Shown here: positions 1 to 64,000 of the stretch, in pieces | Layout: the number at the start of each line of letters is the position of its first letter | How positions within the stretch are numbered: the stretch's first letter is position 1 | Source of the DNA: Gymnogyps californianus | Taxonomy: Eukaryota; Chordata; Aves; Accipitriformes; Cathartidae | Direction of reading: 5' to 3' | Assembly: GCF_018139145.2 (NCBI RefSeq) | Contig: NC_059500.1 | Coordinates: forward strand, 26,827,437 to 26,891,436 | Length of the DNA: 64,000 bases | Position numbers and translations under genes: made by a program | The notes under the pieces: model-generated | The model's input: only the letters and a program-made list of their open reading frames with translations | The model's database searches: none | What the model was told of the DNA's origin: nothing

Positions 1-739
1 TTTTATACATGCTTGATAGAAACTCTCAGGTCTAAATCTCTTAAAAAACTATAGATACTATTTTCACAGATTGTGAAACATGGGTTTATACGTCTTCCCC
101 TGCAGTTGTTTTTTCTGTTACTGTGATTTGGGGATATGTTTGCTAAACTCCTAAAATCTCATGCTGATGATTAACAAAATACAGAAAAAAGAGTGTATTG
201 TTGTGTGCCTGTGTCAGTCCTCGGGAAGAGGATCCAGGAGCTGGGAACCTGACCACGCCTCAGCTGGTATCTGTAGTATCTTCAGAGCTGCTTCAAATGT
301 TGAAGAGTGGCCACTTTCTAATTGCGCTATTCATGATTCTAGTTCAGAGATAAAAATCTTGTGATTCAGAATGCTCCAGCCCTGCTCAAGATCTGTACTA
401 GTATGGCCAGGATGCTCTAGGCTGTAATTAACACCTTATTTTCTTGCATTAAAACCTTACTGGTTAAAAGTAAAAAAACAGTAAGAAATACCAGGGTTAA
501 GTATGCCTGTTTAGTCTTAACGTATTTCCATTTGTATGCCACAGTCTTTAACTACAAACTGTTTTCTTTTAGATGGTAGCTTTATTTGGAGCATAGAAAA
601 GACAAAATGAGGAAGTTAATGAGCAGCTAAATACTGATTTACCCTCACTGTCTAAATGTGTGATGCCATGTTTTCTGTGCTAACTTTTCAGTGGGCTTAT
701 CTGCCTGGTTATTCACAGACATTTGTTTTCTCTTAGACA
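1..739. other. AT-rich intergenic DNA, nothing recognised
   Basis: No open frame longer than about 70 codons, no recognisable protein similarity, no RNA gene and no repeat I can name. Confidence 0.5.
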
Positions 740-1350
740 TGTTGTTACCAAAGACTTAGACAATTTGATGAAGGGTCCCTTTGTGTAAATTTTGTACAGA
801 TAGAGCAAGCAGGCTCGCATACCAGAGACGAACAAGTCTGCGTACCAAGCACAAGTAGGCCTACATACCAAAGATTAGCAAGTAACAATCCGTGATAAAA
901 GGGCAAGATGTTCCTCAATATCGGTATCGTACCCCCTGGCTCTGCTGACTGAATTACAAAATGAGCCAAACCCGGAGAAGTCCTTCGTAACTAGGGGAAA
1001 GGTAAAAGCGGCAGGGGGAAGCACGACCACCGACTCAATTCAAGACCGAAGAAACTTGCCCCCCCCCCCGTAGGGAGCATGCATGCTAACCTACATCGCA
1101 AGCGGAGTTAATTTAAATCCGACTGACCAGTAATGAATGACATGTTTATCACTAGCCAATGAGTGTAAACTTAGGCATGTTTTTACTAATTGTTACTAAT
1201 TAGATAACTGGATATAAACCCTGTAATTTTTGTATGCGGCATGCACGTTAGGTGGAGTGATCCCCCGTGCATCCAGCGCTGTAATAAAGAGAATGTCTAC
1301 TTCTTAATGCTACATTGGTGTTAAGAGGTTTATTCCCGATTTTGGTGACA
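740..1350 (+). mobile_element. Probable endogenous retrovirus solo LTR (boundaries approximate)
   Basis: The stretch starts with TGTTGTTACC and ends in GGTGACA, fitting the TG...CA rule. Towards its right end it has promoter and poly(A) features in LTR order on the plus strand: a TATA-like GATATAAACC near 1210 and AATAAA near 1283, followed by about 65 bp of R/U5-like sequence. The right end resembles LTR ends I recall from bird ERVs, but I cannot name the family. I found no matching target duplication at either candidate left end (740 or 743), so the left boundary is uncertain and truncation is possible. A C-run near 1061-1070 lies inside. No internal retroviral sequence adjoins it. Confidence 0.6.
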
Positions 1351-2709
1351 AAGTGAAAAGGGACATTGTCCTCCTTCCCAATTTTAAGATTAGAAATTGA
1401 GACAGAGAGGTTAAGATCAGCAGTATCTTCTAAATTTAGATGCTTTGGTTTGAGCCAGGCAGGACCCGACAACATCACAAAATCTTTCCCACATTTGAAT
1501 CATAGCTTATACTGTTTTCTTCTTCTCAGCACTTCAGAAATTCAGGTTACAACCTGCCAGGTCAGGCATTAAGAAAAAGTAACCCACAGTTACTGACAAC
1601 TGAGCAGAATATCATGGATGTGATTTGCTTAAACTGACCATTTTTTTCCTCTTGAGAACTTCTCTGCACACCTTTCAATTCAATTCACTGCACATCTTTC
1701 AATTTCTCAAAAAAAAAAAAAAAAACCAAACCCAAAAAAACCCCAAAAGAAGTATTCTTTAATACATATATTGGATCATTTCCAAAGCCGGTTTGTCTTG
1801 TGGACTGAATGAATTGGGATTCTATTCTTCTGTACCTTATACATTATAATATAGCCTATAATGCAATTAGCCTACCAGTGTACCTCCTGTTCAGCTATAT
1901 GCAACATCAAACTGATAAGCCAGCTCACCATTTTGCACACAGAGATTTAATGATCCTTTGCAGAGAAGTATTTTTATTGCTGATCTTGTGAGAATCAAAT
2001 GAGCAAACCTCTGTTGAGCCAGTAACATCTTATGGAGGCGTGGAGATCTAACTGCAGATTTCTTCTTTTATGTTTGGTCTGGCAATGATAACTACCTTTA
2101 TGATTCCAGTGTGGACAGATTCTGAACATAGACTTTTTGTTATTTTCATTGGGTTGAAGAAGCAGACTTTAAGATAGCTTGAATATCTCTCATTATCCTG
2201 TAGTCATATTTGGAGCTGCACTGCAGACATAATGAAAGATGGCTGATACAAATCCTTCTGTATAGCAAATAAGTTTTTAATGTCAGCATCAACTCAAAAT
2301 AGAAGACAAGTGTGACACATCCTATTCCACCAGATCATCCGAATGATCCCTTAGAGGACATCAGAATGTCTTTCAGTTTACCCTACACCTCCTAGATACT
2401 CTGTTAATATTTGCTCTGTTAATATTAGCAAAAGGTATTCTCAGTTTTCTATTTTGGCTTTGATTCCTTGGTAAGTTTTCTTTCAAGATGAATACGAGGG
2501 TTTTGTATGCTTTGTGAATCATCTTTGTAGCCTGCAAAAGGGACAGGACTTTGTACAGCTTTGCCAATTTACCAGAGAGTAGGAAGTCATATTCAAAATA
2601 CTGACTGGGGTTATAGGCTGAACTGAAGGTCTTCCCAACAGGCAAAATTTGCTGCCCTGAGAAGAAGGACCTGGGGAAAGGGAAAAACTGAGCAGGGAGC
2701 CTTGGAGTG
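1351..2709. other. AT-rich intergenic DNA with small simple repeats
   Basis: An A-rich tract lies at about 1709-1750. A short near-tandem duplication of TTTCAATT-type sequence lies at about 1670-1706. A 15-bp tandem duplication (CTCTGTTAATATT core) lies at about 2399-2430. No gene is supported; small open frames here are at chance length. Confidence 0.5.
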
Positions 2710-3309
2710 TGTTCTGGTTTGACCCCAGCCAGCGACCAAGTACCACGCAGCCTCTCCCCCCTCCTCCCTCCCAGTGGGATGGGGAGGAGGATCGGAAAAA
2801 AAAAAAGTAAAACTCGTGGGTTGAGATAAGAACAGTTTAATAACTAAAGTAAAATAAAATACACTACTAACTAATAATAATAAAAATATATAATAATAAT
2901 AGTAATGAAAAGAAATATAACAAAAAAAAAAAAAGAAAGAAAACCCAAGAAAAGACAAGTGATACATAATGCAATTGCTCACCACCCGCTGACTGAGGCC
3001 CCAGCAGCTATCTGCCCCTCCTGGCCAACTCCCCCCAGTTTATATACTGAGCATGATGTTCTATGGTATGGAATATCCCTTTGGCCAGTTCAGGTCAGCT
3101 GTCCTGGCTATGCTCCCTCCCAGCTTCTTGCACACCTGCTTGCTGGCAGAGCATGAGAAACTGAAAATCCTTAAGTTAGGATAAGCACTATTTATCAACA
3201 ACTAAAACATCAGCGTGTTATCAACATCATTCTCACACTAAATCCAAAACACAGCACTGTACCAGCTACTAAGAAGAAAATTAACTCTATCCCAGCTGAA
3301 ACCAGGACA
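2710..3309 (-). mobile_element. Solo LTR, ERVL/ERV1-like bird retrovirus (copy A)
   Basis: A 600-bp LTR read on the minus strand. It is bounded by TG...CA and flanked by a perfect 5-bp target-site duplication, GAGTG at 2705-2709 and 3310-3314. The TATA box reads as TTTATA on the plus strand near 3039-3044. A long A/T-rich microsatellite-like part (about 2800-2945) follows in the U3/R side, as in copies B and C. A 5-bp duplication fits ERVL or ERV1 and argues against ERVK, which makes 6 bp. No internal region remains, so it is a recombined solo LTR. Short open frames across it are noise. Confidence 0.9.
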
Positions 3310-5988
3310 GAGTGTCTCACTTTCAGCTGCTGCCTGAAAAGGTGAGGCAAATGCTGGTGACAGAAAAAGTCAGAGGAATTGTTCAATAAACTTTGACTCC
3401 TCCATTAGCAGCAATAACAAAAACAGCAACAGGGTTAAAGGCAAAGTGTGAGGCCACAGTAGTTTATTGCTCTCCTGCAGTCTGCTTCCCTAGTTAGTGT
3501 CTAGGTCCAAGTCTGGCGAGATGCTGGTTCCAACACAGAAAAGGGACTTCAGTTACTCTAGTCTGACTTTGTATAATTCACTAATTACTGAGCTGGCTCT
3601 TTAGGTTTGCTCAATTGCCTACCTGCCTGCTTTCAAGACGCTGAAAGCTCTTTGTTGGCATGAACATATACATGCATATGTACATTCTATATGCACATCC
3701 AGGCTATCATGATTAAAAGGCCAACATTTTGTTTTGTTCTGAGAGGATCTTTTTAATGTCTAACTATTGCATCTTTCTTCTAGTCCACAGATAAGTTTTA
3801 TTAATCTAGAAATATTAAATAAAATTTTCTAAATTTAAAAGAATATTTCAGGTTTCATATTTGAATCCTGGTTTGACCCACATCATTCTCAGATCAGTAA
3901 ATAATTCCCTTGTAAGAATCCACTTGAATATACAGATGATGATAATGGCATTCCAAAATCAAGTATCCTTTATGTAAGACACTGCTTGTTACTGATGATC
4001 TATTTGTAGTACATGCCCCATACTGGTTCACTTACAATGAGTTGGAAGAAAAGCTACAGGACTAGCCATTAAAGAAGATTGTAGACCAGCTAAGTAACAC
4101 TCTTCCTTTTTTTCCCCATGCACCTCCTAAAACTTTTCCCCTACCTCTTTTTTATTCTTAAAATACCAGCTTTACTGACCGCTGTGGACTGAATATGAAT
4201 CGCAACTGCAAATGGGATAACTAAATTGGAAGCTAACCATCAATTTTGAATGTAAGCTGTTAGCTGGTGGGTCAGGTACAATTGACTCTTCTGTATACAA
4301 TTGTTAGTAGCTGTGGGATCTAAATTAAACCTTTGGTATTTTACTGAGATTATTGGGGGGGGGGGAAGCTTCTATGAGGAAAAACACACAGCATAAAGCA
4401 TTTCTCTGAAACAGCAGAGGCAGATGGTAGTTAAAATCTGAAAGGCGTATTTGTTAAACAACTAGTAACAAATATTCTGTAACCTTTATCAAATGCCATT
4501 ATCAGGTAAGGTAGCTATTTGGTAATACCAAGATGTGAAAAGAAATGCATTTTCCAGAGAGCATTAATTTTCCGAGTTTAAGTAAGTTCTCTATGAACTA
4601 AATGAAGTGAAATATGTAAAGAAACTATTAGAAAGCTTGTTCTTTACAGAAAGATAGGTGTTTAAATATTCAGATCACACCTGGCACTACTTACCTATTT
4701 ATACTCCTGATATTGAACTTACTTAGACTCACAACTGGAAAACTGGTACTGCAAAAACAACTGGACCAAACTGAGCAAATAAGTGACAGGACTTCCTGAT
4801 ATAACTGATGGATGAGTAATGGCTCAATAAGATTAAAGCTATCCTACATCACAGACCCAAGGTAACTTTACCCAATCTTCCTCATGGTCTTAATATCAGG
4901 CAAGAGTTCATTGTAAAAGGAATATATTTTCTGAAACAAAAACCCAAGCTTTCAAAATTTTATAATGAAGAAATAGGCGAGTTATGGGTTTTTTATTCAT
5001 TTATTTTTATTATATATTTTATTCTATCATATAAGATAAAAATGGGAAAAATAGTGTGCTGAAGATCTCTCTTTTCCACTGTATTATGTGAGTTGGCTTA
5101 TAAAGATTCTGGTTTCCTAAGCAGCAGCCAATCACTCAATGTCAGTGACAAGTCCATTTTTTGGGAGGTAACAAAACTTGCACTGCTTTACAACTAACTC
5201 CTGCTGCTGAAGAACTAAAATGCAACAGCATTGATCTGTTAGTCTGTCATTAGCAAAGAACATAGTACTGTCGGGGACCTTAGCTTGGTAGTGACAAATA
5301 GTGCAACTGTCTCTCTGAGACTGATTGTGTGACTTGAGCAGTTGTCTGTCTAATGTTTTGCCCAATATTATTCTTTCATAAAATATTAAACAGACCATAA
5401 TTTCGTGACACCAAGTCACTCTGTTTAAGTTTACTTCTCCATCCCTGAAACTGTACTGCTCAAGCCTGGGAATCGTCAGATCTTCATATGGGCTTATACT
5501 CAGATAGTTACATTTGATTCACTTACTTTGATTGTCACTGAGGAGATTGATATCCCCAATAGGCATCACAGTTATCTTCTCTTCACTGATCACATTCAGC
5601 TGAAGTGACACGCTGTGGTACTGGCTGTCTTGGCCATTCAATAAATTCACAGCTTAATTCTTATAAAGTATGGTGGGCAAAAGTTATTGTCTGTTGTTAA
5701 GCACTTGACTTTTAACATTTTGATAAGAAGATTGATTTTTCGCACTTGCATCAGAAAATGCTAAAATTCATTCTCCAGTCTTCTTTCCCTCCTGAGAAGG
5801 ATCTGCTGTTCTTACATAAACATTCGGATGGAGAGCAGACATTTGCAGTTCTGGTAATGAAAATTACCTCAGCGATTTTACTGAAATGTTGGGAAATACT
5901 GAAAACTAGGATATTAGAGGAAGGAAAGCAGTAGTGATTGAGCCATGAGGATTATGGAATGTGTGATTTAGAAAGGTTTAGGAAGTTA
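3310..5988. other. AT-rich intergenic DNA, nothing recognised
   Basis: No gene, RNA or transposon that I can identify. A G-run (about 10 Gs) lies near 4355-4364. The longest open frames (about 95 codons near 5132-5419 minus) show no motif and are expected by chance. Confidence 0.45.
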
Positions 5989-5993
5989 GAGAT

Positions 5994-6186
5994 CGTCAGG
6001 GCAGGCCCATAAGAAAAGACAAACACGTAAGCTTTTAAGGCTTTAGCGAGCAATTGTTCGAAGAGGCTGAGGTCTGCCTGCTAGCCAGTTTTATTAGCTC
6101 TCCTGATAACACACCAAGGGCAGCTGTAGACATAATATTTACAAAACACTGTCTCCTTTGAGCAAAAAAACTGCATAAGCCTGACA
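5994..6186 (-). repeat. 3' LTR of the Ty3/gypsy element
   Basis: This 193-bp copy aligns along its length with 7185-7373, including the shared stretch GAAGAGGCTGAGGTCTGCCT. Its outer end is CGTCAGG; the expected T is C here, consistent with one point change. The two LTRs have diverged visibly by substitutions and small indels, so the insertion is not recent. Confidence 0.8.
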
Positions 6187-6199
6187 CCATCCTCTGCCG

Positions 6200-7160
6200 C
6201 CCCTCCCCCCGCCCCCCCTGCCCCGCCCCCAGTGCACCCAGCTTACCAGGTTGATGGGCATGGAAAGCCCAAACCTTAGCTGGGGCATGCACCCCTGACA
6301 CTGGCTTCCAGGAACAGTCCTCCAGGTTGTACCCTGCCCAATCAATCAAATACTTCAGGGTACCCCAGGATATATGGCAATCCAAGATAGCCGGATACAA
6401 TATTCCTCTGGCCCTGGACCATAACCAGAGTCAGAGGTCGAGGGTGACACTGGAAGGAATCTCCGTGAACAGGTTTTAACAGGGAGACATGAACAACAGT
6501 ATGAATCTTGGGACCATATAGAAGATCCAGACAAAACTTGACCTTACCCAGGCTATGATTTTCTGTGGGCCCAGCTAATGGTGGTCCGACTCAGAAGATG
6601 GGTGCACTGAATGAACAGGTTTACTGTACAGGGTCTTCTTTTCCCAGCTGCTTTTGAAGAAACAAACATATGTGCAGCAACCACTCAAGGGAGTCCACAG
6701 GGGAAAAGCCCCTGGACAAACGCTGGAGTAGCTGGGTGGTCATGGAGGTGAAAACCACACTGTGCATTCAAAAGAGTCTGCTGCACAGATGAGTGGACAC
6801 TACTGTTGCAGGCAAATTTTGCCAGCAGGAACAGATTCCCAGTCATCCTGATGGTAACTAATACAACAATGGAGATACTGCTTCAGGATCTAGTTCACCC
6901 GCTCCCTCTGATCATCAGACAGTGGGTGCTACAGCGTGGAAAGTCAGAGTTGCATCTCCAGAACTGGGCAGAAAACTGGGGCCCTCGATTCATAACCATG
7001 CTGTCCTGCAGGCCATGGCAATAAGACACAAGCTGCAGCAACAAATGTGCCATCTGAGGAGCTGTGGCCAGCTTCTTCAGTGGAATAAAAACAGTCACCT
7101 TTGTAAACACTAGCACCACCAGCACTGCTGTCGTACCAGACACCTTCGCCCAGGGTTCCC
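6200..7160 (-). pseudogene. Decayed Ty3/gypsy integrase core and chromodomain
   Basis: Read on the minus strand, about 7143-6900 resembles a Ty3/gypsy integrase core: a VLVVLVFTKV segment where active elements have VVVDRFSKM, then FIPLKKL, then MNRGPQFSAQFWR where active elements have SDRGPQFTSQFW. Both catalytic aspartates at these places are lost. Further along, about 6600-6420 resembles the integrase C-terminal part (a HVSLLKP motif), and about 6400-6240 resembles a chromodomain (YLIDWAGYNLEDCSW, compare YLVDWEGYGPEERSW in fish and reptile chromoviruses). Frameshifts and stops separate the pieces. It cannot make an active integrase. Confidence 0.8.
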
Positions 7161-7184
7161 AGCAGGAGAGCTGTTTGGACTAGT

Positions 7185-7373
7185 TTTCAGGGTGGGCCCA
7201 AAATGAGAGATAAGGATGTTAAGATACAAAGGCTGTAGCAGGCAATAGCTCGAAGAGGCTGAGGTCTGCCTGCTAGTCAGTTTTGTTAGCTCTCCTGATA
7301 ACACCAAGGGCAGCCATTGATATAGTATTTACAAAACAGTCTCCTTTGAGCACGTAACTGTGTAACCCTGACA
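7185..7373 (-). repeat. 5' LTR of the Ty3/gypsy element
   Basis: This 189-bp copy is the partner of 5994-6186 and ends in CCTGACA next to the GAGAT target duplication. The inner edge (7185) is followed within about 30 bp by integrase-like sequence, which places the large internal deletion here and removes any primer-binding site I could recognise. Confidence 0.8.
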
Positions 7374-7378
7374 GAGAT

Positions 7379-10300
7379 CATGGACAAAACGGGAAGAGGT
7401 TAAGGAATTTTAGGAACAAGAAGAAATGCTTCTGAATCTGGTAAGTACTATTCACGATGTTATTACAGATATAGACCTAACAGTGCTTTCAGTTTATTCA
7501 AACTAACTGAAATCCAAGGTAATAAGCATTCAGACAGCTAGTCTGAAACCTCAGCAAGATAGATTTGATTTCTTGTTGGTACAGATGTCCTTTTGTGACC
7601 TTCAGCCAGTAATTTAAGGGTAGATTCACAATGGGACTAACTCCTGAAATGAGTTTCTCAGAATTCTAGGTCAGCAACTGCTTCTGGCAGGACTCAACCT
7701 TTATACAATTATGTTTTCACTTCAAAATGCTTACGTGGCTTTAAAAAAAAAAAGTCAAGAGTGGATTTGTTAGTCCCTATTTGTTCTCTTGATCGACAGT
7801 AAGGTTCACCTGCAATCAGATGTACATTTAAGTATTTTCTCTGTTCAGGGTTTTTCTGGGGGAGGCGGGTTGGGGATGGTGATAGGAGTTTGCCCTTCAC
7901 TCTGAAGATGCCCCTAACCACTTGACTACTATCTGTTGTAGAAGTCTTACTCTGGTTTATTTGAGCTTGTCTGCTTTCAAAATGATTCTTCGGAATAGAG
8001 GGTTGAACCTGATTCTCCCATGTTTAAGCCTGAAATGTCCCTAGGTACTAGCGAATCGATATATTTCTGTCTTACTGCCTGTTGTGAGAAAAGACTTCAC
8101 TGACTTTAGATGTCAAGGAGGAAGGATGGGGAGAGAAGGTGCCTTTCTCTACAGTTGTCACCAGTGCTGCATACTGCCTGCCGTGTGCTGATAATAACAT
8201 TCTTTAAGCACATGACAGATATTGTATAGTCAAATGCCTGTGTCAGTGTCATGGGTTCCAGTATGTAGAAGAACTACTGGTTGTAATGCTGAATAACAAA
8301 GAAACGTAATGTCTAGAGACTAGACCCCTTGGGGCCTTCATTCCCCTTTAGTAAGATGGCATTGCCTTACCTTATGATTTAAACAGAGGTACATGTGAAT
8401 GCAGCATAGAATATCAGTATGATTTCTATGTGTGTACATGTAGTAATATCAGTTGTGATATGCTGGAAAATCTGTGGTGATACGATGATTTCAGAGTAGG
8501 TACCTAAAACAGCAGTAATGTAAAACTGATTTAGTAATGTTGGGATATTGAATAATCCTTAAAGAAATTGTTGTTAGACTTATTACAATAGGACCTAGCA
8601 GCTCTAATCACCTGAGGGAAAAAGTTGGAAGAAGCCTGCTGAGAGAAATGTTGGGAGTGGGAACAAATCTAGTGTAATCACTTGCACGCGCAGAAGTTAG
8701 GCAGAGAGCTGACTGTCACACAAAATGCCATTGTAAAGGAATCTAATCCCATGAGATCAGTGACTGTCAAAGGAATTATGAATGAATAACATATATTTTG
8801 CAGCATAAAACTGAGGACGCTGTGTAACTCAACTATAAGATGATGAAGCGTTCTGACTTTTTGTACGCTGTAATAATGTAGGCTCATTGAAAACTTTTTT
8901 GGAAGATGTTTTTTACAGTTTCTAAGTCTTTGTGGGAAAGAGTATTCAAACTAATTTTGGAACTGGTATTGCTAGATATTGAATAGGAAAGTAGCAATCT
9001 GTTAATCGTAACATCTATATTTAGTTCTTTTGCAGAACATATATCCCCTCCAGCTGAAGAATATTCTGCTAAATTATTTTATGTAATACAAAACAATATT
9101 AACAAACAGATAGATAAAACCAGCTCATTTTATTAGCATTTGGTAGGAATTTGCATTTCTCAGTCCACATATTTCAATCAGGATTTATGAGCTCACTTGC
9201 TTTTCACTGTTGAGAGTGAATACAGTTCATCATAAAGCATATATTGAAATGAAGATGTATACTGCATCCTCTAAATATTAGCCTTAGTGCATAGTACTGT
9301 ACGTGAAAAGGGAATCTGCTTACAGGGCACGTATCTTACGAATTAACATCAGTCTCCACTGTACTGCAGTCTGAATTCTAGGGATAATGATGGGCTATCT
9401 AAACTGCTGCTTGAATTATTATACCACGAACAGCATTTTGTGTTCCCAAAGCCTCCAAACATCTACCCTGGAAACCAAACAAAGACCAAGACAAGAAATC
9501 AGATAGTTCAGCTACACAGAGATTGTAAGTGATGAAAGTGTGACAGTGTTTTTATTGGACAAGAACATCAATTTTTACAGCCTCAGGAATGCATAATTAG
9601 GCTTCTAAAAATTAATTCAATAAAGATGAAATATTTAATTTTTTAAATTATTAAAATGAGCCATCAATGTCACTAAAATAAGTTATTAACTGTGTAGAGG
9701 TAACTCTTATTAATCGTCTGAAGTGTTTTTCCTCCAGCTTGGCTCTCTTGCTTCATGAAAATCAGATTATTATTGTATGGGCAGAACCCAGAAATATTAA
9801 TTAAAATAATTCATCAATATAAACTATGAAATCAAACATGATCCAAGATTATCAAGCTACTCTGTTGATTTACTCTTGAGTCGTACTACAGTAGGGTATA
9901 ATTTGGTGTTAAAAAGAATAATTGACAATAGAAGGCTTTATTGCACTCTGGTGTAATAGGGAGGTATTAAAAGTGGTAAAGTAACATTAGCAATCAAGTG
10001 TAAGAACAAGGAGTTAAAAGTGCTTTCTTCATTTTACAAGATATAGCCACAAGCAGAACCTCTTCTTGACCAGGTTTGATTCTGGCATCCTTGTATTAAA
10101 AAAAACCAACAACAACAAAAAAAAGAGAGGACAGGAAAAAAGTAGAGTTTTTCAGTATCTTCAGTATGATTCTCAGGGGTGTTTTGTTGTTGGTTTTGAT
10201 GGCAGAAAAACAAGGGTCAATGTGATTCAGCTCAGTGTGAACTACTGAATGCAGGAAGCCTAACTGTGAAAAAATCCAGAACTGAATTTTCAGTTTTTCT

Positions 10301-13300
10301 GTGGAATGGCTAGACTGGTAAGAACAGTGAAGCAGTAAAAGCACAAATTTTCAGCTCACAACATGAAAAGTGGCATAAGAGCATTTTCAGCTTTGTTAGA
10401 AAGGGTAGTTTTTTAGACTTTTTTGGACCATTGCTTAGAGTCCTTGTGGTGACTGTGAATATAGTGATGATAACCTATTTAAACATGAAATATGGGTTAG
10501 AGCTTTGCAAAAATTACATGCTAATTTAAACAGAAAGACCACAGTGTTATATAATTTAAGACATGTCTTCCCTGTAGAAAGAGAATATTCAGTGCTTTTG
10601 GTATTATTTTCAAAGGAATGACAAATATAATGGCTCATGTTATATTATATTGTATTTTAAATAAAAGGAAAGGCAGATTAGAACTCCGTATGGAGCCATT
10701 GAAAGCTGAAAAGTCTGGTCCCAGTTGAAAAATACTTTTTAGTTTTCTTAGACTGTTATGAGTCAGTGGAATATTTGGTCAAATACGGATTTCAGGACTG
10801 TGACCACACTGTGTGTCAAAGGATAGTAGATTAATGCATTAAAAAGCATATTAGATTAATGAATGTTGGTGGGAATGTTTTCTAAACTGGAATGTTTGCC
10901 AGTATGGCATTGTGCCCATATTGTACAGCTATACAGCATCTGGAATATCCCTTATAACCCTGCTCAAATCATGGCACAAAATGTTTCAAATACAAAAAGT
11001 CAAGTGTGTGCCTACCGTGTTTTTTTGTGGGTTGCATTAGTGTTGTTGAAATCAGAGTTGTTTCATCTGAAGATACATATCTCTATCTTAAAACACTTCA
11101 TGGTCTTGAAATATGGCTCAGTAGCAATCCAAACATAAACCAGTCACTTTGGTACATGTGCTCACTGCCTTTCTCCAGAAAATTATAACATATAGCTTAT
11201 AACATGAGGAATAGAAGTCACTCTGTCAAGAATGACACTGTAATTACAGAAAATACTTTATTAAGAAGCCTTAGTTAATTCCTATCCATAGGGTCCATTC
11301 TCTCCACAGTTTCATTTGTCAAACTGGCAACTGTGAAGTACCTTCGTGGATTTTGAGATTCAGCCTGTGCTAAATGAATATAAGCCTGATTGACTGCATT
11401 TTCAGTGAAAGCAGAGATGGAAGATTGCAGTCTGAGAAGTTGAATCTGCTGGTTACTGAGTTCCCTGGCCCTTTGGTGGCAAAGGGTGCACAGTTAAGAC
11501 CCACGTAGATGCTTGATCCATGAAATGCCTGTCAGCAAAGAAAGCAGGTATTTTGATATATTTGTCAAATATGGTGCACAAGACAGACTTTCCTGTGTAA
11601 TAAATACATGCTATAACTTCAAGAAGCAGACCACACATTATAATATCCCTCACTTCTAGCATTATCTTATCTGTGATTGGCCATGGGCTAGACATATGAA
11701 AAAAGGGAGGTTTTGGACACATAACAGAAGCTGTTTGTATCATATATCAAGGGTACCTTAGAGAGCCAAGGAACTTGACAAAGAGATACTGTTTTTATTT
11801 TAAACATTTGTTATACTCCTAAGTTGTATTTGGAAGCACTCTTGAGAGGGGAGGCAAAGAGAAAATCCAGAAGGCGTGTTGGGAATATGGCAAACCAAGT
11901 AATAAGAGTAATAAAAGCCATGGCTACATTTATGGCCTGGATTGTATAGAGTACCTGACTGTGCTCTACGCTCCTACTCCACTGATTACCCATGCTGTGT
12001 GAGTCCTGAACCAACTTGAGCCCGAACGATTTAAGAGTCAGGGTTTGTTCCCTAAGCTGAAGCACAAAGCTTGTGTAGCCACAGATGGTATTTGGCAAGG
12101 CTCGTGTCTGAGACTTGATTAGATTGTAGTCCTTATCCTGCTGCAAATTGGTGATGCTGGATAAGCCACTTGGTTTCTTTCTTGATGCAAGCATATGCCT
12201 TTATGTATATAAATTCTAATATTATTTTTGCTTGGTTAGAAGTTCTAGGCATTGTTGTGGTTTATGTTTTATTAAGTACATGGATTTTTTGAAGTGCTGA
12301 AATACATTGGCCTGCTGTTCACTGTGGGAAAGACTAATGCACATATTTGGCACACCTGACTTAAACATCTGATGTTTTCCAGGTGCCTTGACACTAATAG
12401 GCATATTTTTTATTCTTTAAACAATGAGAAAATCCTTGCTCAATGAATATGATGTAAAAGGAGAATAAAAAACATACAATATGATTTCATGAAACAGCTA
12501 TCTTTGCAAGGTGACTAAGTGCAAACTGCCTTTAATGGATTATAGGGGAATACTTGTGCTGTACAGGCTTGTATATTAGATTTTGCATGCAACATAAATG
12601 CTAAAGGAACTCCTCACCATATTGGTCTGAAGTCTCAAGGAAGTGGGCATACAGATGAATGTGAAATAAAAGACCTGAGAAACTTATTCTGCTAAGATTT
12701 ATTAATCAAACATACAAGTTAATACGTTCTGGTGAATTAGAAATCTTATCTCCTGTGTGCTTTCAGAAGCAAATAGTCCCATTTTGTTTTGTGAAAGGAA
12801 GCAGGACTGTAGCTGCTGCACCTCTGCATTGCCTGGGTCCAGATGCTTGGTAGAGTAAGCACTAGAGAGCTAGAGCTCTGACTTCAACAGGGAACAGGGA
12901 AGTCCTCTTTCCCACTCTGCAGGCAGAAAGTGCTGATATACATCCAGCTACCTCAAGAGGGATGAGGATAAAGATCAAGAATAGGAGTAATATTTTAAAG
13001 ATGCAGCCTGAAGTTTACAGCAATTCTGGTATAGTTGTGAGTGTGCTAGGCGGATTCCAGACTGCCCTGTGTTCTTGCGTTTTATAACGTATATGTTACA
13101 GAGATCAACACTGCAGGGAAACCTACACAGATAATTTTTATTTTAAAGTACACTGATGAGCTTCCATCTGAGGCCACTGTCTTTGACCAAAGAGTGCATT
13201 TATGTTTAATAGCCCCAAGACATTTCACGCAGGCGCTGGAGCAAGTGTTGGTCCCCCTTGCAGCAACTGTTAACCTTAGCTAAACTCAAGGTTGAGCCAT

Positions 13301-13977
13301 AATTTTCAGTCTATTCAATTTTCCCAGGTTTAATTGTATATTATATGCTACTTCACTGGGGCACAATATCATGATATAATCACTCATGAGGTGATGAACT
13401 TCTTTAGCACTCCCAGGATTCAATGGAAATTCAGGTGGTTACTCCAGTCTTTAGAGAGAAATTGTCCTGAGTAGGCCCTTGCTGTCTGAAGTCACAGAAA
13501 TAAAGCTGTATGTTAAAGAATTGCTTTGTTTCAGTTTACAGAAGATCATATTTCAATTGTGGATGATTAAGTGTCATATGTATTTGATATGAGTCTGTAA
13601 ATGGACTAGTAACCCTTGAGATTAAAGGCATCATATCAGAAATTATTTAATTGGTTCTCCAAATTTAAGATGCAGTTACTCTTTAACTTTATTAGTTAGC
13701 AAATTGTGCATGACTTACTTGGCCTGTTGTAATAAAAATACTGAGCATATTGGCTCTTCAGGAACAGCACTGTCAACCTGACAGGAAAATTGACATTGAG
13801 ACATTCTTTTCTAATGAAAACATTGCTAATTTGCAAGCAGTTGGGCTGCTGTAATTGAGCTTCATGCTGAATTCTGTTTTTCAATTGCTGCAGACCTGAA
13901 ATAGAGAAAATAATACACCTGAATGAAAAAAAAAGTTTTTCTGATTTTTGCCTCTTTTTTTATGGGTTGATTCAGTA
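7379..13977. other. AT-rich intergenic DNA, no gene recognised
   Basis: 6.6 kb without a supportable gene or named repeat. The longest open frame (minus strand, 11811-12194, 127 codons) encodes a hydrophobic segment near its end but has no motif I can place, and its length is within chance expectation. A very A/T-rich part near 9590-9840 is dense in TAATTA/ATTA homeodomain-type cores; this may be composition only. Confidence 0.4.
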
Positions 13978-14713
13978 AGTGTGATAGAATCCATGCACCG
14001 ATACATGCTGGGAGCAATCCAGCTGGAAAGAAGCTTGGCAGAAAAGGACCTTGGGGTCCTGGTGGACACCAGGTTGAACATGAGCCAGCAATGTGCCCTT
14101 GTGGCAAAGGCGGTGAATGGTATCCTTGGCTGCATTAGACAAAGCATTGCCAGCGGGTGGAGAGAGGTGATCCTTTTCTCTGCTCAGGACTGGTGAGACA
14201 CACCTGGAGTGCTGAGTCCAGCTCTGGGCTCCCCGGTGCAAAAGGGACATGAACATATTAGAGAGAGTTCAACAGAGGGCCACAAGGATGATTAAGGGAC
14301 TGGAGCACCTCACGTAAGAGGAAAGGCTGAGAGACCTGGGACTGTTCAGCCTGGAGAAGGCTCAGGGGGGTCTTATCAGTATATGTAAATACCTGCAGGG
14401 AGGGTGCAAAGAGGACAGAGCCAGGCTCTTTTCAGTGGTGCCCACTGACAGAACCAGATTCAATAGGCACAAATTGAAACACAGGAGCTTCTGTCTGAAC
14501 ACAAGGAAACACTTTTTCACTGTGAGAGTGACCGAGCACTGGGACAGGTTGCCCAGGGAGATTGTGGAGTCTCCATCCTTGGACATATTCAAAAGCCATC
14601 TAGACACGGTCCTGGGCAACTAGCTTCACATGGCTCTGCTTGAGCAGGGGGATTGGACAAGATGACCTCCAAAAGGTCCCTTCCCACCTCAACTATTTTG
14701 TGATTCTGTGATT
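13978..14713 (+). mobile_element. CR1 LINE, 5'-truncated 3' end
   Basis: The sequence encodes the C-terminal end of CR1 ORF2 in broken frames: [20 protein letters not shown], then [12 protein letters not shown] near 13990-14160, then a FFTVRVTEHWDRLPREIVES segment near 14515-14575. It ends in the CR1 3' untranslated region and the diagnostic terminal repeat TGATTCTGTGATT (14701-14713). The frame is interrupted between the two coding pieces (around 14190-14430), so it is dead. 5' truncation is normal for this family. It is the clearest single indicator of an avian or reptilian genome in the flank. Confidence 0.95.
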
Positions 14714-17700
14714 AAAAAAAGTGTAGGTCAGTATCATTGTCATCAACTACACCATATTAACCCCCACCTCAGCTCATCATTGTCAGAGACTTCTCTTTCC
14801 GGAATATGACATCATTCCAAGAGAGGAAAATCTGGTCATAAAAACTGTTGAGTTGCTTACATTAGCTGTGGCTGTGATTTGCAGTCAGTCATGGATGTGG
14901 ACTGAATGCTTTGGAGTCGATGACATATATGTTTACTTGTTGTCAAATCACAAATCTTTTAAATAAATATTTTATCTCATTGAATTCTGACAAGACTCCA
15001 TGGACAGTAAAAATGCAGGCTCAGATATAGCCTATTTGGCCCATTGGACTGTTCTGTGCTGTTAAATCATCATATTTTTATTTGGAAATTTAAAAAGAAA
15101 AGTGTTAGGAAAAGAATCTAATTTTTTTGTGTGTAACTTCAGTGTCTGAGACATCTCACAGATGAGATATGGGGTACAGCTTCCTGAAATCTGGAAGATT
15201 TATCTTTTGCTAGGTTTTTTTCTTTTTCGCTGGAAAACTATCTGCTTATCCTTGCTTCTAAAACCTGGCACACTGTTTGAAGTATCATGAGGTACCAAAC
15301 GCATTTAACTCCTGAATTCTTTTGGAGTATATCCTGGAAAATTATACTAGCTCTGATATTTTTAGCTGACAAATTGGCTGAAATGATAACTGTAATTTGG
15401 TCTTTGCAGAAATCCTCATTTTACCTATATCCTGTTATATAGGGTTTTTAATGGAGTTTTATTTTTATCTGTTAGAGTATTTGCCCTGTACCTGTCACTC
15501 CCTTTACTTTGGCACAACAGGTGAAGAAGGCAGAAAATATTTATAAGAACATACAATTCTTTTTGCTAAGGTAGCTAATGATATACATGTATTGATATAT
15601 ATGATATATCTATATAAAGATATATATAGATATATCCATATGTATAACTTCAATGAACTTAGAACAATAATTTAGTCACTAATTGCTAGAATTTTTTGCT
15701 ATTAAACATCCAAAAAAGATGTTTTTGCAAAAAGTGGTTTTGCAAAATTTTATTTCAGTATCATGTGTGGTGTTCTCTGCTTAATGATTGGAGAATTCTT
15801 GAACAGGACTTATTTTGATGTTATCTGTAAGTTAACCACTCAGGTCAGTTAGTTTGGCAGAAAATATAGCAGACCTGCAAAGCTGGGATATTGAAGGTTT
15901 GGAAAGTTGTTCATTACTACACAGTGCATTTGCATTTAATTATTTTGTTTAATAACTTGGATAATATTTGTTGTTTTGTAGTCTAGTGGTATTTTATCCT
16001 GCCACTGCAAAAGCATTAGCTGCTTTGCTGGTTGATATTGCCTGAGACAGCATTCAGGGCTTTTACTGCTTATCCAGGATTTACTGACTTCTGTGGACAA
16101 TGTACCGCACAGTAACTCCTAAAGCACTTTTTTGTCATATGGTGGTTCCTTCCTCAGAGGTTCTGCATCTTTCATTATCCCATTTTGTCCAGAGTTTTGG
16201 ATCAGTACATTTAAAAATATTAAAATGTTTGTCTGGATGGTTTTTTATTAAAGCTGAAAATACTCTTGAAGTTCTATGAATAGTCTTGAAAAACTGTTTT
16301 TTGTTTTTGCAATTTCTACTGAACTTATTACAGGATAATTTCCATTCTCTGTATTTTACTTAAGCACAAAATGTTTCTTAAGGGTGCTGTGAGGAGGCAG
16401 TCTCACCCTTCACGTCATATCAAAGCGTAAGCTGGTTGGCACAGAGAGTCATCTCAGATTCTGCCCTAATAACTCTGATACCTCATGGACAGACTTTTGT
16501 TTGACCCACAGTCCAGGCATTTTCAGCATCTAAGGTTACCTTCTGTTAGAAGTAATAGCTTCTTTGTGACAAAGCTGTGAAATCCAGAGTAGTGCCGTCA
16601 GAAAAGTGTGCCACTTAATTTTCGCTGTGGAATGCAGTGACATGGTGCTATCTAAATATGATAAAACTCTTGGAAAAGAAAAGAACAGCCCATAGGTTAG
16701 TTACTTTTATCAAATCAACACACAGCTGGAGATACTGATTTCATATTTTTACTCAACTTGTGAAAGAATTGTGGTTAGGTGACTTACTTTATTCAGCCTG
16801 TCCCACCCTATCAAAATGCTATTTGCTGCTTTATAGTATTTTGTAATTTTCATATGACTTTTTGTTTTATCAGGAAACCTCCTCTTTCAATTTCTTATTT
16901 TGGGTAGATATGCTTTCTCAGACACTGTGTTTCTGGAATGTTTTCCTGGATGATGCTAGTAAATATATTTGACATTAAGAGATGGAAGGGTTCTTGTTTG
17001 AAAGCTAAATACACATTTAATTGTACTCATATTTTGATGCCCCTAGATATATTATTTGTGTATGATTGATAGATTTAGTTTTTTCCCCAGTTATAACATT
17101 CTCTGTTTTCCACAGTAAATGAACATAGCTCTGAAGGAATCCACATATGAATAGCACAGATATTACATTTGAAGGTAAAATGCATTAAATGGTTACACCG
17201 TTACCATATGTGTGACATTTCTGCATCCAATATTTCTTTTCTGCAATAGAAAAAACTCAGCCGTTAGACTGTGATATTAAGCTTCTCTCTCGGTGGACCT
17301 GCTGTATAGGTTTTGAACTTTACCTTTAAAGGTTTGTCCTTTACCATCTTCATGTGAAATTTTGACTGCAATAAGTGTAAGAAGTGATTGTGCTATATTA
17401 AAAACCTTCACCAAGTATTTCAGGAAAGTTTGCAATGTTCGACTGAAAGAAAAAATAAAGAAACTTCACATAACGTTATGGAAATAACTTTAATGTTACC
17501 TCAACCAAGAGAAATTTATGATGACTTTGGCAATAGGTACTTTATGTTATTTGTGGAATTAGAACCATTCCTATAGCCTAATGAAATGACCAGGAAGCAG
17601 TGTGGGATTATGTACAACTAGTGACAACACACATGCATAAGCTTAATTTTAAGCATATGGATAGCACCATGTATCCAGGAAGCATTTGTCTGCCCTACCT

Positions 17701-18883
17701 AAAGTCTTTTTTTGTGTCTGCAACCAGTGTGTTCAGAGAAATATTTGTGTAAAGGGAGGTCAAACATGTGAACAAACTGCAGACAAAGTACCTGATGCAA
17801 AACCAAGTAGCTGTTTTGATGTTTTATCTGACAAAAACAAGGCTCAAACGTAACTCCCATATTATTACCTTCCCCTTAGTTGACTTTGAAGAAAAAAAGT
17901 ATTGAATCACGAGCCCTAGGACAAAACTGCTTTTTTATTGTTTTATTTAGATTTTTGCCAAGATACATTGCTGCTCAAGGTTTGTTAAACAAACACATTT
18001 GTTTGTCCTGAACAGTTTATAGAGCTTGAGAAAATCCCATAATCTTTGTAATGGGCTCCTTGGGCATGTGTTTGACAGGTATAAGAAACTAGCAACCACT
18101 GAACATTCTCTACACTTGACATCATCTGTTAATGGCAATCCTCTGAAGCTTAGCTGCTGAAATGCCATCCGCTGCAGGAAACATGAAATGCAGTAATTCC
18201 TGATGGAATCTTAAATGAAGCCTTTAATAATGAAGCTTGACTTAGTTCAGTTATTATTGAATATTGCATCAGCTGTGATAAAACTTCACTTTGTAATTTA
18301 GTCTTATTACTATGGGCAGCTGGTTTCCAAAAAGTGATTTAGTGCTTATGGAGGATTCTAACTGGACAACCTGGAGTCCAAAAGGGCAAAGTCTGTCTGC
18401 TATGCTAGTGCCTGTCAAGGGTGACTCCGTTAGCACCACCATGATGGAACTGCTTTTAGCCATTGCATTTTATGTAGCCACAGTCTTTCCCTTGCATATT
18501 CCCTTGTGTGTGGTTTGCACTTAAACACCTGAGCATGGTATTAACTCTTTATGAATGTGTTACTGTGAAGGTCCTCACATAAGGCTCTTTCCTAGAAATA
18601 CACCTTACTCTTCACATTTCCAGCACTACCAGTGTGACAGCACAGGATACTGCACTCTTTGATGTATTAATTTGTTTTTGGGATGCAGTGAGTGGGGATG
18701 AAGTTACAATGTTTCTGAAGAACTGATGGGTGAAAAGCCAAGACAGAGAAGAACTGAGACAAGTAGTAACCTGCTCATCTTCTGTAGGTGATGCCTGGTT
18801 CCTTCAAGGCAATGGCAAATGGCACTCTGCCTTTTTGGGGATAGGACTGCAGTTTTATAATGAATTGAATTGGTCTTTCCCAT
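14714..18883. other. AT-rich intergenic DNA, no gene recognised
   Basis: No coding, RNA or transposon signal that I can support apart from an AT-rich simple repeat listed separately. Confidence 0.45.
15580..15650. repeat. AT-rich dinucleotide-like simple repeat
   Basis: About 70 bp built from GATATAT/ATATAGATATAT words, with self-complementary potential. It is a degenerate (AT)n/(GATA)n microsatellite. Confidence 0.7.
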
Positions 18884-19457
18884 TGTGCTGGTTTCGGCTG
18901 GGACAGAGTTAACTCTCTTCTTAGTAGCTGGTACAGTGCTGTGTTTTGGATTTAGTGTGAGAATGATGTTGATAACACGCTGATGTTTTAGTTGTTGCTA
19001 AGTAGCACTTATCTTAAGCCAAGGACTTTTCAGTTTCCCATGCTCTGTCAGCAAGCAGGTGAGCAAGAAGCTGGGAGGGAGCATAGCTGGGGCAGCTGAC
19101 CTGAACTAGCCAAAGGGATATTCCATACCATGGAACGTCATGCCCAGTGTATAAACAGGGGGAGTTGGCCGGGAGGCGCAGATAACTGCTCTGGCATCGG
19201 TCAGCAGGTGGTGAGCAATTGCATTGTGCATCACTTGTCTTTTCTTTTTTCTTTTTTTCTGTTGTATTCTTTTTCATTACAATTATTATTATTAGTAGTA
19301 GTGTATTTTTATTTTTAATTTAGTTATTAAACTGTTCTTATCTCAACCCACGAGTTTTACTTTTTTTCCTTTCCTCCTCCCCGCCCCACTGGGGAGCAGG
19401 GGGGAGGGGGAAGCGGCTGCGTGGTGCTTAGTTGCTGGCCGGGGTTAAACCACGACA
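18884..19457 (+). mobile_element. Solo LTR, same family as copies A and C (copy B)
   Basis: A 574-bp LTR on the plus strand, starting TGTGCTGGTTTCGGC and ending CCACGACA. Target duplication is CCCAT (18879-18883) versus CCCGT (19458-19462), one mismatch. U3 holds a TATA box at about 19150-19155 (TATAAA). An A/T-rich microsatellite-like stretch lies at about 19220-19330, with ATTAAA near 19326-19331. No internal retroviral sequence remains. Confidence 0.9.
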
Positions 19458-22400
19458 CCCGTTATCTTCTGAAGTCAAAGGAAAGAGGAAGTACAAACTC
19501 AATTTACATCTATTTGTATAAAGTGAGGGAATTTGTTAGGACCTAAATCTCCTACTAGCAAAATTTTTAAGATTGTTTTGGCAGAAGGGTAGGGACTTGA
19601 TGGGAGCCTATATGTACTGCATGTTTGTACAGGAACCAAAGCTACTGATTAATAGCCTTACATGATCTACTGTCTGAAGGACACTACATCTGTGGCCTGA
19701 GGTGGCAGGCACTCTAGGTTGGATCTGCACAGACTTTCTATGACGGCTTGTCTTTTTTTGTTTGGTGAGGTAGAGAAATCCTAAGGTAAGAATAATTTTT
19801 GTGAATTTAATAAATGTCATTAAAAACACTCTGTGAAGCTAGATATACTTCATGCTTTTAAAAGGTAGACATATTTTGATTGTTGCTTTGTCCATTTGTT
19901 TAATAAGTTTGCTGTTCTTTAACACTCCTCAAATCTCACCAAAAGTTAGTATTACTAACCTTGCATTATTACAGTGGTTTGTACTCTTATGCAGAATGAT
20001 ATCACAGGGTTTCAGCTTTTTAGCTGGGATGGACTGAATATTTGATTCTGCTTTTTTTATTGAGTGGGCACAGAAGAATTTCTAAGTATAGGAGTAACTT
20101 GTAAATTATTTGATGAAATGAATGATAGTGATATTTCCTGTATCTTTATTTTGGATTCTTTTTTTTTTTTTTTAATTTTTGTTGTAGCATTGATGACCGC
20201 TAGTGTAGGGAGTAACCCTGCACTGGCAAAGTGATGACCTACAACACTTAATGCATTAGGGTCTTTTTTTTTTTTTTTTAATTTCCAACTTGTAGGACTA
20301 TGTTAAACCTTGGAGACTGTCAACAGAAAATGATACTGAAGTCGTAAAATGGTTCAGTGACTTGGGATTTTAAATAAGCCTGTAATCTTTTGGAGGAAGG
20401 GGTGCACAATACTGAGGATATGACTCAGTGCTGTTGCTGATCTGAAAGGGGACTTGCTTCCTCTTCTCTTTCTCCACTTGGGTTTCATGCTGCTTTTCCC
20501 ACACCTGTGGACTCCTTGATGTGCCATTTAAGCTTGTGAGGTCAATATTTTTACATTGGGTCAGCAAGCTGAATCAGTTCAGCTACAGTTCTGATAACCA
20601 TCAGAGAAAATAGGATGGAGGGAAGGAGAAGGTAGCAAGAAGTCTCCTCCCAGCAGCAGCAAGCAAATAGGTCAGCACTCAGTTATTTCATTATGCTGTA
20701 CCTGAGATAATCCGTCACTGACCCAAGGCTGTGGTTCACTTTTGATGGTATACATATCGTATTATGATTCGTGGGTCAGAACCTGGGATGTAAACAATGC
20801 CATAGTCTTTAAACTGGCAATGTTCAGTCTCCAGCAATCTTTACCCAGGTTTTCCAAATATGCTACTCTCCTAGAACGTTGCAGGAGCCTCTCACAACTG
20901 GAAAAGACCAGCCTTAGATTTGTCTGCTTCAAGTACATAAATTCTCAGGTCCCTGTAGACTACTTTTCCTGCGAACGCTTCCTGCTATTTATAAACAGGC
21001 TTTATGTAGTTCCCCTGCTGGTTTACTCTTGAGTAGCACCTGGTTCTTAAGCATGGCATGAGTCATCTATCACTATGCCAACCATCTCAAGCACCTTAAA
21101 AGGACTTTATAGGGGTTTAAGTTATATGTTAGCAAGTAGGTGAAAACTAGCTGTTGATGTGTGTTTGTAACTGTGTGAAAACACAAAATAAATCAAACAA
21201 TGTTCTACTAGTAAGAGGGGCTGGCTGAAGAGTTTTGCCAGCTGCCTTTTTCCTGGTATACAGTACCAGGAAACCCCACCCACTCTCTTAATTAACTGAT
21301 TAAATGTTTGCTAACTTGAATTAGCTGCAGAACAACCAATAGTACAATCAGTTTCTTCTTAATGGTGTGTGAATGGTTTTTCTGTAAGTAATTGCAAATT
21401 CTTAGCAATACTACAATAAGACACGTCCATTATTTCTCTGTTTGAGTGTGGACAGCTAGGGGATAAATGCAATTTGAATGCAGCTATGTCAATCTCCTAA
21501 TTTTGTGTCAGAGTTCATGGCTCTGGATTTAACAGTCTGAAGCCACCTTAAATAGCCCAAGTGGGCTCTTTTTTTGTTTGGGGTTGTTTTTTTTTTTTTG
21601 GCTTGAATGGGTGATAGCTGAGGTAGCTAAAATTACAGAAAAGTTTCTTTTCTTTTATTATTTAGTTGAAATGCTTTTCAAACTACAACTACTTCAAGGG
21701 CAGTTGCAAAAATTAAAGAGCCGGTGCTTCTGGGTAGTGGTATCAAAGTAAAATGGCCACAAATTGGGTCTTGCACATTAGGAAAAAAAAAAAATCACTG
21801 AGAGGAAAAGCTATGCATATGATCCAAAATTCATGTGCCTTTTGCTTGATGTCTGTTAAAATTTATATGTTTGATCTTTTTTTGTTAGTAAGTCTTAAAC
21901 CTAAATATCTGAAAGCTAATACTCTTAATATACCCAGACAACATTCCTTGGCTGAAATCTGTGGTTAAAATATTTATCTATATTGTGTCAGATAGGTATT
22001 TTTCAAACTATGAAGTAGTTTCAATAATTCATAGATTCATAAATTATTCTCATCATCATCCATTCCTCCTCTTCTCCCAATCTTTACATCTTCCAACCAG
22101 CAAACAATAGACTACTGTTGACTTCCTCCTATATAAAATGCAGATAGATCTAGGTGCTTTGGCTTCATTCCAAGGATTCTTGTTTCTTGTTTAGATACAT
22201 TGTTTGGGTCTAAGGTCATAATTAGTTCAGTCTATCACTAAAGATATGTCTGCCCTTTTTAATTATGAATGATATAATAAATATCCCAAGTTTGATAATA
22301 TAGATTTCAGTAGCTACTTTTTCAAAACAGTTGAACATCCTGCTAAGCCAAATCTTTCCATTTAACACTGCTGTTATAATTAGATCCTTTAAATACTTTT

Positions 22401-22633
22401 ATGTTGATGGGAGTATTTTGCCAATATAATGAAATTAGAGATATGGTTGCATTGTTCAAATCCAGTTAAATTTTTAATTTAATTTGAGTGCATCCAAGAG
22501 AGGTAGCAAAGGAACAAAGCCTCTCAGTCCCCAACCAAAATACTCTAACCACAGAATAATAACAAGAAAGCAAATAGTGTTTGTAATATTCACGCTTACA
22601 AGAGATAAGTTAAATGCCTCTTTTGTATAGAGG
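19458..22633. other. AT-rich intergenic DNA with poly(T)/poly(A) tracts
   Basis: Long T-runs lie at about 20160-20172, 20264-20279 and 21585-21599, and an A-run at about 21781-21793. No gene, RNA or named repeat can be supported. Confidence 0.45.
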
Positions 22634-23236
22634 TGTCGTGGTTTAACCCCAGTCAGCAACTCAGCACCATGTAGCCGTTTCCCCCTCCCCCTCCCAGTGG
22701 GGTGAGGAGGAGGAAAGCAAAGGAAAAAAAAGTAAAACTCGTGGGTTGAGATAAGAACAGGTTAATAACTAAAGTAAAATATAATACTAACAATAGTAAT
22801 AATGAAATATAATAATAATAGTAATGAAAAGGAATGCAACAAAAAAAGGAGGGGGGGGGCGAAGGAAAAAAACAGTGATGCACAATGCAATTGCTCACCA
22901 CCCACTGACCAATGCCCAGTTAGTTCCTGAACCACAATCCACACCTCCCGGCCAACTCCCCCTGTTTATACACTGGGCATGACGTTCCATGGTATGGAAT
23001 ACCCCTTTGGCTAGTTCAGGTCAGCTGCCCCGGCTATGCTCCCTCCCAGCTTCTTGCACACCTGCTTGCTGGCAGAGCATGGGAAACTGAAAAGTCCTTG
23101 GCTTCAGATAAGCGCTGCTTAGCAACAACTAAAACATCAGAGTGTTATCAACAGTAGTCTCACACTAAATCCAAAACACAGCACTGTACCAGCTACTAAG
23201 AAGAGAGTTAACTCTGTCCCAGCCGAAACCAGGACA
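22634..23236 (-). mobile_element. Solo LTR, same family as copies A and B (copy C)
   Basis: A 603-bp LTR on the minus strand, from TGTCGTGGTTTAACC (plus-strand left end) to CCAGGACA. A perfect target duplication, AGAGG, occurs at 22629-22633 and 23237-23241. The TATA box reads TTTATA on the plus strand at 22965-22970. With copy B it forms an inverted LTR pair about 3.2 kb apart, but the target duplications are independent, so they are separate insertions. Confidence 0.92.
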
Positions 23237-26200
23237 AGAGGGAAGTTTCTAAAAACCAAAATGTCACAATTTTGTGGGAAGCCCAACACTTGAATTGTCC
23301 TTAGACATGTTGCATGAATAGTTTCTTTCAAAAGATAACCGTATTAATGCCTTACCTTTGAGGGGACAGAGTGTAAATTTCCTGAATCAATTCTATGCTT
23401 ATGTTACGTAATATCTTGACTGCAAGATATGGTTATCAGAAACAACTTCTATCAATTTTATGTATTGCTTTCACTGCAAAAGCTCTTGTGTCATGGCTGA
23501 GTTGACTTCATTGCCATAAGAAATAGTCAAGCAGGTAGTAAAACTTTATGCTCATTTGTCCAAAGCTTTCTTGTATTCTCTGACAGTGCTTCAGAAGAAA
23601 TAGCTGTTGACAACGTATTTTTTACTGTTTAACGTTTTTCTGTGTCAAAAGAGTCAAAGTTAAACAAAATATGTCATTCAGTATTCTTCCAAACAGTACA
23701 GCTATCCCAGAAAATCTTCTATTTAGTACCATCTCTTTATTTTTCTATCCTATACTTAAAAGAAAATCAAGTCTATTTCAAGGAAATACGAGCAGCTGAT
23801 CTGTTGAAAGAATGAATGACTTGACTAACCATCATGTTTAAGGAATATGGCAAATGAGAAAGTGTTATAGGAAGACTCAGAATCTCTAGCAAGATTTGAA
23901 TTGACAGCAGCTCAGCTGATGGCTTCATGATACAAAATTACAAGAAATTATGACGTTAATTGCTTCATACAGAATGGCATTCTGGGTGGAGAACTGCTTA
24001 CATTATGTCTGCGTTCATTTTCCTGTAAGAGCAATGTGTAGGATTGCTTTCTCTCACCAAATCTGTTATATTGCTTCTAAGGAATTTTTAATTCCAGAAA
24101 GAACAATTTTGATAGTTTAAAAAGCAAGACGTAAGTGCAAAGTCAACTTATCTGCTATAAGTAGCCTGAAGTTGTAATTATATAAAAGTTAAGCAGAGAT
24201 GGTGTCTGTTCAGAAGAACATACAAAACTATCTCCTATTTTATGTAGTTTTAGTAGGAGTATGTAAACACAAATCAGGAGAGGTTCTGCATTCGAAGGTA
24301 GAAGACAAAAAATAGAATCTGGAAGTGCAGGAATGATTTATCTGACTACCAATCATGTAAGCTCACTAAATATGCATAAGCACATCACACTTCTATTGTG
24401 ATGTCAGTGTTGTTACCTGTCGTATTCATGCCTGTGTTGGACAAAGAGGTGCATAGCCTCCATGCTCTGATATATATATCTATAAAGAACAAAACTGTAA
24501 CGGGTTCTGCTGGGTTCCGTTAATATCTGTTGCCTCTGAACACTCAGTTTCACAAGGTCTGATGCATAACAGCATCCATAGGTGTATGTATTTGAATAGC
24601 TTCTTGTCAGACTACCCAGAGACAACATATTTAAGCAGAAATACATACTTTGGTAGGTTTAAAAAATGGTAGAAATATTTTATAGGTAATAATCTCCAGT
24701 GTGCACCTTGAGCTACTGTTTATTGATCTATAGGAAACAGAATATTCTGCAAACATATTATTAAAGAGCAATCGTGTTTCAATGATACCTTTTTTGACAA
24801 CGTGGAGGCTTTTGTGCCATTTCTGAATATTAAAATTAATAATTTCATTTTAGGCCATAATAATTCATGATTTATGATCTCAAGTGGTAGCTGGTGCTTA
24901 AAGAAAATATTGAAGGAAAGAAGAACATGGATAACTTAGTATGCAGCATCACTGTATTAGTCTCAAATTTTCACATTAAATCTTGTAATAGTTCCCTAAA
25001 AGAAACACCGTCTGGCTGTCAAAACGCCTCTGAAGGAGCAATAAATCATTAGGTAAGAAAGCACTTGAGCAATATTAATCTTGATGGATACATACATCTT
25101 GTAGTGTTTTTAACTACAGACTCCATTAACATTGCAGGCCACCGATGTAATACCGACTGCAAAAGAACCTCTAAAAGCCACATTCATTTAATAACAATTT
25201 ATAAACATCTGTCACTTGATATTTAGAAAATGGGCATATTTATGGGTGGCATTTAATAGCTCTGGTGCTTTGTTGATTGCAGACTGGAGAGGAAAAAGCA
25301 TCGCAGAAATTGAAAACAATTTAAATGCTTGTGGCCGGTATTTTCCTCTGTGACTTCTTTGACACAAAAGGTTCCACAAGGTTTTGTTAGCTGCTGAGTT
25401 AAAGAACAAACAAGCACCAAACAGCCACAAAAACTCATCCCAGCAATAGAGGAATAAGTAACAGCAACAACCAGATTCCTGTGGAAAACACTGAATTAAA
25501 ATTGGCATCCAAAATGTCTTCACTTAAAGCAAGCAAAAAAATCAAGCTGGAGGATGGGAGAGAACTTCTCATTTCAGTTCAATGCTTTTGTGGGCATAGC
25601 CATACAATTTGTTCTTTAAAGAAATACCTCAGCATTTATTTTAATACAGCTGAAGGGAATTGTAATTATACAGCACATTTTTTCATTGTTTCATCTACTG
25701 AACAGAGCCATGCCTATTTGAATCTTTTTGAACCAGTCTTCAGAAAGTCTTCAAAACCTAATTGGTTCTCAGAGCAACACAACATAGAACAATTCAGCAG
25801 AGGAAGAGTTGCACAAAGGGACACCTTTGTTTTTATGGAATTGAAGTATGCTGTTGACAGATTTTGTACAAAACATTGTACTAGTTGAGAAGAAAAAAAA
25901 TCAAAGGAAAAGCAGAATAGATAGGAATGGAAACCTTAAGTAAGCAGTCAGATGGCAAATAGCAGGGTGACTTGCATGTCCACTTCTGGAGTCTGTAAGG
26001 AGTATTATTTTACCGTTACTATGACTCCCTTCTCAGGAAGTTTTGCCCTCCTGACAGGCTGTTTAGAGCAGATCCTACCAAGCAGTGTACTGCAGCCAGG
26101 ACTGATAGTCACTGTGAGATCTTTGAATGAACAATGTGTGTCAAGTTATTTAATGTTGACTAGGTCTGAAAAATTAAGGTGAACATTTCGACCTTTGATT

Positions 26201-27439
26201 ACCAAACTGTTAACACTTGAAAAATTCAGAAGATTTGTCACTGTAAGCTTATCTTTAAGGAAAGGTGGCTTACTACTATGAGAGGGTTGGGATTTTTTTT
26301 AGAAGGCTTTTCTCTATTTCGGTGGCTGTAGACATAGCCTTCATTCTTGCTAGGTTAATGAAGGGGTTGAGAGAGCCAAACAAAAACTGAGTATTATCTA
26401 ATATTTACCCTATCACTAGTCAATATATTTGTTGCTCTCTTTATTTTGCATTTTATTCATACTCATTTATAAAAATTGGATTATATTCTGATAGACTTCT
26501 CTTTGGGTTTATGTTTTGATTAAGTTGCTTTCATTGCCATCAGAGGAAAGTGTTACTTACTTTTACAGATCAGGGACAGAGGCAAAGAGCTCAAGACTAG
26601 AAGCATCCAGTAATTTAAGGTGCCATTTGCAAGACAACTAGCAGCTGATTTTTCAGATTATGTAGTATTGCGTAATGATTTGCATGTTCAAAGCACAAGG
26701 AACTGTGAATTAATTACTAAAACCAGAAAATGAAACATGGTGTTTTAAAATGAAAAGTAGTTCTACCCAGACAGGCTTTGAAGCCTGTAATTTTCTTTCA
26801 GACTGAAAATATAAAATTGACAAGGTCCTAAAAATGGAGATTTCTAAATTGTCTTTTTTGGTGAGATGATGATATCATTTTACCATAAGCTTTCTAAATT
26901 GGTGTTAATCTGATGATGGCTGAATGATGAGTGTTGCTGTGGGTCTTTCCACTTGACTGTATAGTATAAATTTTGTCTGAACTTTCAGTAAGAAGTATTG
27001 TCATCTGCTGCCCCACTGGCCATGTCAGCTTTTAAAAGCCATTTCCTATGGTAGCTTTTTAATGTGTTTTTGAAGAAGACTAGAGAAGGAATAAACTACT
27101 TTTGATGTCAAGGTAACAGTATGGTCCCAGGTTGTGATTATGGATGAGAGATGACAAGTTCTCACTTCGAATGCTTTTTATGTTTATGCTTAGATATTTG
27201 TGTACTTCAGAACCACGGAAATTCAATCTTATATAGTGCTTTAACATCACTTCTTCAATATCTGTGACTTGCAGGAAAGATCTAGCAGTCTTGAAACTAT
27301 CTAGCTCCAAGATATAGGTCTGATGTGAATTGAGCACAATGACTTAGTTGACTCGCGCAATGAGAGCTAGGTGGGAATAAATAGGTAACTTACACTTTAA
27401 AATTGAAGTATAGGACCAATATTTTCCTTAGACCTCCTC
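23237..27439. other. AT-rich intergenic DNA up to the array, no gene recognised
   Basis: No exon, RNA gene or named repeat that I can support. An open frame of 135 codons (25481-25888 plus) has no recognisable domain. The stretch near 25070-25480 is less repetitive than its surroundings and is discussed as a weak candidate conserved non-coding element. Confidence 0.4.
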
Positions 27440-27535
27440 TTGCTATTAACATATTTCAAAAAGCCCTTCAAGAGCTTCTTTCAAAATAGGGAGGGGGGTG
27501 TGGAGCTGAAGGAGACAGCTGACTGTTTGCTGCTT
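27440..27535. repeat. Diverged relic of a macrosatellite unit end, left of the array
   Basis: Immediately left of the first near-perfect unit, this stretch still aligns in order with the last ~105 bp of a unit (32350-32454). Shared features are CTCTTG, then TTCAAGAG followed by TCTTT and AAAAT, then a G-rich part. By eye about 17 of the last 22 positions before the junction match. Identity jumps to near 100% at 27,536. I read this as the worn edge of the array rather than unrelated flank. Confidence 0.6.
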
Positions 27536-28492
27536 CTGTTTTGCTTTCAAAAGACGTTTCTGCAGCCAGAAAATCCATGTTTGGGGGACTGCTTTGATCT
27601 GACAGGAAAAGTGGTAAAAGCCACAAAAAGCCATTCAGGTTGAATTCTGCCATCATTCGATAGCTGGCTGGTGTTAACTTGATCTTTCCCACAAAACGGA
27701 GAAGGAAACTGGGCAAACTCTATTTCACCAGAGTGAAATAAAAGGGGAGAAACACCCCTCAAAAAGAAGTAACTGATTTGTGTCAGACTGCTGTAGCAGA
27801 TTGCATGAGAGCGAGTATGAATTCTTCCTGAGCCTGAGGAGTGCAGTAAGACCCCATGAGACCCCCTGAAGGCGGCTGCTATCGTGCATCATGTGGTCTC
27901 CAGAGAAAGCCCGTGTCTTGCAGCTGGGTTCTCCTCCCAGGGCAGACCTCTGGCTCTCTGTGCAGCCCCAGCAGCTGCTCTTGCTGCTTTCTGCCTGCCT
28001 GCCCGCAGAGCCTCACCCCGCTCTGCTTCTCCCCAGGTTCCTGCTGCGTGCCTGAGGCATGCAGGATCACCTGTGGGCCTGGCATTGGGACCTGGGTCTG
28101 GATTTGGGGCCCGGCAGCAGCTCTTGGTGCCAAACCCAGAGGCCGCCTTCTGTCCCTGCCCTCATCTTGTGTGGCTGGCTTGGCTGCTGAAGAGGTCATG
28201 GAGCGGTGTGTGAGGAGGGTGAGGGGCCCTGGGGAGCACGGGGAAGATGCGCTGCCACTTCTGCGGGGATCACTCGCAGCGGAGAGGAGCTATGCTGGGG
28301 GAAGTGCTGCAGAAGGCATGCGATGGCAAGGGGGTGGCGGTGGCAATGAGGGGTGCTGGGGAACTGACGGTGCCCATCTGCCAAAGGCGGGTGCTTTCCA
28401 GGTTGGGGAGAAGAAATGCCAGCACCAAGGCTGGAGCTGGAAGAGCAGGAGGAAAGCCTGTGCTCGAGGGCAGCAGCACGTTCATCTTTCTC

Positions 28493-29636
28493 GGCTCGTG
28501 CAGGGCCTCTTTGCCCTGAGCCGAGCACTGTGGGGCCTGTCCCTCTGCTCTGCCAGTGCCTCTTTGCCCAGAGCTGAGCACCATGGGTCCTGGCCTGGGT
28601 CGTGCAGGGCCTCTTTGTCCTGCTTCGAGTGCCTTGCCGGCGCAGGAGCCAGGCCCCATGGCAGCCAAGGCAGGGCAAAGAGGGCCTGTCTGAGCAGAGG
28701 GCCCAGCCCCATGGGGCTCTCCTCAGGGCAGAGAGGCCAGCAGGGCCACAGGGCCCAGCCCCATGGGGCTCTCCTCAGGGCAGAGAGGCCAGCAGGGCCA
28801 CAGGGCCCAGCCCCATGGGGCTCTCCTCAGGCAGAGGCCAGCAGGGCCAGAGGGCCCGCCTCCATGGCGATCGGATCAGGGCAAAGGGGGCCCGCAGGAG
28901 CACAGGGCCAGGCCCATGGCAGCCTGCTCACGGGAAAGGGGCCCTGCCAGGCCATCGTGCCCAAATCAGGGCAGAGAGGCATTGCGTGAACGAGCAGTGG
29001 GCCAGGCCCTATGGCGGTCCAAGGCCCTCAGGCACCAAAATCAGTACTCAGGGGCCCTGCAAGGCCACATGGCTGATCTCCATGGTGCTTCACTCAAGGC
29101 CGAGGGGCCCTGCAACAGCAGAGGGCCGGGCCCTGTGGCACGCAAGTGAAGGGAAGGAAGCCCTCCAGGACCAGCGGGCCAGACCCTAGGGGACACGAAT
29201 CGGGGCTCAGAAGCCCTGCAAGAGCACAGGCCCAGGCACCATGGCGCCCTGCTCAAGGGAAAGAGGTCCTGCAAGAGCAGAGGACCAAGTCCCGTAACAC
29301 TCAAATAAGGGGAAAGAGAGCCCAGCAAGACCAGACAATCCAACTCAATGGCGCTCTGATCAGCGCAAAGAGGCCCTTCAGGTCCATAGGGCCAGGCGCC
29401 ATGGCACTTGAATGAGGGGAAAGGGCCGCTGCAAGAGCACAGGACCAGGCGCCATGGCACCTCGCTCAAGGGAAATGGGCCCTGCAAGAGCAGAGGGTCG
29501 AGACCCATGGTGGTGTGCTCGGAGGAGAGATGCGCTCAGAGACCAGAGGTCCAGGCCCCATGATAGTCAAAGGAGGGCAAAGAGGTTGTGGCGGGCCAGA
29601 GGGCGAAGCCCCACGGTGCTCTTCTAAAAACAAAGA
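28493..29636. repeat. Inverted GC-rich minisatellite, unit 1
   Basis: About 18 degenerate monomers of 52-54 bp lie in one orientation (about 28641-29636). A typical monomer contains GCCAGGCCCCATGG, then a CTC(A/C)AGG core, then AAAGAGGCCCTGCAAGAGCA. Left of about 28640, some 2.7 monomers of the same motif run in the opposite orientation (CTCTTTGCCC, then GAGCACCATGGGTCCTGG). The array is thus a short inverted repeat followed by a long direct repeat. The period is mostly not a multiple of three, which argues against selection for a repeated protein, even though several frames stay open across it. Confidence 0.85.
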
Positions 29637-29749
29637 GAAGAAACAGTGGGCATAGCCCCAGGAAAAGGGGGAGAAGACAGCACGGGTGAGGACAGCAGTG
29701 CTACCTGCATTGTTAGTAACACTGAGACTTTTTCTGTAGCTTTCACGCC

Positions 29750-29755
29750 TTTATT
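29750..29755 (-). promoter_or_regulatory. Poly(A) signal AATAAA, unit 1 gene
   Basis: TTTATT on the plus strand gives AATAAA on the minus strand, about 120 bp past the stop codon of the TOPORS-like gene. It is conserved in every complete unit. Confidence 0.75.
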
Positions 29756-29873
29756 TTCCTTGTCTGATCATTAGGTCTAGATGACTAAGGAGCACCTTCT
29801 GATCTTCTTGGGGGCCGGCGCATGCCCCAGCTGATGGCCCAGCCCTGGTTTCAGCAGCTCCTGGGGTGTTCTT

Positions 29874-30863
29874 CTAGTGTTGCTGGTGGGGTGGCCTCTT
29901 GTTGGGTGGTGAAGAGGCCTCAGGGCTGCCAGCCCTCCTCTTTGGGGGTCGCCGTGGCCCCCCAGGGGGGCGTTCCCTGCCCTGGCTGGAAGCGGAGGGA
30001 CCTGGCGCAGCCTCCTCTGGCTCCTCCTGGGGCTCTTCTTGCTCCCCCGCGATGGGAACAGGGGCAGAGGGGGGGCTGCTGGGATGCCCACCAAGGGCAG
30101 CTGTGGAGGTGCTGAGGAGCTCATCCACATTGTATCTGGCAGGGCTGCCGGAGGGGGCAGGACTGGATGCGGGAGACCCTCCTCGGGAGGCAGTGGGGCT
30201 GAGGGCACCCGCAGGGCTGCCCTCCCGGCCCCTGGCAGCACGGGTGTCCTCCAGGCCCAGCAGACGGCGGGCCTCCCCGCTGCACAGTTGCATGACAGCA
30301 TCGACGAGATTGCTCACAAATGTCGCCGTGCGGTTATGAAGGAAGAGCCCCAGCAGCCGGACCAGGACATCTTCGTCCAGTCCGAAGAGGACCAGGCTGG
30401 ACATGATGATGTCCTCCACGATGGCTGCCTGCAGATGGTCGTCCTCAAAGACCAGCCCCAGCACCCGGTGCAGCCAGGGCAGCAGGGGCTCGAGGAGAGC
30501 TGGGTGGTCCCAGAAAAGGGTTGCCCAGGTGTCAGCCTGGAGGCTGCCCACTGGAGCCCTGGGCACCTGTCCAGCAGCCCGCGGTGGGGATGCTGCAGGG
30601 CTGTGGGCAGCCTGGTGGGTGACGACTGATGATGCCGTAGGTGGTCTGACGACATACTCTTCAAAGTCGTCGTATGCCCGCACCGAGTGCACGATGGAGC
30701 TCACCCTCCTCTTGCAGAGGGGGCACTCGGGCTTGCTCTCAGCCCACCGCCGGATGCAGGTGAAACAGAAACGGTGGCAGCACGGCATCACGTAGCTGGC
30801 CTGCTCCCAGTCTTCCAGACATATGGGACAGCGGTTGTCCAGCTCCGTGGCCATGCTCTCCAT
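29874..30863 (-). CDS. TOPORS-like RING E3 ubiquitin ligase, unit 1
   Basis: Predicted 329-residue protein. An N-terminal C3HC4 RING has ligands Cys12, Cys15, Cys28, His30, Cys33, Cys36, Cys47 and Cys50 (CPICLEDW...MPCCHRFCFTC...CPLC), all intact. Residues about 111-194 match the helical region after the RING in TOPORS, with the LLPWL, IVEDIIMS, LD and FLHNRT landmarks. The tail is Pro/Ser/Gly-rich and ends with basic patches (PPKRR at 306-310, KRPP near the end), a likely nuclear signal. TOPORS is a nuclear E3 for ubiquitin and SUMO; this protein is about a third of human TOPORS length and lacks its SUMO-ligase and Arg/Ser-rich parts, so ubiquitin ligase is the safest call. The frame opens upstream to a GTG, which I do not accept as a eukaryotic start. 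I chose the first ATG in the coding exon; ATG at 30854 (three codons later, A at -3, G at +4) has better context and may be used. The exon is preceded by a 122-bp intron. Confidence 0.88.
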   Translation of the reverse strand: MESMATELDNRCPICLEDWEQASYVMPCCHRFCFTCIRRWAESKPECPLCKRRVSSIVHSVRAYDDFEEYVVRPPTASSVVTHQAAHSPAASPPRAAGQVPRAPVGSLQADTWATLFWDHPALLEPLLPWLHRVLGLVFEDDHLQAAIVEDIIMSSLVLFGLDEDVLVRLLGLFLHNRTATFVSNLVDAVMQLCSGEARRLLGLEDTRAARGREGSPAGALSPTASRGGSPASSPAPSGSPARYNVDELLSTSTAALGGHPSSPPSAPVPIAGEQEEPQEEPEEAAPGPSASSQGRERPPGGPRRPPKRRAGSPEASSPPNKRPPHQQH

Positions 30864-30939
30864 GTGCTGTGGTGGGCTGGGGAGAGCTGGCGATGACGAG
30901 CCGCTCCCTCTCACTGGCGCTGCAGCAGCAGGTGTCGCG

Positions 30940-31061
30940 CTAGAAAAGGAAGAGAGGCCACGGTCATGGGCTGGCCTGGGCAGGGGTGGAAGAAATGTCC
31001 AGGTGCCTCAAGAACGAAACCCTCCCAACTCCCCAGGGTGGAGTTTGCCCATACAGCTCAC
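30940..31061 (-). other. Predicted 122-bp intron before the coding exon, unit 1 (same in all units)
   Basis: On the minus strand the donor reads CAGAG|GTGAGC (GT at 31061-31060). The acceptor is a strong pyrimidine tract, CTCTCTTCCTTTTCTAG|CG (AG at 30941-30940). Equivalent introns are at 35921-36042, 40841-40962, 45761-45882, 50681-50802, 55600-55721 and 60515-60636. Exon 1 would run from about 31250 to 31062 and be untranslated if the promoter at 31280-31380 is used. It contains one short upstream ATG at 31197, giving a ten-codon frame. No transcript evidence is available. Confidence 0.65.
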
Positions 31062-31280
31062 CTCTGCTGCTGCAAGCACGCCTCCTGGGTGTCCCTGCTG
31101 CCTGAACCTGGCAGGGCAGGGGAAAACCTATGATGACTCTGGAGACGGGCACTGGGAGCTGCAGTCAGCAACTCTCCGGGCACGACACCAGCACCATAAG
31201 CCTCGCTCAACGCTCCAAACCTCGCGTACTCGCTCAGCTGGAGTGAAGGCACGAGCCGGCTGGGTGAGACTCGCCGCCCG

Positions 31281-31378
31281 GATATAAGCAGTGAGGGACG
31301 CGTGGTCACAGTCCATCCCTCAGTGACGTCAGAACCCATCGCTCAGGGACGTCACAGTCCATTCCTCGGGGACGTCAC
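31281..31378 (-). promoter_or_regulatory. CRE-rich promoter of the TOPORS-like gene, unit 1
   Basis: Three CRE motifs lie at 31324-31331 (perfect palindrome TGACGTCA), 31348-31355 and 31371-31378 (both GACGTCAC). Their GACGTCA cores are spaced exactly 23 bp apart as part of a 23-bp tandem repeat. About 40 bp closer to the gene is a TATA-like TTATATCC (minus strand, around 31281-31287). A start site near 31240-31265 would give a leader that splices into the coding exon. CREs are bound by CREB/ATF/CREM factors; use in a particular tissue is not shown. Confidence 0.65.
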
Positions 31379-31899
31379 ACTGGGCCGTCCTTGCCCGCGG
31401 CACTCACCCCAGCAGCGCTGCGGTCCCAGCACATGCGTCTGGGGTTACCACAATGCCACCAGTCCATCCCTCATCTCTTGTCCTGTGCTCGGCATTGGTG
31501 TTTCGTGCCAGTCGCTGAGGTCTTGGCTGTGTCTTCCCAGGGCCCCATCAGGTTTCTGTGGGTGTGGTACCCATCTCGAGGCATATACGGGAAGAGGGTT
31601 TGTTTCATAACGTCCCGCGCCTCCCTGGGAGGCTACAGGACAAAGTCCCACAGGCTCTCCCCACACTTCAGCACTGCTGGCCAGCCCTCTGGGCTGCCCT
31701 GGTTCCTCCCACGGGGGGTCAAAGGCAGCACTTGGCTCTCTCACGGGGATTTTCTCCCATCTTTCTCCCCTAGACAGAGGGCGCAAGGGTGATCCCCTCT
31801 GCTCAGCACCCATCAGGCCTCATCCGGGCACTGCGTCCTCTTTGGTGTCCCAGACAGGAGAGAAGTTAGACACATCGGAGGGGCTCAAGAGAGACTACC

Positions 31900-32222
31900 G
31901 AGACAGTGGGACAGGAGCACTTGCCCTGTGAGGAGGGTCTGTGGGGCTGGGGCTGGTTCAGCATGGATCAGAGAAGGCGTTGAGGGACCTCACAGCACAC
32001 CCCGGTGCCTGTGGGGAAGGGACCAAAGGGATGGAGACAGGGTCTTCCCAGAAGTGCCTGGCGGGAGGGTGAGAGAGAGTGGCATCTCCTGAAACTCAGA
32101 GAAGTTCAGGCTGGAGATACGGAAGAAAAACCAAAATCACCGTGAGGATCGTGAAGCACTGGAGTGGGTTGTCTAGAGAGGCTGTGGGATCCCTGAGCCT
32201 GGAGGTTTTCTAGACCTGAATG
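31900..32222 (+). mobile_element. Old CR1 LINE 3' fragment inside unit 1
   Basis: Degraded but ordered similarity to CR1 3' sequence: a GGGGCTGGTTCAGCATGG block (~31947), AAGTTCAGGCTGGAGATACG (~32103), then GCACTGGAGTGGGTTGTCTA and AGAGAGGCTGTGGGATCCCT (~32157-32193) followed by GAGCCTGGAGGTTTTC. It carries many more changes than the units have from each other, so it predates the amplification. Confidence 0.7.
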
Positions 32223-33411
32223 GGCACAACCCAGAGCACAACTGTCACAAGCCCGCGAAGGGATGCCCTGCGAAGTCCCGGAAGAGAAAGCATTGCCAGT
32301 GGGAAAGGTAGCAAAGGTTTCCAAAGGTGGAACAGCTTCCAGAAGTTGCAATGTCAGAAAACGACTCTCTTGTTCATTCTATTCATAAGCTTTCAAGAGA
32401 ATCTTTAAAAATCTGGTGGGGGATCGAGGGAGTGGTGGGGACTATTTCCTCGTCCTGTTTTGCTTTCAAAAGACGTTTCTGCAGCCAGAAAATCCATGTT
32501 TGGGGGACTGCTTTGATCTGACAGGAAAAGTGGTAAAAGCCACAAAAAGCCATTCAGGTTGAATTCTGCCATCATTCGATAGCTGGCTGGTGTTAACTTG
32601 ATCTTTCCCACAAAACGGAGAAGGAAACTGGGCAAACTCTATTTCACCAGAGTGAAATAAAAGGGGAGAAACACCCCTCAAAAAGAAGTAACTGATTTGT
32701 GTCAGACTGCTGTAGCAGATTGCATGAGAGCGAGTATGAATTCTTCCTGAGCCTGAGGAGTGCAGTAAGACCCCATGAGACCCCCTGAAGGCGGCTGCTA
32801 TCGTGCATCATGTGGTCTCCAGAGAAAGCCCGTGTCTTGCAGCTGGGTTCTCCTCCCAGGGCAGACCTCTGGCTCTCTGTGCAGCCCCAGCAGCTGCTCT
32901 TGCTGCTTTCTGCCTGCCTGCCCGTAGAGCCTCACCCCGCTCTGCTTCTCCCCAGGTTCCTGCTGCGTGCCTGAGGCATGCAGGATCACCTGTGGGCCTG
33001 GCATTGGGACCTGGGTCTGGATTTGGGGCCCGGCAGCAGCTCTTGGTGCCAAACCCAGAGGCCGCCTTCTGTCCCTGCCCTCATCTTGTGTGGCTGGCTT
33101 GGCTGCTGAAGAGGTCATGGAGCGGTGTGTGAGGAGGGTGAGGGGCCCTGGGGAGCACGGGGAAGATGCGCTGCCACTTCTGCGGGGATCACTCGCAGCG
33201 GAGAGGAGCTATGCTGGGGGAAGTGCTGCAGAAGGCATGCGATGGCAAGGGGGTGGCGGTGGCAATGAGGGGTGCTGGGGAACTGACGGTGCCCATCTGC
33301 CAAAGGCGGGTGCTTTCCAGGTTGGGGAGAAGAAATGCCAGCACCAAGGCTGGAGCTGGAAGAGCAGGAGGAAAGCCTGTGCTCGAGGGCAGCAGCACGT
33401 TCATCTTTCTC

Positions 33412-34617
33412 GGCTCGTGCAGGGCCTCTTTGCCCTGAGCCGAGCACTGTGGGGCCTGTCCCTCTGCTCTGCCAGTGCCTCTTTGCCCAGAGCTGAGCAC
33501 CATGGGTCCTGGCCTGGGTCGTGCAGGGCCTCTTTGTCCTGCTTCGAGTGCCTTGCCGGCGCAGGAGCCAGGCCCCATGGCAGCCAAGGCAGGGCAAAGA
33601 GGGCCTGTCTGAGCAGAGGGCCCAGCCCCATGGGGCTCTCCTCAGGGCAGAGAGGCCAGCAGGGCCTGTCTGAGCAGAGGGCCCAGCCCCATGGGGCTCT
33701 CCTCAGGGCAGAGAGGCCAGCAGGGCCACAGGGCCCAGCCCCATGGGGCTCTCCTCAGGGCAGAGAGGCCAGCAGGGCCACAGGGCCCAGCCCCATGGGA
33801 CTCTCCTCAGGCAGAGGCCAGCAGGGCCAGAGGGCCCGCCTCCATGGCGATCGGATCAGGGCAAAGGGGGCCCGCAGGAGCACAGGGCCAGGCCCCATGG
33901 CAGCCTGCTCACGGGAAAGGGGCCCTGCCAGGCCATCGTGCCCAAATCAGGGCAGAGAGGCATTGCGTGAACGAGCAGTGGGCCAGGCCCTATGGCGGTC
34001 CAAGGCCCTCAGGCACCAAAATCAGTACTCAGGGGCCCTGCAAGGCCACGTGGCTGATCTCCATGGTGCTTCACTCAAGGCCGAGGGGCCCTGCAACAGC
34101 AGAGGGCCGGGCCCTGTGGCACGCAAGTGAAGGGAAGGAAGCCCTCCAGGACCAGCGGGCCAGACCCTAGGGGACACGAATCGGGGCTCAGAAGCCCTGC
34201 AAGAGCACAGGCCCAGGCACCATGGCGCCCTGCTCAAGGGAAAGAGGTCCTGCAAGAGCAGAGGACCAAGTCCCGTAACACTCAAATAAGGGGAAAGAGA
34301 GCCCAGCAAGACCAGACAATCCAACTCAATGGCGCTCTGATCAGCGCAAAGAGGCCCTTCAGGTCCATAGGGCCAGGCGCCATGGCACTTGAATGAGGGG
34401 AAAGGGCCGCTGCAAGAGCACAGGACCAGGCGCCATGGCACCTCGCTCAAGGGAAATGGGCCCTGCAAGAGCAGAGGGTCGAGACCCATGGTGGTGTGCT
34501 CGGAGGAGAGATGCGCTCAGAGACCAGAGGTCCAGGCCCCATGATAGTCAAAGGAGGGCAAAGAGGTTGTGGCGGGCCAGAGGGCGAAGCCCCACGGTGC
34601 TCTTCTAAAAACAAAGA
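33412..34617. repeat. Inverted minisatellite, unit 2 (expanded)
   Basis: Same organisation as in unit 1, with the orientation switch near 33,559 and one additional monomer from the 61-bp duplication. This shows that the minisatellite still changes length. Confidence 0.85.
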
Positions 34618-34730
34618 GAAGAAACAGTGGGCATAGCCCCAGGAAAAGGGGGAGAAGACAGCACGGGTGAGGACAGCAGTGCTACTTGCATTGTTAGTAA
34701 CACTGAGACTTTTTCTGTAGCTTTCACGCC

Positions 34731-34736
34731 TTTATT
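34731..34736 (-). promoter_or_regulatory. Poly(A) signal, unit 2 gene
   Basis: AATAAA on the minus strand, same place relative to the stop codon as in unit 1. Confidence 0.75.
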
Positions 34737-34854
34737 TTCCTTGTCTGATCATTAGGTCTAGATGACTAAGGAGCACCTTCTGATCTTCTTGGGGGCCGGC
34801 GCATGCCCCAGCTGATGGCCCAGCCCTGGTTTCAGCAGCTCCTGGGGTGTTCTT

Positions 34855-35844
34855 CTAGTGTTGCTGGTGGGGTGGCCTCTTGTTGGGTGGTGAAGAGGCC
34901 TCAGGGCTGCCAGCCCTCCTCTTTGGGGGTCGCCGTGGCCCCCCAGGGGGGCGTTCCCTGCCCTGGCTGGAAGCGGAGGGACCTGGCGCAGCCTCCTCTG
35001 GCTCCTCCTGGGGCTCTTCTTGCTCCCCCGCGATGGGAACAGGGGCAGAGGGGGGGCTGCTGGGATGCCCACCAAGGGCAGCTGTGGAGGTGCTGAGGAG
35101 CTCATCCACATTGTATCTGGCAGGGCTGCCGGAGGGGGCAGGACTGGATGCGGGAGACCCTCCTCGGGAGGCAGTGGGGCTGAGGGCACCCGCAGGGCTG
35201 CCCTCCCGGCCCCTGGCAGCACGGGTGTCCTCCAGGCCCAGCAGACGGCGGGCCTCCCCGCTGCACAGTTGCATGACAGCATCGACGAGATTGCTCACAA
35301 ATGTCGCCGTGCGGTTATGAAGGAAGAGCCCCAGCAGCCGGACCAGGACATCTTCGTCCAGTCCGAAGAGGACCAGGCTGGACATGATGATGTCCTCCAC
35401 GATGGCTGCCTGCAGATGGTCGTCCTCAAAGACCAGCCCCAGCACCCGGTGCAGCCAGGGCAGCAGGGGCTCGAGGAGAGCTGGGTGGTCCCAGAAAAGG
35501 GTTGCCCAGGTGTCAGCCTGGAGGCTGCCCACTGGAGCCCTGGGCACCTGTCCAGCAGCCCGCGGTGGGGATGCTGCAGGGCTGTGGGCAGCCTGGTGGG
35601 TGACGACTGATGATGCCGTAGGTGGTCTGACGACATACTCTTCAAAGTCGTCGTATGCCCGCACCGAGTGCACGATGGAGCTCACCCTCCTCTTGCAGAG
35701 GGGGCACTCGGGCTTGCTCTCAGCCCACCGCCGGATGCAGGTGAAACAGAAACGGTGGCAGCACGGCATCACGTAGCTGGCCTGCTCCCAGTCTTCCAGA
35801 CATATGGGACAGCGGTTGTCCAGCTCCGTGGCCATGCTCTCCAT
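34855..35844 (-). CDS. TOPORS-like RING E3 ubiquitin ligase, unit 2
   Basis: Predicted protein identical to the unit 1 product (329 residues from this ATG), with all eight RING zinc ligands and the helical TOPORS region intact. Splice sites and promoter are also unchanged, so there is no sequence reason to think this copy inactive. Confidence 0.88.
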   Translation of the reverse strand: MESMATELDNRCPICLEDWEQASYVMPCCHRFCFTCIRRWAESKPECPLCKRRVSSIVHSVRAYDDFEEYVVRPPTASSVVTHQAAHSPAASPPRAAGQVPRAPVGSLQADTWATLFWDHPALLEPLLPWLHRVLGLVFEDDHLQAAIVEDIIMSSLVLFGLDEDVLVRLLGLFLHNRTATFVSNLVDAVMQLCSGEARRLLGLEDTRAARGREGSPAGALSPTASRGGSPASSPAPSGSPARYNVDELLSTSTAALGGHPSSPPSAPVPIAGEQEEPQEEPEEAAPGPSASSQGRERPPGGPRRPPKRRAGSPEASSPPNKRPPHQQH

Positions 35845-36261
35845 GTGCTGTGGTGGGCTGGGGAGAGCTGGCGATGACGAGCCGCTCCCTCTCACTGGCG
35901 CTGCAGCAGCAGGTGTCGCGCTAGAAAAGGAAGAGAGGCCACGGTCATGGGCTGGCCTGGGCAGGGGTGGAAGAAATGTCCAGGTGCCTCAAGAACGAAA
36001 CCCTCCCAACTCCCCAGGGTGGAGTTTGCCCATACAGCTCACCTCTGCTGCTGCAAGCACGCCTCCTGGGTGTCCCTGCTGCCTGAACCTGGCAGGGCAG
36101 GGGAAAACCTATGATGACTCTGGAGACGGGCACTGGGAGCTGCAGTCAGCAACTCTCCGGGCACGACACCAGCACCATAAGCCTCGCTCAACGCTCCAAA
36201 CCTCGCGTACTCGCTCAGCTGGAGTGAAGGCACGAGCCGGCTGGGTGAGACTCGCCGCCCG

Positions 36262-36359
36262 GATATAAGCAGTGAGGGACGCGTGGTCACAGTCCATCCC
36301 TCAGTGACGTCAGAACCCATCGCTCAGGGACGTCACAGTCCATTCCTCGGGGACGTCAC
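36262..36359 (-). promoter_or_regulatory. CRE-rich promoter, unit 2
   Basis: TATA-like box and three 23-bp-spaced CRE motifs, same sequence as unit 1. Confidence 0.65.
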
Positions 36360-36880
36360 ACTGGGCCGTCCTTGCCCGCGGCACTCGCCCCAGCAGCGCT
36401 GCGGTCCCAGCACATGCGTCTGGGGTTACCACAATGCCACCAGTCCATCCCTCATCTCTTGTCCTGTGCTCGGCATTGGTGTTTCGTGCCAGTCGCTGAG
36501 GTCTTGGCTGTGTCTTCCCAGGGCCCCATCAGGTTTCTGTGGGTGTGGTACCCATCTCGAGGCATATACGGGAAGAGGGTTTGTTTCATAACGTCCCGCG
36601 CCTCCCTGGGAGGCTACAGGACAAAGTCCCACAGGCTCTCCCCACACTTCAGCACTGCTGGCCAGCCCTCTGGGCTGCCCTGGTTCCTCCCACGGGGGGT
36701 CAAAGGCAGCACTTGGCTCTCTCACGGGGATTTTCTCCCATCTTTCTCCCCTAGACAGAGGGCGCAAGGGTGATCCCCTCTGCTCAGCACCCATCAGGCC
36801 TCATCCGGGCACTGCGTCCTCTTTGGTGTCCCAGACAGGAGAGAAGTTAGACACATCGGAGGGGCTCAAGAGAGACTACC

Positions 36881-37203
36881 GAGACAGTGGGACAGGAGCA
36901 CTTGCCCTGTGAGGAGGGTCTGTGGGGCTGGGGCTGGTTCAGCATGGATCAGAGAAGGCGTTGAGGGACCTCACAGCACACCCCGGTGCCTGTGGGGAAG
37001 GGACCAAAGGGATGGAGACAGGGTCTTCCCAGAAGTGCCTGGCGGGAGGGTGAGAGAGAGTGGCATCTCCTGAAACTCAGAGAAGTTCAGGCTGGAGATA
37101 CGGAAGAAAAACCAAAATCACCGTGAGGATCGTGAAGCACTGGAGTGGGTTGTCTAGAGAGGCTGTGGGATCCCTGAGCCTGGAGGTTTTCTAGACCTGA
37201 ATG
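36881..37203 (+). mobile_element. CR1 fragment, unit 2
   Basis: Copy of the unit 1 CR1 fragment, amplified as part of the unit and not an independent insertion. Confidence 0.7.
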
Positions 37204-38392
37204 GGCACAACCCAGAGCACAACTGTCACAAGCCCGCAAAGGGATGCCCTGCGAAGTCCCGGAAGAGAAAGCATTGCCAGTGGGAAAGGTAGCAAAGGTT
37301 TCCAAAGGTGGAACAGCTTCCAGAAGTTGCAATGTCAGAAAACGACTCTCTTGTTCATTCTATTCATAAGCTTTCAAGAGAATCTTTAAAAATCTGGTGG
37401 GGGATCGAGGGAGTGGTGGGGACTATTTCCTCGTCCTGTTTTGCTTTCAAAAGACGTTTCTGCAGCCAGAAAATCCATGTTTGGGGGACTGCTTTGATCT
37501 GACAGGAAAAGTGGTAAAAGCCACAAAAAGCCATTCAGGTTGAATTCTGCCATCATTCGATAGCTGGCTGGTGTTAACTTGATCTTTCCCACAAAACGGA
37601 GAAGGAAACTGGGCAAACTCTATTTCACCAGAGTGAAATAAAAGGGGAGAAACACCCCTCAAAAAGAAGTAACTGATTTGTGTCAGACTGCTGTAGCAGA
37701 TTGCATGAGAGCGAGTATGAATTCTTCCTGAGCCTGAGGAGTGCAGTAAGACCCCATGAGACCCCCTGAAGGCGGCTGCTATCGTGCATCATGTGGTCTC
37801 CAGAGAAAGCCCGTGTCTTGCAGCTGGGTTCTCCTCCCAGGGCAGACCTCTGGCTCTCTGTGCAGCCCCAGCAGCTGCTCTTGCTGCTTTCTGCCTGCCT
37901 GCCCGCAGAGCCTCACCCCGCTCTGCTTCTCCCCAGGTTCCTGCTGCGTGCCTGAGGCATGCAGGATCACCTGTGGGCCTGGCATTGGGACCTGGGTCTG
38001 GATTTGGGGCCCGGCAGCAGCTCTTGGTGCCAAACCCAGAGGCCGCCTTCTGTCCCTGCCCTCATCTTGTGTGGCTGGCTTGGCTGCTGAAGAGGTCATG
38101 GAGCGGTGTGTGAGGAGGGTGAGGGGCCCTGGGGAGCACGGGGAAGATGCGCTGCCACTTCTGCGGGGATCACTCGCAGCGGAGAGGAGCTATGCTGGGG
38201 GAAGTGCTGCAGAAGGCATGCGATGGCAAGGGGGTGGCGGTGGCAATGAGGGGTGCTGGGGAACTGACGGTGCCCATCTGCCAAAGGCGGGTGCTTTCCA
38301 GGTTGGGGAGAAGAAATGCCAGCACCAAGGCTGGAGCTGGAAGAGCAGGAGGAAAGCCTGTGCTCGAGGGCAGCAGCACGTTCATCTTTCTC

Positions 38393-39537
38393 GGCTCGTG
38401 CAGGGCCTCTTTGCCCTGAGCCGAGCACTGTGGGGCCTGTCCCTCTGCTCTGCCAGTGCCTCTTTGCCCAGAGCTGAGCACCATGGGTCCTGGCCTGGGT
38501 CGTGCAGGGCCTCTTTGTCCTGCTTCGAGTGCCTTGCCGGCGCAGGAGCCAGGCCCCATGGCAGCCAAGGCAGGGCAAAGAGGGCCTGTCTGAGCAGAGG
38601 GCCCAGCCCCATGGGGCTCTCCTCAGGGCAGAGAGGCCAGCAGGGCCACAGGGCCCAGCCCCATGGGGCTCTCCTCAGGGCAGAGAGGCCAGCAGGGCCA
38701 CAGGGCCCAGCCCCATGGGACTCTCCTCAGGCAGAGGCCAGCAGGGCCAGAGGGCCCGCCTCCATGGCGATCGGATCAGGGCAAAGGGGGCCTGCAGGAG
38801 CACAGGGCCAGGCCCCATGGCAGCCTGCTCACGGGAAAGGGGCCCTGCCAGGCCATCGTGCCCAAATCAGGGCAGAGAGGCATTGCGTGAACGAGCAGTG
38901 GGCCAGGCCCTATGGCGGTCCAAGGCCCTCAGGCACCAAAATCAGTACTCAGGGGCCCTGCAAGGCCACGTGGCTGATCTCCATGGTGCTTCACTCAAGG
39001 CCGAGGGGCCCTGCAACAGCAGAGGGCCGGGCCCTGTGGCACGCAAGTGAAGGGAAGGAAGCCCTCCAGGACCAGCGGGCCAGACCCTAGGGGACACGAA
39101 TCGGGGCTCAGAAGCCCTGCAAGAGCACAGGCCCAGGCACCATGGCGCCCTGCTCAAGGGAAAGAGGTCCTGCAAGAGCAGAGGACCAAGTCCCGTAACA
39201 CTCAAATAAGGGGAAAGAGAGCCCAGCAAGACCAGACAATCCAACTCAATGGCGCTCTGATCAGCGCAAAGAGGCCCTTCAGGTCCATAGGGCCAGGCGC
39301 CATGGCACTTGAATGAGGGGAAAGGGCCGCTGCAAGAGCACAGGACCAGGCGCCATGGCACCTCGCTCAAGGGAAATGGGCCCTGCAAGAGCAGAGGGTC
39401 GAGACCCATGGTGGTGTGCTCGGAGGAGAGATGCGCTCAGAGACCAGAGGTCCAGGCCCCATGATAGTCAAAGGAGGGCAAAGAGGTTGTGGCGGGCCAG
39501 AGGGCGAAGCCCCACGGTGCTCTTCTAAAAACAAAGA
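38393..39537. repeat. Inverted minisatellite, unit 3
   Basis: Same structure as unit 1, orientation switch near 38,540. Confidence 0.85.
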
Positions 39538-39650
39538 GAAGAAACAGTGGGCATAGCCCCAGGAAAAGGGGGAGAAGACAGCACGGGTGAGGACAGCAGT
39601 GCTACCTGCATTGTTAGTAACACTGAGACTTTTTCTGTAGCTTTCACGCC

Positions 39651-39656
39651 TTTATT
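39651..39656 (-). promoter_or_regulatory. Poly(A) signal, unit 3 gene
   Basis: AATAAA on the minus strand. Confidence 0.75.
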
Positions 39657-39774
39657 TTCCTTGTCTGATCATTAGGTCTAGATGACTAAGGAGCACCTTC
39701 TGATCTTCTTGGGGGCCGGCGCATGCCCCAGCTGATGGCCCAGCCCTGGTTTCAGCAGCTCCTGGGGTGTTCTT

Positions 39775-40764
39775 CTAGTGTTGCTGGTGGGGTGGCCTCT
39801 TGTTGGGTGGTGAAGAGGCCTCAGGGCTGCCAGCCCTCCTCTTTGGGGGTCGCCGTGGCCCCCCAGGGGGGCGTTCCCTGCCCTGGCTGGAAGCGGAGGG
39901 ACCTGGCGCAGCCTCCTCTGGCTCCTCCTGGGGCTCTTCTTGCTCCCCCGCGATGGGAACAGGGGCAGAGGGGGGGCTGCTGGGATGCCCACCAAGGGCA
40001 GCTGTGGAGGTGCTGAGGAGCTCATCCACATTGTATCTGGCAGGGCTGCCGGAGGGGGCAGGACTGGATGCGGGAGACCCTCCTCGGGAGGCAGTGGGGC
40101 TGAGGGCACCCGCAGGGCTGCCCTCCCGGCCCCTGGCAGCACGGGTGTCCTCCAGGCCCAGCAGACGGCGGGCCTCCCCGCTGCACAGTTGCATGACAGC
40201 ATCGACGAGATTGCTCACAAATGTCGCCGTGCGGTTATGAAGGAAGAGCCCCAGCAGCCGGACCAGGACATCTTCGTCCAGTCCGAAGAGGACCAGGCTG
40301 GACATGATGATGTCCTCCACGATGGCTGCCTGCAGATGGTCGTCCTCAAAGACCAGCCCCAGCACCCGGTGCAGCCAGGGCAGCAGGGGCTCGAGGAGAG
40401 CTGGGTGGTCCCAGAAAAGGGTTGCCCAGGTGTCAGCCTGGAGGCTGCCCACTGGAGCCCTGGGCACCTGTCCAGCAGCCCGCGGTGGGGATGCTGCAGG
40501 GCTGTGGGCAGCCTGGTGGGTGACGACTGATGATGCCGTAGGTGGTCTGACGACATACTCTTCAAAGTCGTCGTATGCCCGCACCGAGTGCACGATGGAG
40601 CTCACCCTCCTCTTGCAGAGGGGGCACTCGGGCTTGCTCTCAGCCCACCGCCGGATGCAGGTGAAACAGAAACGGTGGCAGCACGGCATCACGTAGCTGG
40701 CCTGCTCCCAGTCTTCCAGACATATGGGACAGCGGTTGTCCAGCTCCGTGGCCATGCTCTCCAT
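39775..40764 (-). CDS. TOPORS-like RING E3 ubiquitin ligase, unit 3
   Basis: Intact frame with a protein identical to units 1 and 2. The start, RING ligands, helical region and basic tail are all conserved. Confidence 0.88.
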   Translation of the reverse strand: MESMATELDNRCPICLEDWEQASYVMPCCHRFCFTCIRRWAESKPECPLCKRRVSSIVHSVRAYDDFEEYVVRPPTASSVVTHQAAHSPAASPPRAAGQVPRAPVGSLQADTWATLFWDHPALLEPLLPWLHRVLGLVFEDDHLQAAIVEDIIMSSLVLFGLDEDVLVRLLGLFLHNRTATFVSNLVDAVMQLCSGEARRLLGLEDTRAARGREGSPAGALSPTASRGGSPASSPAPSGSPARYNVDELLSTSTAALGGHPSSPPSAPVPIAGEQEEPQEEPEEAAPGPSASSQGRERPPGGPRRPPKRRAGSPEASSPPNKRPPHQQH

Positions 40765-41181
40765 GTGCTGTGGTGGGCTGGGGAGAGCTGGCGATGACGA
40801 GCCGCTCCCTCTCACTGGCGCTGCAGCAGCAGGTGTCGCGCTAGAAAAGGAAGAGAGGCCACGGTCATGGGCTGGCCTGGGCAGGGGTGGAAGAAATGTC
40901 CAGGTGCCTCAAGAACGAAACCCTCCCAACTCCCCAGGGTGGAGTTTGCCCATACAGCTCACCTCTGCTGCTGCAAGCACGCCTCCTGGGTGTCCCTGCT
41001 GCCTGAACCTGGCAGGGCAGGGGAAAACCTATGATGACTCTGGAGACGGGCACTGGGAGCTGCAGTCAGCAACTCTCCGGGCACGACACCAGCACCATAA
41101 GCCTCGCTCAACGCTCCAAACCTCGCGTACTCGCTCAGCTGGAGTGAAGGCACGAGCCGGCTGGGTGAGACTCGCCGCCCG

Positions 41182-41279
41182 GATATAAGCAGTGAGGGAC
41201 GCGTGGTCACAGTCCATCCCTCAGTGACGTCAGAACCCATCGCTCAGGGACGTCACAGTCCATTCCTCGGGGACGTCAC
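41182..41279 (-). promoter_or_regulatory. CRE-rich promoter, unit 3
   Basis: TATA-like box and three CREs, unchanged. Confidence 0.65.
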
Positions 41280-41800
41280 ACTGGGCCGTCCTTGCCCGCG
41301 GCACTCGCCCCAGCAGCGCTGCGGTCCCAGCACATGCGTCTGGGGTTACCACAATGCCACCAGTCCATCCCTCATCTCTTGTCCTGTGCTCGGCATTGGT
41401 GTTTCGTGCCAGTCGCTGAGGTCTTGGCTGTGTCTTCCCAGGGCCCCATCAGGTTTCTGTGGGTGTGGTACCCATCTCGAGGCATATACGGGAAGAGGGT
41501 TTGTTTCATAACGTCCCGCGCCTCCCTGGGAGGCTACAGGACAAAGTCCCACAGGCTCTCCCCACACTTCAGCACTGCTGGCCAGCCCTCTGGGCTGCCC
41601 TGGTTCCTCCCACGGGGGGTCAAAGGCAGCACTTGGCTCTCTCACGGGGATTTTCTCCCATCTTTCTCCCCTAGACAGAGGGCGCAAGGGTGATCCCCTC
41701 TGCTCAGCACCCATCAGGCCTCATCCGGGCACTGCGTCCTCTTTGGTGTCCCAGACAGGAGAGAAGTTAGACACATCGGAGGGGCTCAAGAGAGACTACC

Positions 41801-42123
41801 GAGACAGTGGGACAGGAGCACTTGCCCTGTGAGGAGGGTCTGTGGGGCTGGGGCTGGTTCAGCATGGATCAGAGAAGGCGTTGAGGGACCTCACAGCACA
41901 CCCCGGTGCCTGTGGGGAAGGGACCAAAGGGATGGAGACAGGGTCTTCCCAGAAGTGCCTGGCGGGAGGGTGAGAGAGAGTGGCATCTCCTGAAACTCAG
42001 AGAAGTTCAGGCTGGAGATACGGAAGAAAAACCAAAATCACCGTGAGGATCGTGAAGCACTGGAGTGGGTTGTCTAGAGAGGCTGTGGGATCCCTGAGCC
42101 TGGAGGTTTTCTAGACCTGAATG
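41801..42123 (+). mobile_element. CR1 fragment, unit 3
   Basis: Copy amplified with the unit. Confidence 0.7.
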
Positions 42124-43312
42124 GGCACAACCCAGAGCACAACTGTCACAAGCCCGCAAAGGGATGCCCTGCGAAGTCCCGGAAGAGAAAGCATTGCCAG
42201 TGGGAAAGGTAGCAAAGGTTTCCAAAGGTGGAACAGCTTCCAGAAGTTGCAATGTCAGAAAACGACTCTCTTGTTCATTCTATTCATAAGCTTTCAAGAG
42301 AATCTTTAAAAATCTGGTGGGGGATCGAGGGAGTGGTGGGGACTATTTCCTCGTCCTGTTTTGCTTTCAAAAGACGTTTCTGCAGCCAGAAAATCCATGT
42401 TTGGGGGACTGCTTTGATCTGACAGGAAAAGTGGTAAAAGCCACAAAAAGCCATTCAGGTTGAATTCTGCCATCATTCGATAGCTGGCTGGTGTTAACTT
42501 GATCTTTCCCACAAAACGGAGAAGGAAACTGGGCAAACTCTATTTCACCAGAGTGAAATAAAAGGGGAGAAACACCCCTCAAAAAGAAGTAACTGATTTG
42601 TGTCAGACTGCTGTAGCAGATTGCATGAGAGCGAGTATGAATTCTTCCTGAGCCTGAGGAGTGCAGTAAGACCCCATGAGACCCCCTGAAGGCGGCTGCT
42701 ATCGTGCATCATGTGGTCTCCAGAGAAAGCCCGTGTCTTGCAGCTGGGTTCTCCTCCCAGGGCAGACCTCTGGCTCTCTGTGCAGCCCCAGCAGCTGCTC
42801 TTGCTGCTTTCTGCCTGCCTGCCCGCAGAGCCTCACCCCGCTCTGCTTCTCCCCAGGTTCCTGCTGCGTGCCTGAGGCATGCAGGATCACCTGTGGGCCT
42901 GGCATTGGGACCTGGGTCTGGATTTGGGGCCCGGCAGCAGCTCTTGGTGCCAAACCCAGAGGCCGCCTTCTGTCCCTGCCCTCATCTTGTGTGGCTGGCT
43001 TGGCTGCTGAAGAGGTCATGGAGCGGTGTGTGAGGAGGGTGAGGGGCCCTGGGGAGCACGGGGAAGATGCGCTGCCACTTCTGCGGGGATCACTCGCAGC
43101 GGAGAGGAGCTATGCTGGGGGAAGTGCTGCAGAAGGCATGCGATGGCAAGGGGGTGGCGGTGGCAATGAGGGGTGCTGGGGAACTGACGGTGCCCATCTG
43201 CCAAAGGCGGGTGCTTTCCAGGTTGGGGAGAAGAAATGCCAGCACCAAGGCTGGAGCTGGAAGAGCAGGAGGAAAGCCTGTGCTCGAGGGCAGCAGCACG
43301 TTCATCTTTCTC

Positions 43313-44457
43313 GGCTCGTGCAGGGCCTCTTTGCCCTGAGCCGAGCACTGTGGGGCCTGTCCCTCTGCTCTGCCAGTGCCTCTTTGCCCAGAGCTGAGCA
43401 CCATGGGTCCTGGCCTGGGTCGTGCAGGGCCTCTTTGTCCTGCTTCGAGTGCCTTGCCGGCGCAGGAGCCAGGCCCCATGGCAGCCAAGGCAGGGCAAAG
43501 AGGGCCTGTCTGAGCAGAGGGCCCAGCCCCATGGGGCTCTCCTCAGGGCAGAGAGGCCAGCAGGGCCACAGGGCCCAGCCCCATGGGGCTCTCCTCAGGG
43601 CAGAGAGGCCAGCAGGGCCACAGGGCCCAGCCCCATGGGACTCTCCTCAGGCAGAGGCCAGCAGGGCCAGAGGGCCCGCCTCCATGGCGATCGGATCAGG
43701 GCAAAGGGGGCCTGCAGGAGCACAGGGCCAGGCCCCATGGCAGCCTGCTCACGGGAAAGGGGCCCTGCCAGGCCATCGTGCCCAAATCAGGGCAGAGAGG
43801 CATTGCGTGAACGAGCAGTGGGCCAGGCCCTATGGCGGTCCAAGGCCCTCAGGCACCAAAATCAGTACTCAGGGGCCCTGCAAGGCCACATGGCTGATCT
43901 CCATGGTGCTTCACTCAAGGCCGAGGGGCCCTGCAACAGCAGAGGGCCGGGCCCTGTGGCACGCAAGTGAAGGGAAGGAAGCCCTCCAGGACCAGCGGGC
44001 CAGACCCTAGGGGACACGAATCGGGGCTCAGAAGCCCTGCAAGAGCACAGGCCCAGGCACCATGGCGCCCTGCTCAAGGGAAAGAGGTCCTGCAAGAGCA
44101 GAGGACCAAGTCCCGTAACACTCAAATAAGGGGAAAGAGAGCCCAGCAAGACCAGACAATCCAACTCAATGGCGCTCTGATCAGCGCAAAGAGGCCCTTC
44201 AGGTCCATAGGGCCAGGCGCCATGGCACTTGAATGAGGGGAAAGGGCCGCTGCAAGAGCACAGGACCAGGCGCCATGGCACCTCGCTCAAGGGAAATGGG
44301 CCCTGCAAGAGCAGAGGGTCGAGACCCATGGTGGTGTGCTCGGAGGAGAGATGCGCTCAGAGACCAGAGGTCCAGGCCCCATGATAGTCAAAGGAGGGCA
44401 AAGAGGTTGTGGCGGGCCAGAGGGCGAAGCCCCACGGTGCTCTTCTAAAAACAAAGA
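43313..44457. repeat. Inverted minisatellite, unit 4
   Basis: Same structure as unit 1, orientation switch near 43,460. Confidence 0.85.
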
Positions 44458-44570
44458 GAAGAAACAGTGGGCATAGCCCCAGGAAAAGGGGGAGAAGACA
44501 GCACGGGTGAGGACAGCAGTGCTACCTGCATTGTTGGTAACACTGAGACTTTTTCTGTAGCTTTCACGCC

Positions 44571-44576
44571 TTTATT
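44571..44576 (-). promoter_or_regulatory. Poly(A) signal, unit 4 gene
   Basis: AATAAA on the minus strand. Confidence 0.75.
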
Positions 44577-44694
44577 TTCCTTGTCTGATCATTAGATCTA
44601 GATGACTAAGGAGCACCTTCTGATCTTCTTGGGGGCCGGCGCATGCCCCAGCTGATGGCCCAGCCCTGGTTTCAGCAGCTCCTGGGGTGTTCTT

Positions 44695-45684
44695 CTAGTG
44701 TTGCTGGTGGGGTGGCCTCTTGTTGGGTGGTGAAGAGGCCTCAGGGCTGCCAGCCCTCCTCTTTGGGGGTCGCCGTGGCCCCCCAGGGGGGCGTTCCCTG
44801 CCCTGGCTGGAAGCGGAGGGACCTGGCGCAGCCTCCTCTGGCTCCTCCTGGGGCTCTTCTTGCTCCCCCGCGATGGGAACAGGGGCAGAGGGGGGGCTGC
44901 TGGGATGCCCACCAAGGGCAGCTGTGGAGGTGCTGAGGAGCTCATCCACATTGTATCTGGCAGGGCTGCCGGAGGGGGCAGGACTGGATGCGGGAGACCC
45001 TCCTCGGGAGGCAGTGGGGCTGAGGGCACCCGCAGGGCTGCCCTCCCGGCCCCTGGCAGCACGGGTGTCCTCCAGGCCCAGCAGACGGCGGGCCTCCCCG
45101 CTGCACAGTTGCATGACAGCATCGACGAGATTGCTCACAAATGTCGCCGTGCGGTTATGAAGGAAGAGCCCCAGCAGCCGGACCAGGACATCTTCGTCCA
45201 GTCCGAAGAGGACCAGGCTGGACATGATGATGTCCTCCACGATGGCTGCCTGCAGATGGTCGTCCTCAAAGACCAGCCCCAGCACCCGGTGCAGCCAGGG
45301 CAGCAGGGGCTCGAGGAGAGCTGGGTGGTCCCAGAAAAGGGTTGCCCAGGTGTCAGCCTGGAGGCTGCCCACTGGAGCCCTGGGCACCTGTCCAGCAGCC
45401 CGCGGTGGGGATGCTGCAGGGCTGTGGGCAGCCTGGTGGGTGACGACTGATGATGCCGTAGGTGGTCTGACGACATACTCTTCAAAGTCGTCGTATGCCC
45501 GCACCGAGTGCACGATGGAGCTCACCCTCCTCTTGCAGAGGGGGCACTCGGGCTTGCTCTCAGCCCACCGCCGGATGCAGGTGAAACAGAAACGGTGGCA
45601 GCACGGCATCACGTAGCTGGCCTGCTCCCAGTCTTCCAGACATATGGGACAGCGGTTGTCCAGCTCCGTGGCCATGCTCTCCAT
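44695..45684 (-). CDS. TOPORS-like RING E3 ubiquitin ligase, unit 4
   Basis: Intact frame, protein identical to units 1-3. The unit's private changes fall outside the coding exon. Confidence 0.88.
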   Translation of the reverse strand: MESMATELDNRCPICLEDWEQASYVMPCCHRFCFTCIRRWAESKPECPLCKRRVSSIVHSVRAYDDFEEYVVRPPTASSVVTHQAAHSPAASPPRAAGQVPRAPVGSLQADTWATLFWDHPALLEPLLPWLHRVLGLVFEDDHLQAAIVEDIIMSSLVLFGLDEDVLVRLLGLFLHNRTATFVSNLVDAVMQLCSGEARRLLGLEDTRAARGREGSPAGALSPTASRGGSPASSPAPSGSPARYNVDELLSTSTAALGGHPSSPPSAPVPIAGEQEEPQEEPEEAAPGPSASSQGRERPPGGPRRPPKRRAGSPEASSPPNKRPPHQQH

Positions 45685-46101
45685 GTGCTGTGGTGGGCTG
45701 GGGAGAGCTGGCGATGACGAGCCGCTCCCTCTCACTGGCGCTGCAGCAGCAGGTGTCGCGCTAGAAAAGGAAGAGAGGCCACGGTCATGGGCTGGCCTGG
45801 GCAGGGGTGGAAGAAATGTCCAGGTGCCTCAAGAACGAAACCCTCCCAACTCCCCAGGGTGGAGTTTGCCCATACAGCTCACCTCTGCTGCTGCAAGCAC
45901 GCCTCCTGGGTGTCCCTGCTGCCTGAACCTGGCAGGGCAGGGGAAAACCTATGATGACTCTGGAGACGGGCACTGGGAGCTGCAGTCAGCAACTCTCCGG
46001 GCACGACACCAGCACCATAAGCCTCGCTCAACGCTCCAAACCTCGCGTACTCGCTCAGCTGGAGTGAAGGCACGAGCCGGCTGGGTGAGACTCGCCGCCC
46101 G

Positions 46102-46199
46102 GATATAAGCAGTGAGGGACGCGTGGTCACAGTCCATCCCTCAGTGACGTCAGAACCCATCGCTCAGGGACGTCACAGTCCATTCCTCGGGGACGTCAC
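46102..46199 (-). promoter_or_regulatory. CRE-rich promoter, unit 4
   Basis: TATA-like box and three CREs, unchanged. Confidence 0.65.
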
Positions 46200-46720
46200 A
46201 CTGGGCCGTCCTTGCCCGCGGCACTCGCCCCAGCAGCGCTGCGGTCCCAGCACATGCGTCTGGGGTTACCACAATGCCACCAGTCCATCCCTCATCTCTT
46301 GTCCTGTGCTCGGCATTGGTGTTTCGTGCCAGTCGCTGAGGTCTTGGCTGTGTCTTCCCAGGGCCCCATCAGGTTTCTGTGGCTGTGGTACCCATCTCGA
46401 GGCATATACGGGAAGAGGGTTTGTTTCATAACGTCCCGCGCCTCCCTGGGAGGCTACAGGACAAAGTCCCACAGGCTCTCCCCACACTTCAGCACTGCTG
46501 GCCAGCCCTCTGGGCTGCCCTGGTTCCTCCCACGGGGGGTCAAAGGCAGCACTTGGCTCTCTCACGGGGATTTTCTCCCATCTTTCTCCCCTAGACAGAG
46601 GGCGCAAGGGTGATCCCCTCTGCTCAGCACCCATCAGGCCTCATCCGGGCACTGCGTCCTCTTTGGTGTCCCAGACAGGAGAGAAGTTAGACACATCGGA
46701 GGGGCTCAAGAGAGACTACC

Positions 46721-47043
46721 GAGACAGTGGGACAGGAGCACTTGCCCTGTGAGGAGGGTCTGTGGGGCTGGGGCTGGTTCAGCATGGATCAGAGAAGGCG
46801 TTGAGGGACCTCACAGCACACCCCGGTGCCTGTGGGGAAGGGACCAAAGGGATGGAGACAGGGTCTTCCCAGAAGTGCCTGGCGGGAGGGTGAGAGAGAG
46901 TGGCATCTCCTGAAACTCAGAGAAGTTCAGGCTGGAGATACGGAAGAAAAACCAAAATCACCGTGAGGATCGTGAAGCACTGGAGTGGGTTGTCTAGAGA
47001 GGCTGTGGGATCCCTGAGCCTGGAGGTTTTCTAGACCTGAATG
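46721..47043 (+). mobile_element. CR1 fragment, unit 4
   Basis: Copy amplified with the unit. Confidence 0.7.
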
Positions 47044-48232
47044 GGCACAACCCAGAGCACAACTGTCACAAGCCCGCAAAGGGATGCCCTGCGAAGTCCC
47101 GGAAGAGAAAGCATTGCCAGTGGGAAAGGTAGCAAAGGTTTCCAAAGGTGGAACAGCTTCCAGAAGTTGCAATGTCAGAAAACGACTCTCTTGTTCATTC
47201 TATTCATAAGCTTTCAAGAGAATCTTTAAAAATCTGGTGGGGGATCGAGGGAGTGGTGGGGACTATTTCCTCGTCCTGTTTTGCTTTCAAAAGACGTTTC
47301 TGCAGCCAGAAAATCCATGTTTGGGGGACTGCTTTGATCTGACAGGAAAAGTGGTAAAAGCCACAAAAAGCCATTCAGGTTGAATTCTGCCATCATTCGA
47401 TAGCTGGCTGGTGTTAACTTGATCTTTCCCACAAAACGGAGAAGGAAACTGGGCAAACTCTATTTCACCAGAGTGAAATAAAAGGGGAGAAACACCCCTC
47501 AAAAAGAAGTAACTGATTTGTGTCAGACTGCTGTAGCAGATTGCATGAGAGCGAGTATGAATTCTTCCTGAGCCTGAGGAGTGCAGTAAGACCCCATGAG
47601 ACCCCCTGAAGGCGGCTGCTATCGTGCATCATGTGGTCTCCAGAGAAAGCCCGTGTCTTGCAGCTGGGTTCTCCTCCCAGGGCAGACCTCTGGCTCTCTG
47701 TGCAGCCCCAGCAGCTGCTCTTGCTGCTTTCTGCCTGCCTGCCCGCAGAGCCTCACCCCGCTCTGCTTCTCCCCAGGTTCCTGCTGCGTGCCTGAGGCAT
47801 GCAGGATCACCTGTGGGCCTGGCATTGGGACCTGGGTCTGGATTTGGGGCCCGGCAGCAGCTCTTGGTGCCAAACCCAGAGGCCGCCTTCTGTCCCTGCC
47901 CTCATCTTGTGTGGCTGGCTTGGCTGCTGAAGAGGTCATGGAGCGGTGTGTGAGGAGGGTGAGGGGCCCTGGGGAGCACGGGGAAGATGCGCTGCCACTT
48001 CTGCGGGGATCACTCGCAGCGGAGAGGAGCTATGCTGGGGGAAGTGCTGCAGAAGGCATGCGATGGCAAGGGGGTGGCGGTGGCAATGAGGGGTGCTGGG
48101 GAACTGACGGTGCCCATCTGCCAAAGGCGGGTGCTTTCCAGGTTGGGGAGAAGAAATGCCAGCACCAAGGCTGGAGCTGGAAGAGCAGGAGGAAAGCCTG
48201 TGCTCGAGGGCAGCAGCACGTTCATCTTTCTC

Positions 48233-49377
48233 GGCTCGTGCAGGGCCTCTTTGCCCTGAGCCGAGCACTGTGGGGCCTGTCCCTCTGCTCTGCCAGTGCC
48301 TCTTTGCCCAGAGCTGAGCACCATGGGTCCTGGCCTGGGTCGTGCAGGGCCTCTTTGTCCTGCTTCGAGTGCCTTGCCGGCGCAGGAGCCAGGCCCCATG
48401 GCAGCCAAGGCAGGGCAAAGAGGGCCTGTCTGAGCAGAGGGCCCAGCCCCATGGGGCTCTCCTCAGGGCAGAGAGGCCAGCAGGGCCACAGGGCCCAGCC
48501 CCATGGGGCTCTCCTCAGGGCAGAGAGGCCAGCAGGGCCACAGGGCCCAGCCCCATGGGACTCTCCTCAGGCAGAGGCCAGCAGGGCCAGAGGGCCCGCC
48601 TCCATGGCGATCGGATCAGGGCAAAGGGGGCCTGCAGGAGCACAGGGCCAGGCCCCATGGCAGCCTGCTCACGGGAAAGGGGCCCTGCCAGGCCATCGTG
48701 CCCAAATCAGGGCAGAGAGGCATTGCGTGAACGAGCAGTGGGCCAGGCCCTATGGCGGTCCAAGGCCCTCAGGCACCAAAATCAGTACTCAGGGGCCCTG
48801 CAAGGCCACATGGCTGATCTCCATGGTGCTTCACTCAAGGCCGAGGGGCCCTGCAACAGCAGAGGGCCGGGCCCTGTGGCACGCAAGTGAAGGGAAGGAA
48901 GCCCTCCAGGACCAGCGGGCCAGACCCTAGGGGACACGAATCGGGGCTCAGAAGCCCTGCAAGAGCACAGGCCCAGGCACCATGGCGCCCTGCTCAAGGG
49001 AAAGAGGTCCTGCAAGAGCAGAGGACCAAGTCCCGTAACACTCAAATAAGGGGAAAGAGAGCCCAGCAAGACCAGACAATCCAACTCAATGGCGCTCTGA
49101 TCAGCGCAAAGAGGCCCTTCAGGTCCATAGGGCCAGGCGCCATGGCACTTGAATGAGGGGAAAGGGCCGCTGCAAGAGCACAGGACCAGGCGCCATGGCA
49201 CCTCGCTCAAGGGAAATGGGCCCTGCAAGAGCAGAGGGTCGAGACCCATGGTGGTGTGCTCGGAGGAGAGATGCGCTCAGAGACCAGAGGTCCAGGCCCC
49301 ATGATAGTCAAAGGAGGGCAAAGAGGTTGTGGCGGGCCAGAGGGCGAAGCCCCACGGTGCTCTTCTAAAAACAAAGA
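48233..49377. repeat. Inverted minisatellite, unit 5
   Basis: Same structure as unit 1, orientation switch near 48,380. Confidence 0.85.
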
Positions 49378-49490
49378 GAAGAAACAGTGGGCATAGCCCC
49401 AGGAAAAGGGGGAGAAGACAGCACGGGTGAGGACAGCAGTGCTACCTGCATTGTTGGTAACACTGAGACTTTTTCTGTAGCTTTCACGCC

Positions 49491-49496
49491 TTTATT
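49491..49496 (-). promoter_or_regulatory. Poly(A) signal, unit 5 gene
   Basis: AATAAA on the minus strand. Confidence 0.75.
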
Positions 49497-49614
49497 TTCC
49501 TTGTCTGATCATTAGGTCTAGATGACTAAGGAGCACCTTCTGATCTTCTTGGGGGCCGGCGCATGCCCCAGCTGATGGCCCAGCCCTGGTTTCAGCAGCT
49601 CCTGGGGTGTTCTT

Positions 49615-50604
49615 CTAGTGTTGCTGGTGGGGTGGCCTCTTGTTGGGTGGTGAAGAGGCCTCAGGGCTGCCAGCCCTCCTCTTTGGGGGTCGCCGTGGCC
49701 CCCCAGGGGGGCGTTCCCTGCCCTGGCTGGAAGCGGAGGGACCTGGCGCAGCCTCCTCTGGCTCCTCCTGGGGCTCTTCTTGCTCCCCCGCGATGGGAAC
49801 AGGGGCAGAGGGGGGGCTGCTGGGATGCCCACCAAGGGCAGCTGTGGAGGTGCTGAGGAGCTCATCCACATTGTATCTGGCAGGGCTGCCGGAGGGGGCA
49901 GGACTGGATGCGGGAGACCCTCCTCGGGAGGCAGTGGGGCTGAGGGCACCCGCAGGGCTGCCCTCCCGGCCCCTGGCAGCACGGGTGTCCTCCAGGCCCA
50001 GCAGACGGCGGGCCTCCCCGCTGCACAGTTGCATGACAGCATCGACGAGATTGCTCACAAATGTCGCCGTGCGGTTATGAAGGAAGAGCCCCAGCAGCCG
50101 GACCAGGACATCTTCGTCCAGTCCGAAGAGGACCAGGCTGGACATGATGATGTCCTCCACGATGGCTGCCTGCAGATGGTCGTCCTCAAAGACCAGCCCC
50201 AGCACCCGGTGCAGCCAGGGCAGCAGGGGCTCGAGGAGAGCTGGGTGGTCCCAGAAAAGGGTTGCCCAGGTGTCAGCCTGGAGGCTGCCCACTGGAGCCC
50301 TGGGCACCTGTCCAGCAGCCCGCGGTGGGGATGCTGCAGGGCTGTGGGCAGCCTGGTGGGTGACGACTGATGATGCCGTAGGTGGTCTGACGACATACTC
50401 TTCAAAGTCGTCGTATGCCCGCACCGAGTGCACGATGGAGCTCACCCTCCTCTTGCAGAGGGGGCACTCGGGCTTGCTCTCAGCCCACCGCCGGATGCAG
50501 GTGAAACAGAAACGGTGGCAGCACGGCATCACGTAGCTGGCCTGCTCCCAGTCTTCCAGACATATGGGACAGCGGTTGTCCAGCTCCGTGGCCATGCTCT
50601 CCAT
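49615..50604 (-). CDS. TOPORS-like RING E3 ubiquitin ligase, unit 5
   Basis: Intact frame, protein identical to units 1-4. Confidence 0.88.
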   Translation of the reverse strand: MESMATELDNRCPICLEDWEQASYVMPCCHRFCFTCIRRWAESKPECPLCKRRVSSIVHSVRAYDDFEEYVVRPPTASSVVTHQAAHSPAASPPRAAGQVPRAPVGSLQADTWATLFWDHPALLEPLLPWLHRVLGLVFEDDHLQAAIVEDIIMSSLVLFGLDEDVLVRLLGLFLHNRTATFVSNLVDAVMQLCSGEARRLLGLEDTRAARGREGSPAGALSPTASRGGSPASSPAPSGSPARYNVDELLSTSTAALGGHPSSPPSAPVPIAGEQEEPQEEPEEAAPGPSASSQGRERPPGGPRRPPKRRAGSPEASSPPNKRPPHQQH

Positions 50605-51021
50605 GTGCTGTGGTGGGCTGGGGAGAGCTGGCGATGACGAGCCGCTCCCTCTCACTGGCGCTGCAGCAGCAGGTGTCGCGCTAGAAAAGGAAGAGAGGCC
50701 ACGGTCATGGGCTGGCCTGGGCAGGGGTGGAAGAAATGTCCAGGTGCCTCAAGAACGAAACCCTCCCAACTCCCCAGGGTGGAGTTTGCCCATACAGCTC
50801 ACCTCTGCTGCTGCAAGCACGCCTCCTGGGTGTCCCTGCTGCCTGAACCTGGCAGGGCAGGGGAAAACCTATGATGACTCTGGAGACGGGCACTGGGAGC
50901 TGCAGTCAGCAACTCTCCGGGCACGACACCAGCACCATAAGCCTCGCTCAACGCTCCAAACCTCGCGTACTCGCTCAGCTGGAGTGAAGGCACGAGCCGG
51001 CTGGGTGAGACTCGCCGCCCG

Positions 51022-51119
51022 GATATAAGCAGTGAGGGACGCGTGGTCACAGTCCATCCCTCAGTGACGTCAGAACCCATCGCTCAGGGACGTCACAGTC
51101 CATTCCTCGGGGACGTCAC
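51022..51119 (-). promoter_or_regulatory. CRE-rich promoter, unit 5
   Basis: TATA-like box and three CREs, unchanged. Confidence 0.65.
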
Positions 51120-51640
51120 ACTGGGCCGTCCTTGCCCGCGGCACTCGCCCCAGCAGCGCTGCGGTCCCAGCACATGCGTCTGGGGTTACCACAATGCCAC
51201 CAGTCCATCCCTCATCTCTTGTCCTGTGCTCGGCATTGGTGTTTCGTGCCAGTCGCTGAGGTCTTGGCTGTGTCTTCCCAGGGCCCCATCAGGTTTCTGT
51301 GGCTGTGGTGCCCATCTCGAGGCATATACGGGAAGAGGGTTTGTTTCATAACGTCCCGCGCCTCCCTGGGAGGCTACAGGACAAAGTCCCACAGGCTCTC
51401 CCCACACTTCAGCACTGCTGGCCAGCCCTCTGGGCTGCCCTGGTTCCTCCCACGGGGGGTCAAAGGCAGCACTTGGCTCTCTCACGGGGATTTTCTCCCA
51501 TCTTTCTCCCCTAGACAGAGGGCGCAAGGGTGATCCCCTCTGCTCAGCACCCATCAGGCCTCATCCGGGCACTGCGTCCTCTTTGGTGTCCCAGACAGGA
51601 GAGAAGTTAGACACATCGGAGGGGCTCAAGAGAGACTACC

Positions 51641-51963
51641 GAGACAGTGGGACAGGAGCACTTGCCCTGTGAGGAGGGTCTGTGGGGCTGGGGCTGGTTC
51701 AGCATGGATCAGAGAAGGCGTTGAGGGACCTCACAGCACACCCCGGTGCCTGTGGGGAAGGGACCAAAGGGATGGAGACAGGGTCTTCCCAGAAGTGCCT
51801 GGCGGGAGGGTGAGAGAGAGTGGCATCTCCTGAAACTCAGAGAAGTTCAGGCTGGAGATACGGAAGAAAAACCAAAATCACCGTGAGGATCGTGAAGCAC
51901 TGGAGTGGGTTGTCTAGAGAGGCTGTGGGATCCCTGAGCCTGGAGGTTTTCTAGACCTGAATG
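51641..51963 (+). mobile_element. CR1 fragment, unit 5
   Basis: Copy amplified with the unit. Confidence 0.7.
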
Positions 51964-53152
51964 GGCACAACCCAGAGCACAACTGTCACAAGCCCGCAAA
52001 GGGATGCCCTGCGAAGTCCCGGAAGAGAAAGCATTGCCAGTGGGAAAGGTAGCAAAGGTTTCCAAAGGTGGAACAGCTTCCAGAAGTTGCAATGTCAGAA
52101 AACGACTCTCTTGTTCATTCTATTCATAAGCTTTCAAGAGAATCTTTAAAAATCTGGTGGGGGATCGAGGGAGTGGTGGGGACTATTTCCTCGTCCTGTT
52201 TTGCTTTCAAAAGACGTTTCTGCAGCCAGAAAATCCATGTTTGGGGGACTGCTTTGATCTGACAGGAAAAGTGGTAAAAGCCACAAAAAGCCATTCAGGT
52301 TGAATTCTGCCATCATTCGATAGCTGGCTGGTGTTAACTTGATCTTTCCCACAAAACGGAGAAGGAAACTGGGCAAACTCTATTTCACCAGAGTGAAATA
52401 AAAGGGGAGAAACACCCCTCAAAAAGAAGTAACTGATTTGTGTCAGACTGCTGTAGCAGATTGCATGAGAGCGAGTATGAATTCTTCCTGAGCCTGAGGA
52501 GTGCAGTAAGACCCCATGAGACCCCCTGAAGGCGGCTGCTATCGTGCATCATGTGGTCTCCAGAGAAAGCCCGTGTCTTGCAGCTGGGTTCTCCTCCCAG
52601 GGCAGACCTCTGGCTCTCTGTGCAGCCCCAGCAGCTGCTCTTGCTGCTTTCTGCCTGCCTGCCCGCAGAGCCTCACCCCGCTCTGCTTCTCCCCAGGTTC
52701 CTGCTGCGTGCCTGAGGCATGCAGGATCACCTGTGGGCCTGGCATTGGGACCTGGGTCTGGATTTGGGGCCCGGCAGCAGCTCTTGGTGCCAAACCCAGA
52801 GGCCGCCTTCTGTCCCTGCCCTCATCTTGTGTGGCTGGCTTGGCTGCTGAAGAGGTCATGGAGCGGTGTGTGAGGAGGGTGAGGGGCCCTGGGGAGCACG
52901 GGGAAGATGCGCTGCCACTTCTGCGGGGATCACTCGCAGCGGAGAGGAGCTATGCTGGGGGAAGTGCTGCAGAAGGCATGCGATGGCAAGGGGGTGGCGG
53001 TGGCAATGAGGGGTGCTGGGGAACTGACGGTGCCCATCTGCCAAAGGCGGGTGCTTTCCAGGTTGGGGAGAAGAAATGCCAGCACCAAGGCTGGAGCTGG
53101 AAGAGCAGGAGGAAAGCCTGTGCTCGAGGGCAGCAGCACGTTCATCTTTCTC

Positions 53153-54297
53153 GGCTCGTGCAGGGCCTCTTTGCCCTGAGCCGAGCACTGTGGGGCCTGT
53201 CCCTCTGCTCTGCCAGTGCCTCTTTGCCCAGAGCTGAGCACCATGGGTCCTGGCCTGGGTCGTGCAGGGCCTCTTTGTCCTGCTTCGAGTGCCTTGCCGG
53301 CGCAGGAGCCAGGCCCCATGGCAGCCAAGGCAGGGCAAAGAGGGCCTGTCTGAGCAGAGGGCCCAGCCCCATGGGGCTCTCCTCAGGGCAGAGAGGCCAG
53401 CAGGGCCACAGGGCCCAGCCCCATGGGGCTCTCCTCAGGGCAGAGAGGCCAGCAGGGCCACAGGGCCCAGCCCCATGGGACTCTCCTCAGGCAGAGGCCA
53501 GCAGGGCCAGAGGGCCCGCCTCCATGGCGATCGGATCAGGGCAAAGGGGGCCTGCAGGAGCACAGGGCCAGGCCCCATGGCAGCCTGCTCACGGGAAAGG
53601 GGCCCTGCCAGGCCATCGTGCCCAAATCAGGGCAGAGAGGCATTGCGTGAACGAGCAGTGGGCCAGGCCCTATGGCGGTCCAAGGCCCTCAGGCACCAAA
53701 ATCAGTACTCAGGGGCCCTGCAAGGCCACGTGGCTGATCTCCATGGTGCTTCACTCAAGGCCGAGGGGCCCTGCAACAGCAGAGGGCCGGGCCCTGTGGC
53801 ACGCAAGTGAAGGGAAGGAAGCCCTCCAGGACCAGCGGGCCAGACCCTAGGGGACACGAATCGGGGCTCAGAAGCCCTGCAAGAGCACAGGCCCAGGCAC
53901 CATGGCGCCCTGCTCAAGGGAAAGAGGTCCTGCAAGAGCAGAGGACCAAGTCCCGTAACACTCAAATAAGGGGAAAGAGAGCCCAGCAAGACCAGACAAT
54001 CCAACTCAATGGCGCTCTGATCAGCGCAAAGAGGCCCTTCAGGTCCATAGGGCCAGGCGCCATGGCACTTGAATGAGGGGAAAGGGCCGCTGCAAGAGCA
54101 CAGGACCAGGCGCCATGGCACCTCGCTCAAGGGAAATGGGCCCTGCAAGAGCAGAGGGTCGAGACCCATGGTGGTGTGCTCGGAGGAGAGATGCGCTCAG
54201 AGACCAGAGGTCCAGGCCCCATGATAGTCAAAGGAGGGCAAAGAGGTTGTGGCGGGCCAGAGGGCGAAGCCCCACGGTGCTCTTCTAAAAACAAAGA
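53153..54297. repeat. Inverted minisatellite, unit 6
   Basis: Same structure as unit 1, orientation switch near 53,300. Confidence 0.85.
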
Positions 54298-54410
54298 GAA
54301 GAAACAGTGGGCATAGCCCCAGGAAAAGGGGGAGAAGACAGCACGGGTGAGGACAGCAGTGCTACCTGCATTGTTGGTAACACTGAGACTTTTTCTGTAG
54401 CTTTCACGCC

Positions 54411-54416
54411 TTTATT
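54411..54416 (-). promoter_or_regulatory. Poly(A) signal, unit 6 gene
   Basis: AATAAA on the minus strand. Confidence 0.75.
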
Positions 54417-54533
54417 TTCCTTGTCTGATCATTAGTCTAGATGACTAAGGAGCACCTTCTGATCTTCTTGGGGGCCGGCGCATGCCCCAGCTGATGGCCC
54501 AGCCCTGGTTTCAGCAGCTCCTGGGGTGTTCTT

Positions 54534-55523
54534 CTAGTGTTGCTGGTGGGGTGGCCTCTTGTTGGGTGGTGAAGAGGCCTCAGGGCTGCCAGCCCTCCTC
54601 TTTGGGGGTCGCCGTGGCCCCCCAGGGGGGCGTTCCCTGCCCTGGCTGGAAGCGGAGGGACCTGGCGCAGCCTCCTCTGGCTCCTCCTGGGGCTCTTCTT
54701 GCTCCCCCGCGATGGGAACAGGGGCAGAGGGGGGGCTGCTGGGATGCCCACCAAGGGCAGCTGTGGAGGTGCTGAGGAGCTCATCCACATTGTATCTGGC
54801 AGGGCTGCCGGAGGGGGCAGGACTGGATGCGGGAGACCCTCCTCGGGAGGCAGTGGGGCTGAGGGCACCCGCAGGGCTGCCCTCCCGGCCCCTGGCAGCA
54901 CGGGTGTCCTCCAGGCCCAGCAGACGGCGGGCCTCCCCGCTGCACAGTTGCATGACAGCATCGACGAGATTGCTCACAAATGTCGCCGTGCGGTTATGAA
55001 GGAAGAGCCCCAGCAGCCGGACCAGGACATCTTCGTCCAGTCCGAAGAGGACCAGGCTGGACATGATGATGTCCTCCACGATGGCTGCCTGCAGATGGTC
55101 GTCCTCAAAGACCAGCCCCAGCACCCGGTGCAGCCAGGGCAGCAGGGGCTCGAGGAGAGCTGGGTGGTCCCAGAAAAGGGTTGCCCAGGTGTCAGCCTGG
55201 AGGCTGCCCACTGGAGCCCTGGGCACCTGTCCAGCAGCCCGCGGTGGGGATGCTGCAGGGCTGTGGGCAGCCTGGTGGGTGACGACTGATGATGCCGTAG
55301 GTGGTCTGACGACATACTCTTCAAAGTCGTCGTATGCCCGCACCGAGTGCACGATGGAGCTCACCCTCCTCTTGCAGAGGGGGCACTCGGGCTTGCTCTC
55401 AGCCCACCGCCGGATGCAGGTGAAACAGAAACGGTGGCAGCACGGCATCACGTAGCTGGCCTGCTCCCAGTCTTCCAGACATATGGGACAGCGGTTGTCC
55501 AGCTCCGTGGCCATGCTCTCCAT
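54534..55523 (-). CDS. TOPORS-like RING E3 ubiquitin ligase, unit 6
   Basis: Intact frame, protein identical to units 1-5. Confidence 0.88.
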   Translation of the reverse strand: MESMATELDNRCPICLEDWEQASYVMPCCHRFCFTCIRRWAESKPECPLCKRRVSSIVHSVRAYDDFEEYVVRPPTASSVVTHQAAHSPAASPPRAAGQVPRAPVGSLQADTWATLFWDHPALLEPLLPWLHRVLGLVFEDDHLQAAIVEDIIMSSLVLFGLDEDVLVRLLGLFLHNRTATFVSNLVDAVMQLCSGEARRLLGLEDTRAARGREGSPAGALSPTASRGGSPASSPAPSGSPARYNVDELLSTSTAALGGHPSSPPSAPVPIAGEQEEPQEEPEEAAPGPSASSQGRERPPGGPRRPPKRRAGSPEASSPPNKRPPHQQH

Positions 55524-55940
55524 GTGCTGTGGTGGGCTGGGGAGAGCTGGCGATGACGAGCCGCTCCCTCTCACTGGCGCTGCAGCAGCAGGTGTCGCGC
55601 TAGAAAAGGAAGAGAGGCCACGGTCATGGGCTGGCCTGGGCAGGGGTGGAAGAAATGTCCAGGTGCCTCAAGAACGAAACCCTCCCAACTCCCCAGGGTG
55701 GAGTTTGCCCATACAGCTCACCTCTGCTGCTGCAAGCACGCCTCCTGGGTGTCCCTGCTGCCTGAACCTGGCAGGGCAGGGGAAAACCTATGATGACTCT
55801 GGAGACGGGCACTGGGAGCTGCAGTCAGCAACTCTCCGGGCACGACACCAGCACCATAAGCCTCGCTCAACGCTCCAAACCTCGCGTACTCGCTCAGCTG
55901 GAGTGAAGGCACGAGCCGGCTGGGTGAGACTCGCCGCCCG

Positions 55941-56038
55941 GATATAAGCAGTGAGGGACGCGTGGTCACAGTCCATCCCTCAGTGACGTCAGAACCCATC
56001 GCTCAGGGACGTCACAGTCCATTCCTCGGGGACGTCAC
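55941..56038 (-). promoter_or_regulatory. CRE-rich promoter, unit 6
   Basis: TATA-like box and three CREs, unchanged. Confidence 0.65.
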
Positions 56039-56559
56039 ACTGGGCCGTCCTTGCCCGCGGCACTCGCCCCAGCAGCGCTGCGGTCCCAGCACATGCGTCT
56101 GGGGTTACCACAATGCCACCAGTCCATCCCTCATCTCTTGTCCTGTGCTCGGCATTGGTGTTTCGTGCCAGTCGCTGAGGTCTTGGCTGTGTCTTCCCAG
56201 GGCCCCATCAGGTTTCTGTGGCTGTGGTACCCATCTCGAGGCATATACGGGAAGAGGGTTTGTTTCATAACGTCCCGCGCCTCCCTGGGAGGCTACAGGA
56301 CAAAGTCCCACAGGCTCTCCCCACACTTCAGCACTGCTGGCCAGCCCTCTGGGCTGCCCTGGTTCCTCCCACGGGGGGTCAAAGGCAGCACTTGGCTCTC
56401 TCACGGGGATTTTCTCCCATCTTTCTCCCCTAGACAGAGGGCGCAAGGGTGATCCCCTCTGCTCAGCACCCATCAGGCCTCATCCGGGCACTGCGTCCTC
56501 TTTGGTGTCCCAGACAGGAGAGAAGTTAGACACATCGGAGGGGCTCAAGAGAGACTACC

Positions 56560-56882
56560 GAGACAGTGGGACAGGAGCACTTGCCCTGTGAGGAGGGTCT
56601 GTGGGGCTGGGGCTGGTTCAGCATGGATCAGAGAAGGCGTTGAGGGACCTCACAGCACACCCCGGTGCCTGTGGGGAAGGGACCAAAGGGATGGAGACAG
56701 GGTCTTCCCAGAAGTGCCTGGCGGGAGGGTGAGAGAGAGTGGCATCTCCTGAAACTCAGAGAAGTTCAGGCTGGAGATACGGAAGAAAAACCAAAATCAC
56801 CGTGAGGATCGTGAAGCACTGGAGTGGGTTGTCTAGAGAGGCTGTGGGATCCCTGAGCCTGGAGGTTTTCTAGACCTGAATG
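56560..56882 (+). mobile_element. CR1 fragment, unit 6
   Basis: Copy amplified with the unit. Confidence 0.7.
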
Positions 56883-58071
56883 GGCACAACCCAGAGCACA
56901 ACTGTCACAAGCCCGCAAAGGGATGCCCTGCGAAGTCCCGGAAGAGAAAGCATTGCCAGTGGGAAAGGTAGCAAAGGTTTCCAAAGGTGGAACAGCTTCC
57001 AGAAGTTGCAATGTCAGAAAACGACTCTCTTGTTCATTCTATTCATAAGCTTTCAAGAGAATCTTTAAAAATCTGGTGGGGGATCGAGGGAGTGGTGGGG
57101 ACTATTTCCTCGTCCTGTTTTGCTTTCAAAAGACGTTTCTGCAGCCAGAAAATCCATGTTTGGGGGACTGCTTTGATCTGACAGGAAAAGTGGTAAAAGC
57201 CACAAAAAGCCATTCAGGTTGAATTCTGCCATCATTCGATAGCTGGCTGGTGTTAACTTGATCTTTCCCACAAAACGGAGAAGGAAACTGGGCAAACTCT
57301 ATTTCACCAGAGTGAAATAAAAGGGGAGAAACACCCCTCAAAAAGAAGTAACTGATTTGTGTCAGACTGCTGTAGCAGATTGCATGAGAGCGAGTATGAA
57401 TTCTTCCTGAGCCTGAGGAGTGCAGTAAGACCCCATGAGACCCCCTGAAGGCGGCTGCTATCGTGCATCATGTGGTCTCCAGAGAAAGCCCGTGTCTTGC
57501 AGCTGGGTTCTCCTCCCAGGGCAGACCTCTGGCTCTCTGTGCAGCCCCAGCAGCTGCTCTTGCTGCTTTCTGCCTGCCTGCCCGCAGAGCCTCACCCCGC
57601 TCTGCTTCTCCCCAGGTTCCTGCTGCGTGCCTGAGGCATGCAGGATCACCTGTGGGCCTGGCATTGGGACCTGGGTCTGGATTTGGGGCCCGGCAGCAGC
57701 TCTTGGTGCCAAACCCAGAGGCCGCCTTCTGTCCCTGCCCTCATCTTGTGTGGCTGGCTTGGCTGCTGAAGAGGTCATGGAGCGGTGTGTGAGGAGGGTG
57801 AGGGCCCTGGGGAGCACGGGGAAGATGCGCTGCCACTTCTGCGGGGATCACTCGCAGCGGAGAGGAGCTATGCTGGGGGAAGTGCTGCAGAAGGCATGCG
57901 ATGGCAAGGGGGTGGCGGTGGCAATGAGGGGTGCTGGGGAACTGACGGTGCCCATCTGCCAAAGGCGGGTGCTTTCCAGGTTGGGGAGAAGAAATGCCAG
58001 CACCAAGGCTGGAGCTGGAAGAGCAGGAGGAAAGCCTGTGCTCGAGGGCAGCAGCACGTTCATCTTTCTCG

Positions 58072-59214
58072 GCTCGTGCAGGGCCTCTTTGCCCTGAGCC
58101 GAGCACTGTGGGGCCTGTCCCTCTGCTCTGCCAGTGCCTCTTTGCCCAGAGCTGAGCACCATGGGTCCTGGCCTGGGTCGTGCAGGGCCTCTTTGTCCTG
58201 CTTCGAGTGCCTTGCCGGCGCAGGAGCCAGGCCCCATGGCAGCCAAGGCAGGGCAAAGAGGGCCTGTCTGAGCAGAGGGCCCAGCCCCATGGGGCTCTCC
58301 TCAGGGCAGAGAGGCCAGCAGGGCCACAGGGCCCAGCCCCATGGGGCTCTCCTCAGGGCAGAGAGGCCAGCAGGGCCACAGGGCCCAGCCCCATGGACTC
58401 TCCTCAGGCAGAGGCCAGCAGGGCCAGAGGGCCCGCCTCCATGGCGATCGGATCAGGGCAAAGGGGCCTGCAGGAGCACAGGGCCAGGCCCCATGGCAGC
58501 CTGCTCACGGGAAAGGGGCCCTGCCAGGCCATCGTGCCCAAATCAGGGCAGAGAGGCATTGCGTGAACGAGCAGTGGGCCAGGCCCTATGGCGGTCCAAG
58601 GCCCTCAGGCACCAAAATCAGTACTCAGGGGCCCTGCAAGGCCACATGGCTGATCTCCATGGTGCTTCACTCAAGGCCGAGGGGCCCTGCAACAGCAGAG
58701 GGCCGGGCCCTGTGGCACGCAAGTGAAGGGAAGGAAGCCCTCCAGGACCAGCGGGCCAGACCCTAGGGGACACGAATCGGGGCTCAGAAGCCCTGCAAGA
58801 GCACAGGCCCAGGCACCATGGCGCCCTGCTCAAGGGAAAGAGGTCCTGCAAGAGCAGAGGACCAAGTCCCGTAACACTCAAATAAGGGGAAAGAGAGCCC
58901 AGCAAGACCAGACAATCCAACTCAATGGCGCTCTGATCAGCGCAAAGAGGCCCTTCAGGTCCATAGGGCCAGGCGCCATGGCACTTGAATGAGGGGAAAG
59001 GGCCGCTGCAAGAGCACAGGACCAGGCGCCATGGCACCTCGCTCAAGGGAAATGGGCCCTGCAAGAGCAGAGGGTCGAGACCCATGGTGGTGTGCTCGGA
59101 GGAGAGATGCGCTCAGAGACCAGAGGTCCAGGCCCCATGATAGTCAAAGGAGGGCAAAGAGGTTGTGGCGGGCCAGAGGGCGAAGCCCCACGGTGCTCTT
59201 CTAAAAACAAAGAG
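58072..59214. repeat. Inverted minisatellite, unit 7
   Basis: Same structure, with two single-base losses. Confidence 0.82.
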
Positions 59215-59326
59215 AAGAAACAGTGGGCATAGCCCCAGGAAAAGGGGGAGAAGACAGCACGGGTGAGGACAGCAGTGCTACCTGCATTGTTGGTAACACT
59301 GAGACTTTTTCTGTAGCTTTCACGCC

Positions 59327-59332
59327 TTTATT
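59327..59332 (-). promoter_or_regulatory. Poly(A) signal, unit 7 gene
   Basis: AATAAA on the minus strand. Confidence 0.7.
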
Positions 59333-59450
59333 TTCCTTGTCTGATCATTAGGTCTAGATGACTAAGGAGCACCTTCTGATCTTCTTGGGGGCCGGCGCAT
59401 GCCCCAGCTGATGGCCCAGCCCTGGTTTCAGCAGCTCCTGGGGTGTTCTT

Positions 59451-60438
59451 CTAGTGTTGCTGGTGGGGTGGCCTCTTGTTGGGTGGTGAAGAGGCCTCAG
59501 GGCTGCCAGCCCTCCTCTTTGGGGGTCGCCGTGGCCCCCCAGGGGGGCGTTCCCTGCCCTGGCTGGAAGCGGAGGGACCTGGCGCAGCCTCCTCTGGCTC
59601 CTCCTGGGGCTCTTCTTGCTCCCCCGCGATGGGAACAGGGGCAGAGGGGGGCTGCTGGGATGCCCACCAAGGGCAGCTGTGGAGGTGCTGAGGAGCTCAT
59701 CCACATTGTATCTGGCAGGGCTGCCGGAGGGGGCAGGACTGGATGCGGGAGACCCTCCTCGGGAGGCAGTGGGGCTGAGGGCACCCGCAGGGCTGCCCTC
59801 CCGGCCCCTGCAGCACGGGTGTCCTCCAGGCCCAGCAGACGGCGGGCCTCCCCGCTGCACAGTTGCATGACAGCATCGACGAGATTGCTCACAAATGTCG
59901 CCGTGCGGTTATGAAGGAAGAGCCCCAGCAGCCGGACCAGGACATCTTCGTCCAGTCCGAAGAGGACCAGGCTGGACATGATGATGTCCTCCACGATGGC
60001 TGCCTGCAGATGGTCGTCCTCAAAGACCAGCCCCAGCACCCGGTGCAGCCAGGGCAGCAGGGGCTCGAGGAGAGCTGGGTGGTCCCAGAAAAGGGTTGCC
60101 CAGGTGTCAGCCTGGAGGCTGCCCACTGGAGCCCTGGGCACCTGTCCAGCAGCCCGCGGTGGGGATGCTGCAGGGCTGTGGGCAGCCTGGTGGGTGACGA
60201 CTGATGATGCCGTAGGTGGTCTGACGACATACTCTTCAAAGTCGTCGTATGCCCGCACCGAGTGCACGATGGAGCTCACCCTCCTCTTGCAGAGGGGGCA
60301 CTCGGGCTTGCTCTCAGCCCACCGCCGGATGCAGGTGAAACAGAAACGGTGGCAGCACGGCATCACGTAGCTGGCCTGCTCCCAGTCTTCCAGACATATG
60401 GGACAGCGGTTGTCCAGCTCCGTGGCCATGCTCTCCAT
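59451..60438 (-). pseudogene. TOPORS-like RING gene with two frameshifts, unit 7
   Basis: The RING and helical region read normally from the ATG, but a lost G near 59,811 (CTGCAG for CTGGCAG) changes the frame right after the ...LLGLEDTRAA stretch. A second lost G near 59,650, in a run of seven, shifts it again. The Pro/Ser-rich tail and basic end are therefore misread. The catalytic half would be intact even if the shifts are real. Because these two indels belong to a cluster of homopolymer indels from 57.8 to 63.3 kb, a consensus error is at least as likely as a true pseudogene. Confidence 0.7.
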
Positions 60439-60853
60439 GTGCTGTGGTGGGCTGGGGAGAGCTGGCGATGACGAGCCGCTCCCTCTCACTGGCGCTGCAG
60501 CAGCAGGTGTCGCGCTAGAAAAGGAAGAGAGGCCACGGTCATGGGCTGGCCTGGGCAGGGGTGGAAGAAATGTCCAGGTGCCTCAAGAACGAAACCCTCC
60601 CAACTCCCCAGGGTGGAGTTTGCCCATACAGCTCACCTCTGCTGCTGCAAGCACGCCTCCTGGGTGTCCCTGCTGCCTGAACCTGGCAGGGCAGGGGAAA
60701 ACCTATGATGACTCTGGAGACGGGCACTGGGAGCTGCAGTCAGCAACTCTCGGGCACGACACCAGCACCATAAGCCTCGCTCAACGCTCCAAACCTCGCG
60801 TACTCGCTCAGCTGGAGTGAAGGCACGAGCCGGCTGGGTGAGACTCGCCGCCC

Positions 60854-60950
60854 GGATATAAGCAGTGAGGACGCGTGGTCACAGTCCATCCTCAGTGACG
60901 TCAGAACCCATCGCTCAGGGACGTCACAGTCCATTCCTCGGGGACGTCAC
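60854..60950 (-). promoter_or_regulatory. CRE-rich promoter, unit 7
   Basis: The CREs (60896-60903, 60920-60927, 60943-60950) and the TATA-like box are kept. Single-base losses near 60,869 and 60,890 shorten the spacing between them by 2 bp. Confidence 0.6.
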
Positions 60951-61472
60951 ACTGGGCCGTCCTTGCCCGCGGCACTCGCCCAGCAGCGCTGCGGTCCCAG
61001 CACATGCGTCTGGGGTTACCACAATGCCACCAGTCCGTCCCTCATCTCTTGTCCTGTGCTCGGCATTGGTGTTTCGTGCCAGTCGCTGAGGTCTTGGCTG
61101 TGTCTTCCCAGGGCCCCATCAGGTTTCTGTGGGTGTGGTACCCATCTCGAGGCATATACGGGAAGAGGGTTTGTTTCATAACGTCCCGCGCCTCCTGGGA
61201 GGCTACAGGACAAAGTCCCACAGGCTCTCCCCACACTTCAGCACTGCTGGCCAGCCCTCTGGGCTGCCCTGGTTCCTCCCACGGGGGGTCAAAGGCAGCA
61301 CTTGGCTCTCTCACGGGGATTTTCTCCCATCTTTCTCCCCTAGACAGAGGGCGCAAGGGTGATCCCCTCTGCTCAGCACCCATCAGGCCTCATCCGGGCA
61401 CTGCGTCCTCTTTGGTGTCCCAGACAGGAGAGAAGTTAGACACATCGGAGGGGCTCAAGAGAGACTACCGAG

Positions 61473-61789
61473 ACAGTGGGACAGGAGCACTTGCCCTGTG
61501 AGGAGGTCTGTGGGGCTGGGCTGGTTCAGCATGGATCAGAGAAGGCGTTGAGGGACCTCACAGCACACCCCGGTGCCTGTGGGAAGGGACCAAAGGGATG
61601 GAGACAGGGTCTTCCCAGAAGTGCCTGGCGGGAGGTGAGAGAGAGTGGCATCTCCTGAAACTCAGAGAAGTTCAGGCTGGAGATACGGAAGAAAAACCAA
61701 AATCACCGTGAGGATCGTGAAGCACTGGAGTGGGTTGTCTAGAGAGGCTGTGGGATCCCTGAGCCTGGAGGTTTTCTAGACCTGAATGG
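61473..61789 (+). mobile_element. CR1 fragment, unit 7
   Basis: Copy amplified with the unit, with several single-base losses. Confidence 0.65.
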
Positions 61790-62020
61790 GCACAACCCAG
61801 AGCACAACTGTCACAAGCCCGCGAAGGGATGCCCTGCGAAGTCCCGGAAGAGAAAGCATTGCCAGTGGGAAAGGTAGCAAAGGTTTCCAAAGGTGGAACA
61901 GCTTCCAGAAGTTGCAATGTCAGAAAACGACTCTCTTGTTCATTCTATTCATAAGCTTTCAAGAGAATCTTTAAAAAATCTGGTGGGGGATCGAGGGAGT
62001 GGTGGGGACTATTCCTCGTC

Positions 62021-64000
62021 CTGTTTTGCTTTCAAAAGACGTTTCTGCAGCCAGAAAATCCATGTTTGGGGGACTGCTTTGATCTGACAGGAAAAGTGGT
62101 AAAAGCCACAAAAAGCCATTCAGGTTGAATTCTGCCATCATTCGATAGCTGGCTGGTGTTAACTTGATCTTTCCCACAAAACGGAGAAGGAAAACTGGGC
62201 AAACTCTATTTCACCAGAGTGAAATAAAAGGGAGAAACACCCCTCAAAAAGAAGTAACTGATTTGTGTCAGACTGCTGTAGCAGATTGCATGAGAGCGAG
62301 TATGAATTCTTCCTGAGCCTGAGGAGTGCAGTAAGACCCATGAGACCCCCTGAAGGCGGCTGCTATCGTGCATCATGTGGTCTCCAGAGAAAGCCCGTGT
62401 CTTGCAGCTGGGTTCTCCTCCCAGGGCAGACCTCTGGCTCTCTGTGCAGCCCCAGCAGCTGCTCTTGCTGCTTTCTGCCTGCCTGCCCGCAGAGCCTCAC
62501 CCCGCTCTGCTTCTCCCCAGGTTCTGCTGCGTGCCTGAGGCATGCAGGATCACCTGTGGGCCTGGCATTGGGACCTGGGTCTGGATTTGGGCCCCGGCAG
62601 CAGCTCTTGGTGCCAACCCAGAGGCCGCCTTCTGTCCCTGCCCTCATCTTGTGTGGCTGGCTTGGCTGCTGAAGAGGTCATGGAGCGGTGTGTGAGGAGG
62701 GTGAGGGCCCTGGGGAGCACGGGGAAGATGCGCTGCACTTCTGCGGGATCACTCGCAGCGGAGAGGAGCTATGCTGGGGGAAGTGCTGCAGAAGGCATGC
62801 GATGGCAAGGGGGTGGCGGTGGCAATGAGGGGTGCTGGGGAACTGACGGTGCCCATCTGCCAAAGGCGGTGTGCTTTCCAGGTTGGGAGAAGAAAATGCC
62901 AGCACCAAGGCTGGAGCTGAAGAGCAGAGGAAAAGCCTGTGCTCGAGGGCAGCAGCACGTTCATCTTTTCTCGGCTCGTGGCAGGGCCTCTTTGCCCTGA
63001 GCCGAGCACTGTGGGGCCTGTCCTCTGCTCTGCCAGTGCCTCTTTGCCCCAGAGCTGAGCACCATGGGTCCTGGCCTGGGTCGTGCAGGGCCTCTTTGTC
63101 CTGCTTTCGAGTGCCTTGCCGGCGCAGGAGCCAGGCCCCATGGCAGCCAAGGCAGGGCAAGAGAGGCCTGTTCTGAGCAGAGGGCCCAGCCCCATGGTGC
63201 TCTCCTCAGGGCAGAGAGGCAGCAGGCCACAGGCCCAGCCCCATGGGCTCTCCTCAGGCAGAAGGCGCAGCAGGGCCACAGGCCCAGCCCATGGGACTCT
63301 CCTCAGGCAGAGGCCAGCAGGGCCAGAGGGCCCGCCTCCATGGCGATCGGATCAGGGCAAAGGGGGCCTGCAGGAGCACAGGGCCAGGCCCCATGGCAGC
63401 CTGCTCACGGGAAAGGGGCCCTGCCAGGCCATCGTGCCCAAATCAGGGCAGAGAGGCATTGCGTGAACGAGCAGTGGGCCAGGCCCTATGGCGGTCCAAG
63501 GCCCTCAGGCACCAAAATCAGTACTCAGGGGCCCTGCAAGGCCACATGGCTGATCTCCATGGTGCTTCACTCAAGGCCGAGGGGCCCTGCAACAGCAGAG
63601 GGCCGGGCCCTGTGGCACGCAAGTGAAGGGAAGGAAGCCCTCCAGGACCAGCGGGCCAGACCCTAGGGGACACGAATCGGGGCTCAGAAGCCCTGCAAGA
63701 GCACAGGCCCAGGCACCATGGCGCCCTGCTCAAGGGAAAGAGGTCCTGCAAGAGCAGAGGACCAAGTCCCGTAACACTCAAATAAGGGGAAAGAGAGCCC
63801 AGCAAGACCAGACAATCCAACTCAATGGCGCTCTGATCAGCGCAAAGAGGCCCTTCAGGTCCATAGGGCCAGGCGCCATGGCACTTGAATGAGGGGAAAG
63901 GGCCGCTGCAAGAGCACAGGACCAGGCGCCATGGCACCTCGCTCAAGGGAAATGGGCCCTGCAAGAGCAGAGGGTCGAGACCCATGGTGGTGTGCTCGGA
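62021..64000. repeat. Macrosatellite unit 8, partial (cut by window end)
   Basis: The first 1,980 bp of a further unit. Indels and a few substitutions are very dense from about 62,190 to 63,295, after which the sequence again matches the consensus without indels to 64,000. The TOPORS-like gene of this unit would start beyond the window. Confidence 0.92.
62978..64000. repeat. Inverted minisatellite, unit 8 (partial)
   Basis: Same motif and orientation switch (near 63,125). The left half is disturbed by indels, the right half is clean and runs off the window. Confidence 0.78.

Follow-up and report, generated by a model that had tools for sequence, protein, structure and literature searches.

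The window, a 64,000-nucleotide stretch of Gymnogyps californianus DNA, is occupied from position 27536 to its end by a tandem array of seven complete units and one partial unit, all arranged head-to-tail. The complete units are 4906–4981 bp long, mostly 4920 bp, and the partial one measures 1980 bp, as expected from the original prediction of 4.92-kb units. The array spans 36.5 kb inside the window and continues past it, also as predicted: the partial unit abuts the window end. The units begin at the first coordinate of each line below.

27536..32454, minus strand: unit 1, 4919 bp, the array's left edge; CDS 29874-30863; TATA-like box at 31280 and CRE at 31324 (minus strand)
32455..37435, minus strand: unit 2, 4981 bp, with a 60-bp insertion within the minisatellite; CDS 34855-35844
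37436..42355, minus strand: unit 3, 4920 bp, the reference unit; CDS 39775-40764
42356..47275, minus strand: unit 4, 4920 bp; CDS 44695-45684
47276..52195, minus strand: unit 5, 4920 bp; CDS 49615-50604
52196..57114, minus strand: unit 6, 4919 bp; CDS 54534-55523
57115..62020, minus strand: unit 7, 4906 bp; CDS region 59454-60438, frameshifted
62021..64000, no strand assigned: unit 8, partial, 1980 bp, without coding exon

Judged from its sequence, every complete unit is built like a whole, putative transcription unit, with CRE repeats, TATA-like box, leader exon, intron, CDS and poly(A) signal. In the reference unit these are:

41225..41284, minus strand: CRE repeats, TGACGTC starting, on that strand, at 41278, 41255 and 41232
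41181..41190, minus strand: TATA-like box, GCTTATATCC
40841..40962, minus strand: intron of 122 bp, GT...AG, whose junction matches the annotated duck protein P0071
39775..40764, minus strand: coding exon of 990 bp (unit positions 2340-3329), encoding a 329-aa RING-PWI protein
39651..39656, minus strand: poly(A) signal AATAAA

The TGACGTC repeats of unit 3 are spaced by 23 bp, the last one being the full CRE, TGACGTCA. Exact-pattern counts gave a single full CRE, TATA-like box, splice donor, acceptor and poly(A) signal in each of the complete units (7/7), in agreement with the gene structure proposed earlier (CRE promoter, leader exon, small intron, coding exon and poly(A) signal); a first-order model predicts 0.025 full CREs per unit. 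The CRE and TATA pattern matches are short sequences. CpG is depleted across most of the unit and retained at the promoter. The claim of a complete minus-strand gene in every unit stood for six complete units and needed correction for the last two: unit 7 carries a frameshifted CDS, and unit 8 has no coding exon because the CDS begins at unit position 2340 and this partial unit ends at 1980. The unit 7 ORF (59497-60438) encodes 313 aa instead of 329; however, residues 1-207, 211-260 and 264-329 of the protein are matched at 100%, in three frames, and the frameshifts come from single-base homopolymer deletions that resemble sequencing error.

ORF length was rejected as evidence for a gene, as 16 of 300 random units of the same composition (first-order) contained a frame free of stops for 329 codons or longer; the gene call therefore rests on homology. 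An ORF that crosses the minisatellite on the plus strand is 444 aa long in units 3-6 and differs in length in units 1, 2, 7 and 8; it was rejected as a gene because it has no Pfam match, is broken by differences between units and is of a length at which stop-free runs are not unusual in this DNA. No Rfam match at the gathering score and no tRNA were found. In the left flank, a tblastn search for decayed gene copies found none, its sole match (19 residues, E 8.1) being attributable to chance. At the left edge, 27437-27516 shows a weak alignment to the end of the unit, with a score of 44 (at most 26 in 200 shuffles); however, when compared with the whole unit, seven other flank windows score at least 44, including five within a CR1-like stretch, and the alignment is therefore only a hint that the array may have grown from sequence persisting at its left edge.

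Sequence identity among the units was measured by searching with a piece of unit 3 whose phase differs from the unit boundaries. Full-length matches were 99.7-100% identical; the left array edge was 99.75% identical over 4000 bp, the copy with the 60-bp insertion was split into two pieces (98.1% and 99.9%) and the final partial copy was 98.6% identical. As had been noted, the units are nearly identical: units 1-6 are separated by 1-7 substitutions and can all be told apart, and six of the seven coding exons are identical across 990 bp. None of the 11 variable substitution sites in units 1-6 lies inside the CDS, which makes up 20% of the unit (p about 0.09). The variants at unit positions 1535 (units 2, 3 and 6) and 4723 (units 1 and 7) do not group by adjacency of the units, which counts against the reading favoured below. 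Relative to unit 5, we counted 16 indel events in unit 7 (3.2 per kb) and 22 in unit 8 (10.7 per kb); the 23 substitutions of unit 8, mostly adjoining indels in the minisatellite, were taken as alignment noise. Near-identical kilobase-size head-to-tail units with a gene in each, which define a gene-bearing macrosatellite, are thus found in the seven complete units.

From its N-terminus, the 329-aa product runs through a RING finger and a PWI-fold domain into a disordered tail, the basic end of which is conserved. The eight zinc ligands and the E2-contact residues are conserved in 55 aligned members (exceptions: gaps in four rows, C12/C15). In Pfam searches with the window protein only RING families passed the cut-off, zinc-finger matches were weak, and neither a PWI match at E up to 1 nor a peptidase match was obtained. 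As RING chains filled the list of the fold search with the whole predicted model, except for two PWI rows, the helical part was modelled and compared by itself. In this model, the helical domain that follows the RING is predicted to be a PWI fold, as in TOPORS, and the RING and TOPORS helical region of the original prediction are both recognized. Matches to a simple SIM pattern, used without positive control, were confined to 134-138, 167-173 and 201-204, which lie within predicted helices or at their end. The RING would recruit an E2 to form an active ubiquitin ligase, and the PWI domain and basic tail would direct the protein to RNA or chromatin partners in the nucleus.

How does this protein relate to TOPORS? 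The RING region is 55% identical over 71 aa to a stretch of human TOPORS, and the RING and the following helical domain appear homologous in the two proteins. TOPORS, a RING-type ligase for ubiquitin and SUMO, is about 1045 aa long, with a long tail carrying SUMO-interacting motifs. In contrast, the 329-aa window protein has no such tail and its gene is tandemly amplified, unlike TOPORS. In lacking the tail the window protein departs from a TOPORS orthologue, and we regard it as a TOPORS-derived, paralogue-type member of the TOPORS family. Since the SIM-bearing tail is absent, the protein would act on targets other than those of TOPORS, or compete with TOPORS, rather than be a SUMO-targeted ligase.

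Homology searches returned 167 proteins at E <= 1e-3, of which the best 120 were listed; 54 of these 120 entered the family alignment and 119 the tree. Of the 120 rows, 85 carry a species name, in every case that of a bird, and the bird 'Topors-like' predicted proteins mentioned in the original prediction are indeed relatives of the window protein. Rows named avian 'E3 ubiquitin-protein ligase Topors-like' or 'TOPRS ligase', which are automatic annotations, share its RING, helical region and basic end. Among the matches listed, the closest is 97% identical to the window protein, and those of Grus japonensis and Limosa lapponica are 79% and 77% identical. One crane (Grus) and one stork (Mycteria) each have several subfamilies, the listed rows of each species lying on one large record. 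The 11 listed rows of each have a median within-species identity of 57%, whereas the window holds one subfamily as a near-identical array. These comparisons place the window protein in a multicopy gene family, the named members listed being all from birds. Scans of viral and genome contig collections for DNA of relatives, intended for dN/dS, found none, and constraint is therefore shown at the protein level only. Among the papers listed by searches of the open-licence PMC literature, none described an avian Topors-like array; the word 'topors' occurs once in a duck gonad paper (PMC9643717), where it may mean either the canonical gene or the Topors-like family, and once in a chicken liver paper (PMC7563548). 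The array is thus apparently undescribed, although its kind, the gene-bearing macrosatellite, is already known.

Taken together, the locus is probably a macrosatellite whose gene-bearing units, members of a bird gene family, have been homogenised and increase the supply of a short TOPORS-type ligase, likely in the germ line. Near-identity of the units would be maintained by unequal crossing-over and gene conversion, and the many promoters would increase the amount made of a single protein, germ cells being the most likely site. CRE-driven promoters in germ cells serve the activator CREM, and it is from this promoter type and from precedents that we infer a germ-line role.

A passive macrosatellite, grown by unequal exchange and silent, with genes intact as young copies of a once-functional family member, seems rather unlikely. 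Near-identical units leave little time for decay, CpG depletion across most of the unit would fit germ-line methylation, and the absence of variable sites from the CDS, at p about 0.09, falls short of demonstrating selection within the array; however, the RING ligands and E2-facing residues are constrained family-wide, the promoter, splice and poly(A) signals are retained in all seven complete units, and CpG is kept at the promoter. It is quite improbable that the short protein, once made, works mainly as a decoy that takes E2 enzymes or PWI partners away from full-length TOPORS, rather than as a ligase that has targets of its own: the TOPORS RING and PWI domain without the long tail would suit such a decoy, but the zinc ligands and E2-facing residues kept family-wide are not needed by a pure decoy, and the basic C-terminal end is also conserved. 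Repetition of one or two real copies by the assembler is very improbable, for although the many single-base indels of units 7 and 8 mark the right part as poorly assembled and the region continues beyond the window, units 1-6 all differ, which disfavours a copied unit, the 60-bp insertion is private to unit 2, and the closest listed homologue, which comes from a different source and represents 19 clustered sequences, sits on a contig about one unit long (suggestive only).

The macrosatellite of a dose-raising ligase gene, which we favour, also invites an unlikely, speculative extension. A published table places TOPORS at human 9p21 and on the chicken Z (PMC1876622), and birds might repeatedly have amplified tail-less TOPORS-type ligases on the Z, the parent gene's chromosome, as germ-line weapons that work through dosage in conflicts over sex chromosomes or satellites. 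If so, no other case would be as homogenised as this array, which might have a part in male fertility or in hybrid sterility, in line with a proposal made for the feline X macrosatellite DXZ4 (PMC8662614).

To our knowledge, the well-studied coding macrosatellites are human. Arrays of this kind collapse easily in assemblies, and the bird Topors-like family may therefore be undercounted. A bird RING-PWI ligase family with a near-identical array offers a comparative system for how arrays preserve intact genes, for ubiquitin-ligase dose set by copy number and for the question of whether germ cells make use of such arrays.

Among known systems, multicopy protein-coding genes occur in repetitive DNA of the chicken dot chromosomes (e.g., 386 intact OR29G copies), amplified genes are testis-biased on 7 of 10 of these chromosomes, and the chicken Z carries a hypermethylated region of ~9 Mb with testis-expressed amplicons (PMC9974502). 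These amplicons and the window array are both bird multicopy protein-coding genes; however, the genes named there differ, and 'topors' is absent from the main text of that paper. The human RS447/USP17 macrosatellite at 4p16.1 consists of 4.7-kb units, each encoding a deubiquitinating enzyme, and numbered 20-103 units among 37 people in one study (PMC3599962). The array had been proposed as its E3 counterpart, and the likeness holds for unit size (4.7 versus 4.92 kb), one gene per unit and a ubiquitin-system product. However, the bird unit does not encode USP17, Pfam showing RING-type families and no peptidase: the human array encodes a deubiquitinase and the bird array a predicted RING ligase, and the parallel is one of layout only.

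Self-comparison revealed a 4920-bp periodicity from ~27520 to the end of the window, and the left-edge anchor from which the unit borders were defined was found again at eight places, bearing out the predicted seven complete units and one partial unit. Units 1 to 7 measure 4919, 4981, 4920, 4920, 4920, 4919 and 4906 bp respectively, and are followed by the 1980-bp partial unit 8. In 2-kb bins, the GC content passes from 36–46% in the flank to 57–64% from 28001 on. A 52-bp minisatellite lies within the units (28698-28919 and the equivalent place in the others); several unit differences are located in it, including a 60-bp insertion private to unit 2.

An exact-pattern scan of the minus strand identified, once in each of the seven complete units, the CRE palindrome, the TATA-like box, the splice donor and acceptor, and the poly(A) signal, in agreement with the promoter, small intron and poly(A) signal of the original prediction. 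Under a first-order model, the expectation for the full CRE is 0.025 per unit. In the reference unit (unit 3, 37436-42355), the features are:

41278, 41255 and 41232 (starts), minus strand: TGACGTC sites with 23 bp spacing, the last being the full CRE
41181-41190, minus strand: TATA-like box, downstream of the CRE sites
40963, minus strand: end of exon 1, splice donor
40840, minus strand: start of exon 2, splice acceptor

Removal of the 122-bp intron yields the junction QQQSATPAAAAPVRGSGS, and its likeness to EQQSVTPAAAAPVRGSGS of the annotated duck protein P0071 (a homologue cluster from the protein search) supports the predicted junction. An in-frame ATG is absent from the 260 nt read upstream of this intron, and exon 1 is thus probably untranslated in the window gene. 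CpG stands at 0.82 in the promoter bin and is depleted in the 19 remaining bins of the unit (0.17–0.61). The analysis demonstrates an array with an intact transcription-unit layout, the product of which has a conserved RING and a PWI fold, as anticipated from the RING and TOPORS helical region first noticed. The gene also ascribed to unit 8 was an error, as this unit stops short of the coding exon.

The array is real: units 1–6 differ by 1–7 substitutions per pair, none of the 15 pairs being identical. Neighbouring units have three variants in common (units 1-2 that at 1358, units 1-3 that at 2181 and units 4-6 that at 4028), mixed with two that do not follow neighbourhood (1535, seen in units 2, 3 and 6, and 4723, seen in units 1 and 7). 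Together with the unit 2 insertion, this is not what an assembler repeating one unit would yield. The coding exon is identical in six of the seven complete units; in unit 7 the frame is shifted, residues 1-207, 211-260 and 264-329 matching at 100% over three frames. Relative to unit 5, units 7 and 8 carry 16 and 22 indel events, and 37 of these 38 are of one base, mostly in homopolymers. Single-base indels in 57115-64000 are mostly homopolymer deletions, their density rising toward the right end of the window (3.2/kb in unit 7, 10.7/kb in unit 8, 0–0.2/kb in the other units). They look like read error with dropping coverage; a contig end or poorly covered stretch may therefore be near on the right, and the copy 7 frameshift is probably not biological.

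The protein search (E <= 1e-3) returned 167 proteins, and all 85 species-named rows among the best 120 of 167 listed are birds, ranging from ducks, geese, guineafowl and a screamer to parrots and suboscine passerines. The closest protein among the matches listed (97% identity, cluster of 19 sequences) lies on a 4991-bp contig, about one unit, which hints at the collapse of an array in some related genome. Topors-like genes may also have a high copy number in other birds, since the homologue clusters P0103, P0071, P0114 and P0060 represent 93, 33, 29 and 23 sequences. A tree was built from the window protein plus 119 homologues; its deepest forks are weak. The window protein belongs to a seven-row set of support 100, whose other members are Grus, Limosa and four further rows; other Grus and Mycteria rows spread over several other supported sets. 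Median identity is 57% both among the 11 Grus rows (55 pairs, range 48–99%) and among the 11 Mycteria rows (55 pairs, 48–92%). From this spread of subfamilies and within-species identity, the family looks like an old one of the birth-and-death type, and the window shows one member held uniform in an array.

Taking homologue rows with equal record size as one record, all listed rows fall on a single record in Grus japonensis (11/11, 90.6 Mb), Mycteria americana (11/11, 80.0 Mb), Bubo (4/4, 101.5 Mb), Balearica (3/3, 87.6 Mb) and Cygnus (2/2, 81.5 Mb), as do the three listed Anas rows with a record given (86.2 Mb) and four of the five such Anser rows (85.2 Mb). The two listed rows each of Aquila (45.2 and 88.2 Mb), Heliangelus (73.9 and 115.5 Mb) and Aix (78.2 and 15.0 Mb) lie on two large records and speak against one chromosome. 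Those of Caloenas, Limosa, Fregata, Haliaeetus, Pygoscelis papua and Nyctibius bracteatus (two each) and of Patagioenas (four) lie on differing, mostly small records and hence do not settle the question. A size of 80–100 Mb would fit the Z chromosome. TOPORS is placed on chicken Z by a table in PMC1876622. Record sizes and this location together would point to Z linkage.

The AT-rich left flank holds three copies, 82–85% alike, of a ~600-bp dispersed repeat:

2709-3309, plus strand: repeat copy
22633-23236, plus strand: repeat copy
18884-19458, minus strand: repeat copy

Decayed pieces at 6035-7179 (minus strand) resemble a Ty3/gypsy-like retroelement, of a kind unusual in birds, with a chromodomain match below the family cut-off (Pfam 8.7e-5) and weak Pfam matches to SH3 (0.03) and integrase (0.022); a 190-bp stretch occurs in two copies, at 5996-6186 and 7187-7373. 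At 14176-14625, five overlapping flank windows show similarity to part of the array unit, with local scores of 49–61 where the median of 732 comparisons is 26. The ORFs there had no Pfam match but resemble a CR1 LINE; the unit thus probably contains a CR1 remnant.

The array is probably functional, a passive repeat being the less likely reading. Unequal exchange would homogenise the units, CRE-binding factors would drive germ-line transcription, the RING-PWI product would be an active ligase and copy number would raise its dose. Germ-line expression, or Z linkage together with between-species copy-number divergence, would if proven confer far greater interest. Precedents are provided by the testis-expressed amplicons of birds (PMC9974502) and by human coding macrosatellites. 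No description of a TOPORS-derived bird array was found in the open-licence literature searched, where a gene-bearing macrosatellite of a TOPORS-derived ligase is apparently undescribed. Gene-bearing macrosatellites are already known as a kind, to which this array adds: in the human coding macrosatellite RS447 (PMC3599962), each 4.7-kb unit bears a deubiquitinase gene, whereas the window units are of 4.92 kb and each complete one bears a TOPORS-type ligase gene.
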